A stretch of 64,000 bases of DNA from Owenia fusiformis (lineage: Eukaryota; Annelida; Polychaeta; Sabellida; Oweniidae). A model generated the notes under the pieces. That model was not told the origin of the DNA, did no database searches, and was given only the letters and a program-made list of their open reading frames with translations. A program made the translations under genes and the position numbers. Shown here piece after piece: positions 1-64,000 of this stretch. Where the stretch lies: assembly GCA_903813345.2 (NCBI GenBank), contig CAIIXF020000006.1:6748989-6812988 (forward strand). Direction: 5' to 3'. The first letter of the stretch is position 1, and each line of letters begins with the position of its first letter.

Positions 1-16
1 CCGACCGTACATAACT

Positions 17-272
17 GCTTTATCCTATACCAAGTAGAGTTTTCAGTAGTACAAGGTGTAAAAAATAAACAAATCATTCATATGCAAAGTCATTTTATTG
101 CATTTCCACTTTTTGGAAGCGGGAAGATACGCCCCGAAGCGGGAAGATATGCACCGAAGCGGGAGATATGACGGGAGATGTGGAGGTTCTTGATATGGAA
201 ACCTCAAAATCAGGATACGGGATATATCTTACCAACTTATCTCCCTAAAACCCTACTTGGCATAGGATAAAT
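17..272. mobile_element. TIR segment of a two-part palindromic element (window-edge copy)
   Basis: TTTATCCTATACCAAGTAG at the left is repeated inverted as CTACTTGGCATAGGATAAA at about 248-268. The preceding hairpin arm (positions 1-14, ending CATAAC) is cut by the window edge. The interior has about three tandem copies of a roughly 20-bp GAAGCGGGAAGATA unit (115-170). The sequence through the left arm matches the copy at 9550-9601. Confidence 0.6.
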
Positions 273-378
273 CAAGATAATTTCTACTCGCATCTAGTCT
301 ATTCCACATGTTTGGGAAAAGTGTACAGGAAAATCTCCATGTTCAATTGATGTATGATCAACCCTCATAGGGGTCAAT

Positions 379-1543
379 CCAGTTGTCCGAAACCCAGTTG
401 TCCGAAACTCATTTCTCCGAAACCCAGTTGTCTGAAACCAAGTTCTCCGAAAATTAGGGGATCTTATCAAAAAATACAATTTCTTAAAACGAATCTTGTC
501 GCAACCTCTGCGAATCACGACAGCATAACATTTGAATCACGTTGACATCATTGCAAAATTAGGCTAAATATGCTAAGTCAAGACGTTAATTAGCCCACGA
601 AAGTTCATGGGTAACTCGAGAACTACAAAATACAACCAAATACTTTTCGAACGTACAATAGCAATATTTCTCACCCAACGTCTTCATAGTTTTAGGAACG
701 TATTTTAAACGCATGATAGCCAAATATATCAAGATACTATATCTGCCTAAATGAAGTTATCTAGTGTTGACAAAGTTTTGAAATATATTTTATCCAGATC
801 CATCAGAAATTAACTTAGCCAATACATTTGTTCATAAGAATTCTTTAATTCTACCTCGTTCCCAATACGTCCTCAGACAGACAAGAAATTGAAGTCACAC
901 CCGTTTGTTTGCGTGGCATATTTATACGTATACGCACTTTCTCTGATTATTGTCAAACAAATACATTTCAGGAGAAGAACATAAAAAACAAATGCCTGAA
1001 ACGAATGCCGAAACATAAATCCCAAGTGATTAAGTTTAGAATGTTTTATTCTTTTACGATTTGATAAGAGACTGAGACTAAGAAATTAAATGCGACGAAA
1101 TATTTTGACAACGTAATTTGTATACTGTTTTATTCTTAAAGTTCTATGCGATACCTTATTTTATCTGTTTCAAAATGTTTCATTTTATTTTGCCTATATA
1201 AAAGAGATTGAAGAAGATAAGATAAACTGTTCCGTAATATATATTGTGTTTTAATAACCTTTTTTAGAATCACAATGTAAAATAAATCTCCCGTTCCTGC
1301 CATTCTGGTAACGCCATGCAATGGATGCAATTCAAAGTGAGAGAGAGAGATCTATGAATATCAGAATGCGTCCATGCCATTAATTTGGCCAAATACATGG
1401 CATGAAACTGACGTAAGCTTAAGTAAGCTACGCCCCCCCCTTTCTCTGGTAAATTATGACTTTATTTTTCGGAGTAATGGGTTTCGGACAACTGGGTTTC
1501 GGACAACTGGGTTTCGGACAACTGGGTTTCGGACAACTGGGGT
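379..1543. mobile_element. Inverted-repeat element whose termini are tandem 15-bp repeats
   Basis: At 379-452 the unit CCAGTTGTCCGAAAC and variants run in tandem; at 1467-1543 the same unit runs in the opposite orientation (GGGTTTCGGACAACT, four near-perfect copies). The inner edges also match (CTCCGAAAA). GTCAAT at 373-378 and 1544-1549 is a possible 6-bp target duplication. The interior has no coding capacity. It is probably a non-autonomous DNA element. Confidence 0.65.
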
Positions 1544-2099
1544 GTCAATATATACGAATCGAATGTATTCTCGTGTGCATTACAATATCCCCATTGAAAC
1601 ACTGTTTTTGGCCTGCAATGGACGTATAATGAATTAGAATATGAGGCCGTGTTATCATTCTAATGTAAAGTCATGGTATTTACTGTAGTATTGGGTTGCA
1701 AGTTAATATCAGATTCAATGCAAATTAATCATCTAATATCAGATGCGCGATCAGTCCAATAATCTAATTTCAGGTCATCAGTTCGATATCTAGCACTTGT
1801 TCTAACGACACGGTATTACTAGACTATCATATTATAAATACACACACATATAAAACAATCAAACTGGTACACGATATAAGCACGACTGCTCTTTCAATTG
1901 AGTATAAATGTTGATAAACTTACCCGGAAGCCAAGACATACACGTTTAGACGATGCTATTTTCAGTTCAGTGTAAGAGTAAATGCCCGGATATCGAGGCT
2001 TTTTCGTGTAAAGTTTTAACCAAGCATCTAAAATCGGGTTATATTGCGTGTAGAATTTATCGATATCAGGGCCGCTACATGCCAGTGAATAAACATAAG

Positions 2100-4607
2100 T
2101 GAATTGAATTCAGTAAAATGCCAACTGAAGTTGGACAAATCTCCAGGAATAGATGGCCTAACCTCTAACTTTTACAAAGAATTTTGGGATGATATTTCTA
2201 ATTTAATTTTAGGTTCACTTAATGAATGTTTTGTTTATGGTGAGCTACCACCCTCTTACAGAAAGGCAATCATAGCATTACTTTATAAAAAAGGGGACTC
2301 TAACCTTTTAAAAAATTATAGGCCAATTAGCCTCACAAATACGGATTATAAAGTTTTAGCATTTATTTTATCAAACAGACTCCATAAAGTGATAGGTAAA
2401 ATTATAGGTAAAGAACAAAGTGCATATATTAAAAAAAGATTCATAGGAAATAACTGTAGACTAGCAATAGATGTTTTAGAATATTGTAAGATCACAAATA
2501 AAGATGGCGCTATAGTACTAACTGATTTTGAGAAAGCTTTTGATTCAATAGAGTGGAATTTTATGCTATTAACACTTAAAAAACTTAACTTTGGGAATGA
2601 CTTCATAAGATGGGTAAAAATGATATACTCAAATCCCTCAATTGTCATTAAACATAATGGGTGGTTAACTGAAGAAGTACACATGAGCAGGGGAATTAAG
2701 CAAGGTTGTACATTGTCTGCCCTACTTTTCATCATATCAATGGAAATGTTAAATTTAAGTATTAAACAAAGTGAAAACATCCGTGGAATTAATATCAAAT
2801 TAAATGAGGACCAATTTGAAATTAAAACAGCATTATATGCAGATGATTGCACACTTTTCCTTGCAGATGAGCATTCCATAAAGAATGCCATAAAGAAAAT
2901 AAATATGTTTTGCACTGTCTCTGGAATGAAGCTAAATTTAGATAAAACTGAGGCAATAGGGCTTGGTAAATGGAGTGATAAAAATGGCAAATTTCAAAAC
3001 ATACAGTTCAAATCTGAACCCATAAAATATCTTGGCATTTATATTGGATATGACAACAATCAATGTAAGATGAAAAATTGGGATGAAAAAATTGAAGGTA
3101 TGCAAACTTATTTAGAAAAATGGAAAAGAAGAGATTTAACCATTTTTGGAAAAACATTAATAATAAAGTCACTTGCACTCCCAAAACTTATTTATAGTGC
3201 ATCTATTCTTCCAATTCCAAAAGATATGATTTTAAAAATAAATACAATACTATTTAATTTTATTTGGAATGGCAAAGACCGGATTAAAAGAAATATACTA
3301 TATAAAGATATTACAGAAGGAGGTGTGAATATGATTAATATCGAAAATCAATTCAGTGCTTTAAAAGCATCTTGGATAGATAGAACTTTCCATCCTGGTG
3401 AAAAAAATCAGTGGAATATTTTACCCCTGTGGAATTTTAATAAAATAACATCGAATAATGAAATACTCCTTAGAATGAATTTTAATTCTGCTAAAGAAAT
3501 GCCACTTTTATTAAGTATCCCTAAATTTTATCAAGAAATATTATTAGGTTTCAATAAATGTAAAGACAGAGGGAATACTGTAGCTATAAATCATGACAAA
3601 CGCTGTCAAGAATCAATTTTTGGAAACTATTTGTTTAAGAAAAATAATGGAGAGTGTCTGTTTTTTAAATCTTGGATTAAAAGTGATATTCTTTATATAA
3701 AGGATATTATAGATGTGAATGGCAATTTACTTCAAGAGGAACATATTTTAGGAAAATTAAAAGACAAGAGAAACTGGATTTCAGAAATATCTTTAGCCAG
3801 GAAAATACTGCAACCTTTCGAAAAAATGATGAAACCTAAAATTGCTAAGTTTGTAAACATTATGAAAGGACAATTTTTTTACACAAATGATAAAAAAGTA
3901 TTCTTCAAAGATCAAAAATCTAAGTTTTTCTATAATATCCTTGAATATCATAATAAAGAAAGAATGTACACTAAAGATAAATGGAAGATTGATTTTAAAT
4001 TTCACATAAATTGGAAAATGTATTTTAATAACAAGATTATAGCAATTGTTGATAAAAAAGTAGCTTACTTTAACTTCAAATTATTTCATAATGTTCTTCC
4101 ATCTTCCATAGATCTTTTTAAGTGGAAAAAAGCAGATTCAAAAATTTGCAATTTTTGTAAGGTTGAAAATAATTTAAAACACATTATTATAGAGTGCGAT
4201 CAAATAAAAGACTTGTGGATCTATATTTCTTCAAAATTAAAAATCAAAATTTCATGGAAAAATATTGTTATTGGCAATAATATTATTTTTAAAAGAAGTC
4301 ATGAAAATGTCATTGATCTAATAATATCAAGATTTGCATATAACAGCTATAAATCATGGCTCATTAGCAAAGAAAAAAATAGTCCAAGATCATGGAGGGA
4401 CACATTATATTATTCAATCGCACACCTATGTATTTATGAAAAGTCAACCTATGAAATTAAAAATATTAAATCATATATACAAAAATTAAAAGAATGAGGT
4501 GTTCATGCCGCAGTCTTAGGCAAACCTTTATTTGTAACCCCACTATCCATTCTTTGGGGAAAATTGTACTTTCTATTATTTTGGAATAAAAAAAAAAAAA
4601 AAAAAAA
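2100..4607 (+). mobile_element. 5'-truncated LINE copy with poly-A tail
   Basis: The reverse-transcriptase ORF is followed by about 90 bp of 3' UTR and an A-run near 4588-4607, typical of target-primed insertion. I could not define a target-site duplication. Confidence 0.85.
2104..4497 (+). CDS. Non-LTR retrotransposon ORF2 fragment (reverse transcriptase, L1/Tx1-like)
   Basis: A 797-codon open frame. Near its start is SPGIDGLTSNFYKEFW, then YRPISLTNTDYKVLAFILSN, LTDFEKAFDSIEW, RGIKQGC and the catalytic YADD, in the order of a reverse transcriptase palm. A late Cys-His cluster (CNFC...H...C at about residues 690-710) matches the C-terminal zinc-knuckle region of such ORFs. The endonuclease and the front of the protein are missing; an in-frame stop lies at about 2086, so the copy is 5'-truncated and the annotated start is only the first codon after the truncation. 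The complete lack of stops over 2.4 kb suggests recent insertion. It acts in target-primed reverse transcription in intact relatives. Confidence 0.93.
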   Translation: MNSVKCQLKLDKSPGIDGLTSNFYKEFWDDISNLILGSLNECFVYGELPPSYRKAIIALLYKKGDSNLLKNYRPISLTNTDYKVLAFILSNRLHKVIGKIIGKEQSAYIKKRFIGNNCRLAIDVLEYCKITNKDGAIVLTDFEKAFDSIEWNFMLLTLKKLNFGNDFIRWVKMIYSNPSIVIKHNGWLTEEVHMSRGIKQGCTLSALLFIISMEMLNLSIKQSENIRGINIKLNEDQFEIKTALYADDCTLFLADEHSIKNAIKKINMFCTVSGMKLNLDKTEAIGLGKWSDKNGKFQNIQFKSEPIKYLGIYIGYDNNQCKMKNWDEKIEGMQTYLEKWKRRDLTIFGKTLIIKSLALPKLIYSASILPIPKDMILKINTILFNFIWNGKDRIKRNILYKDITEGGVNMINIENQFSALKASWIDRTFHPGEKNQWNILPLWNFNKITSNNEILLRMNFNSAKEMPLLLSIPKFYQEILLGFNKCKDRGNTVAINHDKRCQESIFGNYLFKKNNGECLFFKSWIKSDILYIKDIIDVNGNLLQEEHILGKLKDKRNWISEISLARKILQPFEKMMKPKIAKFVNIMKGQFFYTNDKKVFFKDQKSKFFYNILEYHNKERMYTKDKWKIDFKFHINWKMYFNNKIIAIVDKKVAYFNFKLFHNVLPSSIDLFKWKKADSKICNFCKVENNLKHIIIECDQIKDLWIYISSKLKIKISWKNIVIGNNIIFKRSHENVIDLIISRFAYNSYKSWLISKEKNSPRSWRDTLYYSIAHLCIYEKSTYEIKNIKSYIQKLKE

Positions 4608-5129
4608 TAGTAAAAATTGATGTACGTGTTGATAAGAAACTGCCCCTACTTTATTAGAAATATAAATCAAATGAATAACAATACTCATTAGATAAAAAGC
4701 ATAAATTTAATTTCCTGGCAATTTAGAAACTAAGGATTTTTAGAATTAAACACATACATTATTTTTCTATGTAGATACATTGAATAGATCAGACAAATCT
4801 CAAAAGTGTGATTTTATGCATATATAAACGTTTAAAGCATTTTTTAAATTGTGATGTCACAAGGATACGCTGTAACGTTAATTGTAAAATTATTTAACAA
4901 ATATTTTCTGTATATGCTAAACTTTGTTGGCCTGCGATGGTGTAAATTATTGCTATACAATGTGTGTGTGTGATAACTATTATTTTTTATTTGAAATAAA
5001 TTCACAATTTTTCGAAACTTGTAATCCTTACTGATAACCTATAAATTAAGGTACCTGTACAATTTAAAGCAAATTGGTGGAAAACTTTTGGAGTAATAAC
5101 CAAAAAAGAGCTGAAAACATGATTTTTAT

Positions 5130-5525
5130 GCCATAAAAATGGCCGCCATACACATGACCCCCATACACAGCATCTGGGAGTCAGGCTGAAAAACTTGGAA
5201 TATATGTGACATAGATAGGTGTTCTTAATATACTATCAAAATTTCAAACAATAATATTCAATTCTCTGGTTTAAAACGAAAAACTAAAGATTTTCGCCAA
5301 ATATTACCGCCATTTCTAAAGTGGCGGCCATCTTGAAAACATTTTATTTGCATAAAACTATTCACCAATAAACATCTTTCCACCAATTTAGAAGGAAATC
5401 CGTCCACTAGTATTCAGTATTCCACTAGAATTATCTTCTGGACGGATGGACAGACTGACAAACCGAAGGATGGACGGAGGGTTTCACTATATCTCTACTG
5501 AACTTCGTTCGTTGGGATAATGAAA
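5130..5525 (+). mobile_element. Interspersed element with GGAC-rich tract and 3' hairpin (copy A)
   Basis: Shares with copy B GTCAGGCTGAAAAAC, AATATACTATCAAAATTTCA, AAGTGGCGGCCATCTTGAAA, a degenerate GGAC-rich tract and the end CACTATATCTCTACTGAACT TCGTTCGTTGGGATAATGA. The end folds as TATC(C/T)C...GGGATA with GAAC/GTTC inside. Confidence 0.65.
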
Positions 5526-5635
5526 GCTGTTCAAAAAAGTTTTTTGATACAGTAACCTGCAAGATAAATCATCTTAAATGACATAAAGGAGGTAAATCAA
5601 TACAGTCTCGAAACTCTATAATAGCAGTCAGTATA

Positions 5636-6629
5636 CAGTGGGTATAAAAAACGCAACAGATTGTTATCTCGGAAAAGAACAAAACTAGTGATAACAGCAT
5701 TGATTTCATTCAATGCACCATAAAGCCATGTGTCTCCTCTTGACAATGATTTATCATTCATTGATATTTGGTCATGGTTGGGCGAGTAATCATTCCATTT
5801 GCAAAGTGGGCCAAAATTAGCTTGGGACCAAGTTATAAACATCGAAAAAGTCAGTGTACTGAGCCCAATGAAATATTAGAAGAAAACATAAAACCAATGC
5901 TGACTGCATCCTTTTCATTCAATGTACCAAAAAGCCAAATTACTCCTCTTTGCAATGGAATATCATCCATTCACAGGGAGTCCTGGCTGGTCGAATAATC
6001 ATTAATTTTCCAAAGTGGGGCAAAATTCGGGTCGGACTCAAGTTTCAAACATTGCAAAAGTCAGTACATGGGGCATAGGGGCTATTAGAAGAAGGTGTGA
6101 CAGGTGTGACATAGACAGTAAAGTGTTCATACTCATAATCTTGCAAGAATACATCCTATACCCCTCCAAATTGCCACCACTTCCTTGCACATAAAGATGC
6201 GCTCATCTGTCCACGTCATGCATGGTTCAGCCCTGAGTCATCTGTGGGTTAAACCAGAGAAAAGCAGCCCATGGGCAATTCTTTCTCGAGGTTTTGCAAT
6301 ATCTGGTCAAGGAATTGTGAGCACAGATGCTCCTGAGATAGCTCCAAAAGAAAAAGTGACAACAATTCAAGTCAGGGGAACATCCATTGGCACTTAGCCC
6401 TTGCACTGATATTTGCAATATCTAAAACTTGGTCCAGAGCCGATTTTGACCCACCGTGCAAATGGAAGGATTTCTCACCCAACCATTACCACATGTGAAT
6501 GAATGACATATCATTGCAAAGAGGAGAGACGTGGCTTTATGGTACATTGAATGAAGTTGATGTACTGTAGTCATCACTAGTTTTGTGATTTTACTAGATA
6601 ACTACTTGTGTTTTTTTTGATACGCCCTG
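5636..6629. mobile_element. 994-bp MITE with long TIRs and TA duplication
   Basis: Left end CAGTGGGTATAAAAAACGC and right end (inverse) CAGGGCGTATCAAAAAAAAC are flanked by TA at 5634-5635 and 6630-6631. Similarity between the arms extends about 200-250 bp (ACAAAACTAGTGAT, ACCATAAAGCCA). A partial direct duplication of the left arm lies at about 5890-6090. TA target and TIR form fit the Tc1/mariner superfamily; no transposase ORF. Confidence 0.75.
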
Positions 6630-6639
6630 TAGATGGAAA

Positions 6640-9374
6640 AGGTTAAGTAAGAATATTACAATATCACAAATATAATTTATTTCATAATCATAGATAGAAT
6701 ATTTAAGTGACATATACATCTTTAATACAAAAAAACTTATTCATATTTCAAAATTGTGAGGTATATCCAATAATTTAAATTACACTACTATTGTTTCTTA
6801 GAACTGTCTTTAGTAAGAATTGTCAATTGCAATTATGTCTATTGATATTCGCTATATTCATCATTACTATAATGTACTATTTACATAAGCATGCAGTTGT
6901 GGCAGAAAAACATCCTCATCTACCTCAATATGCTTAAATGAGAGGTTAGATGAACTGTTTTACCACAGTGCCATTTTCACAACATTTAACCCACCTTTAT
7001 AAATTAGCAGTTTAACATTGCACAAAGTATGTAATAAACACCTTTTAGAGACAAATTTTGATTAAATTGTAAGCATTTTTTGTGGACAGTACTATGAAAA
7101 CAAATTTTAACACATTTCTACATGTAAAGTAATTGAAAATCTTACAACAATCTATGGTATCCCACTTTTAAAGTACCAACCCAGCTCTGAACACCAGTTC
7201 ATAGTTTTACAAAATACTGCAAATTATTTTCATTTGATATTATCAATCTAACTATTTTTTCAAACAATCTGGGCTAATTTTTTAAATTAAACCAGGTGTC
7301 AAATTGACTGAACTTCCCAGAGATTAAAGTATACTTGATTTATCTAATACTACAAACAAAATGTGCTCACTCTCGGGGGGGGGGGGGGTTGAAATAGACC
7401 TCTGTGATACCTATACCATTATACTGTATACCAATTATATTGGTACAGCAGCAAAGCCAGGATCTCAAATGAATACTCAGGACAAAATTAGGATAAAGTC
7501 AGTAGTGTCTTTGGGTTCATTTTCACAGTTTTAGTCGAAAAATGTCTGATTCAAATATATTTCTGAAAAGTTTTGGTGAGACTGTTGCCTCTTTTGCCTC
7601 GTGCCTTTAATACAATACAAAGCATGCTTCAATGTATATTCATTCATATTAAATACAAAATAAATATCTCAGAATATATTTCTGCCTGCACTCTGTACAT
7701 ATAGCTCTATACTGCAATCTATATGATCATTAATGAAGCATAATTTACCATTTCACCGAAGCAAAAATATATTATTATCTACAATGGCTGATGTTCAATG
7801 TTTACAATTTATGTTGAGTCATGAGAAAACCCATTCATCAAAGTATATCATATTTGTCATGAGAAAACCCCTTCATCAGCGTATATCATATTTGTCATGA
7901 GAAAACCCCTTCATCAACGTATATCATATTTGTCATGAGAAAACCCCTTCATCAAAGCATATCATATTTTTTGTATATGTATACCTCAGTTATGTCTCAT
8001 TTTGTTTCAAATTACTAGAATAAGAGATATATTAAGGATCTCATTTTGATTCCATTGGGCCTGGTGCCTATGGCTCAGCATATTTTCTTGTTATCCATGA
8101 TTATATAATGTTATGTACACAGCAAAAATATAAATAATATTGCCTAAATGATCAACTACACATGTGATATTCTCTATTTTTACTGCACCACCCAACTGCA
8201 CATCTTCTAGACTAAATTTCTCTACTAATAAATAGCAGTAGATCATGTACATCTGTTTATAATGACGCATTTACCCGTACACTGTATCTACAATCTGCAC
8301 ATTAAATAAATGAGTAGTCGATTTTCTATCACCATTTCCAAGGTTTGATAGTTTCCAATATTGTCTTGATACATATCCCCTAATTTTTATATTTTACATT
8401 TTGAATACTCTCATCCACTGATGTTTAGCCTCTTGAAAATTCTCTTATTTTTAATATGGGAAATCCTCACTTCAGCAAATCCACTATTCATTTATTTATT
8501 GCCCAGACTTTACATCTACCCATGTCAGCAGCCATGGGGTCTTTATTGCAAAGTAGAATAAAAAAAACATAAATTAACCTTTTAGATCCTAGACTAGAAA
8601 TATTTAGCACCTACAAATGCAAAAAGTATCAATGTGCAAAAATGAACATTAAATGTGCCACTTCTGCACTTTTTTACCCACAACATATTACTTTTTCATT
8701 TTATCTGTTGCAATCTACTATATCTAGTTATTGAAAATATATGATATTAGTTTTAATTTAGAAAATCACAATTGCTTACACTATAATGCAGTCCTTGATA
8801 TGCTAGTTTTAATGCCTTTTTGTATATCAACATATCCACCTTTAATTTTTTTTGCGATCACTATATACTTCAGTAGGAAACAAAAATAAAATTCTACATC
8901 TCTGGCTGTCTTTACAATTTAAACCTGTCAAGGTATTGCTTTTTCCCTTTTCGATATCCATATCATTTTAAAACTGCTCTCTTATGCTGATATCATTTTA
9001 AAGCAGCATTTTTGTTTTACCTCGCCAACTTGTAGCCATTTACGTATCTAGGTCACTTGTCAGTTCACAAGTTCTGATCACATACACCAAGCTTCTGCCA
9101 TATTAAATCAGTATTACCCAGGTCTCTTTCAGAGTCTTACATTGACTTCACAAAGATTCCCACGTTCTCATCAATACTTGTACTGAAACACCTTTGATAC
9201 CTTAAAATAGTGTTTTACTTGGGAGGTGGTCCACTAACAGATGCTCACTTTACATTAGTGGGTAACTGGGCTTGAAAAGTATACCACTTATGGAGGTGTT
9301 CCATTTGATAGGTATTACACTATATAGATTGTCTGCTCCATTTAGCTAGATAGCGATGTTGTAGTCTTATAGAA
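6640..9374 (-). other. Probable ABCA2 3' UTR and downstream sequence
   Basis: This 2.7-kb AT-rich stretch follows the ABCA2 stop codon, has no other gene, and contains almost no recognisable interspersed repeats, unlike its surroundings. Candidate minus-strand AATAAA signals occur at 8491-8500 (two overlapping) and 6676-6681. It ends at the right edge of the MITE at 5636-6629. The true cleavage site cannot be read from sequence alone. It holds a 38-bp tandem repeat (7818-7970), a poly-G run at about 7375-7388 and a degenerate AACACC-type repeat at about 9222-9330. Confidence 0.45.
7818..7970 (+). repeat. 38-bp tandem repeat, four copies
   Basis: Unit GTCATGAGAAAACCCCTTCA followed by TCAACGTATATCATATTT, starting at 7818, 7856, 7894 and 7932, in the probable ABCA2 3' UTR. 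Confidence 0.92.
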
Positions 9375-9416
9375 TCAAGCTTCTGCCACCTCCATGGTTA
9401 CAAAAGACAATCTCCC
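9375..9416 (-). CDS. ABCA2: ABCA2 exon w41: terminal coding exon with stop
   Basis: Thirteen codons, [13 protein letters not shown], then TGA. It is preceded by a pyrimidine-rich TTTTCAG acceptor, and the phase matches w40. The LSF element resembles the extreme C-terminus of vertebrate ABCA2, which supports this tiny exon. Confidence 0.78.
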   Translation of the reverse strand, partial: GRLSFVTMEVAEA

Positions 9417-12400
9417 CTGAAAATAAAACAATGACAATGATAAGCCTGTGTAACAGGAATACAATGTATACATAAGGGTTATGTACTGGGAGGTTTTGGA
9501 TATGGGGATTATCCAGGTAGATGTGCATATTTCATGAGGTATAAACCCCATATCCAAACCGACTGTACATAACGGCTTTATCCTATACAAAGTAGAGTTT
9601 TCTATTTTTTTTCATTTTGTCAAATTTTTTTCAAAATAGAGAAACCAAAGAACTAAATAAGCATTCTCAATTGTGTGGCCATTTTAGATTTTCTGATATG
9701 AGGCACGAATCTGACATGATGTAATACCATATTTGGACTCACCTGTTCAAGACCTGAGGCATAGTCCTCATCTTGGTCACATGACTGGTCACATGACTCA
9801 CCTCCTGTTTCCTGCACTAAGTCTGCTTGCTGCTTTACAAAATTAATAAACACCTAAAACCATAAAAAACAATAGTGTTATACGAGGGGTGATCCAAAAG
9901 TCTTGGACGCCCCGCTCTAACTTTGCTATTTTTTGGTATAAATACATGAAACTTTCAGATAATAAAGATCAACATCTTAACAACTTTATGTTTAAGTTTC
10001 AACAAAAAATAGTATATTTTAGCTACTTTTCTAAATATCTTTTAATACCGGGTCCCTGACACCCGGAACGGTATTTAAATATAGCAAATCACGTCACAAC
10101 TGTTATAATAGGGCAAATACTTTAGGTGCATGTGCACAACCTAACACCAGCCACGATATAAGAGAATTTTCGATTTTCAATCTGAGTGTCATCTGCCATC
10201 ATCATCTTCACATATTAAGACCTACTTTTCAACATATTTTCCACGAATTTGAACACATTTTTCATACCACTTTACCAATGAATGGAAGACATTTATGAAA
10301 CCGCCATTGCTTATGTGATACAAATGCTGCTGGAGTGCTACTCTAAACCTCATCCAATGAAGTAAAAAACATTTTCTTTCAACCCTCCTTTCAACTTGTA
10401 GAAAAGGAAGAAAATCACACGGAGCCATAGATAGACTGTATCGTGCATATGGTAGCTGCTCAAGGTCAATAATAGTGAAAATATCTTGAAGTATTCTTTG
10501 TTCACTTTGATTTCTTTCGTGTTCTGCATTTCAGTAGCCATCTTGCAACAAAAATGATGCCTGATTGAGGGTTGATTGTCTAATGGCATTTTCTTAGAAT
10601 TTGCCATGTACGGCCATTGTCATATGTAATATTATAATTAAAAAACAATTAATTGGTGGCCTAGTAACAAAGGAAGTAAACTAACGTGGTTTAACTTTCA
10701 AAATTCAAAGAAATATAGTGGTAAAAACTTGCGAAACAAGTGAAATGGCTGTAACATTTAAGGCTGAAAGTTGCCATGTGCGAATACCGTTCCGGGTGGC
10801 AGGGTCCCTGTATTAAAAACTATCTAGAAAACTATATAAAATATAACATTTCTCCATGAAATTAGTACACAAAGTAGTTTGGTTGTTGGTCTTTAATATT
10901 GGAAAGTTTAAAGTAATTTTATCAAAAATCAACAAAAATAGAGCAGGGCGTCCAAGACTTTTGGATCACCCCTCGTATTCATATTTCTTTTTTTAAAGTT
11001 CCTGTACTAAAACAGAAATGACAGATTATGTAAATACAGGGGGAATCCTATTCAAATGATTATCCTGATGACATGGGAACAAGCAACACATGACCTGAAA
11101 GACATAGGAAAGACATAAAGAAGATCAGATTAGATTGAAAGGTTAAATGAACACAAGGATGCCAAACCTTCTGTGAAATCTGTATTCCATGGCTACTACA
11201 AGTAGAAACAGGACTATTTTGATCAATGTAATTCTATACATATTTGATTTTGCATAAGCAATAGAAAAGATACTATTTCCCTTAATTTTCCAAACCATTT
11301 TGCACTTCCAAATAGGTGATCTTGCAGGTTACATATAAAAGTGTAAAGCTTTTGGGCTGACCCGTTTTTCCTCCATTAGCTGCACTTACGTTATCAAGTG
11401 TATTCTGACAAACAGAATAGTCTTCGACTTCTAGCTCTCTCTGTATCTCCTCCATCTTAGCAAATACATCAGCCAAGGAGAGGTTACTACTGCCAAGCTC
11501 ATATTGCACAATATTGTGGTGTAACTCCTTGAAATAAATGAATAAAATTGAACAGGACGTCATCACCAGAAGTTTGCGTTAAGTTAAGAGTCGCTTTTGT
11601 TCTTTACTATGATGTCATAATATCCTTGGTAACAAGAACAGATCAAAAATTGTAAAGCTTTTGCATGGAAAGATTTTTGAGAAATACTGTACATGTATAT
11701 GGCACATCAGCTTATTATGTATCTAGAATTTTAAATCGGATAGCAAAGTAGATGTGATACAGTTTCATCTATATTCAGTTATGTCAAATAAGAATCGATA
11801 ATTAAACAAGGCACAAGGTGAACAATATAACAATATCGTTCCTAAAAAAATCTTATCTAATAAAAAGACTTTCATATATTGATCAAATAAAATTCACCTT
11901 AGGAACAGCTTCCGGAAAATTCCTATCAAAATAGCGCTGAACCATAAGGATGTTTCTTTCAAAGCTCGGCCCCTTGACTCTAATGCTGACAGTGTAACCA
12001 TCACCAAATCTGTTCTTGAGGTGTTGAATGCTTCCCATACACTTGAACTTTCCATTCACCATGATAGCCAGGCGGGTACACAAGGCTTCGCATTCCTCCA
12101 TGCTGTAAAACAAATGGAAACACTGAAAAGAGGGTGACTCATTACATGTAACAGGGGCGGATCTGGGAACCAACAAGGGGGGGGGCCCAAACTTCTGGTA
12201 TGAGAAAAACCTCCAAATTTTTTGGGCCCCTAAAACCAAAATGTGGGCCCAAATTTTGAAATTTTGAGGCCTATTTTTCTTCAAAATTTGGCCTAAAATT
12301 AAAAAATAAGGTCTTAGAAGGCCCATTTATGACCAAAAAGGCCCACTTTTTGGGGCAACAAGGCCTATTTTGGCTCAAAATTTTTTTGGGCCCATTTTTT

Positions 12401-15400
12401 TTTTCTGGGCCCTCCCGAGGTCCGCCAGTGTGTAAATAGGTTCTGCACATGAGAAAGGACAAAACACTACAGTTTCCTTGATTTCTGGGACAAATCAGCA
12501 AGACATCGTCATACTTATGAAGCCATGTATTTTTGTAAAACATATTCATTCAACAGTTTTTGAGATATTCTGAAAATATTGTACCATAAATTTTCTCAAA
12601 ACCTTACATTTTACCTTTACCCAACCAAAAAGCAAGAGGTTTTAAAAACTTATAATTAACAATTTGAGATACATTTTCCACCTTTTATCAAAATAAATAA
12701 ACATTGAAAAACTTGCCATATTTTTGTGTATTGTGGCAACAATTAAATTGTTATTATATCATCATACAGGTTTACTTAATTATTTTATAAGGCCCTTCAT
12801 AATACTACTATAAGTTTAAATAAAGTTTTAAACCGTGCCTTTTTGTTAATCTTCTCAAAAATGTTTTAAATAAAATTGTTATTTACTAAATTAAACCCCA
12901 GGTGAGTAAAATGGTTATTTAGATAACTTTGTAATCACCTAAGCAGGATAGATTTTTAAATCTGACAATCCCACCTTCAAATGGTACACTGCAATCTTTG
13001 GACAACTCGTGTCATTTATTTTTCATCAATAAGTGGACTTTGGTACTTTTATTTGCACAGCTAAAGTTGTACTTTGGGGTGTACATGTATATGTTCATGA
13101 AAAACCATTAAAGTCTCCATATAAAGTTTAAACCACTTTGGCTTATATTGTAGTCTTACCCAATGTTATCAAAGTGTGATATGTGAAACATTTTCTTTTA
13201 ATTTCAAAAAGTGTATTTTGAAAGACTTTTTGTTCAAAAAATTGTTAATTTATTAAAAACTAACTTTTAGAGGTGATGCATATCTTTTGATAAGCCACAA
13301 TTCATACCAGTGCATAGCATTCATCCTTGCATGTTTTTTGCCGAAAAAATTAAGAAAATCCGTTCATAAATAAGCGAGAAATGAACTCATCAGTGCATGA
13401 AAATGGTTCCGAGTAAAATGCATTTCAAAATTTTAGTTCTCATAGAAACCAATGGTACAATGATGTCTAAAACATATACATTCTTCCTTTTAACCTGGTT
13501 AGACAATCAACATTAGTTTATTATTGAAGTCTAGCATATTAAGAAAAGATTGACATCGAAAAAAAATTGTTCAAAAAGTTTTTGCCACCTGAGTGAGTCA
13601 TAATGACATCACTAATGTTGCAAAATATTTTTGACATGCTAAAACATTGAAGTGGCCCATTAAATATGGCATTTTATTATTGAAATAGTGTGTCCTTTAT
13701 TCAATCTTTGCATTGGTGTTAAAAGGATAATCTTTTTTGAAATGCATTAAGAAATATTTGATGATTAAAAATGTCAAACATTTTTTGAAAAATGGCGGGA
13801 AATTTGAATATTTGAGAAATGAAATGCTCACAACTTTTTTTCAAAAACATTTTTTTTTCAAAAATCTCTAAAATAACTTTTTAAGTCATGACAAATAGTA
13901 AATGAATGATAAAAAAATATTTTCAAACTTTAGACGGGGACTTTAAGGAGCAGGATTTGAAGTTCTCTTCCCCAAGGTAATACCCAAGTGCATATAGTAA
14001 GTGCATAAAGTTGCTATGACATCATCACTGGCCACATGATGTGGTAGTGCGGTCATTATTTAAATGATGAAGAACAAAAATCTTTAAAACACCTAAAGTA
14101 AAGAAAAAATTTAATTGGCCTTTATAATCAGCTAAAATATGACGCAAGTAAAGAGAAGTTTAAGTTACAAACTTGTTAAATTAAAAATGATGGACATTTT
14201 GAATGATCCATAGATTGATTTATGACTAACACTCACACTTTTCAACACACATATGATATGTATTTAAAAATATTAATTCAACAAGTCAAAGAAAGGTTTA
14301 ATATTATAAATGGCATGTACTATTAAGTGAACCTTGTGACATACCTTGTGATCACTGTGACTGATAGTCATAACAATCTTTGGACTCACTGATTCATTCA
14401 ACAAAAAAGACTGAGATTGATTTTCAATGGCTAGAGTACATAGTTCCATTAACACTATCGTAATATGTATATTTAGTCAGATAGAGGCTAAGACAAATAA
14501 AGTTCATGTTTCACATAGTATTTCTTTATACTGTATATAATATTATCTTTATATATTGTAGGCTAAATCCTTGCTAAAGCACTTATCAAGGAGAATGGAA
14601 TGGATGCCACATCCATTGACACTTTAACATACAAATCAAAGGCATCTATGTATGGAACATACATGCTTTTATTACATATCCAGAAACAAGCATTTATTTG
14701 GCTTGGCCTTAGTTGAAAAATCAGTTAATGAAAATCAGGATATAAACCACGAGACATTTTCATATTTGATCATTTAGCTGTAACTGGCACCTGTTAAACA
14801 ATCTAAATCTCGTCTCAATAAAATAGCAATGGCAGAACCTATGAGCCTAAGTGGGTGGGGAGGTGTGAGACCCGAATTCAAATCGGAAGGCCAGTTTGAA
14901 ATTATAGATGGAACATGCTTTAGTAAAGATATGACGAACGTTGAAGCTGTACGAGGCATGAAAACGTATGACAAAATGCGAGATGATGATGTCATAATAT
15001 CGTCTTATCCTCGGTCAGGTAAGTGGAATCAATTTTTTTCTTAGGAGATGAAGAAATAAAAAGATCACAACATTATGGCACTTTTCAAAGTGAGATAACA
15101 TTAATCGATAGCAAAAGTGATAGTATAGTATTCTTAATTCATCAAATACAGTAAAACCTGTTGAACACCTCCATAAACTGGAACACCTCTGTAAGTAGAA
15201 CACTTTTCAAAGTCCTTTTACCAATTAACCTTATGTAAAATGAACCTCTCTAAGTGGAACACCTTCTGATAGGAACACTATTTTGAAGGACCTCAGGTGT
15301 TCAAAATATACAAGTTTTATGTTATTTTAGATTAGATTGATTTGAAACCACATTGGCATACAAATAGAATCCTTTAATAGAATTTTGATCCTTAAAAGCA

Positions 15401-18400
15401 AAAATCAACTTTCATTTTTTACAGATTCATTCTGTTACAAAATATATGGAGATTTAAAAAAACAATGATGATTCACCAAATCTGCGGATATAGAAACATC
15501 ACTGAAAAATTCTGAATGATTTACAGGAACTCACTGGAGCATAGCATTGGTAGACCTAGTGATGCATGGTGGGGATATAGAAACTGTCAAAGAAAGACAT
15601 ATTCATGAGAGAAGCATTTGGATGGATGTGCCAATGACAGGTGAGTGTTCTAAGAGTTAAAATTAAACAACACACAAAATGAACAATATTGTACCCTTGA
15701 GAGAATATTAAGAAATGTTATACCAAATATGCTGATTTTGCATATCATATTCCATAGAAAAAAATTCAAAATGAGTAAGAACATGAAGAATTACATTATA
15801 AATAAGGAATTGTAACCACTTAAAGTAAATAACAAATGCTTTCAATTTGTATTTTACTCCATTTGACCCTAAAATGCAAATTGTACTTGAAGTCAGACAA
15901 TCGTAAAATATATTTATATATTTCTTTAGTATTCCGTGGGGAAACAGATTTGAGCATGAAGGCTATAGAGGAGACACCCAACCCCATGATTGTTGCAGAG
16001 AGTGCACCATCGCCTCGTCTCCTCTCAACTCACCTTCCCTACAACTTTATGCCAGAATCAGTGAAACAAGGGAAATGCAAAGTTTGTTGGTTTACATATA
16101 AGGGTTTATTCCATAAATATTACATTTTTCCAGGGATATAATGAACCAATAAAAGTGGTATTGAGTTGTATTAACTGGAAAAATTGTATTAGCTGGGAAA
16201 AATTCTATTGGATCATAGACTTGGGTATTAATTGCCTGAGAATTTTTAGATATATAATTTATCATTTAGAGGTTCTTTCTGGTCAGGAATGAATATGAGT
16301 TTTATCCTCTGATAATATAATATCAACCAAGGGATGTATCATATTGTCACTCTGACATATTGTCCCAAGTAAACACATATTCACTCCGTCCCAGTAAATA
16401 CAGTAAAACCTGTATATAGTGAACACCAATGAAGCCACAAAACATTGTAGGTAGGTGTTCACTTCATAAAGGGGATTTTATACAGGAGTCCATGTAAAAT
16501 GTGTCTTGAAGTGGTGTTCACTAGACGCAGGTGCTCATTAAAGAGAGGTGTTCACTATAACATCTATATCAACATTTATCTCTTGGATAATCTTAGCTTG
16601 TAATTGCATAATCAAAATCCCATAGAGTCCTTCCATTAATTTTCTGACAAGTAATTAATATTCTGACCACATGCAACCCTTATGGTACCAAACATCCAAA
16701 TAATTAATGCTTTTGGAAAAACAACAGTTTTGATAAAATGGGGATAAGAGACAACCTCAGATATAAGCAGGAGATACCTCTATCATGAAAAAATGACTGG
16801 AAAGGGGATCTGAGTTCTCGTTACATTTCATGTATATTTGTCTTTCTAAAGTAGTGTCTTCTTTTATAACAATAGGTTGTGGCTATCCTAAGAAACCCAA
16901 AGTCAGTGTTAGTGAGCAATCACCTTCTACATGCTGTACCAGAGCTCTTTGATGTGGTGCCTACATTAGACAATAGTATCGACGCAATGTTAGCAGATAC
17001 ACAAGACCAAAGTAGGTAGACTCTAAAAGCTTGTCTTTTCAGACCGGTTAAAGCACAACTGAAATAGCTTTTCTCAACTTGCAGCTACAAAAATACGGTT
17101 TTCTCCATTGTAAGCCCACCGTAGAGTTCTTGCGATAGCCATTATAAAATAAATGTTAGATAACTGCTAACGGTCAAAGATAACGAAATAAAACTAACTG
17201 ATAAATCAAATTGGCCCCCACGTGATTAGTAACGTCATATACAACATATAGCTTTGGTTTATTGGTTCCATAGTAATCACAACGTCACGGCAACCATAGG
17301 ATTGTTGTGTTAACAAATAACAAAACATTTTGGCATTATGACGTCATGATCTAATGGACCAAAACGGGCCACGTGGGGACCAGTGAGAGATCATGTGGGG
17401 GCCAATAACGTCACAACCAATTCGAATATTGCTTATTAAGCAGCTATAATGATCGTTAGAGTGAAATAGTTTTCACACTACTGATGAGAAAACATGTCCA
17501 AATACATCTATCAAAAAATTATATTGATTCCTTTAGGTTAAAAATACCATTTCATATCTGCTTTAATTGTAAAGCTAAAGAATTGTACTGTTTTGGTTTA
17601 ATACTCAACAATGGCTCTAAAGACCAAGGGAGATCCTGAACCATTTATCAGGACCTTTATGGCATTTCCAAAGGGTGCCCATATATTTGAAATGGTGTAT
17701 AAGACCTTTATGATATTTGCTTGAATGACTATATTTTCAGTGGTATATGGGAGTTGGTACAATCACGTTAGTAGGTGGTGGCTAAATAGAGACAAGGCCA
17801 ACATACACTGTATCTTATATGAGGATATGAAAATGGTATATGATTGTTTCATTGTTTGTATTGTTTGTTTGTTGTTGTTTTTTGGTTAAGCTATGTATAC
17901 CCACATATTAGCACTTATCCAAATACCTACATTTTGTACATAAAGAAGAATTTCAAATGTTTACAATAGCAATCTTAAAAGCAAGTATTCCAAAAAATAC
18001 TCATGTAATAACTGTTATGTTTGAGGACATACATTTTTACATATATTCTTATTGAAACAAACAATTTTCAGAATATGGGAGATGTCATCAAAGGCCTTGC
18101 AAGGTTTCTTAACAAAAGCATACCTAATGAACGCATTGAAAAAATGGCAGAACACCTTCAGTTTGATAAAATGCTGAAAAATCCCAAAACTGGCAAAGCA
18201 TTCGAAAAATTACAAGTTGATTCACTTGAGGCAACAGGCCAAGATTTAGATGCACTTAAAACCTCACACATGAGAAAAGGTAAGTCTGTACTTTTACTTA
18301 AAGAGAAGCTATGAACAAATATTTCATGCTTGTTCACAATTTTCAGTTTTTATACAGAAATTACATAATTACCCTAAATGGGCAATGTTAACAAGGTATT

Positions 18401-21400
18401 AACACGACAAAATGTCACCACCTGATTGTAAACCACAAACAATTTGTTACATGTTTGTGACAACATCTCAAAATTAACGAAAATTCCCGTTTTCCCGATC
18501 CCCCATTTACGGCCCCTGGGGGTCAGGGTGAAAAACCCAGGATATATGTGAAATAGATAGATGATGTTAATATACTACCAAAATTTCAAATAATAATATT
18601 TGGTTTAAAATGAAAAACAAAAGATTTTTGCTAAAAATTCCTGCCATTTTTAAACTGGCGGCCATCTTGAAAGAAAATCTGTCGACTAGTATTCAAGTTA
18701 TTTTCCTGACTGACTGACGGACGGACGGACGGACGGACGGACGGACGGACGGACGGACGGACGGACGGACGGACGGACGGACGTAGGGCTTCACTATATC
18801 CCTACAGAACTTCGTTCGTTGGGATAATGATTCAAGTAATATGATGATCTATGACTGATCAGTTATTGCAATGTCACTTTTTTTTGCTTTCTTACTTTTC
18901 AATGTTAATATTGGTTATCATGAGGATATACGGTGTAAATGACTCCTTTGATCCCTTGAATAATTACTGGACATCCTAAATGATATGCTACTCTTTCAGG
19001 TACAATAGATGACTGGAAAACCAAGCTCACAGTTGCCCAAAACGAAAGAATTGATGCACACCTAGGACCAAAATTGAAAAATATAGGACTAAAATTTCCT
19101 TCAATATGAGGGTTTAAAATAATAAACATATATGCAGAGTGCAGACTATTGTAATACCAATGAAATTGTTTAGTAAAAGAATGGTATTCTTAGTTTGGTC
19201 AACCTTTTTATTGATATGTATATTTGTAACACATATCAATTATTAAGGTTACAGACATTGTTCCGCATGCACATTTGTTTGCCAAACTTACAAGTAAGAC
19301 TATCAATTGTGCATCTGTTTTGCTAATTTCTGGATAACATGAACATCAACATCATAGATGTATACTCCATGGTATACTTGAGACATCAAGATTTGGAAAT
19401 GAGGAAATAAACCATAGATTATACACCCCCAAAATGCAATCTGATTTTCAATGCCGTTTTGCAAATTATATTGGTTGTGTACAAAGGTCTTGATACTAAT
19501 ACTTGTATAAGTAGATGGGAAGAATTGAGTAAGATTTATAGGATATCCTATGATTTTGAGGAATATCATTTTTATCTACGAGGTGATATTGATATCTGCA
19601 CGAGAGAGCGAAGCGAACGAGTGCATATATATCAATATCACCGAGTAGATTAAAATGATATTCTGAAAAAAATCATAGGATGTTCTTATTATCCTACACT
19701 TACAAGGAGTGTACTAAATGTATAATATCATTGCAAAATGAATTTCATGCCAAATAGAGTCAATTTGGCGGGAAATCAACAAGCGGAGTATATCGTCACA
19801 ATATCCTCCGCATTTTGGGTTTTCCGGAGTATATCGTCACGATATCCTCCGCCCGGAGTATATCGTGACGATATCCTCCGGATATTCATTTTGCCCATAA
19901 ATATCAAATTTATTTTTTAATGTTATTATACATTTAGTACACTAAGTGTAGGATAAGGATTAATATTATTTCCTGATATACTATGTGCTATAACATGGTT
20001 CCATTGCTTTAATGAGGGGCTTCTCTGTAGATGAAAGTAACACCTCCAACAGAATTTCATTTTACATATTTTTCAATATAGCCATTATACTTTAGGATAG
20101 CACAACGAAGCAAGGATACTACTCATGTATGAGAAAAATTGATTCATTTTTGTGTCCACCATATTTGCCAACTATTTTGTCAAAAGTGATTTAAAACATC
20201 TTGGTGTGCACATGCCAATGATCTCTTAAGTTTTAATGCATTTTCTACGTGAGTTATTTTTTCTCACGAAGATGTTAACACAAAAGAAGCATTGAATAAT
20301 ATTACATTGATTGTGCAAATGACATGTTGCTATGTTTGTTCTTTTTTCTTCTTAAATATGCATAGTGCCTCTTTAACAAGGTCTGAAAGAAGTATGCAAC
20401 ATACCTATGAGATGTTAGAATAATTGAGCGTCCTCCCTTAACAAGGTCTAGAATAAGGTCCCAGAGAAAACGCTTGGAGTGTGGGTCCATCCCCGTAGTA
20501 GGCTCATCCTGCAACAGAACACAAAAGAGCATTTAATGAAAAAGTCAACCTCAAGAACATTATTGTCCCCTTTTCAGACAAGTCCTAATTATAAACATAA
20601 GATTTTTAAATCTAATCTAAATACATAGTTCCATTTGAAACTTACCAAAAATATTACTGGGGGATTTCCTAGTAGAGCAATAGCAGTTGAAAGCTTCCTT
20701 TTGTTCCCTCCGCTGTACGTCCCTGATGGCTTGTCAGCATACTGGGAGAGAGCAAGTTTGTTCAGGGCCCACTCCACAACCTACATGGCATAAATAACCA
20801 CAGTAGTTTATATAAATGCACTTGATCATACCTGGGGCCTTATGGATTTTGGGGCACCTCCTGGATGATATGACCCTTTCCAAATTGGTTTTACTAGGCA
20901 TGCTTTTAAAATGAAGCCCACTACAGCTGTAGTTCTCTTGTTCTCAATTAGCTTCAATTTTAAGCAGTAAGTCCCATTTTTTCCTGTTTTAAAAAATCTC
21001 CTTTAGGCCATCTTCACTATCTCACCTGTGAAGTTGTCCAATAACTAATGCACCAAACAGTACATAGCTAGCTGCAAGGGAATTGTAAGTTTTAAATTTT
21101 CCATTTGAACAACTGAATACATCAAAGGTGTTCTCATCTTGCTACCTCTTTCTTAGTACTGCACAGTTACATTTAATTTTCCTACTATGGACTTAATATA
21201 AACCACTAGATAAATTAACAGTAATGACATCACACCTGTTTCTCTTCCTTGAGGGGAATACCACGTAGTCTAGCATACAGCGTAAGATGTTCACGTCCTG
21301 TCAGTTCATCATACAAGGCATCAAACTGTGGACAATACCCTACATTCTGCTGGACTTTAAGCAAGTCTTTCTGAATGCTGCAACATTAATAGTACTGGTT

Positions 21401-24400
21401 ATAGTATAGATTATGAAGGTTTAATCATTTGTGATTAGAACTCAAGAATCACAGTTCTTGAATAGTATTTTTAAAGGTTTTTAAATCAGTTCATGTGTTT
21501 GAATATTCATATGCATTTGTAATTTAGATCTACAGTATATTTTTAATAAATGCCCCATGGAAATTAGTTTTAATGAGCAAATAGGCAAATAGTTCGAGAT
21601 GATCTTACCTGTGGCCATTCATGAAAGCATTTCCAGAGGTTGGACCCACATCACCTGTCAGCATCTTAAATGTGGTGGTCTTTCCAGCCCCATTAACACC
21701 AAGCAAGCCAAAACACTACAATAACATCAAGGCATAATACATGTTATTATATTCCAGTTAAATCAAACTAGAAATATTGTTTTACCTCTTCCTTTGTGAA
21801 ACATTTGCAAAAAAATATGGATATTTGGGTATCATCAGTAACCAATAGCATTTGATTTTGTTATTACTTTCCATATTACATGTAAACATTTCAAAGATGT
21901 TCTTAAAAAAGCATCGAGAGACAAGTCAACATTGCATTATACATTGATATGAAAAACTGTAATGATGGTACACATGATGTAGGTAGTTGTCAATTCCTTT
22001 GCAACAACTTTTTATAACATTTTTATAAATCATATATTCATAATGATCAATTAAATGCAATATATATTAAAAACATTAAACATTTTAATGCTCTAACCTC
22101 TCCCTGGGGAACACCAAGGCATAATCGATCAACAGCAAGACGGCTGCCAAGTTTACGTGTGTGGTACACCTTGGTCAAATTTTCCAATCTTATGATGTCA
22201 TTCCTCCCAGTACCTCGTAAAACACGACGTCGTTCCGCTGCAACGTCAGCATCTTCTCCATTCACAACTGGAATATGAGTCGACACAGGAAGGCACCTAG
22301 AAAAAAAGAATCTTACATTATCAAACATAAGACCTTTGGGTGTAAGCATAATACACGAATCGAAACTATAACTTACATCATAGTTTAAATCTTAATAAAT
22401 CATGATACGCCCAACTATATGAGGATTGATCATAAAGTATTCTTAATTTCAAAAAATTGAATCCTTAATTTCTACTTATTTCTGTTTTAGTTTTGTCGAG
22501 GGAAAATTATTTTTAGGATACATTTTAAACAGCCTAATATATTCCGGTAACTTAAAAAATATCAAAAAATTGGTTAAATTATGGTTTTCTTACTTTTGTT
22601 TACGAAAGAAGTTGTATTCACAGATGAGTGTAATAATGAAGAAGATGCAACCCATACAGGCCATGGCTACAAGATTACGGGCCATAAGGTTCCACTCAAA
22701 TGGTGACTTCATCTGATCGTACTGACCTAAAATTGAAGAAAATTAAAGACTAATGCCTATTATATATTGAGGTACTGCTAATAAGGATTAATAATTAACA
22801 CTTTGATGGCACATAATTAAATAATTTTACATTTTAAGTCAATTGAACATTAATTGAATGTATCATAATTGAAAATATTATTGGATTTTCAAACTGATAA
22901 ATCAATCAAAAATGTTACCAGTTTTGAAAAAGTAGTCATTGCGGTATTCATTGAATGCCACATCCATGAGACCACGTCCAAGGCTGTAGTTTGGAAATAG
23001 CAGAAAGACACACTTTAACACATCATGGACTCTACTCAGTTCCTGCAAAGTAATATTAAATGATCATCATCTCTCTCCACATACTGATCCCAAGGAGAGC
23101 ACCTTGGGATCAGTATAACATACATTTTCTTTAAAAGATGGCAGCATCAATTCTGATGAGAATGTGAAAGTTTCTGGTTTTAAAGGGTTCCGATAAGCTT
23201 CCCGTATAAAAACAATATGGCGGCACCAGGCGAATCAACTGGATCAGTCCATTTTTAAGAAATAAGGGGAGTTCTGTAAAATCCAGTTTATTGAAATTGT
23301 CTTTGAGATAAAGTAATCCGTTTATAATGATTTTGAAAACATTATCCATAGAGTGATTGCGTTCAAAGAATATGTACAACAGCCAATATTAATCCTTGTA
23401 TTAGAACTGCTTTGTTTCATTTGTAGGATATTTCATATGCCAAGCTGTGTGCTATTACGTTACGGGGAAATTAAGATGTAAATTTTTCCTTATTATACAC
23501 AAATAGAAGATCCTGAAACTTCACCCATAAATGTGGAATTGATTTGTCAAAATAAAAATCACCCTTTTATAAATGTGTGACGATCTATAATTATACTTAT
23601 GCTATATAAAAGTAAGAGGTGTTGACACAACGACCCAAAATCATGTAAGCTAATAAGAGAGGTTGTTACCTACCTTATCATACTGGAACAATTCAAGCAG
23701 GAAGCTGGTGACAATACATGTGATGCCAACGAACAGATTGATAACGATGAGAAAGATGTAAGCACTACTTGGCTCCTCAAATCTAAATGAAACTGGGTAC
23801 ATCATTGGCGTAATGGACCACCTGAAATATAAAGTAGATTTATATTTCCCATAATGCAATTTATCAAGCAAACGAATACTGGGAACATCATTGGTCTGAA
23901 AGATTCTTTGAAACAGTTCCTTTCCCATAATGCAATCTATCAAGCAGACAAACAGTGGGTATATCACAGACATGATGGATAAGATACAATTTATTTCACA
24001 TATTCTATAAAACAAAGATCCATTTATACTGAATACTATTCATAAGATATAACTTTTTCTTACCCATATAGAAGAAAGAGTGATATGACAGCAGGAAAAT
24101 TGTTGGCAGACACGTAGGCAGGAATATCAAATATCTTGAGTATCACAATACAGCAAACGGCAGGAATGACATAATTGCACTGAAATAAATATAGCATATT
24201 TACTCAGAGGAATTTAATATGCATTTTATTCTAAGGAAAAATATGATATTTCCAGGTAAATTGAGAGTCCAAGAAATATGTACATTTTAACGCCCCGGGA
24301 ATAAAATTCATAAGGAACAATTGATATCATAAGTTAAAATGCATACATTATTTCAGGTATAAAGTACGTAATATCTCATTCTTTTTTCTCACAATACTCA

Positions 24401-27400
24401 CATATCCAGCCTTACATTTTCATAACACATTTAAGGCACTTATGACAATATAAATATAAAGACTACAAGTTGTGCATGTAAAATGTGTCTTTTGTTTAAA
24501 TAAAACCTTTGACAAAAAACTTAAAAATCATACTCGAAATAGAATTATTTAGGAAATATAAAAGTATGCTACCAACTTACCATATCCCATATATAGTTAG
24601 CGAGCCAGTAGATGACAGGATTGATTCCACTGACAAACTGCAAATGCTTAGCTTTGATGGATCTCTCATAGACCAAGAAGAGCACGAAGCTGGCAGGCAC
24701 AAAGGACATGGCAACAATGATAAAGATGGAGATGAGCGCATCAGAGCCCTGGAGGATGACATCCATGGACAATTGGTTGTTGGTGTTATTCATTGGGTGG
24801 TTGATCACAGTGATACCTAGAATATTAAACATAAACATACAGTAAAACCTGTGTATATGGAACACCTATAGTACTTATAGTTCCTTGAAGACAGGTGTTC
24901 CTTACAGAGAGGGTTTATTAACATGTCAGTTTATGGGGGACTTGGTGCTTTTGAAAACTGTTCCATGTAGAGAACTTTTCCCTACAAGGAGGTGTTCAAA
25001 CATACAGGTCTACAGGTCTATTGTATTAGTTCTGTGTATTACATGTACGGTTTAACATTGATGGAAACTAAAATTGCTGTGTTGTTCTAATTACACTAAT
25101 GTCCATGAAACATCTCTAAAAAGAAGACCTGAGAGTGTTTTATTTTTAGTCTCATATGTACTTTAGGACTTTTGTGAAAATCATTGTGAACTTTTATTAC
25201 CATATGCAGCAGGGTTGCCCATGCTCTTAGGCAGATTAGCTCGTAGGATTGCATTGTTCAGAACATTAAGGTATGTAGGCACAGAATGGTAGCCTAAAAT
25301 CATAAATTATACATTTAGGATTAAATCATATGAAATAAAAAATATTTTTCATTAAGAACAATTAAAATGCAATTATCTTTTCTGTTACATGTGTGAATAT
25401 TTTTGTATCAAAAACATCATTTCATTCTTCATTTCTGATCATCAGACTATGTTTCCTCCTAAAATGGGTGCAATATTATCATTTACACAATGTTGACCTG
25501 CTTTTGTTGTTTTCAAGTGGGTACATATATTTTCAAAGAATACTTTGAAACATTGCAATTGAAGAATTCTCTATGACAAAGAGAAACCCAAAGGAATTTA
25601 CCTTTGTTGAAGTACCAGACTTTAGAGACATTCCTGACTGCGAGTTTCTTAAACAGAGCAGGAGCAGATTCACCAAACCCAAGAGGCACATAGTCCCTTA
25701 CATGTCCAAATGCAAATGATCCATACCTGGAATTAAGGTAATAAACATTAGCAATTGCTAATTAGTACATTTAAATCCAATAGCCTCAATTTGAAATAAA
25801 ATAGCCTAACCTACCTGTGCAGTCGATATTCATCAGTTGTTTTGAGGTAATACTCAGATTCATTCTGCCCTGTAATATCCACGAGAATATCACTCGTCAC
25901 ACAACTGAACCGAGGAGCACTCTGGTACCCATAATTCTCACAAATAAATCCACTATTATCTTCAGCACAAGTGCATGATGGGTAATAACGAGGTTCTGTT
26001 TTCTTTGGCTCGTCAGATTCAACTATTGTTTCATTGGTTAATAATCTTCGCGACCTCAGTAAGTTGGACTCCTTTGGTACAGGAGGGACAAAATTCTCTA
26101 GTGGTAGCCCTCTCTCGAATACATGCTGACACTTGGGCTCAAAATATTTCTGTAATAGATGAAAGCTACTTGTGGTGTTAAGAGTCTTAAGAATGTCAAC
26201 ATCGAATGAATTATTGAAAGGCTTTTTAAGGACGCAAGTTGCCCCAACACCCGAGGGTAGATGGAGTGTCTGAATAAGAGCCTCTGGGGATGTTTTAGCG
26301 TATCTCCCTTTCAATGGGGGTGCTCCTTTACCATGGGCAGCCACATTTGAGAATGGAATGAAGTTTCCACGAGGCTGGGTGAGGTTGAAGTACTGGGACG
26401 GACTGAGCTCTAATGATGGGAGATCTTTCACTTGAGGTGCCGTCAATGCGACTGTCATGGCAATACATATAAATAATGCTGGTAAGAGGATTTGAGAAAA
26501 TAGTCCCTTCCAGTTGCGACGAATGTAGAAAAATCGTTTAACTATGATGGCAATAAATTGTTGGAATAGCAGCTCTTTCTTGGTCACTTTATACGATCCT
26601 TTTCCATCACAAATCACGGGCTCTGCAATGCACAAATATTTTGATAAGTAAACATAAACATTATATACATTTAAATGAAAAAGACGATCTCGAAAGAGCC
26701 AATAAAAGACATTTACAAAATGCTACAAATGGTTACAGAGTTTGTTACAGACTGCGGCTGACACCAACTGATGACACAAGTCACAAACAACATTTATGTG
26801 ACACCCCCCCAGATGCATGGTCGTCAGCACAAGACAATGATAATAGCCTGTCAAACTTTTTGAAAGTGCGATAAAAACAGTGATTATTACAATTTGCAAT
26901 ATGTCACCACTTCTTGGTGGTGACATCAAAACCATCTATCCTGGGTGATAACAACATACCTGGATTTGCTGCAGTTGGATCAAATGTTGGGAGGCGGGAA
27001 TATCCTCCATTTGTTTGTCCCATGGGCTGGCCTACAAGGGATTCATTATCACTGTCATGATCATTTATCCTTAGAGGCAAGGTGTCACCATTGTTTTGGA
27101 TTGTTCTTAATGGTACATGATCACCACTATTTCCAATTGTTCTCAATAGCATGGTGTCAGACTGTCCAAGTGTATTAGTAAATGAATTTGAACTGCCATT
27201 TGAGAATTGTCGTCTATGTAGACTACTTAGGAGGGGTTCATCAGCAGGCATGGGGAGTCGCAAATCATCTGGGTGGCCTATGTCTGTTAACATTGCACAA
27301 TCTTCTACTGCTTGATCCCTCTGTGCTACTTCAGTGTGAGGTTTATCTATTACACTATGCTCTTGGTCTTTAATAACATGCTCCCTGTCTTGTGCTTTAT

Positions 27401-30400
27401 TTTTCTGAATTTTAATTGCATTTTGCTCATTGTTAACTCCTACATTTTCACCCTTGTATTTTGGTATGTCTTCCCTTTCTTGGCCCATACCTGCTATTCC
27501 AGAATCATGGGCCTCCATTCTAAATCCTAATGGATTCATGTGTCTAAAATGTCCAGCCGAAGTGTCTGAATGTTGTCTCCTGTGTCCACGTCTCAAGCGT
27601 CTCACTTGACTATGTTCCATTGTGTCCTGGTTACCATGGTTACCACTCACAATTCCAATATTTTCCATATGTAAATTATTGTAATTATTTCCACCTAGAA
27701 GACCAATGGTTGATGACACGGAATGATTGCTTACATCAGAGCGCTGTCTGCGGTGACCATTACTATAAAATCGAGTTGGTAGATGGGTTAGGGATCCCAT
27801 ACTTCCATGACTACCATCAGAAAATTGTCTTCTGTGAGAATAACGGAATGGTAAGTTTGTTAGAGACTGCTGAGAAATGTTACTGACATTAGAAATATTT
27901 CGTCGATGGCGATTTGATGGGGCACGTGGCTCCCCCTTGTCTAGCGAGTACTGCTCTAAGGATTTTAATTCTGCTTCTTTTTCACGCTCCTCCTCCAAGG
28001 TGGAAGATTGGTCATTGACCTTGAGGAAAACCTCCTCCAAGGTCGTATCCATGACACCAAAACTGCTCAGATGTAACTCATCCAAAGACTTCTCAAGGCC
28101 AGTGAATAGTTTTTCAAAGTGTCCTTTCTTAGCCTCCTGAAAAAGAAATGTGAAGTTTTAGGTGTTAAAGTTTTCAAAAAATTTACATTGTTTACATTCA
28201 TAAAAGATTAATTTGAAGGGTTGTAACTTGTAAGATATTAGCATAAATATATATACACATACCTGGAATGGCAAGACATAGTGCAGCTCCTGCTGTGTTT
28301 CTGATTGTAAGTAGGCACTCTGCATGTGTTTGTTGATGAATGTAGTTACAGCACTAGAGTCACATTCTGTATCCAATGAATGTACAGGAGCACTGTCTCT
28401 CTCAAATACAAATTCACTGCCTTCTCCTTGAACAAAAGTGAAAATGTATTGTAGATTCAAATGCTTATGGATGTACTATCTGTCCCAAGTCATATTCTAT
28501 AGGAAGTAAATGTACTTAAGTACTGGAGCACCATCTCTCCTAAACACAAACTTATTATCATCATCTAAAATAGATTTACAAGACAGGGACTCCAATAGTT
28601 TTTGATACTCTGCAAAAAGATTGGATTCTTTTCATAATTATGTTAAATTGTTCACAGTGGCTAGTATTTTATGTTATGAATGTCTAATTAAATACCTTCT
28701 TCATCAATTTGCACCATCTTCTTCACCAGGATGAGGTGATAACCGTCTCCATATGAATTCTTCAAAAATATTGGTGAGCCGCAACACTTCAGTTGACCAC
28801 TAGAGATGATAGCGATACGGTCCCCAAGTAGATCAGCCTCATCCATGTGGTGAGTGGACAATAGAATAGTACGTCCTAAAACATGTAAATAATATCTAAA
28901 AGCGAATTGCCCAATGTATTTTTTATGACATAAACATCTTTCCATGTAATAAATTTAAAGAAACATGTAAAACATAAAATTTCACTGAAGGTTAATTTTA
29001 GTTCATGAAAAAATCATGAATTACCCATTACAATTCCCATTAAGTTTTTATTTTATCAATAAACGTTTCAAGTAAACGCTTTAAATTTAAAAATGAAAAT
29101 GTAACTCCTCCCTAATTACCTTTCTTGTATTTCAACAAAAGATCCCAGATAGCTCTACGGGCATAAGGATCCACCCCTGCAGTGGGCTCATCTAATATCA
29201 CCGTCCTGGATCCGGCAACAAACGCTATAGCAACTGATAACTTCCTCTGCATGCCACCTGAGAGGTTCTCAACATTGGTCTTGCGTTTATCAGGAAGTCC
29301 TACATCTGCTATGATGGAGTCCATCTCTCGGTTGATGTCTTTGGTCTTCATGTCTTTCAGCCTGGCATAGAACCACAGATGTTCCTCAACAGTCAATCTG
29401 AAAAGTTAGAACAAAGACAGGTTAATAAGGAGATTTAGGATATATTGAAAAAATACAAGTCAAGAATTGCGAGGTCTAAAGGGTAAGATGCCATATTTGG
29501 ATTGAGATTGCCAGGGGTAGAGCTAGAAATAGCGAAGTATTAACAGAAATAGAGTAATTCAATAATTTAGATAAAATACTAGATGAAAATCATAAAACAA
29601 ATATTTCATTGAACTCAAGCTCTTACTTGTCAAACAATACATTATGCTGTGGACACATTCCAAGACTTTTACGAATTTCTTCCATCTCAGTACGAATGTC
29701 CTTGCCATATATGGTCGCATATCCACTGGTTGGCGGGAATAATCCAGTTATGATTGACCTAAAAAAGATTATATACTACACAGTTAAAAAACTTAAAAAT
29801 CAAAGTGATCAGAAATACTATGTTTGTTAAATTCAACTCAATGATTTGTGCGTAAATCTTACATTATGATTTCCCTATACAGGCTATTTTCTCTTTATTT
29901 CAAGCTGAACAGGTGAATGGTTATGCCGGATTTTTTATGACAAGATCTTAATTATGTGATGCAATTCAAACAATTTGCACTTCTCAATTAATTTATAAAC
30001 CAAAAGGTTTGCTAACATTGTGGTTGTTTTCCCTGCTCCATTGTGCCCAAGGAAAGAGGTTATCTGGTCTTCATAAAGATTCAAACTCAGCTTGTTCACA
30101 GCTTGTTTCCCATTCTTATACACTTTAGAAAGGTTGTCAATCTCCAATCCCAATTGCAGGTGTGTGGGCTCTGACTCCATATATATCTCATTATGTTGTT
30201 GATTGACAGCACATGCCTGGTCCTCCTCCATGACTGACAAGTTCCTCCGCCCTTTGAGACAGTTTCTCCAACTACATTGCTCCGCCTCTGTCTGCACATG
30301 GCCACACCAGTAGGAACGCAGAAAAGGAAAGTACCATGGTTTTGGTAGACCATATGATCCTATAAATTATAACGCATACAGCAAATCCAATAACATTATT

Positions 30401-33400
30401 TTACTTCTAGTCAACTTTCAGCAATCTTGATATCCTCTTAATAAAGACCTCGGACCGAACTTGCTTGGAAATTATGAATTATTAGGTTTTTCTGTGTACA
30501 TGTATTTACAAAAACTAAATGAAAATCCTCAGCAATAAAATATCATCTAGATTAAGGGGTTCTAAATTACAATAATCCATGATCATTTTCCAAAAAGTTT
30601 TCTCTGCTTTTTCTTAAATGCTGGCAAGACTGTTTTTCATATGTTAAACAAAGCCTCAAATTCCATTTGCCTACTTACCTGGGTGAACATGTTCTATATA
30701 CCAGACTAGTATGAAATATAGAATACAGTCAAACATCATCATCAGACACACAGACAGCAGATTGTACTGATCATTTTCCACAGGGGAGATATAGATATTA
30801 TTCCACTGTACACCTGAAAATAACAATTAAACAGCATTTTAAACAAAAATCAGAGATTATTAGACCAAGGAAAATCATTTTGGTCTGGGCATTAGTGAAG
30901 ACCAGGGCATTTTAGTATTAAGGTCTGTGTCAGGGATTCTTAGATGTAGTTTCTTGTTCAAGTGATCATTTCTTTACACAATGGGAGACGTAGAATATTA
31001 TTTACATATATTGTAAGGTTTAGTTTTTTGAGTAAAGTCAAATCTAAGATACTGAATTGGGTGCTATTGTTTCCTCAGGGAAAGAGCCTATACATTCTAT
31101 TGAAACACCCCTCCCCTCTTAGAGATTGAGGACTCTCATCCATGTATAACAGTATCTCATTCTCACTACATAATTACCTATGCCTTCAATCTCATAGTAC
31201 GCAAAGTATTTTGAGCCAAGTCCAAAAGCTGTGGTTGACATAAGGGAGGCTATAGACTTGGCCCATGCAGCAATCCTGTCCCCTGCAGCCTCCTCACGAA
31301 TCGCTACATACATATATGGTACATATGTGAGGAAGTAGATGATACCTGCACAAGCAGCTGCTAACTTTGCCTTGGAGTAGCACACACTAACTAGAAATCT
31401 GAAATAAACATTCTGCGTTTACTCTAGTTTATTCATTCTTGAAGAAGACAAATAGGAAAGCCGAACAGATCTGCTTTGATCTCATAATTGTTGCTACTTT
31501 ATGACAGATAAAATTTCTTAACCTGTATTCAAAAGTAATAATACATTAATTTTTAAGGACATCTGAATTCAAATGGTTTTATAAGGGCATAATAATTTGA
31601 AACATGCTAATTAATTCACTTACGAGAATGCAATGGTTGCCACGGCAAACATCTCAAGGACAAGAAAGATGATGAGAGGGTTGCTGTAACTAAGGACATT
31701 GCCATACTTCAACATGGCTGTCAGTATTGCCATGGTTACAGACATCTGGAGGAATGATGTCATAAACCAAGCCACCCAATGAACAGAGTTGTTCAATCCC
31801 ATCATTTTCATCACCTAAAGTAAAAATAAAAATGCCTCTAAATTATTATTTGGAAAAGGTCCCGAGTACATGTTTTTGGCAAAGTTACTCATTTAACTTG
31901 GATCTCCTTACCTTAAAACTAATAACTACATACAAAAACTCTAAATTAATGGGCAAACTAAACTGTTACACTTTTTTACATATAAGACAACCCCTACTCG
32001 TCAAAGAAGTAGAGAGGTACAGATTAGTCAAGAGACCACATAGCTTTTCTTCATAAAACAAAAATATCAAATTAAAGATACTTTCAAACTCACCTCCTTG
32101 AGTCTCTGTTCTTTCTCATAAACAACACTTTGTACCAGCATGGCAACAGTGTACACCCAGGATATGGTCAGACATAAAGGCATCACATGTTCAATCATGA
32201 ACAAGAACCTGAAAGGATAAATTGATTCAATGTGAGAACATTAATGCAGGAAATGCTTCAAGTGGAAACTCCTACTACTACATGTACTACTAATACAATA
32301 ATAAGTTCATGGTTGGAAATACATGTACTGGCTAATGGACTTTGCATTAAGATCTAAATGAAAACATGTCTTTGTTAATCTCTCTGGACATATGCTCTGA
32401 TCTTGAGGGATCCATTTGTTCTATTTCATCACTCATCATATGAGTACTCATTTAGTAATAAAACATGCAATAAATCATTTAGTACTAATATTTACTTATG
32501 AGTACTTAATTAGCTAGAATATTTATTCAACAGGGTAACTTACTCGTCATTCATGTAACATGGATATGGATAAACTTGTATATATGCCCCAGGTTCTGTG
32601 ATGTCATGTCCTACAAACTCTGCGATAATTGCCCGCTCAATAATATCCTGAATCCAGACGAAACCAAAATAGTAATAACTGAAGCCCCAATCTTTTGGCC
32701 CTGGGTACCAGTACTTTGGTCGAATGAGTTTAGTGCTTTCAGTGAATGACGCATTTTGCCTGATCTTATATGTGACATGCGGCGGAAGGCTTCCATCTTC
32801 TTTAGTTTCAAACACAAGACCTAAAATTAAAACAATCAAGCAATAATATTGTATATCCTACAAAAAAATATTTTGAGAGAAATATAAACTTTGGATGATT
32901 TGAATGCAACGTGGTACTGTGTCAATAAGGTAATTCAATCTGTAGATTTGTCAAACCATTTAGCATAAAAAGGTGAATAAACCAATTCTAAATAAATTCT
33001 AAATAACTCACTGGCCAGTACAGTTTCATTGTTATGATATGCCTCGTTGAGAACATAATACACCAGCTCCTCCTCTGTGGCGAAACCTCTGAAGATATTG
33101 AAGCTGATGCCAGATACCATGTCCCTCCAGGCGCATGCAGCATTGTCAACAATGTCAAGTTGGTGGAGGAATGTTTTCTGGTCGTAGATCGTTACATTCT
33201 GTGCAAAGTTGGTGATGTCTGGGTTGGCAAAGTTGGTGAAGAAATCTGGGAGATTTTTCATCTGGTCTTGCATCTGAATTAATAATCAACTTTATAATTG
33301 AAAACATTTTCTTGATCAACAGCATAATATAGTAATCTAATCTTATCAGCTAAAAAAATATTTCAGTCTAAATCTTTTCACTAGTTCCCACAAAATCATG

Positions 33401-36400
33401 TACAAGGTGAACGAAAAAGAGAAGTTTTAGATACAGCATGGTTCATAATTAGAGGTTATGTCACTATCGTGGCATATATGCCCGAGGTCTCAGTGATATA
33501 TGGCCCGACCTTGGGAGGGACATTGATCTCTGAGAACCGAGGGCATATGTGCAACGATAGTAACATAAACGATTTATAACATACCTATAATGATGTAGAC
33601 TGGTCAGAGAGTACCATTTTCTTAAAGAATTGACAAACAAATGGTTTGAAAATGATTGAAATGAGTTTAGAAAAATTGCTCGCGCAGTTTTATCTTCGAT
33701 TGATTGGTTATGACGTCAGCGCCTTGACCAATCAGAAAGTTAGCGGGCGCGGGCTTTTCAAAACTTATATTGGCCCGCCGTCTTGTGTACACTTTGCACT
33801 GTACATCATCATAGGTATGTTATAATATAGCATCTGTTTTACTATAATCTGTTTTTGGCCTCATCAATGTTATCAAATGCTGAAATATGTTTTGTCATCA
33901 GGTCTACTTTAGTATAATTGATTTAGAGTCCAAAATCAAAATGTTTTGATTGTTACCTTTTTCATTTGCTTCAAATTCCTTGCTGTTGAGTTCAGAAGAA
34001 GATATGTGCGCAATCTAGAAGACACATTCAACCATTCCTCAGCATACTGACTGATAGTATCCACCAGAGCAAACGATTCATTGGCCTGGAAATCAATAGA
34101 AAAACAATTGTTTATTATATACACAGTATATATACAGTCAGGATGAAGTAGGAGTTCCATTTAGAAGACACATTCAACCATTCCTCAGCATACTGACTGA
34201 TAGTGTCCACCAGAGCAAATGATTCATTAGCCTAGACAACAAAACAACACTAGTTTGTTATTGTAAAATTATTATTTGTATTTATTTTATATGTCATTGT
34301 ATATAAGTATAATTCATGAGAATGTATTTGAGCAACCATTCCTCAGCATGCATTTAACAATGCTTATTTGTTATTGTGCATAAGCACTGGCTGCCATGAG
34401 AATTGTACCTCAAACAGAAATCTCAGTTGTAAGCTTTACTGATTATATCATAAAAAAGTTCCTCACTCATTGTTAGTAGAGACCACAGACTCCAACTGGC
34501 ATGGCATGAAATTGTTTTCATATGAAATTACCAACGCCCCATACCCACTTCTGTTGTCCTCATTCTTACTTACCTTAGTCATAACTGAGCTCACAGCTGT
34601 TGTGTTAGGGGCATACAGGACCTTGGGATTGCTATACAACACATGGACTAAGATTCCAACATCTCTCTGTTGTTTCGAAGACAAACCCATATCCTCTACA
34701 AAAGATAATATTACTATTGATCAAGATTATGAGACACATTTGATGGACAAGGTTTTGACTTCAATTTAAAGAATTGGTGCCATAGGACTCAATACTTTGT
34801 TAGTGATTCGATGAAAAAGGTTCTTGTATGTTAGCCTTAAATTGAAGCTGACAGGTCAAGTTATAAGGCTATCATACAACAAGTAAATACATTATTGAAA
34901 ACAATCACATTCCATTGAGTTGTGTGCATGAATTCTTTTCCCATAAAGCAAACATTTTGAACAATACTTATTGAAATTCAACCAGAAACTTTTTCGCAAG
35001 GTAAACTCAGGGAATATTTCGACATCAATCAAAAGGAACTCCTTATATTCACATAAGACATCATATAAGACCCGCATAAGTATCTACCATTTGGCTAACT
35101 AATTGATAACATTTGAACAGATTTTCACGCAAGCTTGTGCTTCTCTCATTAAAATTTTCTTAACATTATTTTATTAATTAAACCATGCTCTGTCGTTATA
35201 TATGGTATGGGTATACAATGCAATGTGGCCTTAGCCCTTTATTGGCCAAAAAGTGATGTAGCAAGCTAGCAATGTGTGAATCATTGTTTCTGAATTAAAA
35301 ATCTGCATAAATTTTATAAGGAAAAATACAAACACAATAAAATCTTATATCATTGTATTATGAGCACAACTAAATGTTTATTTTGTACATTTTTCATATA
35401 TTTTTCTAATCTATTATGTTTTATAAGTATTCAAAAAAATTTTTTTTGATATATCTGACTTGATGAAGATATGTGCTTACACAAATATGTTTTACTGTGC
35501 TTATGTATCACTTTATATAACAAAATACTGATTTGAATTAAAGGTGTAAGCCTGACTCAACAATGAATTGAAATGGATGATCATCAAGAACAATAAAATG
35601 AGAAAAAATATAAACACATGAACTTGAACCACATGTGAAATTCAAAAAGGAAAATTGTCTTTATAGCTTAAATCAACATGCCATATTGCATCAAAGTTAT
35701 TGTTTTAATACCAATTTGGAAATGAGTTTGCTGCAACTTATACTGACATAAAGAATCCACCTCTCATATCAATATATAGGGGTTATGCACTGGGAGGTTT
35801 TGGATACAGAGAATATCCCGAGGGATATACAATATATCTTCCCGAGGGACCGAAGGGACCAAGGGAAGATATATTGTATATCCCAAGGGATATTTCCTGT
35901 ATCCAAACCGACCGTGCATAACTGTTGTATTCCATACCTGATGAGGTTTGAAATAATAAGCATGTATCCCATATGCTCTGGTGTGTTTACTTGCAAAATA
36001 TGTTATTTTTTTCAAAAAAATTTTCACATTTTTTTGCATAATTTTTTTTTCAGAATTTTTTTTCAAAACTTTTTTCAAAATTTTTTTCAAAAATCTTTAC
36101 ATAATTTTTTCCACAATTTTTTTTCAAATTTTTATCAAATTTTTTTCCCGAATTTATAAAAAATTTTCAAAAATTTTTTTTGAGCGGGACATACGATTTA
36201 TATGTCCCGGAGCTCCGTTGGAGCGGAATAACAAAAAATATCTGCCCGGATATGGAATATATTCCCGGTTGATATGTCCCTGAAACCTCATCAGGTATGG
36301 AATACAATAGAGAATGTGTCATTTCTGAAAGCATACTTGGGACAAAGAATGAGTATATTTTGAAAATGCTTATAGAAATGCACCCCTGGCTATGCTGGTT

Positions 36401-39400
36401 CAAAACAAGAGAACACAATATCAATGAAAAGTAATATTTTTTGCTGATTAATAAAGTAAAATTCACTGAATCTTTCTGCATTAAGTCTTGCCCCTCCCAC
36501 TAGCGATTCAACTTCTTCCACATGTGCTAAAGACAGAAGCTGTTGATGCAAGGCATTTACCAATGAATAAGCCAATATTCTACACAATGTAGTGCTCAAA
36601 AATGAGATTGTCCCTTGGCCTGAGTGAGACAGAATAAACTGCAATATAAATATGTCATCTGAGGTAAGGCATGAAATGAGCATATTTTTAGCAGCTACAG
36701 TGTACTACATTCACCACCATTACTGACAACTGAGCTTTACACCAATACCGATGACAACTGTACTATGGTAACAGGTAACTGTCTATTGTGTGATGTAACA
36801 AATTAAAACAGATATGTAGTTGTAGCTTTCACTCAGCTCCATTGGTTGAATGCAGTGAAGATCGAGTGTGTGAAGATGTAATTGATCGATGAGTGTAATT
36901 TAATGTGATATATATTCAATGAGAAATGCAGAAATGAGACATCCTTCAAGATCAGTCCTTCACTGCTTTCATAGCAGATCAATGTAATGCAATGAATTAC
37001 TCTTGGGCCAAGGATGAAATGAGAGATTTATTGAATCTTTTTGTCATTTATTCAATAAGTTACTAACTGTTGCATGTGATCATGCAAAATGCCTAGAACA
37101 AAATTGTGAAAATAATAATAAGAGTGTTATTATTGATAAAATGAATACCAAATACTCCTTTGAAAGAAACAATAACAATATTCATATATAAAGTAAAACA
37201 CTTTTTGTAATATGTCATTAAATATTTATCACTTAATCGATTACTGAATGATATGAAATATTCACATGTACAGATAACAAAAAATTCAATAGAAAATAGA
37301 GTAACTTAATAATTGATAATCATGATTTCGTTATTAGTCTTATAAAATGATCCTTTACTTTCAAAAATACAGATTTATGATAAGTTCTACTGCAACTTAA
37401 TATGGCAAACACATTGTACTCACTTAGGTTTAAGGTGTCTGAATACATGTATTCATCCATTTTTTCAGGTGTTATTGTATTTGGGTTACCACAGACAGTA
37501 TCCTGCATAGCAAACCACAGTTGGAGAAGACCTGCATATTTACTAGGCTTCCTATCTATTTTCTCCTGACCCCCACTCTGCAAATAACAGTGTATCAAAT
37601 ACTAAATACATGTGCACTGTATATCCGACACTTCGGTCGAAAACTTGTTATCTCCTATATACTTATATGTTAAAACCTTGCTTTATGAACCCATCATCTT
37701 ATTTCTCTTTTAACAGATAAATATTTGAAGTACATATAATAATAACAATTTATTTCATGATCATGGAGAACAAATGCTTGATGTTCAAGCAAATGATGAC
37801 TTTATAAAATCCTTGATGTTCAAGCAAATGATGACTTTAAAATAAGTATACTTCACCTCTTCTATTTTCCCGTTATCTTCTGTCGAAGGCTCGGTCGTGC
37901 CTGGTGAGATGGTGCTGCTGCTAGTATTTAGAGTGCTGTTGCCCTCTTTGTCGCCATGACAACCATTTGCAGGGAGATTAGCCGCAAGAGCGCTCAACTC
38001 TATCATATTACGCTCAAACAATGCAAAGTTTTTCAACTGAAACAGAACAATGTAAAAGTAGGTCAATGTTTGAACTTCAATAAAAAACTATTTCCCTTTT
38101 TCTTGAAGGAACAAGTGACTTCCTTGTTTTATGTAAAATATGATTTAAAGTCACCCAGTCTCTAACTCACATCCTAAAATACAATGTGTAACAAAACTAA
38201 AAGTTTGGAAAAACATAATTTGCTGTTTCAAAAAAACTAACATCTAAAATTTCAATAACAAGTAAGAACATATCTATATCACATATCTAAAAATATTTGC
38301 ATCACTCTAAAATCGAGTACGAAGATCAATCTTTAAATATTTCACAACAGTACACAAGAAAGGTAGTAGAATTGCCCAGACTTTTGAATTGTCTGCAAAG
38401 CATAAGCTAGAGAGGCCTTTCGCTGACACACAGAAGTGGTTTTCTTGAAAATAATTTTTTGATGACTCTATCTTAAGCCCAGTGCTGTTAAAGTTCAAAA
38501 CATAGCTTAAATTATGTAGCATCTCATCGCGACCATCTTCAGTTTTAGAACAATCCAACAATCCATGTGAAATCGAATCAAGAGCTAGCATGCCACAGAG
38601 CTCACATAGGTTTTCATCATTACTCAATGGAATTGTTAATAGTTTTAAGGCTACAGTGGCAAACTTTAGCAGGCCAGGGATGACCTTTGAGTGTTTCCAA
38701 AATAGACACAGTTCTAACATCATTAGCAGTTCTGTCTTGCCTGTTTTGTATTGAATTTATAGTATGTTTTACGATGTTTTTTCCAAATTCTTAGTTGTGG
38801 AAAATACCCACTGACAGTATTCGTGTAATGAATCTAGGCTGTACATATTTAATATTCTGTGTATCTCAGGAATAAACCCCCTCTGAGAAGCGGTCGTTTC
38901 ATTTAAATCTAGTCTGATAAGAAATACTTGTTTCGCCAAATGGGTGCGCTGCAGATGCATAAGGAGTCCTATAATTTTCAACATGAGAAAGACGTTTTCC
39001 ACCCACTTTGAATAATCTTTGGAAACTGCTGGAGTAGTTTCAGAAAAAAAGTTCAAACAAAAAAGAACTTCTCAACCATATAGGAGATGTTTGTTTGTTA
39101 AACTGTTAACACTACCGGCTTTCTTGGTTCTTATAACATTTTCCACTTAACATGTGGATATTGGCTCGCCGAGTATTGGGTCATCCTTAATATTCCCATC
39201 TTGCTGTTTAGCTGCTCTTTCCTGAACTTGAATTTGGTAGATTTATACACTGCAAAAGATTCATATGCCATACCCCTTGGACGTCCATCTCCATCATGTA
39301 ACCATTTGGCAAGGGTGACTTTCTGGTCTTTGTGAATACGTTTAAATTTCCAATAGGGCTTAAGATAGTGTACAAACTTTTTAACAGGAATGTGTTTATC

Positions 39401-42400
39401 GGAAGCATTTATCGGTTATGTTGTCGTTAAGCTGAAATGTGTCAGTGAACAGGCCTCTCTGCATTTTCTCAAGAATCCCCTGCAATGATAAAGATACACA
39501 TTTCCAAGCTAAAGCTGGCTTAATTAGCAATTTATCCACCGCATAAAGGTCAATGTGAAATTATGCAAACATACATAAATGATCAGAACACAGTTCACAG
39601 TTACCATCAATAATTTGGCATAATTCCACCATATCAAGTTTGGTATTATCAATACATATATGATCAATTAAAGAGGAAGGACTTTTATTTCTAAGTAAAC
39701 ATGAAAATGAAGGCCCAGTGCAACTATCTAAAGTAGTCACAGAGCTTAACGCATTTTGATTGAGCACATTATTTAGCATTTTACTTTGAGTATTGAGGCC
39801 TTTTTCCAGACATCTTGGACCGTTAACTTGGGCATTCATATCGCCAAGTACCTAACATGGAGAAATAAGTTATGCAGTCTGATAATTGGACTAGGTGCTC
39901 CTTGAAAGAGTTTGAGGGATAATTAGCAGATGGCAAATACTCACTAAATATGTACAAGGAAGCGTTATCATTGAGTTTCAACTCAATGCCCATAATCCTG
40001 TCTGATTCAATGCTATTAAGTCGAGAAACATTAGATATTAATCATTTTTTCCATAAAGCGCAACGCCTGCCTCCTTTTCCGATTCTACATGGATTGAACG
40101 GATCAAGACTAGCATCTGATTTTGCAAAACAATCAAACTTTGCATTGATCGAATTCAAGAAATAAAGATTATCGTTGAATGGCTTATGTTCCAAAATAGC
40201 ACCAAGTCAATGTCTAAATTATGGTGCTCTGTGCAGAAGTAATCTGCAACTTATTAAATCACTTTTATGTACAAGCTTGTTTAATTGCACTCATGCATCT
40301 ACTGTGATTGTAATGCTGCTAACCTGTAATAAAAACTTCCAATGCTAGTCAAAACACCATTCGTATTCCAAGAGAACAAGTTTAGATGTGTTTTCATAAA
40401 GTGGGGCGAGAGAATGCAGAGTGTATATGTGACTAAAAACAACAGTAGAATAGTTCTATTCAGATTCCTGTTGGACCTGGTTATATCAGTAAACATCGCA
40501 GCCGATTTCTTCATGACATCACTTGTTTGAAAGCCGACAACATATGCCTTCTAGTCATCATGAGCATCAACGTTAAGCAATTTTTGAGCGAGTGTTAGTG
40601 GTATTAAGGAAGCTGATCATTGTAACTGTGATATTCTTCTCAACTAGGTATTGCTTTACCTTTGGTTCAGAAACATTCAGATCAATTCAGCGATGACGTG
40701 AGATGGCATGAAATTCATCATCACTCGACTTAACACAACAAAATAATTCTACAAATGACAAAATTGGGGTATAAGTAATATTCTATCATATTTACCTGAC
40801 TATTTCTATATTGCTAATATTATTTAACAGTACATGTATTGTTTGACAAAATAATAACCATCATCAAATAAATAAAATAGATATTAAATAATCTTACATT
40901 ATGAGCAAATTCCTTGATTCTCTGTTGAGCAGATGTCACATTCATGTCCCCAAGGTGGAACTGAAAGAAAAATTGAAAGTGAGTTGTAAGTTTATTCAGC
41001 ATGTAATGGAAATGCTTGCTCTCTATATTTCTTAAATAAATTATTAATTCTTGTTCCTTATTATATCTTTCCATAGGTCAACATTATAGAGGTCATATGA
41101 GGTTAAGGTCATGTTTGAAAGGTCAAGGTAATTGCAGATAAGAAGTGTACTAAGGGCTCTCCCATTTAAATGTGGAAGTGATTTGTCAGTTATAATCAGC
41201 ATGGCATTTCAATGTTAAAAATATGAAAACAAATTTGTTTTTTTTAGCACTGTAACTTACAATGTTGATGATGTTGTTATCTGATATGCTTGCACTGAGA
41301 TTGTTGGAGAGCTCAGTGAGCTGGGTGCTGTTTAACCCACATATGTACGCCTGACTTTTGGACTGCAAGAAGTAATACATGTGAATAGATTTTCCATACA
41401 TCTGCAAATTAGCATGCAGAAAGGTGCCACAATGTTATTACATGTTTGGGGATTTGCATTTCTGAATCGCAGATGTTAACACAAATGTTATTGCTATTTT
41501 CAGTTGCTGTTTATTTGTATATTAGATTCATAAGCATGATGAGACCTTTTGTTAAGTGGCTGTTAATTCATGAACATAATAGGTCAGGATCATATTCTAA
41601 ACAAATTTGTAATGAAATATATTTGGTAATAAATTCACTTTGACTGAATTTTAACTTCAAGTGAATTATAATAGGTGCATTCTTAAAAATACATATACAA
41701 ACATGTACTTAGAATTTACTATAATCTTACATGAAAACTCCTACCCCTCCCTCCCCCACACTTATCCCATTTTAGGTACCTACCAATGGTAAAGCATCCT
41801 CTGGTTTGGCGGGAATGAGCAGACGTCTGACTTCTATCTTATCACAGGCAACTTCATGAAGTGACTTTGGAGACAGTAGCACCATCTTTAAGAAAATAGA
41901 TAAACATTATTTAGTTGATAAACTTGATTAGTTTATAGAGATCACCTATACCCTATCGAAATCTCATCAAAACACACATATTACTTGGTGATCGGTGGTT
42001 GGTGATTGGCGGGTGGAGGTTGGTGGTTGGTGTCTGTAACAAATTCGTATAACTTCCAATAACTTCTCAATGTAAAAAAAGGTTTAAAAAAAGTCAAAGA
42101 GGTATTTTTTCAACTTGCTTCAAATCAAATCAAATCCTTCAATCATCCTTCTCAAGGTCAAAAAGGTCTTTTTTCAACCTGCTTCAAATTGACCAATTTA
42201 TTTTTTCAAAACCATCTACATGTTCTCAGAAGTTGAAATCTGACTTTAGATTGAACTCATAATATTGTGAGCAACTAGGTGGTGACATTTTGTCATGTTA
42301 ATGCCTTGTCTGTATTAATATTACATACCTTCAACATATCTACAACTTGGCTAGGAGATAATGGTCCTGATGTTCCTTTTTCTCTTAACCCTAGCAACTG

Positions 42401-45400
42401 TGTCAATATACCAGAAGCTTGAGATATGCTCTTTGATTGGCTATCACCACTAATAAATTCATAGATGGCACCAGTGATTAATTCTGGTAAATCTTTATGT
42501 GGTGTGTCATGGATATCTGTTTTGAGCAGACGGTTTCCTGTATCATCCAGTAGATTGTCACCAAATAGCATCCTGTAAATCTGAAATATGAAATTTCCAA
42601 TAACAATATTATACAATTCAATAAAGGGAAGTAGGTCAGTATTTATATGGACTTTTACACCATCCCCAAACATAACATCCATAAATATGTATGGATACCT
42701 TGTCAATAAGATAAAATAATACGATTCAACAAACTCAAGCAATCTTTATGTTTCATCAAGTGACAGTTCATCAAAATAGTATAATAAACGTTTGCAGTCA
42801 TATTTGAATTGCAAACACAAGAATTAAATCATAGAAATATGAGGGTGAGGGACTAGAATGCTAATAATTGATTATCTTGGGTTTATTAAAACAAACTACA
42901 ATGTAGTATGCTATTAGTGTTAATTACACTGTACTGGATAAAGATGGTATATTCTTTCATGTCCTACAATAGCAGCCACCACTGTTAATATATAACATAG
43001 TAATAATACAGTCAAAAGCTCAACATCAAGAACTTCTCCAATTAAGCTGATATTTTTCTCATTTACATGGCCAATGGATGCATTTTTGTGTGGCTGTGCA
43101 CCAACATTCTTCTACCAATTACAAGTTTCTGTTTTGCAACTGACAATATTTTTCTTGAAAAGGAGCTGATAGAAAGCTACATGTTTTCTCATAATGGGGT
43201 GCCCCTGCTGTGTGAATATAGTCTGTCATATGAGGAATGTCTTAATGAAATTGTAAGTGTGAAACATATTGGAATTGTAATTAGATGAACATGTAGAAAG
43301 TGGCTTGTATAGCTCTTTTCAGGTACTAATCGAGTGAAAGCCTGTGCCTAGGTGCATGAATTCATCCTAAACATCCTGACCCTAAACAACATGTTACACC
43401 CCTCCCCTATTTCCTTACCTTCGGATTTATATGGCGTCCCCTCCCTACTCCAAAGTGTACATTGCCAAATTATCAAAATTGAGACATCTACATATGGGTT
43501 ATCTTATTTTACACATAGGTGAAAACAGTTTGACACAAAAACTTAACTTGTTTTTTTGATTCTCAAATAATTTGAATGCAGCCCCTACATCTATCTCCCT
43601 TACCTCTGATGTGTTGACTGTTGATGCCATAAGAGCCATAGCCTCATCACGAGGCATACTGAGATTATGCATTAAAAAATCATCTACAGAGACTGGATGC
43701 GAGAAGATCTTGTCCAATGAGAAATCTGAAAATAACAGTTGCATCGATTACTTTATACACATAGCTTAGAATGTGCAGGATTCTTTTATAGCAACCCAAA
43801 GGTGTCTCTGGAGAAATGACCAACTGCAGAGCATAATGTAAAAGGCTAGATACAGACATGAAAAAGAGTGTGATAAATGCAACGCCAAGTGGAAGAATCG
43901 AACCCAATACCCACAGATTCAAAGCCTGGTGCTCTACCAATTGAGCTAAGAGCTCAAGCTGTGATATAACTGGTATTATGCTGACGAGTGATGAATCATG
44001 GTTTAAAACTGTTCACACTTCTTTGATAAATATTCTTCAATGAATGTGTAATAAACTTATGATTATTGCTTTCAACAACTTTTGATGGAGTGTTCTACTC
44101 TGTAATTGAAAATGAAAAATGTAGCTTCAGGCAGATAACCTTTCCCTTTGAAGAGTATGTCACCATAAGGTTAACACGACTTGTTCCCTAGAAGATAAAC
44201 ATTATCACCATGGCGATGTCTTCCCCTGTGCCTGATCATTATATTTTAAAATAAATCCTGGTGATACAAAGGAAGATCCATGCAGCTTTGACTTGAGCAA
44301 TAATAACGGATACGAGAATAAAGGCCTGAATGTTCAACGCAATTAAATCGTTGACAATCACTATTCAGCGGATTCTATACAATTTAAGAGGAAATAAAAT
44401 GTAATGTTTCGGAAGGTAATGTCACCATCAACTAGGAATTCATAATATATGGCTAAAGGGAGGAATTGGTTAAATTTTCGTTGAGGATTTTTCCCGAGTG
44501 GGCACATATAAAATATTAAAGGATTATTCTAAATAAGTTCAAAATACCTATTTTAACTTCACCAACGTTTGGGATTTTTAATCAGCTAATAGTAATTTTG
44601 CACTTCAGTAAGAATAGGTAACTGGATAAAGGCAATCACAAAATTGCTAAATGTGAACATAAGCATAGAAACAAGAAGTAATATTGAAATTGATATCAAC
44701 TCAATGATCAAAATCATTATAAAAATGATTATTTTTAACAAAATGCTCAATAACCTCAATGATCAACATTAACACAATTCAAATCACTAGCATTGTGATC
44801 ATTGGCAACATAACAATCATTATTAATAATTCAAACAATGCAATCATTTTCTAATTTACCTGATATATTGGTGTAATTTACACAAGCGGAAAAGGATGGT
44901 ATAACATGGAATAAAAAATATATTCATTGCCTTGGTCAAGTTGACCTAATATACAAGTTTAAAAGGGTGAAATTGCCCTGTGATAAAACTGATAATAGGA
45001 CGGTTATTATTTATCACAAATGTTAATGGTACTCTGTAACTCCACAAGTTATTGAACAAGAGCAGAAATTGTTCAAGGAAATTGGAATATTTCACAAAAA
45101 CATATATTATTTATAGAAACTATATATGACATTGAAAAACAGAATACAGGATTGTATTTATCATGACAATCAAGTTGGAAAGAGCATAAAAATGTCTGAT
45201 AAAGTGGAAAGATTGATTGTCAACAGATCTTGTTATCTTGGAAATCAATGCAAAGTTTTCTGGGGTATCAAATCAAAGCAAAATCAACTTCGCAATTGCA
45301 TTGATTTTTTGATGGAAACCTTATGGGTATTTTCTCTTAAAAAGAAAAAATTATGCCCATTCTGATACTCAGCACATGTTCTGTTTTGCAACCAGAACAA

Positions 45401-48400
45401 CGGCAACGCCAAAGCGTAGCGAATCCCATCAAACAGAAATGGCTGGCATTTTTACAAACGAAATATATAGCAAACATCATAAAACAACACACCAGAAAGG
45501 CCACCATTTTCAAAATGGTTGCTCACTAGCCAAGTTATCATCAGAAGAAATAATATGCTTTTAAGTAGCCACCTATAAAATCTTTGAAAAATCGCATACA
45601 TGTACTTGTAAAATAACACACATAAAAATGGTGGCCATTTTTCAAAATGACTGACTACTCCCCAAAGTTTTATTAGACAATGTGCCATGCTTAAAGTATT
45701 CACATATCAAATATGAACAAAATTGCTCCACTACTTTTCGAGTTATAGTAAAAAATGTAAAAATGACAGCCATTTTTATAAAATGGCTGCCTACTATCTG
45801 AAGTGTCATGAGACAGTGTGCAAGGCTCATGAGTATTCACATATCAAATATGACCAAATCGCTTCACTACTTTTAAAGTTATAGTAAAAAACATAAAAAT
45901 GGTGGCCATTTTTCAAATTTTTTTTCAAAATGGCCGCATTCTACCAAAAGTGTCATAGGACGGTGTGCCATGCTTATAGTATTCACATACCAAATATGAA
46001 CAAAATCGCTCCACTACTTTTCGAGTTAAAGTAATATACGTTAAAATGGCGGCCATTTTGAAAAATGGCCGCCTTCTACCAAAAGTATCTTTATGCAGGG
46101 TGCAATGCTTATAGTATTCACATACCAAATATGAACAAAATCGCTCCACTACTTTTCGAGTTATAGCAAAAATCGTAAAATAACGAATAAAGGCCGCCAT
46201 TTTTCAAGATGGCTGCCATGTGCTTCTTTAATGTCTACATTTATAGCTTTATTAATGTCCTTCATAATTTTTTTACATTTAAAACATATTGCTATTACAG
46301 TTTTACATATTGCACCTAAATTACTGTAAAATCGGCACTAAAATGGCCGCCATTTTGAATTGAGCGGCCATTTTGAAAATCGGCTTTCAAGCAGAACTTC
46401 TACCCCCATAGGGTATATGTGTACAAAATATGAACAAAATCGGGCCAACGGTATTTGAGTTATCGCCCGGACGGACGGACAGACGGACGGACGGACGGAC
46501 GTACGTACGTACGGACGGACGGACGTACGTACGGACGGACGGACGGACGGACGGACGGAGGCGTTCCCTATATCCCTCCGAACTTCGTTCGATGGGATAA
46601 TTAGCAATAAAAAGGAACTGGTAGTAGGCTGATATCTCTAATATCATATGTTGGAATTTTTCCAATTCCAGCAATCACATGATCATTGATCATCATTTCT
46701 TTACTAAGAACCAATATTATTCTGTGATACTAGTAAAACAAGATATAATTATCATATTACATCACTGTAGTGTTAATTTTATGAAAAGAAAAATACTTTT
46801 TTCCTTCCATGGAGGCTCAACCTGCTTGCCATCTAGATGTTGAATGTCCAATAATATTTCAAATTCCAAACTAATTATTATGAAGATCTCGTGATTCTCG
46901 CCTCCATGAGGGCTTAATGCAAAACTCCTTACACATAAAGATCTCATCGTGAATTATTGTGATTTATGGATTATGGCGACGGCTTTTGTGAATGGATTGT
47001 GACCCTTTGAAATGCCTATGGACTTGGAGACTGGATTTTATCTATCCCACATCATTTGAGACTGAATGCTCTATCTTGTATGAGTACTTGTATCTGCAAC
47101 TATTTTTGAGGTTATGAGTATTGAATATCAATTTCTCATTTTTTCTTCAACATGTATTGTAATGACTTCAGTATAAATGAAATGTCCCTTGGTCTTCTGG
47201 TCTTGGATTGTGATATTGGTTCTTGAATGGTGGGGGAAAGGGGGTATTAGACATTGTTTCTTTTCACGTTAGATCATGGTTTTGTGCTATATGGGGTCTG
47301 TTTTTCTTGACTGGTTCGCACTTAGAGTTTGCTTTTTCTTGCTAAGTTCCATTACAACTTTTCGTCCTTTCCCTTTGGCACTTATGCTTATATATTCAAA
47401 GAAGTTTTAATAGTAAACCTCAGGGGTCATATTAGAGGTGAAAAATCATCCACTAATGAGAAGTTATTAATTTAATATTTTGCACAGTGAATGCTGATGT
47501 GCGAATCATTCATAACCTTTGTATTTCAATATATATAGTAGCAATGACTTAGCTAATAAGACTATAGCAATGTACAGTAAAACCTGTATGAAAGAAATGC
47601 CTTTTGTCTTGAAAATTGTTATACTTGGAATAGTGTTTAACTAGTGGAGGTGTTCTATGTTAAAGAGGTGTTCCATTTTATAGGTATTACTGTATATAAT
47701 ATTACATTGATAATCAGAAAAAGATATATAATAGGGAGTTTAAGCTTGCATATAAAATCAAAACCCCAACCTATATGTACGACCAATCACCCATACAAAT
47801 GCATCACTTAAATATTTTCTGTTCAAGTTTAGGTTGTGAAAAACATTGCGAGCTTAAACTCCCTATTATTACATTGATAATTAGAAAAAGATATCATGTT
47901 GATATAATGTCAGTCCAGTATTGCCCCCCCCCCCCTTGCATTATGAAATGGCCAGAGTCTTCTGGCTCTTGATAGGATGAATTTATTGAGGGGTTCACAT
48001 TAAAGGATTTACTAAGCAAGATCTTATGAATTAAACACTACTTTGCCAGATTTATGACTATTGACTAGAATGCATTTGCACTCAACAGGTCCCTGTGACA
48101 TTATGCTCTCTCTCATGAAAACTCACAATTCTACGCATCCAAACATTTTATATAAAATGGAGTATATTACAGAAAATATAAAATATTCTATGCCCAAATA
48201 AAAATGTAAAAAATAGTTTAATGAGTAATATTATCTTTGGGCATTGAACAGCCTAAAACACAAATGCAGTAAATAAATTATAAGGTCGTTCCAACAAGAG
48301 ATTGTAACAGTGACGTAATGGTACAGTGCTACAGCGGTACATGGTACTTACAGATTAAGCTTGATTGATAAATTATACTTTGACCTGAAATATTAATGCA

Positions 48401-51400
48401 TGTAGCACTGCGATGATTTCATGATTTTGTTTGCATATATTATGTTTCATTATAAAAGTATGTTAAACAATGTGCATTATAATAGTGACTAAAACATTGT
48501 TCTTTAAATCTTTAATTAGTTCTTTAATTGAAGAGGCCCATGTAGACAGATGAGCTTAAATGAGGGATATTACTACCTTCATTTCTATAATTTTAGTTGA
48601 AAATATTTATGAAATTAATTTCAAATTTCAAAATGTGTCATTTGTTACAAACGCAGTCTGCCAAACATCAACCACCAAACACTAACAATCAAACAATGTC
48701 CACAAAAAAGTGGGAAACTGGTGACAATATGTCATCATTTTTGGTTACCCTGGATCTCCATTAGCTGGCCACACTACCCTCTTACTACTGTAGATAATTT
48801 ACATTTTTGATGTTCATACGATCTTAATAATCTTCAATGTAGTTTATAGCATGGGAGTTTAGATGCCAATTGGATGTGAGCTTAGTTATAGTGATTAATT
48901 AGCAGTTATGTCCCTATCATTGAATATATGCCTAAGGTCTGTCACCAATATAGCCCGAGCTTGCGAGACAGACACACCAAAGGCATATATTCAATGATAC
49001 GGACATAACTGTTGTATTACACACTTTTATATCATGGCTACGTTATATCAATGACGCCACGTGTCTGTGTGCAAGTGAAATTAGGAAGAAATGAAACATG
49101 ACGTCCCGATGACGTCATAAGATTGTCATGGTAAAAGGTTTGGCGGCTATACAGGAATATATAGCCGACCTTCAGCTCCATTGACTTCAATACAAATGCT
49201 TCGCTGGGTATGTAATACTATATAATATTGCTGCATTCTGACTGTATAGTCTGGTGGATTGGATATAGGCTTGATCAAAGTCTAATTTAGGAGCTTATAC
49301 CAAGTGTAGGACAAGGCATTAACATACAAAATGTCACCACCTGCCATTTGTAACAGACACTGAATACCAGATGCAAACTGCAGCCACATAACAATATGTC
49401 ATAACAACACATTTGGTGGTGACATAAAAACTGTAAAGAGAGTGGCCAAAAGGCAAGTATATGGTTTACAGAGAGATTGTTGAATAATTGTAAACCTACT
49501 TTTGGGTTACCCAAAACTCGTGTATGTACATATAGGGCAATGCATTTAAAGGATAAAAGGAATAAATGTGCTTCCTGCAATTATCTTATCATAAATAAAT
49601 ATAAATACAATATTAATATTCACATCTAATTCAACTTGGAGTGGTCCAATTATTCCAGCGAACTTGATAACTTACTAAATGATTATCTAGCAATTAACAA
49701 GGCAAACCACACACAGTCTGGCATTTGTATCAAGTAAGGACATACATGCTTAATCAATATCTTTCAATGGGGTGAACTGTTTTTATATTTTCTATTCATG
49801 GCATAAATGGGCTAAATTGAAAAATCCTGAACCAGGACCCACTATCCATCAATCGAGAATGAAATGAAAAGATCCTAGATTCTAACTCTTAAATAATTTG
49901 ATATATCAAAATTCAGTAAAGAATGAGTGTGAAACATATTTATTTTAGTTTTTCCACCAGGATTCACAGACAATTCAGATCTGCAACCATAAGATCAAGG
50001 TCAAGTGAGGATTAAGGCCCATTTTCCTTGGATTAAAAACAGCACAGCATTTAAACAAATGGTTAGTGTACCCAATTGAGATTTTGAAAAGAGCTTAAAA
50101 GCATTCATCTGAAAATCTGTTTGTACACTGTATCTAAACTTAAAAAGCATGGAAATTAAGCTCAAATTAACAAACTCAATCTCTCTGTGGATAATAAATA
50201 AATTAGAACTTGAAAAAGATACCTTGAGCATGAGTGAACTTGTCATGGATGGCTATTGGATCCTCTATAATGCTACGATACATGTCAGGTATGGTGTCCA
50301 TTTCTTCTGGGCTGAATCCTGGGTTGAAGAAGTTGTTGTGACGTGATACATTGTCAAACTGTTTCAGGAATGTTGGCACTCTACAAAATGTCACGGTTCA
50401 ATGAACTAAATTCTTGAATCAATAATGGTGAATCTCTGGTATTGATAAATTGTCAAAATGCTTATATTAAGGAATGTTGACAGATTGTAAGTCCCCAGAG
50501 ACTGTGTTCATTCAGGGGAATATGCACACTCTGATTGTACCATAAACTACAAGAAGCTCATCTAGAATTAACTTACAGTATGATTACATCAAGTTATTGG
50601 GAATTGCTCACAGCCTACTTCTAACCTCAATTTACACCAAAATTCTATAAAAGTTGCTTATATAATAAGCGAATAGCTTGCATTTTAGAAATCAAAAGTG
50701 CATGCGCCTTGAATAATTTGCCAGGTCACTTCCTCACTAAGTAAGCAGTTTTTCACAATTTTTAGAAAAGAACCTTCGTGTCATCTCATTTTGATGGTGG
50801 AAATGGCAGCCTGTTAGAGAAATTGTGTATTTTAGAGACAGTGTCCTTTTAATAGACCAGGTCAATATTACGATACTGTAAATGCATTCCACAAAATCAC
50901 TTCATCTAATATGCAAGGCATTAACATACAAAATGTCACCACCTGCCATTTGTTACAGATGCTGAACACCAAACACAAAATCAAAATCAATAGAAACAAA
51001 AATTTTAACAGATTTTTAACACATCCCTCTCAATGAAATTTAAAATTGCACATTTGGAATTTATACATTGATGGATTAAACTTGTCATTGACAATTTCTA
51101 TAAGACAAAACTAAATTTTTATCTTGACAATCACAAAATATGAATATCTATAGATACGAGATCTTAATTGAGCACCATCAGCCCCTGGGTATGTCTGAAA
51201 TTGTGTTATCATTGACTAAAGTTTATGACTCTCAGAATCAAGCCTTGAAAGTTAATTAAGAGATCCTGATGGAATAATGTGGCTGATAAAGGAATATTTA
51301 ACCCAATCAAACAGGGAAATGTTGGCATGAAATATAACTTTTTCTACTTACCATATACAGTAGATTGAAAATTCTTTATTTTCAAATTCATAATTACATA

Positions 51401-54400
51401 CTACTGTATTATACAATACACTTACGTTGAGTTTGGGTAATTCAAGAAGCCATGCTCATCCTTTACTCCATTGTCACAGAAGGCCTGCATGATTGAGATC
51501 ACACCTGCTGATGGTAGGGGGCGTGTATGATGGTACGCTGGAAATATTCAGACATTTTTCATGATGCAATTGAAAATTAGCTACCATCTTGAAAAAGCAG
51601 AGCTCTTGTGTTCCTAGACATCAGGATATAAAATTTGAACCAAATCAGTCCACTGGTATTTGAGTTATCAAAGATTAAGTAAACATGCTTAAATAATGTT
51701 TAATGTTAGTCAATGCTGGATAGCACTAAACTATTACATCAGATGAAATGACCATAAAAAGAAAATTGTTCTTCTGACGACAACAAGCTCTGGTTGGACC
51801 AGCAAGTTCAGAGGTTTTTCTTAAACTTAGAGTGTGAACGAAGCTATCTTTTAAGAAGCAAATTAAAAATGGTAATAAAATAGCACCAAATCAACCCAAT
51901 TTACAGTAACCCAAAGTTAACTGAAACATAGAAGAGGTCAGTATCTTTAAGCAACATTTAAAAAAAAAAAAAGATTCATGCATAATGACGATGTAAATAA
52001 ATGAACTGAAAAAACATGTGTGGTTGAATGCCCTCGGTTTCATTATCTGTTTGACTTATGAATAGGCTTACTAACTAATAATTACAATCTATGTTTAACA
52101 GTATTTTGATTTTGAGTTAGGTACATAATTAGAGCTCAATTAGATGTTTTCTAAAAACTCTTGCAAGTTGCAATAAAAGTAAGAAATGATGAGCAACAGA
52201 ATGGTGAGAATTAAGAGGCTTCCAATTTTTTCATATCTTCAAAATCTGAATAATACAATAAATAACACATTCCCTACGGATGAAAAATCACTGTATATGT
52301 TCTATAAATGCCACAAGACAATATTTATTACGAATGATTTGCTGAACTTTCTATTAACCATGGCTTAACTGCGTATGACTTATTTCATAATTAGCATCAA
52401 CTAGCATTTATCGTTTCCACGGTCATGACACGATCAAAGGCATATGAATCATAGTTGACTTAGCACAACGTTTTTTTGCTATTACAGGATACAATTGCCA
52501 GGATCTAGAATGAGAGAATATCGTAATAATACTGCAAATTGAACAGCTGTCTTACAGCTTTCTGGTCAATAATAAGTCAAAGAAACCAATCTACAAATAC
52601 AGACTTGAGACTTTAATTAACAATAAGTCATGATTTATTAATCCGTACTGTCTGCCTGCCACATTGTTAATTAGTCTTGAAAATAATTTCTATATATCAA
52701 CAAGTCTCTGTTCACATATATTCACACCCCACAGCCCCATATATTCTAGCATTGGGGGCAGGAAATGTTGTGTGCTAGTCATATAAATCTGACCCTCGTA
52801 TGATGTTATTTGTTGTTATTTTTTTCTGATTTGGATATTTATTTTTCTTATTTTCTTGCATACGAGGGTCATAAACACTAGCGCTTGTATATTGCGGGAA
52901 TTGCTTTCCTGGCATGTCTACCCAACCAAATTCACACAAATGATAAATTAATTTCTTTGCTTCAACTATAAAGTATTTAATCTTACCTTAGGCATGTAAG
53001 ACGCTTGGTAATTGAAGAAATATAAGCATGCTGCTAAATTTTAAAATTTTCTCATTTTGCCTACCAAGGTCACTTCCGGGTTAATCTGATAGTCTAGATG
53101 TAAAACTATATCAAACGAAATCATAAGTTTTTGTTACACAAATATTCAGTTGAAAGGGAAGCAGTGTCGTTGAGAAGGGAAGTTATTTGGAAAAGTTATT
53201 GTTTCAAAATGAGAAAAGTAATAAGTGGCAGAGAACAGCTTTGGAATCGATCTCTGTGTAATAAATAATTATGATTCCGTTTCGATACATGTTATACATT
53301 TAGACTACCGGAAACAACATTCAGCAACATGGCGGGCGATAATGAAAATATAATTCAATTGATTATATTTCGTCAATTATCAAGCGTTTTACATGTCTAA
53401 GGTAAGATTTAACACTTTGATGTTGGAGCTAAATAATTACGTGATAATTTGTGTGACTTTGGTTAGTATGGTAACTATATTTACCAAGACAGGCCAGAAA
53501 AGCGTTTACCGCAATTTGTTCCATATAATATCTACGACTGTGTATGCAAAGAAAATGATAAAAAATAAATATCCAAATAAGAACAAGGAATATCGAAGAA
53601 CAGCATACAACGGTCGGATTTATATGACTAGTTGTGTGCCAGCCATAAGAACTAGGCCACAGGGGAGTTGGTAGAAGACTTGAACCCTTGCTTGCTCCAA
53701 ATCTTCACCCCCATGCCACCATTTTACAAATTATTCACAAATTATGTAATTGTTAAAATTGTAATCTCCCAAAAAAAAGCAATAATTCACAATTAGACCT
53801 TTCTGAACGTCTCTAATCTTATAATCATGCGGCTTTAGCAAGGAGGGAAAAAGAGTCTAGGCTTAAGACAGATAACATATTGCTTGTTGTTTTGACATTG
53901 TTTTTCCATTTGCAATTTGTAATGCCTCTATGTCCATTGATCCATACTAAGCACTCTCATAGATAATATCAACAACTCCATGAATACACTCTTGCCTGTA
54001 TGATTGAACATATTGTAAAAAAGTGAATTCATTTAAGAAATGATTTTATTTCTATTTTCTTTTCATTTTCTACATTTCCTCTCTCTCTTGCTCTTCACTA
54101 AAGAAACCCCTCAATCGTCAAGGTTTAATCGATCATTATTTGTTAGAGCTGATTTTTGCAAAACATTGAAGGTTAAATAGGGACAACCATTAGACTAGAG
54201 AATAGATCATTTTTCATTTTTGCTGATTAGTATTTTTGTAAATAGTATTTCTACAAATAAAACAAGTCCCTGGCTTGCTCATCTAATATTTTAATATGGA
54301 AATAATCAGGGAAATCAATTATAAATACTATCAATAATACCATAAATGTATTAATGCATATAATGATATTTATAACCTCATAAATTTTTTTGTTATCACA

Positions 54401-57400
54401 TTTTGTTATGAATCTGTATCTCTTACATCTAAAAGGCCCATACTTGCACCAGCACTAAAACTATTCAATTACGTCAATATGGATTATTTCAGTTCAAGGT
54501 CTAGCTGCAACGATTGAATGATGTACATGGAATAGCAGAATTGATTGTTGTCTTTATTATGGAGACACTAGACACTTTGTATTGTGATGGATAATGACAT
54601 TCGTGGTAAGCCATGCCATATCCATCTCTATCCTTCTAGACAACATCTGTGATGCACAATGAGAGAGATGCTATGAACATCAGAATGAATAATGGCATGA
54701 CAACTGACCTATAATTCAGTATTGATAACCTCAACCCAAATGCATTAATTTGGCTTCGCTTCTTAAAAAGCTATTATCTATCAACTATCCATTATTGTCA
54801 TGAGTATTGGTTATCAATTTAAATTTATTCTTTAACATGTATTATTTGATGACTTCAGTATGAATGAAATGTCCATTGATGTTATGGTCTCGGATTGTGA
54901 TAATGATACTTGAATGGTGGGGGAGGGAGGTATTACACATTGTTTCTTTTCACGTTAGATCATGGTTTGGGATAGTGGGGTTCATTTTCCTTATGACTAG
55001 TGTACTTTTGGATGTTTTCTTTTTCTTGCTGTGTTACAATTGTTGGCCCTATCCCTTTGGTACTAGTGCATACATATTCATCTACATGTAAATTTGTAAG
55101 TAGACTTGGTACATATCCTTATTTATCCCATACTTGGACGTGTTACAGGTACATAAAGCCGGTTTGTAAAAACTTATATTTTCATCAGCGGGCAGATATA
55201 GCTTTACGTCCCGCTCCGAGCGGGCAGATATAGTATATCTGCCCGCTACGTCATAATCGCTGTTCCTGTATTGTTTTTTTTTTGTAACGTTCGCATACTG
55301 TAAACGACAATGGAGAAAAACGCAGACAATCGCGATCTAAACTATTTGATGCTTTAAAGAGGGGAGGAGCAGTATGCCCCATTGATAATCAAAGATTTGA
55401 ACAGGAAAATCCGCTAGGGACAAGAATACACAAGGCATTAACATGACAAAATGTCACCACCTTAAACAATTTGGTCAATTTAAAGCAAGTTGGAAAATAC
55501 CTTTTGACCTTAAGAAGGTTTGATTTGAACTTCTTAGAACATGTAGATGATTTTGAAAAAAAATTCGTCAATTTGAAGCAAGTTGAAAAAATACCTCTTT
55601 GACTTTTTTTGACATTGAGAAGGTCATTGAAGGTCAAATGTCAAATGTAAAGTCTGATTTGAACTTCTGAGAACATGGAGATGATTTTGAAAAAAAAATT
55701 AAGTAAATTTGAAGCAAGTTGAAAAAAGACCTTTTAGACCTTGAGAAGGTCATTGAAGGTCAAAGGTCAAATCTAAAGTCAGATTTGAACTTCTGAGAAC
55801 TTGTAAAGTCAAATTTGAACTTCTGAAAAGATGTAGATGATTTTGAAAAAAAAATTTGGTCAATTTGAAACAAGTTGAAAACAGACCTTTTTGACCTTTT
55901 TTGACCTTGAGAAGGTCATTAAAGGTCAAATGTCAAATCTAAAGTCAGATTTGAATTTCTGAGAACATGTAAATGATTTTGAAAAAAAAATTAGTCAATT
56001 TGAAGCAAGTTGAAAAAAGACCTTTTTGACCTTGAGAAGGTCACTGAAGGTCAAATGTCAAATCTAAAGTCAAATCTAAAGTCATATTTGAATTTCTGAG
56101 AACATGTAGATGATTTTGAAAAAAAAATTTAGTCAATTTGAAGCAAGATGAAAAAATACCTTTTTGACCTTTTTTGACATTGAGAAGGTCATTGAAGGTC
56201 AAATGTCAAATCTAAAGTCAGATTTGTATTTCTGAGTACATGTAGATGATTTTGAAAAAAAATTTAGTCAATTTGAAGCAAGTTGAAAAAAGACCTTTTT
56301 GACCTTTTTTGACTTATGAGAAGGTCAAATGTCAAATCTTAAGTCAAATCTAAAGTCAGATTTGAATTTCTGAGAACATGTAGATGATTTTGAAAAAATT
56401 TTTTAGTCAATTTGAAGCAAGTTGAAAACAGACCTTTTTGACCTTTTTTGACCTTGAGAAGGTCATTGAAGGTCAAATCTTAAGTCAGATTTGAATTTCT
56501 GAGAACACGTAGATGATTTTGAAAAAAAAATTTAGTCAATTTGAAGCAAGTTGAAAACAGACCTTTTTGACCTTTTTTGACCTTGAGAAGGTCATTAAAG
56601 GTCAAATGTCAAATCTAAAGTCAGATTTGAAGGTCAAATGTCAAATCTAAAGTCAGATTTGAATTTCTGAGAACATGTAGATGATTTTGAAAAAAAATTT
56701 AGTCAATGTGAAGCAAGTTGAAAAAAGACCTTTTTGACCTTGAGAAGGCCATTGAAGGTCAAATGTCAAATCTAAAGTCAGATTTGAACTTCTGAGAACA
56801 TGTAGATGATTTAGAAAAAAATTGAAGTCAGTCTAAACAGTATTTGTTAAGTTATAGGAAGTTGTAAGAAATTGTTACAGACGCCGGACGCCGGACGCCA
56901 ACCTCCAACCGCCGTCGCAAAATAACGGAGACCATAACAATATGTCACCACTTTTGGTGGTGACATAAAAACGGAGACCATAACAATATGTCACCACTTT
57001 TGGTGGTGACATAAAAACTGGACATAAATATTTTAAAATAATTCCACGGTTGGTTGCAAAGTGGTATGGGATAAACAGATCATCCTATAGTCGGTTCAGG
57101 ATATTGGGATTATCCTTTGGCCGATATAATATATCCACCCTCGGGACCTACGGCCCTCGGGCAGATATATTATATTGGCCTCGGGATAATCCCAATATCC
57201 TGAACCTCGAGGGTAGATAGATATATTATATTGGCCAAGGGATAATCCAAATATCCTGAACCGACTATAGGATGATCTGTTTATCCCATACCAATCACAT
57301 TGTTCAATTGGCCAGTTCAGAAACTTTGCAACCAACTGTAGAATTGTTTTAAAATATTCATGTCCAGTTTTGTATTCTTGTTTCTTTTCCTGTTCAAATC

Positions 57401-60400
57401 TTTGATAATTAACGGGGTATACTGCTCCTTCCCCTCTTTAAAGCATCAAACAGATCCGGTGATTGTTTACAGTATGCGAACGTTACAAAAAAGAACCAAT
57501 ACGGGAACAGCGATTATGATATCTGCCCGCTCGGAGCGGGATGTAAAGCTATATCTGCCCGCTGATGAAAATATAAGTTTTTACAAACCGGCTTTATGTA
57601 CCCGTAACATGTCCAAGTATGGGATAAAATTGTATTTCCATCAGATATACCCTGTATCAAAAACCTCCCATTAAATAACCTCTTTGAAGCACCCTGTAAA
57701 GGAATTCACTATGGCATATTTACTGATCAAAACATGTGCTTACACTGACTGATATTCCTAGAACACTTCAACATAAAGCAAGAGTAGACACCAATGTTCA
57801 TTGATTGATTCAATAGATAAGTAGGTAATCAGCTAATTAGGTATTTAATGAGAGTTTACAAATTCTCCTCATTGGTTATGCAATAGATTGACAAGTGGAA
57901 AGTATTAGATATTGATCTAAAAATATTGTAAATATTCCTGGGTATATGCATTATATAACTTTTATTAACATCTTGTATCATAACATGATTACATTATATT
58001 AAAAATCTAACAATCACACTTACCAACCCCCATACTGTAGCCTGTATTTAAAATACATAAGGCTACAGTGAAGTTGCAAATGCAGGAAGCTTGTTATTTT
58101 CATATTTATGAAGGAATACTACAGATTTTACATATATTCTAAATGTTCTACTTTACATTGTCACGCGGTCCTTACTCTCCGGGGCGTATCAAAACCAAAA
58201 CGCCCCGCAAAACCGTTAATTTGAATTTTTATATTTTGCACAAGGACTCCCACTACAACCCTCCATCGCTGCATCAACATATTTATTACATTAAACGCAG
58301 CAATTTCAAAAAGTCCCACGCAACTGTTCGAAATTGACCAAAACGCCCCGTTGTCTTCCAAAATGCCCCGCAGAGTCTATGACTACAAATGTGTATAGAT
58401 AAGATGTATAGATTTTCAAGATTCAAGATTTTATTGTGTTTCAAACCAAACACTTGGTTTCCTCACAAAATCAATTACAAGACATTTACATATAATTATA
58501 CAGTTAAAAAACAACATGCATTGTTTCATCCAAGGGGGCGTTTTGGAAGAGAACAGGGCATTTTGATCAATTTCGAACAGATGCATAGGACTTTTGGAAA
58601 TTGGTGCGTTTAATGTAATAAATATGTTGATGCAGAGATGGAGGGTTGTAATGGGAGTCCTTGTGCAAAATATAGGGGAGAATAATAAAAGAACTGGCGA
58701 TATATCGAGGCTTTTGGTTGAAGTCTCTGAAGATTTGCATCTTCTCACATCTGGGGACACAAAAGCAATGTCTCGAATGAAAGGTATTTCTGTGAAGGTT
58801 TTAATGGAACAAGTTTGAAGACAAGGCACAGGACGTGAACGAGATCACACCATCAAATAGGCAGACACTATGAACCAGGAAAACTGTTCTCCTATTATGT
58901 TTACAAATTTTCCTAAATTTGCGATGACAAGATGTTTCGAAAAAACTTCAAATGGCCACCAGAAAACAAGATGGCTGCCACAAAGTTAATCAGCTCTAGT
59001 ACTTGATATCCTCTATCATGTGTGTAAATTTGAAGGAAATCCGATGAGCGGTTTTCCTGAAACGGCGATGACACGATTTTTCAAAAAACCTTCAAAATGG
59101 CCACCAGAAAACAAAATGGCCACCCAAAAGTTAATCAGCTCTAGTACTTGATATCCTCTATCATTTGTGTAAATTTGAAGGAAATCCGATGAGTGGTTTT
59201 CCTGAAATGGCGATGACAAGATTTTTCGAAAAACCTTCAAAATGGCCACCAGAAAACAAGATGGCCGCCTTAAAGTTTATCAGCTTTAGTACTTGATATC
59301 CTCTATCATGTGTGTAAATTTGAAGGAAATCCGATGAGCGGATTTTCTGAAATGGCGATGACAAGATTTTTCGAAAAATCTTCAAAATGGCTGCCAGAAA
59401 ACAAGATGGCCGCCCAAAAGTTAATCAGCTCTAGTACTTGATATCCTCTATCATTTGTGTAAATTTGAAGGAAATCCAATGAGCGGTTTTCCTGAAATGG
59501 CGATGACAAGATTTTTCGAAAAACCTTCAAAATGGCCGCCAGAAAACAAGATGGCCACCCAAAAGTTAATCAGCTCTAGTACTTCATATGCTCTATCATC
59601 TCTGCAAATTTGGAGAAAATCTGATGAGCAGTTTTCCTTAAACGGCGATGACAAAAAGCGGGAGGATCACCATCACGACCACGATCACGACTACGACCAG
59701 TATGACGACTATATCCCACCGATGGTGTGATAAAAAATGGTGTACTATGAGACTCACAATCAAATCATTTCTAAAGAAAGGGTAGGTTTGAAATTCAAAT
59801 TAACGGTTTGCGGGGCGTTTTGGTTTCGATACGCCCCAGTGAGTTAGTACCGTGTGATTGTAGAGATTCATTGAGTAGTTTGCAATTGTATTATTACCAG
59901 AAAAGTCCTATAGATAGAGAAGACCTGCTCCATTTTCAAATTCACTGTAGTGTATCCCTTATGAAGAAATACAGGCTACAGTATGGGGGTAGGGTAGTGT
60001 CACAATAGAGAAACATTTTGATTTGTGAGCCTATGTAACTGCCGTTCATCCATTCATGAGTCCATCCATCTGTCTGTCTTTCTGTCCGTCTGTCTGTCAA
60101 TCTCTTATAATTTTCGGATAAATCAGCTTTTCTCATGATATCACAGAATGGAGCATTATTTAATTTAGATCTTTTTTAAAACAGAGATCCATCTGTAATA
60201 CCTATTTTTCTTAATTATTAGTCAAAGAAATAAAAAAAAATATTACAATAGATAAAAAAAATTTGAATCCATTTTTTGGGAGAATAGGAGACTTGTGTAA
60301 TATTAATGCATGCTTTGTAGAATGGATATTTTGTTATGTATCAAGCTCCCATCTTCTCTCACACTACAGAGGTTTGAATGAAGCCTGCAAATCATAGTGT

Positions 60401-60835
60401 GGGATTAGTTGGTCACTTTAACTTATCATTGCAGACATTTACTGAACTAAGTTGAATTAAATTATCAGTTTCTGATAGGTACAACACTGTTTACAAATAG
60501 AAAACATATGTTGTACCTGAGAAACACCTGTCTCAGGGGCTCGTTTCTTGGAAATATTATTATGAATTTCAATGATTCATAAAATTATATTTTCAAATAA
60601 TGTCATAGCTACAACAAGAGAGACAACTGGAATATAAACCAGTCATCTATGTGTTCATTTTGATATGTAATATACATGGTTCATAATAAGACAGGGAAAA
60701 TTCACAAGAATTGTTTCAAGTAGGAACCCATTTGTACTTACACACTGCCTGCTTTGTAGGCCTCTGCTTCAGTCTGATGAGAAGGACAATCACAAACAAG
60801 ACCAGCGGGATGGAGATCTCAAACAGTACCACCAG
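9375..60835 (-). CDS. ABCA2: ABC transporter A-subfamily member, ABCA2 orthologue (41 exons in window, 5' end missing)
   Basis: Full-size ABCA-type transporter. Vertebrate ABCA2 is an endolysosomal membrane protein involved in sterol and sphingolipid trafficking; the same role here is inference. I placed 41 exons with GT-AG boundaries. Every splice phase matches the next exon, and together they give 8031 nt with no internal stop. Approximate residues of the deduced partial protein: TM1 1-25; extracellular domain to about 750; TMD1 about 750-955; NBD1 about 960-1240; linker about 1297-1688; TMD2 about 1690-2280; NBD2 about 2283-2580; C-tail to 2676. Walker A motifs are [10 protein letters not shown] and [10 protein letters not shown]. 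Signatures are LSGGM and YSGGN. The segment [11 protein letters not shown] before NBD1 and the tail LSF are typical of ABCA2 rather than ABCA1/4/7. The start codon and first cytosolic residues must lie right of 60835; I found no convincing exon there before 64000. The protein is longer than vertebrate ABCA2, mainly because of the linker. Confidence 0.96.
9478..9601. mobile_element. Palindromic hairpin plus one TIR arm in the last ABCA2 intron
   Basis: Inverted arms GTTATGTACTGGGAGG...TTTGGATATGGGG and their complement ending TGTACATAAC form a hairpin of about 96 bp. TTTATCCTATACAAAGTAG follows directly, as in the window-edge copy. It fills much of the 326-bp final intron. Confidence 0.65.
9743..9853 (-). 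CDS. ABCA2: ABCA2 exon w40: C-terminal tail
   Basis: Encodes [18 protein letters not shown] and an acidic stretch with a SCDQ repeat. VF-x-NF-x-KQQ is the conserved ABCA C-terminal motif. A mariner copy is inserted only 30 bp upstream of its acceptor. Confidence 0.93.
9883..10975. mobile_element. mariner-type transposon with about 195-bp TIRs
   Basis: Both ends read CGAGGGGTGATCCAAAAGTC inward and are flanked by TA (9881-9882, 10976-10977). Similarity continues, less perfectly, for about 195 bp to CACCCGGAACGGTATT in each arm, unusually long for mariner. The interior holds a broken transposase. Inserted in the ABCA2 intron between exons w39 and w40. Confidence 0.88.
10222..10607 (-). pseudogene. 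mariner transposase C-terminal remnant
   Basis: Minus-strand reading gives [11 protein letters not shown], then [20 protein letters not shown] and IRGKYVEK, the standard end of mariner transposases (APCDF-x-x-F...W-x-KC...G-x-YxEK). An upstream overlapping frame is out of register, and most of the protein is missing. The Pro-Asp-Leu normally before Ala-Pro is replaced by Leu-Ser-Met, so catalysis is unlikely. Confidence 0.8.
11390..11527 (-). CDS. ABCA2: ABCA2 exon w39: C-terminal domain
   Basis: Encodes 46 codons ending SVCQNTLDN: the V-x-Y...LSLADVF...MEEI segment and the (S)VxQTTLDN-like motif shared by ABCA C-termini. Confidence 0.95.
11898..12102 (-). CDS. ABCA2: ABCA2 exon w38: NBD2 H-loop and C-terminal part
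   Basis: Encodes [20 protein letters not shown], completing TSHSMEEC across the intron, then [19 protein letters not shown] and the C-terminal regulatory fold. Confidence 0.97.
12152..12430. mobile_element. 279-bp MITE with 5-bp target duplication (copy 1)
   Basis: Starts CAGGGGCGGATCTGGGAACC and ends GGTCCGCCAGTG; the ends are inverted relatives (CA-x-x-GGCGGA). Perfect TGTAA duplication at 12147-12151 and 12431-12435. The interior is rich in GGGCCC/GGCCC and AAATTTT. Inverted relative of the copy at 61113. Confidence 0.85.
12431..14828. other. ABCA2 intron sequence upstream of the sulfotransferase
   Basis: AT-rich non-coding DNA between a 279-bp MITE and the sulfotransferase start codon. 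I see no ORF, repeat or RNA gene that I can support. The sulfotransferase promoter should lie in its right end, but no clear TATA box or initiator is recognisable. Confidence 0.4.
14829..15018 (+). CDS. Sulfotransferase exon 1
   Basis: The start ATG at 14829 is the first Met of the open frame, in the context GCAATGG. It covers 63 codons ending YPRS with donor GTAAGT; the phosphosulfate loop is split by intron 1. Confidence 0.92.
14829..19109 (+). CDS. Cytosolic sulfotransferase (SULT family), complete 7-exon gene nested in ABCA2 intron
   Basis: Encodes a 334-residue PAPS-dependent sulfotransferase predicted to act in the cytosol on small acceptors such as phenols, amines or steroids; the substrate cannot be told. 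The joined exons (14829-15018, 15527-15640, 15930-16081, 16876-17011, 17741-17835, 18072-18279, 19000-19109) keep frame for 1005 nt. Visible motifs: the 5'-phosphosulfate loop YPRSGTHW at about residues 60-67; the catalytic-type His in [10 protein letters not shown] (His136); the 3'-phosphate motif [11 protein letters not shown] (Arg158, Ser166); YGSWYNHV at about 200; and RKG followed by DDWK (297-304). No signal peptide or TM segment is visible. The gene lies on the strand opposite ABCA2, within one of its introns, so the two primary transcripts overlap in antisense. Confidence 0.95.
15148..15310. repeat. AACACC-type MITE in sulfotransferase intron 1
   Basis: Starts ACAGTAAAACCTGTTGAACA and contains repeated GGAACACCT and AAGTGGAACACC, ending CTCAGGTGTTCAAAATATAC. 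One of four clear copies of a family beginning TACAGTAAAACCTGT. Confidence 0.7.
15527..15640 (+). CDS. Sulfotransferase exon 2
   Basis: Encodes [20 protein letters not shown] and ends VPMT before GTGAGT. It completes the PAPS-binding loop and the following helix. Confidence 0.93.
15930..16081 (+). CDS. Sulfotransferase exon 3, with weak donor
   Basis: Encodes [20 protein letters not shown] with the catalytic-type His. The only phase-compatible 3' boundary is KCK followed by GTTTGT, a poor match to the donor consensus. Confidence 0.85.
16399..16565. repeat. AACACC-type MITE in sulfotransferase intron 3
   Basis: Starts TACAGTAAAACCTGTATATA, with GTGAACACC near the left and GAGAGGTGTTCACTATAACA at the right, an imperfect terminal inverse. 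Confidence 0.7.
16876..17011 (+). CDS. Sulfotransferase exon 4
   Basis: Encodes [20 protein letters not shown], the 3'-phosphate-binding strand and helix, and ends in phase 1 before GTAGGT. Confidence 0.93.
17040..17490. repeat. Inverted-repeat segment dense in CRE and E-box motifs
   Basis: TTGGCCCCCACGTGAT at 17211-17226 is mirrored by ATCATGTGGGGGCCAA near 17390-17405. Between and beside them are ACGTCA-type sites, a full TGACGTCA (17339-17346) and CACGTG twice. Lies in sulfotransferase intron 4. Confidence 0.6.
17741..17835 (+). CDS. Sulfotransferase exon 5
   Basis: Encodes [20 protein letters not shown] and YEDMKM, the conserved GSW-x-x-H-V and YEDM motifs of SULTs. Confidence 0.94.
18072..18279 (+). 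CDS. Sulfotransferase exon 6
   Basis: Encodes 69 codons, [20 protein letters not shown] through SHMRKG. The C-terminal RKG binds the 3'-phosphate in the family. Confidence 0.93.
18365..18470 (+). mobile_element. 5' fragment of the hairpin element in sulfotransferase intron 6
   Basis: ACAAGGTATTAACACGACAA and AATGTCACCACCTGATTGTA followed by TTGTTACATG are related to the family's 5' end; the 3' end is absent. Confidence 0.5.
18481..18831 (+). mobile_element. Interspersed element with (ACGG)n and 3' hairpin (copy B)
   Basis: Body similar to copy A; a long pure (GGAC)n tract at 18713-18783; the end CACTATATCCCTACAGAACT TCGTTCGTTGGGATAATGA forms a terminal hairpin. Lies in sulfotransferase intron 6. 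Confidence 0.7.
18713..18783 (+). repeat. (GGAC)n microsatellite
   Basis: About 17 uninterrupted GGAC/ACGG units at the 3' side of copy B. Confidence 0.95.
19000..19109 (+). CDS. Sulfotransferase exon 7 with stop
   Basis: Encodes [20 protein letters not shown] and ends GLKFPSI-TGA. DDWK-x-x-LT...ER corresponds to the GDWK-x-x-FT segment of SULTs. Confidence 0.94.
19121..19126 (+). terminator. Polyadenylation signal of the sulfotransferase gene
   Basis: AATAAA begins 12 bases after the last base of the stop codon, giving a very short 3' UTR. It ends the plus-strand transcript well before ABCA2 exon w37. Confidence 0.65.
19541..19957. mobile_element. Two-part palindromic element (hairpin plus TIR segment)
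   Basis: A long hairpin (19541-19683, with core GCGAAGC) is followed by a segment bounded by TTATCCTACACTTACAAGG and its inverse ending at 19957. Inside, three palindromic units of the type GGAGTATATCGTCACGATAT run at 19787-19881. Confidence 0.7.
20405..20508 (-). CDS. ABCA2: ABCA2 exon w37: NBD2 Walker B/D-loop
   Basis: Begins with [20 protein letters not shown]; Walker B is split by the intron before it. Ends in LTSH plus two bases of the next Ser codon. The 8.3-kb intron that follows contains the sulfotransferase gene. Confidence 0.97.
20646..20780 (-). CDS. ABCA2: ABCA2 exon w36: NBD2 signature
   Basis: Encodes [20 protein letters not shown] with the signature YSGGN typical of the second ABCA half, ending at VIFL, the first half of Walker B. 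Confidence 0.97.
21236..21377 (-). CDS. ABCA2: ABCA2 exon w35: NBD2 Q-loop
   Basis: Encodes [20 protein letters not shown] and [15 protein letters not shown]. The Q-loop Gln in CPQFD is present. Confidence 0.96.
21609..21715 (-). CDS. ABCA2: ABCA2 exon w34: NBD2 Walker A
   Basis: Encodes [20 protein letters not shown]; the Walker A lysine and following Thr are intact. Confidence 0.97.
22098..22296 (-). CDS. ABCA2: ABCA2 exon w33: start of NBD2
   Basis: Encodes [20 protein letters not shown], then [20 protein letters not shown] leading into NBD2. The donor is GTTAGA; the next exon joins as GE|CFGLLG. Confidence 0.95.
22594..22726 (-). CDS. ABCA2: ABCA2 exon w32: last helix of TMD2
   Basis: Encodes [20 protein letters not shown], then the final transmembrane helix and a basic cytosolic end (FFRKQK). 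Confidence 0.95.
22919..23042 (-). CDS. ABCA2: ABCA2 exon w31: amphipathic region of TMD2
   Basis: Encodes [20 protein letters not shown], the conserved FPNY-x-LG-x-GLM-x-x-A motif. Confidence 0.95.
23674..23821 (-). CDS. ABCA2: ABCA2 exon w30: TM11 region of TMD2
   Basis: Encodes [20 protein letters not shown] followed by a long hydrophobic helix. Phase fits both neighbours. Confidence 0.97.
24064..24179 (-). CDS. ABCA2: ABCA2 exon w29: TM10 of TMD2
   Basis: Encodes [20 protein letters not shown] and [14 protein letters not shown], matching the ABCA2 helix and the loop before the WSITP motif. Confidence 0.95.
24581..24816 (-). CDS. ABCA2: ABCA2 exon w28: TM8-TM9 of TMD2
   Basis: Encodes TVINHPMN, then two helices and [20 protein letters not shown]. 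This block is almost invariant in ABCA2. Confidence 0.97.
24838..25025. repeat. AACACC-type MITE between ABCA2 exons w27 and w28
   Basis: Starts TACAGTAAAACCTGTGTATA, then TGGAACACCT; the right end has GAGGTGTTCAAACATACAGG. Confidence 0.7.
25201..25293 (-). CDS. ABCA2: ABCA2 exon w27: extracellular domain 2
   Basis: Encodes [20 protein letters not shown], ending in the conserved [10 protein letters not shown]. The donor is GTAATA. Confidence 0.95.
25602..25726 (-). CDS. ABCA2: ABCA2 exon w26: extracellular domain 2
   Basis: Encodes [19 protein letters not shown] and [14 protein letters not shown]; phases join w25 (LHR|YG) and w27 (NKG|YH). Confidence 0.94.
25815..26622 (-). CDS. ABCA2: ABCA2 exon w25: TM7 and extracellular domain 2
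   Basis: Encodes the start of TMD2: [20 protein letters not shown] as TM7, then [46 protein letters not shown] and the Cys-rich [19 protein letters not shown]. All are hallmarks of ABCA2 extracellular domain 2. Several N-x-S/T sequons are visible. Confidence 0.97.
26730..26937 (+). mobile_element. Diverged 3' part of the hairpin element beside exon w24
   Basis: TTTGTTACAGACTGCGGCTG and AATATGTCACCACTTCTTGG followed by TGGTGACATCAAAAC match the family's middle and 3' end. It lies in the intron about 20 bp from the ABCA2 exon w24 donor. Confidence 0.6.
26960..28136 (-). CDS. ABCA2: ABCA2 exon w24: giant linker exon with five HRR-x-x-S repeats
   Basis: At 1177 bp this is by far the largest exon. 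It opens with the conserved [20 protein letters not shown], the end of the post-NBD1 domain, then enters about 330 residues of low-complexity, predicted disordered sequence. Five copies of one motif stand out: [36 protein letters not shown] and HRRQFSNGS. Each contains Arg-Arg-x-x-Ser, a basophilic kinase-type site. Vertebrate ABCA2 has a much shorter linker here. The reading frame is open throughout and the splice phases fit, so the expansion is in the gene model and not an artefact. Confidence 0.93.
28263..28426 (-). CDS. ABCA2: ABCA2 exon w23: post-NBD1 regulatory region
   Basis: Encodes 54 codons with [20 protein letters not shown], then [20 protein letters not shown]. The Cys-Asp-Ser and helical I-x-KH-x segment corresponds to the conserved post-NBD1 region of ABCA1/2. 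Confidence 0.94.
28499..28608 (-). pseudogene. Relic or poison exon similar to ABCA2 exon w23
   Basis: This intronic segment has a GCAG acceptor and a phase that fits exon w22. It reads about 36 codons that include [11 protein letters not shown], then meets TAG. The FVF-x-RD-x-APV core matches exon w23 ([10 protein letters not shown]), and DNA similarity continues past the stop to about 28480. It looks like a decayed duplicate of the start of exon w23. If spliced after w22 it would truncate the transporter, so use as a poison exon is possible but unproven. Confidence 0.55.
28696..28875 (-). CDS. ABCA2: ABCA2 exon w22: NBD1 H-loop
   Basis: Encodes [20 protein letters not shown] (H-loop His present) and [19 protein letters not shown], completing NBD1. 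Ends in phase 1 at DEEG. Confidence 0.96.
29120..29397 (-). CDS. ABCA2: ABCA2 exon w21: NBD1 signature and Walker B
   Basis: Contains [14 protein letters not shown], the ABC signature [10 protein letters not shown], Walker [14 protein letters not shown] and the D-loop region. All residues expected for an ATP-hydrolysing half-site are present. Confidence 0.97.
29627..29758 (-). CDS. ABCA2: ABCA2 exon w20: NBD1 Q-loop
   Basis: Encodes [20 protein letters not shown] and the Q-loop [12 protein letters not shown] of the first nucleotide-binding domain. Confidence 0.96.
30017..30359 (-). CDS. ABCA2: ABCA2 exon w19: pre-NBD1 linker and NBD1 Walker A
   Basis: Opens [18 protein letters not shown], continues with the ABCA2-diagnostic [11 protein letters not shown], then [20 protein letters not shown] and the Walker A loop [10 protein letters not shown]. 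The donor is the less usual GTTAGC; phase to w20 (TM|SIITG) is exact. Confidence 0.96.
30679..30813 (-). CDS. ABCA2: ABCA2 exon w18: last helix of TMD1
   Basis: Encodes a 44-residue segment with a strong hydrophobic helix ([20 protein letters not shown]), ending YIEHVHPG as in ABCA2. Confidence 0.95.
31178..31398 (-). CDS. ABCA2: ABCA2 exon w17: TM5 region of TMD1
   Basis: Encodes [19 protein letters not shown] and [19 protein letters not shown], strongly ABCA2-like. Confidence 0.97.
31624..31814 (-). CDS. ABCA2: ABCA2 exon w16: TM3-TM4 of TMD1
   Basis: Encodes [16 protein letters not shown] followed by two hydrophobic segments. MMGL-x-N-x-VHW-x-AWF is the subfamily signature at this position. 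Confidence 0.97.
32094..32208 (-). CDS. ABCA2: ABCA2 exon w15: TM2 region of TMD1
   Basis: Encodes [20 protein letters not shown] followed by YEKEQRLKE, the TM2 and cytosolic coupling segment (EKE-x-RLKE) of ABCA proteins. Confidence 0.96.
32544..32820 (-). CDS. ABCA2: ABCA2 exon w14: end of extracellular domain 1
   Basis: Encodes [20 protein letters not shown] and [15 protein letters not shown], among the most conserved ABCA extracellular and pre-TM2 blocks. Ends PYPCYMND before TM2. Confidence 0.97.
33012..33273 (-). CDS. ABCA2: ABCA2 exon w13: extracellular domain 1
   Basis: Encodes 87 codons with the block [19 protein letters not shown], including a Cys expected in ABCA extracellular disulfides, followed by [19 protein letters not shown]. 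Confidence 0.95.
33455..33826. mobile_element. Two-part palindromic element with a CRE-like core
   Basis: The hairpin 33455-33569 has arms GTTATGTCACTATCG and CGATAGTAACATAA. It is joined to a TIR segment from 33573 (TTATAACATACCTATAATGA) to 33826 (inverse of the same). The interior is GC-rich with TGACGTCA at 33711-33718 and CCAAT on both strands. Confidence 0.75.
33957..34085 (-). CDS. ABCA2: ABCA2 exon w12: extracellular domain 1
   Basis: Encodes 43 codons starting [21 protein letters not shown] near-identical partial copy of this exon lies just upstream in transcript order at 34161-34231. Confidence 0.95.
34161..34231 (-). pseudogene. Partial duplicate of ABCA2 exon w12 with a retained splice acceptor
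   Basis: These 71 bp match the first 71 bp of exon w12, with changes at only four positions. Three are third-codon synonymous changes; the fourth lies in the final codon. It follows a CTAG acceptor-like sequence, but homology ends abruptly after the VSS codons and no donor follows. It is most simply a partial tandem exon duplication that cannot be spliced. A further 17-bp fragment of the same exon lies at about 34331-34347. Confidence 0.8.
34574..34695 (-). CDS. ABCA2: ABCA2 exon w11: extracellular domain 1
   Basis: Encodes [19 protein letters not shown], almost motif-for-motif the ABCA2 sequence before the ANE(S/T)FA block. The donor is GTAAGT. Confidence 0.96.
35782..36309. mobile_element. 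Two-part palindromic element with T-rich interior
   Basis: The hairpin 35782-35932 (arms GTTATGCAC...TTTGGATAC) abuts a TIR segment beginning TTGTATTCCATACCTGATGA and ending with its inverse at 36309. The interior contains a long poly-T-rich tract (36008-36180) and a GC-rich inner palindrome at about 36180-36235. Confidence 0.75.
37424..37577 (-). CDS. ABCA2: ABCA2 exon w10: extracellular domain 1
   Basis: Encodes [19 protein letters not shown], a conserved ABCA2 stretch (LW-x-x-x-Q...CGN). Ends in phase 1, joining w11 as L-K-D. Confidence 0.93.
37781..37845 (+). repeat. Two-copy 33-bp direct repeat next to the exon w9 donor
   Basis: TTGATGTTCAAGCAAATGAT followed by GACTTTA occurs twice in a row, ending about 12 bp from the ABCA2 exon w9 boundary. 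Confidence 0.8.
37857..38036 (-). CDS. ABCA2: ABCA2 exon w9: extracellular domain 1, Ser/Thr-rich loop
   Basis: Encodes 60 codons. The end is a low-complexity loop rich in Ser, Thr, Glu and Asn ([18 protein letters not shown]), likely an exposed glycosylated segment. A 33-bp direct duplication sits just beyond the donor at about 37781-37845. Confidence 0.88.
38290..40520 (-). pseudogene. Decayed second LINE in an ABCA2 intron
   Basis: Minus-strand frames interrupted by stops show an endonuclease start ([11 protein letters not shown] near 40400-40430), the endonuclease core GDMNAQVNG...SLIDHICID...SDHLC (about 39560-39845), and a C-terminal Cys/His cluster [19 protein letters not shown] (about 38565-38620). 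No reverse-transcriptase catalytic block remains between them, so the copy is internally deleted. It belongs to a different lineage from the copy at 2.1-4.6 kb. It lies between ABCA2 exons w8 and w9. Confidence 0.7.
40898..40960 (-). CDS. ABCA2: ABCA2 exon w8: extracellular domain 1 (21-codon exon)
   Basis: A very short 63-bp exon ([18 protein letters not shown]) with phase 0 at both ends and donor GTAAGA. The following 2.9-kb intron holds the decayed LINE. Confidence 0.85.
41261..41362 (-). CDS. ABCA2: ABCA2 exon w7: extracellular domain 1
   Basis: Encodes 34 codons including [18 protein letters not shown], with N-glycosylation sequons (NST, NLS). Phase 0 at both ends. Confidence 0.87.
41784..41885 (-). 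CDS. ABCA2: ABCA2 exon w6: extracellular domain 1
   Basis: Encodes 34 codons, [12 protein letters not shown] to PEDALPL, with donor GTAGGT and acceptor AAG. Confidence 0.86.
41975..42313 (-). mobile_element. Minus-strand copy of the satellite-bearing element, 1-2 monomers
   Basis: Reading the minus strand, it starts AAGGCATTAACATGACAAAA near 42312. It holds one to two monomers of the 55.5-kb satellite and ends in TTGTTACAGACACCAACCAC near 41990. It overlaps the intron just downstream of ABCA2 exon w5. Confidence 0.7.
42329..42580 (-). CDS. ABCA2: ABCA2 exon w5: extracellular domain 1
   Basis: Encodes 84 codons in phase 0 ([10 protein letters not shown] to [10 protein letters not shown]). 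This is the least conserved part of the extracellular domain; phase and splice sites support the call. Confidence 0.87.
43604..43725 (-). CDS. ABCA2: ABCA2 exon w4: extracellular domain 1
   Basis: Encodes 40 codons beginning [17 protein letters not shown]. It lies after a 6.5-kb intron that contains the 145-bp-type array at 45.4-46.2 kb and several MITEs. Confidence 0.88.
43883..43956 (-). repeat. tRNA-like sequence, probably the head of a SINE or a tRNA pseudogene
   Basis: The minus strand reads TTAGCTCAATTGGTAGAGCA (A-box and complete D-arm), CAGGCTTTGAATCTG (a loop that would present anticodon TTG) and GGTTCGATTCT (B-box). The T-stem and acceptor stem do not pair well, so a functional tRNA is unlikely. 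Sequence to about 43770 on the minus strand could be the SINE body. Confidence 0.5.
43960..45430. other. Gene-free ABCA2 intron sequence
   Basis: AT-rich, with runs of ATCAT/ATGAT around 44690-44860 and no supportable gene or repeat family. Confidence 0.4.
45440..46210 (+). repeat. Tandem array of roughly 145-bp units
   Basis: Each unit holds AAAATGGCCGCC-like sequence, GTGTCAT...GTGTGCCATGCTTA and TATTCACATATCAAATATGA followed by ATCGCTCCACTACTTTTCGA. Several translate without stops in one frame, but this follows from the period and is not evidence for a protein. Confidence 0.85.
46467..46559 (+). repeat. (GGAC)n/(GTAC)n compound microsatellite
   Basis: Runs of GGAC interrupted by two blocks of GTAC, next to the conserved 3' hairpin of copy C. 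Confidence 0.95.
47110..47400 (+). repeat. Dispersed repeat, copy 1
   Basis: About 280 bp, including ATTGTTTCTTTTCACGTTAG followed by ATCATGG, TTGAATGGTGGGGGA and CCCTTTGG, align with 54795-55085 in the same orientation. Family unknown. Confidence 0.7.
47573..47695. repeat. AACACC-type MITE
   Basis: Starts TACAGTAAAACCTGTATGAA; right side GGTGTTCCATTTTATAGGTA followed by TTACTGTA, the terminal inverse. Confidence 0.65.
47701..47896. repeat. Small inverted-repeat element flanked by 27-bp direct repeats
   Basis: Direct repeats at 47701-47727 and about 47870-47896 (ATTACATTGATAATCAGAAA followed by AAGATAT; one mismatch) flank AATAGGGAGTTTAAGCTTGC and its inverse ending ACTCCCTATT. A related half-element, TATAGGGAGTTTAAGGCTC, occurs near 63845. 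Confidence 0.7.
48640..48755 (+). mobile_element. Old 3' copy of the hairpin element
   Basis: CATTTGTTACAAACGCAGTC, then CCACCAAACACTAACAATCA and a degenerate ACAATATGTCATCATTTTTG end. Divergence has destroyed the hairpin. Confidence 0.4.
48905..49226. mobile_element. Two-part palindromic element with a CRE-like core
   Basis: The hairpin 48905-49009 has arms GTTATGTCCCTATCATTGAA and the inverse ending GGACATAAC. The adjoining segment starts GTTGTATTACACAC, and near 49206-49218 the inverse (GTATGTAATAC) appears. TGACGTCA lies at 49110-49117. Confidence 0.65.
49311..49431 (+). mobile_element. Short copy of the 3'-hairpin element, no monomer
   Basis: Starts ACAAGGCATTAACATACAAA and ends TTTGGTGGTGACATAAAAAC with only about 90 bp between. 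It contains TGTAACAGACAC, shared with the other copies. Confidence 0.7.
50223..50380 (-). CDS. ABCA2: ABCA2 exon w3: extracellular domain 1
   Basis: Encodes 52 full codons including [15 protein letters not shown]. Its phases join exactly to w2 (NST|V) and w4 (THAQ|D). Confidence 0.9.
50910..50980 (+). mobile_element. 5' fragment of the 3'-hairpin element
   Basis: CAAGGCATTAACATACAAAA, TGTCACCACCTGCCATTTGT and TACAGATGCTGAACACC match the start of the copy at 49311; no 3' hairpin follows. Confidence 0.6.
51426..51537 (-). CDS. ABCA2: ABCA2 exon w2: start of extracellular domain 1
   Basis: Encodes the segment with [14 protein letters not shown] and GFLNYPNST, equivalent to the ABCA2 stretch just after TM1. 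The donor is GTAAGT. The intron to exon w1 is about 9.2 kb and contains the 55-60 kb repeat cluster. Confidence 0.93.
51540..52760. other. Gene-free ABCA2 intron sequence
   Basis: Between exon w2 and the inverted-repeat segment at 52767. No coding, RNA or repeat signal beyond a short A-run at about 51960. Confidence 0.4.
52767..53640. repeat. Inverted-repeat pair enclosing a promoter-like segment
   Basis: GTGTGCTAGTCATATAAATC near 52770 is mirrored by GATTTATATGACTAGTTGTG near 53616-53635, and nearer by CATACGAGGGTCATAAACAC at about 52858-52878. Between them lie an ETS-type ACTTCCGG (53071-53078), CTACCGGAAAC (about 53304), and AACATGGCGGGCGATAATGA ahead of an AAG|GTAAGA donor-like site at 53399-53405. 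Confidence 0.45.
54795..55085 (+). repeat. Dispersed repeat, copy 2
   Basis: Counterpart of 47110-47400. It ends close to the left edge of the large palindromic element at 55122. Confidence 0.7.
55431..57018 (+). mobile_element. Satellite-bearing element ending in a 3' hairpin
   Basis: Begins CAAGGCATTAACATGACAAA followed by ATGTCACCACC, and ends TGTCACCACTTTTGGTGGTG ACATAAAAAC, a perfect hairpin. The last 49 bp are duplicated in tandem. Between the ends is a tandem array of about ten monomers. Shorter relatives occur at 49311-49431 and 41975-42313. The termini suggest a Helitron/HINE-like or foldback element; there is no transposase. Confidence 0.65.
55460..56830 (+). repeat. Tandem array, about ten monomers of 123-166 bp
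   Basis: Each monomer contains TGAAGCAAGTTGAAAAAAG, GACCTTGAGAAGGTCATTGA, AGTCAGATTTGAA and GTAGATGATTTTGAAAAAAA. Monomer starts fall at about 55547, 55676, 55825, 55971, 56108, 56245, 56383, 56512, 56678 and 56801. Internal GGTCAAA/AGTCAAA steps cause length variation. Confidence 0.9.
57640..58156. other. Gene-free intron sequence between two repeat elements
   Basis: AT-rich intron DNA between the large palindrome and the TIR element; nothing recognisable. Confidence 0.4.
58162..59856. mobile_element. 1695-bp TIR element with 5-bp duplication and an internal 145-bp array
   Basis: TIRs of about 66 bp: left CACGCGGTCCTTACTCTCCG followed by GGGCGTATCAAAACC; right, inverted, CACACGGTACTAACTCACTG followed by GGGCGTATCGAAACC. 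The ATTGT duplication is at 58157-58161 and 59857-59861. Inside is a second inverted pair (58230-58373 and 58535-58674) and a tandem array of five 145-bp units. No transposase. A 5-bp duplication with CAC termini is compatible with a Transib-like source, but this is only a suggestion. Confidence 0.85.
58920..59650 (+). repeat. Tandem array, five 145-bp units
   Basis: The unit contains GGCGATGACAAGATTTTTCG, AAAACCTTCAAAATGGCCGC, GTTAATCAGCTCTAGTACTT and TGTAAATTTGAAGGAAATCC. The period is exactly 145 bp. The overlapping minus-strand frames are by-products of the period. It is followed by a short AC/GA-rich tract (CGACCACGATCACGACTACG). Confidence 0.92.
59862..60741. other. Gene-free ABCA2 intron sequence
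   Basis: Between the 1695-bp TIR element and exon w1. A CCATCTGTCTGTC-rich patch at 60050-60105 is a degenerate microsatellite. Nothing else is recognised. Confidence 0.4.
60742..60835 (-). CDS. ABCA2: ABCA2 exon w1: first transmembrane helix
   Basis: The exon encodes 31 codons in phase 0 plus one base. It starts inside a hydrophobic helix with the run [19 protein letters not shown], the TM1 signature of the ABCA subfamily. It is preceded by a CAG acceptor and followed by GTAAGT. Because it opens inside TM1, at least one upstream exon with the initiator Met is missing. Confidence 0.93.
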
Positions 60836-61112
60836 CTGAAATATAGAACAAGGTGAAACATAAGTAAATGCTAAGCAATTAGTTGGCATATTGTAGAAGA
60901 AATTACCATTGTGACTCAGTGGTAAAATAATATTTCATCTTGTCAAAATCATGCAGAACTACTATGCAGTTAAAGTATTGTTGTAATATACAGTGTATTT
61001 ATTGCAGAGAGTTGTTGATGCAATCATGCAAATGGGAGCCTCCACTTTGTATCTATTGTAAACAATAACAATGGTATGGACACACCCAATATATCTATGA
61101 GAGTTATCCACA

Positions 61113-61402
61113 CACTGGCGGATCTTGGGCCCCCCCCCTTTGGTGGGCCCAGAAAAAAAATTGGGCCCAAAAAAATGTTGAGCCAAAAAGGCCTTCAGGC
61201 TCCAAAAAGTAGGCCTTTTTGGTCCTTTTTGATCATTACACGGCCTTTTATGGCTTTATTTTTTAATTTCAGGCCAAATTCCAAAGAAAATGGGCCTCAA
61301 AATTTCAAAATTTTGGCCCACTTTTGGGTTTTAAGGGCCCAAAATCTTTTCTATGACCTGAAATTTTGGCCCCTCCCTTGTTGGTTCCCAGATCCATCCC
61401 TG
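61113..61402. mobile_element. 290-bp MITE with 5-bp target duplication (copy 2)
   Basis: Starts CACTGGCGGATCTTGGGC and ends GGTTCCCAGATCCATCCCTG, the inverse orientation of copy 1. Perfect CCACA duplication at 61108-61112 and 61403-61407. Confidence 0.85.
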
Positions 61403-61407
61403 CCACA

Positions 61408-64000
61408 AGAAGTCTCATTCAGAGATACTATAGAAGCCCAAGCCAGTCTGAAGGGGAGGGGTGTTGGCCCTCTTGGGAAATCCTTTAGATAGGTCTGAGG
61501 TCTAATTATACATGTTCCACAAATAACATCTTGCCAAACAACGGTCAACACAATCGAATGCAGCTATTAAAAAATATTAAAGCAATTTAGTATCGGAGTA
61601 TTTCATAATTGTCTTGACATTTGATGAGGAACTTAAATAGTATAATATCATATAGAAAGTCCATTTGAAAATGATGAATGAGGCCATTTTATCTTTAATA
61701 TCGCCAGCTTTCCAACCTCAATTAAGCGTTAATTGGGCTCTTCAAGATGTTTCCTCAACTGGGTGTAAAATACAATTTACCCATGTATTATGCCTAAGAT
61801 TGGTCTTAAATGTATATCCTGCTTCCAATTTCTTCTCGTCCGTCCAGAGGTGTAGGGACTGGGAGTCACAAAGCCTTTAAGTCAGAATAATTCATAATCA
61901 ATTCTTCAAATTCTCTATCAAGAAATTTTTTTGCACATAACTGTTTCAATGCTGGGAACATTAGCACATCTTTAAAGGACTAAAAATCAAATAACCTATC
62001 AAAACACCTGATCTTGTCCTCGCATCATCCTATAAATTTTATTATTTATGATACACATTTACCAGTAAAGGCACAACAAGAGGGTTCCACAGCACAGCCT
62101 TTAATATCTCTCACAAACGCACAGATAAAAGAGGGATTCTGATAAGTAAGAATGGTATTGACTTTTTTATTTTAATTTAAGAGTACAAAAAGGATGAGTG
62201 GCAATTCAATTTAGTGGCAGTCCTATTCTCTGTGAAAGTAATTATGAAGAAGTGATCATTCCGACAATTAGGAAGAATATACACAGCTGCTACCAGCTTT
62301 TAGAAATGTGTATCATACAGTGGCATGTAATTTAATGTTTTCTGTATTACTATCTAATATATTAGAGTTTCTTCATCTTGGATCTTGCGCAAGGGCTACA
62401 GAGTCAATATGATCGTGAAAACACTTTTATGGCAATGAGATTAGAAATTATGAAACATTAGGAATGATATATATCATCGAAAAGTCAACTAGGATATGCT
62501 AAAACCTTGTTAGCTAAACTGTCAGATAAAGTTAATTGATGGAAAACGATGAGTCAATGTACAGCAGATTAAATATTTTCATTTTTCGTCAAACATGCTC
62601 TTTGCAGAATGTATGTAATTCCCTAGTCTCTCATTTGCTTCTGTTCCTTCCTTTTATGTACCTACAGAACAACTCAAAGGATTTGATAGATTGAAGAATA
62701 TTTTGATAGCCTAAAGTTTGACAGTTTCAAGAATTTGACAGTTCAAGGATTTTGAGACAAATCACATGACTGAATTGTTCATTAACAATAACAAATTCTT
62801 GACACTCCTGACCCGCACCAAGGGTGGGGGTGGGGGGACGCATGGTGGTAACCTTTGAATGGTGGTGTATTAACATACACTTAACACCACACAAAGGGTC
62901 TGTGAAAGACATCATACTTAATACTTACATAATTTTCTTTATTTAGACTTACAAAATATCTCTACAAAGAATATAATGTCATGCAATTTTTCAATGGTTA
63001 ACTATTGTTGATGCTTTACCCAGAAATTATGATTATTTGCATCTACCCAAATATGCTCTGATTTAGTTGGTTACCATTTGCCATCTAGTATCATCAAATG
63101 GGAGGGGTACAGCATACTAAGTGTGATGTTTATCATGTATCTATTGCCCTCATTGTTGAACATTACATTGTGTTACATAATATTGTATTGCCACTGTCAT
63201 TAGTTAGATACTCTATCTTAAGTTGTATACTCATTTAGTTTTATGGCCCAAGGCTAAGGTGAAGAAACAATCTAATTGGTCAGTTGATCTCTGTAATTGA
63301 TTTGATTGGTCATCAACATTTTCAAGAAAACTGTATAAGGCCAGATCGAAAGTAAGCTCTAAGTATCTCATGGCATTCTATAGAGAAGCTAATAGAAAGC
63401 CATGATTTCTCATGATGATATATAGCACATGTGTATGTATGTGAACGTGTGGAATGGCTGATTACTGGTTTATGACCAACTGAAAAAAGTACAAATGACG
63501 CACATTGTGTTCATCTCAAATTACATTACTATAATTAAGAACATACACCTAAGGAACAGAATTTTTCAAGCGCAGACTTGTTTAATTTTACATCCGATGA
63601 ACTCAACTTATCATATACTGGCTTTTTTTATATAAAAAACAATTAAGGAATTTGAAAAACAAGTTGAGAAAGCACAAAGGGCAATATTTGAAAAACTCAA
63701 AATTCTATATTTCTATAAGCAGTCTACATTTTTCCGTTCTCTGCAAATTTAGTTGAATGATCATGAATTGAGTGCATTTTTAAGTGCCACTTTACAAAAT
63801 AAGCCATGGTAACCTAATTTTACCCTTATCATTCACTTAAGTTTATAGGGAGTTTAAGGCTCTGCTAATAATAGGTGCCACGCTAACAATTCTCGAACCC
63901 AAAATCGGTTTACTTTGTAGTTTCCATTCTCTTAATGATTTCCAAACTTGAGGCCAATATTTTCCCATCATCCTCCCCAAACCTCAGACCAACAAGTTAA
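61408..64000. other. ABCA2 5' intron continuing to the window edge
   Basis: No exon matching the expected ABCA N-terminus (short cytosolic segment before TM1) is visible on the minus strand. A G-rich patch lies at 62821-62840 and a half-element related to 47728 near 63845. Confidence 0.4.

Follow-up and report, generated by a model that had tools for sequence, protein, structure and literature searches.

The 64,000 nucleotides of Owenia fusiformis DNA analysed here (the window) carry a recurring, non-random element in which a hairpin is followed by a segment bounded by TIRs, and the copies of this element are probably non-autonomous Helitron2/Helentron (HINE-like) rolling-circle transposons. 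The assignment was made from anatomy in one window, and Helentron membership is not proven. Read on the opposite strand, each complete copy consists of a T-rich palindromic inverted repeat at the 5' end, an internal segment, the inverse repeat, 0-7 nt and a 3' hairpin. Since this order is that of the published Helitron2, Helentron and HINE anatomy, a named class does fit the plan, although the earlier note on this DNA had recognised no named family with such a design. Among known classes, Helitron2/Helentron appears to fit better than any other.

Organisation and distribution of the elements

The following copies and parts were identified in the window:

Copy A, 1-271, minus strand: cut by the window edge; 15 nt of hairpin end (1-15), proximal TIR TTTATCCTATACC at 19-31, end of the distal TIR at about 271
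Copy B, 9478-9601, minus strand: hairpin 9478-9573, single TIR at about 9577-9589, distal TIR absent, thus a 3' end alone
Copy C, 19545-19956, minus strand: hairpin 19545-19681, TIRs 19689-19702 and 19943-19956, second hairpin 19823-19882 within the TIR segment
Copy D, 33455-33825, minus strand: hairpin 33455-33568, TIRs 33574-33588 and 33811-33825
Copy E, 35782-36307, minus strand: hairpin 35782-35922, TIRs 35925-35949 and 36283-36307, exact over 25 bp
Copy F, 48905-49221, minus strand: hairpin 48905-49009, imperfect TIRs at about 49012-49025 and 49207-49219
Composite copy X/H, 55122-57679, plus strand: 5' TIR at 55123, 3' TIR 57064-57075, junction hairpin 57062-57293
Other parts of copy X/H: central minisatellite at about 55522-56821, inverted second half 57281-57628, terminal hairpin-arm remnant at about 57644-57679
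Junction palindrome of X/H, 57062-57293, no strand assigned: arms of 74 nt with 96% complementarity, each TIR-proximal in type and followed by a TIR

The same plan had been noted at six sites (A to F), and it is complete in C, D, E and F, while the window edge truncates A and no second TIR is present in B. X/H, which faces the other way, is a seventh copy not listed in the earlier note. Hairpin ends of the form GTTATG...CATAAC hold for B, E and F and nearly for D, but not for C; GCGAAGC serves as a GC-rich hairpin core in C alone, its complement being also present in the TIR segment of F. The copies had been described as widely divergent, which does not hold throughout: the internal parts of the TIR segments are largely unrelated to one another, but the hairpins of B, E and H, and those of D and F, are recognisably related. 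Internal segments vary among copies, and smaller hairpins or tandem repeats are common in them.

The surrounding gene belongs to the ABCA family, with ABCA1 as the best solved-structure match. Three minus-strand segments (11.9-12.3, 25.8-26.7 and 29.9-30.4 kb) match ABCA1-family proteins in order from the C- to the N-terminal side, and no match was obtained for the ORF at 42.3-42.7 kb. From its position relative to these segments, copy C lies between coding segments. The 29.9 kb segment corresponds to about residue 881 of ABCA1; copies D and E, located upstream of it, are probably intronic too.

Hairpins and inverted repeats

Six strong hairpins (loop < 60, score at least 16) were found in the 64 kb, all of them within the elements: those of C, D, E and F, one in the TIR segment of C, and one (57093-57206) in the larger palindrome of X/H. 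Each of ten first-order Markov controls contained none at this score, and the low-complexity filter of the scan removed no hairpins. With a cut-off of 14 there were 12 hairpins, two of which (23081-23116 and 34821-34882) are outside the elements. The hairpins of B-F span 96-141 nt and form 30-59 base pairs. DNA folds of the hairpins of B, C, D, E, F and inner H were each better than all 200 shuffles (z -4.9 to -13.0), including the weaker hairpin of B (z -4.9).

The start of a TIR adjoins the hairpin with p values of 0.002 (E), 0.006 (D), 0.018 (C), 0.054 (H), 0.11 (F) and 0.48 (B), H and F each being above 0.05 when taken alone; on the opposite hairpin side p was at least 0.24 for all six. 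In a leave-one-out comparison the TIRs of different copies resembled one another in six of six cases (p 0.0003-0.008). The outer hairpin sides of B, C and F also scored p 0.02-0.04, which detracts somewhat from the test; the outer side of H is a true TIR. The hairpin scan, the adjacency and the TIR resemblance together uphold the proposal that hairpin and TIR segment form a single element design and are not chance neighbours.

Exact asymmetric inverted repeats are present in C, D and E, and H has an exact 12-bp pair by the larger palindrome; those of F are imperfect. Three of five hairpins passed an exact 10-mer TIR-pair test, for which a random interval has an expected rate of 11.8%. Among 101 TIR pairs in a structural scan, six had an abutting hairpin: those of C, D and E, plus three that lie in a tandem repeat at 45.5-46.4 kb and were not counted as copies; F and H were unflagged. 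The sequence TATNNNATA occurs in 11 of 15 TIRs vs 1.5% of random 18-mers of the window, and the palindromic core of the repeat at the element 5' end is TATNNNATAC.

The 5' ends start with TTTAT, TTAT, TTGTAT or GTAT. The 3' hairpins finish with CATAAC or similar, and about three extra bases lie past the terminal hairpin at the 3' end of the copies. The letters after the hairpin are CCTT in B, CTCT in D, CCCT in E, TGCT in F and CTCT in X, T thus being the fourth base after the CATAAC-like end in all five. The hairpin of C does not end in CATAAC, and the bases downstream of it (ATCC) do not share this T position.

Comparison with known rolling-circle transposons

According to Bao and Jurka 2013 (PMC3627910), Helitron2 elements carry asymmetric inverted repeats (ATIRs) of 8-15 bp, with a 5'-terminal T and the 5' ATIR 0-2 bp from the end; the 3' ATIR directly precedes the 3' hairpin and lies 20-30 bp short of the 3' terminus. 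The copies in the window share with Helitron2 the asymmetric terminal repeats, the 5'-terminal T and the placement of the 3' ATIR just upstream of the 3' hairpin, but at about 100-145 nt from the 3' end vs 20-30 bp in Helitron2. The 5' hairpin of Helitron2 is not generally supported in them: the first 36 nt of the 5' end fold below p 0.05 vs shuffles in one of seven cases (C only; F with the corrected end, 0.89), and the first 150 nt are better than all 200 shuffles in four of seven, mostly via hairpins away from the ATIR. Compensatory changes and three 5'-truncated Chlamydomonas families have also been reported for Helitron2 (PMC3627910), and copy B, a lone 3' end, resembles the latter.

Helentrons and HINEs possess subTIRs of 12-15 bp, themselves palindromic in mite and Culex, and a 3' palindrome (PMC4067079). 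The HINEs (DINE-1, mite HINE-Mo, oyster Cg_HINE) have, like our copies, a short inverted repeat at the 5' end, with its inverse directly before the 3' palindrome. Palindromic repeats (mite, Culex) and, in some HINEs, central tandem repeats, such as those of oyster HINEs (PMC7492417), are further common traits, copy X having an array. In mite HINEs the 3' palindromes are of 5-10 bp and 38-60 bp separate the subTIR from the 3' end (PMC4067079), whereas the 3' hairpin of the copies in the window has 30-59 base pairs and conserved mismatch loops. In the literature covered, including passages of PMC5148889, PMC7492417, PMC4067079, PMC3627910 and PMC5139131 (subscription papers and Repbase were outside coverage), no Helentron with a hairpin of more than 90 nt or with tandem G.A loops was found.

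Canonical Helitrons (Helitron1) share the 3' hairpin with these copies, but they have a 5'-TC and a CTRR end with the hairpin about 11 bp away, both absent here, and the copies have inverted repeats instead. Identity with Helitron1 was rejected, since neither the 5'-TC nor the CTRR-3' end is present.

What the window shows is the anatomy with its recurrence, the palindromic repeats and the T at a constant position past the CATAAC-like ends; the enzyme, the mode of replication and the function of the hairpin are inferred. A RepHel protein of an autonomous Helentron elsewhere in the genome would nick at the 5' repeat and peel off one strand, the 3' hairpin with the adjacent repeat would mark the end of the element, and the new copy would insert at a T. 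Of the 12 ORFs in the window with 120 aa or more, 10 were scanned, and none contained a RepHel domain. Viral and prokaryote collections yielded no hits in three scans with exact patterns. The single hit of a further such scan (L001), inspected by eye over 700 bases, showed none of the element's anatomy and was judged to be due to chance.

Flanking sites and alternative explanations

In copies D, E and F, TA is found immediately before the 5' TIR, so that the preceding base is A, and again three bases past the hairpin. TA on both flanks in at least three of five testable copies has a null probability of 0.0005 (random placements with the same offset freedom; post hoc). Any identical 2-mer on both flanks at matching offsets is found in five of five testable copies (null 0.0035; post hoc), although the 2-mers of C and X (CT and TT) need a shifted 5' boundary and neither copy shows TA. 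Were AT-rich targets preferred, flank matches by chance would be more frequent. Longer matches are a 5-bp AGGAT in C (null about 1%), which overlaps the TIR of this copy, and a 4-bp ATAG in E after adding three bases (null about 4%). Flank comparison revealed no convincing duplication of more than 2 bp in D, F or X, and a one-ended duplication of 6-14 bp, sought at B, was not found.

Helentrons insert within TT or T-rich sites, and PMC4067079 describes T-rich targets without target modification, whereas D, E and F have the flanks TA...TA. These flanks have the form expected of a 2-bp TA duplication and may represent one, a feature that Helentrons should lack. The Helentron assignment is challenged most by this result; a TA duplication would point to a cut-and-paste transposase. 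Further points against the assignment are the ATCC downstream of C, the lack of RepHel in the ORFs scanned, the 5' end, which folds well in one of seven cases, and the size of the hairpin, far above that described. The copies might then be a group of DDE-type DNA transposons that duplicate a 2-bp TA target and bear an additional hairpin on one side. Their transposase would bind the TIR and the hairpin-side end, and repair would leave TA on both flanks. Besides the TA flanks of D, E and F with their post hoc null of 0.0005, the exact TIRs of up to 25 bp and the short, MITE-like size of the elements speak for such a group. However, the proximal TIR is not terminal, having a hairpin of 96-141 nt outside it; C and X are without TA, their 2-mers CT and TT requiring the shifted boundary; AT-rich target flanks match by chance more often than random positions do; and palindromic TIRs with a one-ended hairpin are traits described for Helentrons. 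A cut-and-paste origin is therefore regarded as rather unlikely.

A very unlikely alternative is that two unrelated repeats, a foldback hairpin and a TIR MITE, adjoin by chance or by insertion preference. The largely unrelated internal parts of the TIR segments would agree with this, as would the passing of the exact-TIR adjacency test by only three of five hairpins and of the abutting-hairpin scan by the three pairs at 45.5-46.4 kb; but all six strong hairpins belong to these units, the TIR is on one fixed side of the hairpin, and the TIRs are mutually similar. That the hairpins are host RNA structures in ABCA introns, either miRNA-like or dsRNA precursors, seems hardly probable at all. Their folds are very stable, copy C lies between ABCA coding segments, and both strands of E gave sub-threshold matches to Rfam mir-944 (46.8 and 45.4 bits vs a gathering score of 100; 3.2 kb searched), yet no Rfam family reached threshold in the window and TIRs accompany the hairpins. 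The mir-944 matches were judged to be due to chance and the miRNA reading was rejected. The Helitron2/Helentron assignment is preferred.

Mismatches and evolution of the hairpin arms

Ten 2x2 internal loops were counted in seven folds, and in eight of them T-Y faces T-Y (C, D, E with three, F, and inner H with two); the remaining loops are AT/CA in D and CA/CA in inner H. Neither the fold of B nor the full H fold contains a 2x2 loop. On the opposite strand the TY/TY loops become R-A facing R-A, often 5'-C-GA-G-3'. Sheared G.A pairs in tandem approach normal pairs in stability. The hairpins of B and E have a basal mismatch in common. The earlier note had suggested that arms within a copy are homogenised against each other, which these loops and the shared basal mismatch partly contradict. 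Copying between arms would set GA opposite TC, so simple homogenisation cannot explain everything, and as a full account it was rejected because it would have erased both the TY/TY loops and the basal mismatch of B and E.

Compensatory double changes, compared with expected counts from a simple independence estimate, were found in 4 of 36 comparable pairs between D and F (0.44 expected; 4 broken; 9 pairs in gaps excluded), in 3 of 46 between E and inner H (0.52 expected; 7 broken; 13 excluded), and in 1 of 29 between E and B (0.14 expected; 3 broken; 30 excluded), where the global alignment is poor.

Transition-type mismatches make up 14 of 58 in the hairpins of B, C, D, E, F and inner H vs 80 of 151 in controls (Fisher p 0.0002), the controls being inverted repeats of the window outside hairpins (eight pairs, of which three come from copies A and X), in simple arm alignments. 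On the hairpin-first strand, A.G and C.T mismatches number 21:4 vs 20:15 in controls (p 0.047), the excess being mainly in C, D and E (17:2; 4:2 in B, F and inner H), and G.T vs A.C mismatches (8:6) show no asymmetry in the six hairpins. In all these statistics neighbouring mismatches are not independent. RNA folding of the hairpin-first strand is more stable by 5-9 kcal/mol in B, C, D and E, that of the other strand by 6-7 kcal/mol in F and full H, and in inner H the two are equal; this strand preference is mixed.

The composite copy

Copy X/H resembles an inverted dimer with the hairpin as the point of fusion. The TIR and about 330 bp at the start of X recur inverted at 57628-57347 (77% over 334 columns including gaps), and inverted copies of a 49-bp repeat flank the junction hairpin. 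Both junction arms are of the type that adjoins the TIR elsewhere (GTCGG), and the terminal arm type (CCTCCC...ATAAC) is left as a remnant at 57644-57679. One account of this single case, which we infer from its layout, is that fold-back synthesis starting at the 3' hairpin produced the dimer; a competing origin is a nested insertion with later conversion.

A broader proposal concerning the function of the hairpin, speculative and unlikely as a whole, joins two claims: that the giant 3' hairpin is a selected, strand-asymmetric structure with recurring tandem purine mismatches, and that it self-primes fold-back synthesis, giving occasional rolling-hairpin-like Helentron replication and hairpin-fused inverted dimers. 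The purine mismatches on the hairpin-first strand (5'-C-GA-G-3', or AA facing GA) would be stabilised by sheared G.A pairs, and the junction at 57062-57293 would be a candidate dimer fusion in which the mismatched terminal arm was replaced.

Significance of the elements

An apparently unnamed design might thus be tied to a known, hard-to-detect class of transposons. The copies suggest that the 3' hairpin of this class may carry several times more base pairs than described, and its conserved mismatch loops could escape programs designed for short hairpins. Should the dimer indeed stem from fold-back, rolling-circle and rolling-hairpin replication would be connected, in a testable way, in transposons of eukaryotes. 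If a TA duplication is confirmed instead, the copies would represent a cut-and-paste group with a Helentron-like end, which would be more surprising still.

Other repeats and coding sequences in the window

The segment at 45499-46379 is a tandem array of units of approximately 135 bp that contains many inverted repeats of the GGCCATTTT type, and three TIR pairs of this array passed the structural scan for a hairpin directly adjoining a TIR. The central minisatellite (55522-56821) of copy X, the composite, opposite-facing copy of the hairpin-plus-TIR plan at 55122-57679 (+), is matched by the sequence at 42079-42316 on the opposite strand, with pieces of up to 94% identity. A short sequence at 55425-55462 occurs again at 18391-18423, 49311-49342 and 50908-50944, with 92-97% identity to it.

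The 140-nt inverted repeat at 58230-58369 / 58535-58674 (arms 91% complementary, gap of 165 nt) differs in its plan from the hairpin-plus-TIR copies. Another inverted repeat, of 230 nt (9858-10087 / 10771-11000), has arms that are 77% complementary and a spacer of 683 nt, and is possibly a separate TIR element.

An open frame of 802 codons at 2089-4497 (+) carries a reverse transcriptase domain (Pfam RVT_1, E 3e-33), as well as a zf-RVT match under its cutoff, and is a retrotransposon-like ORF.
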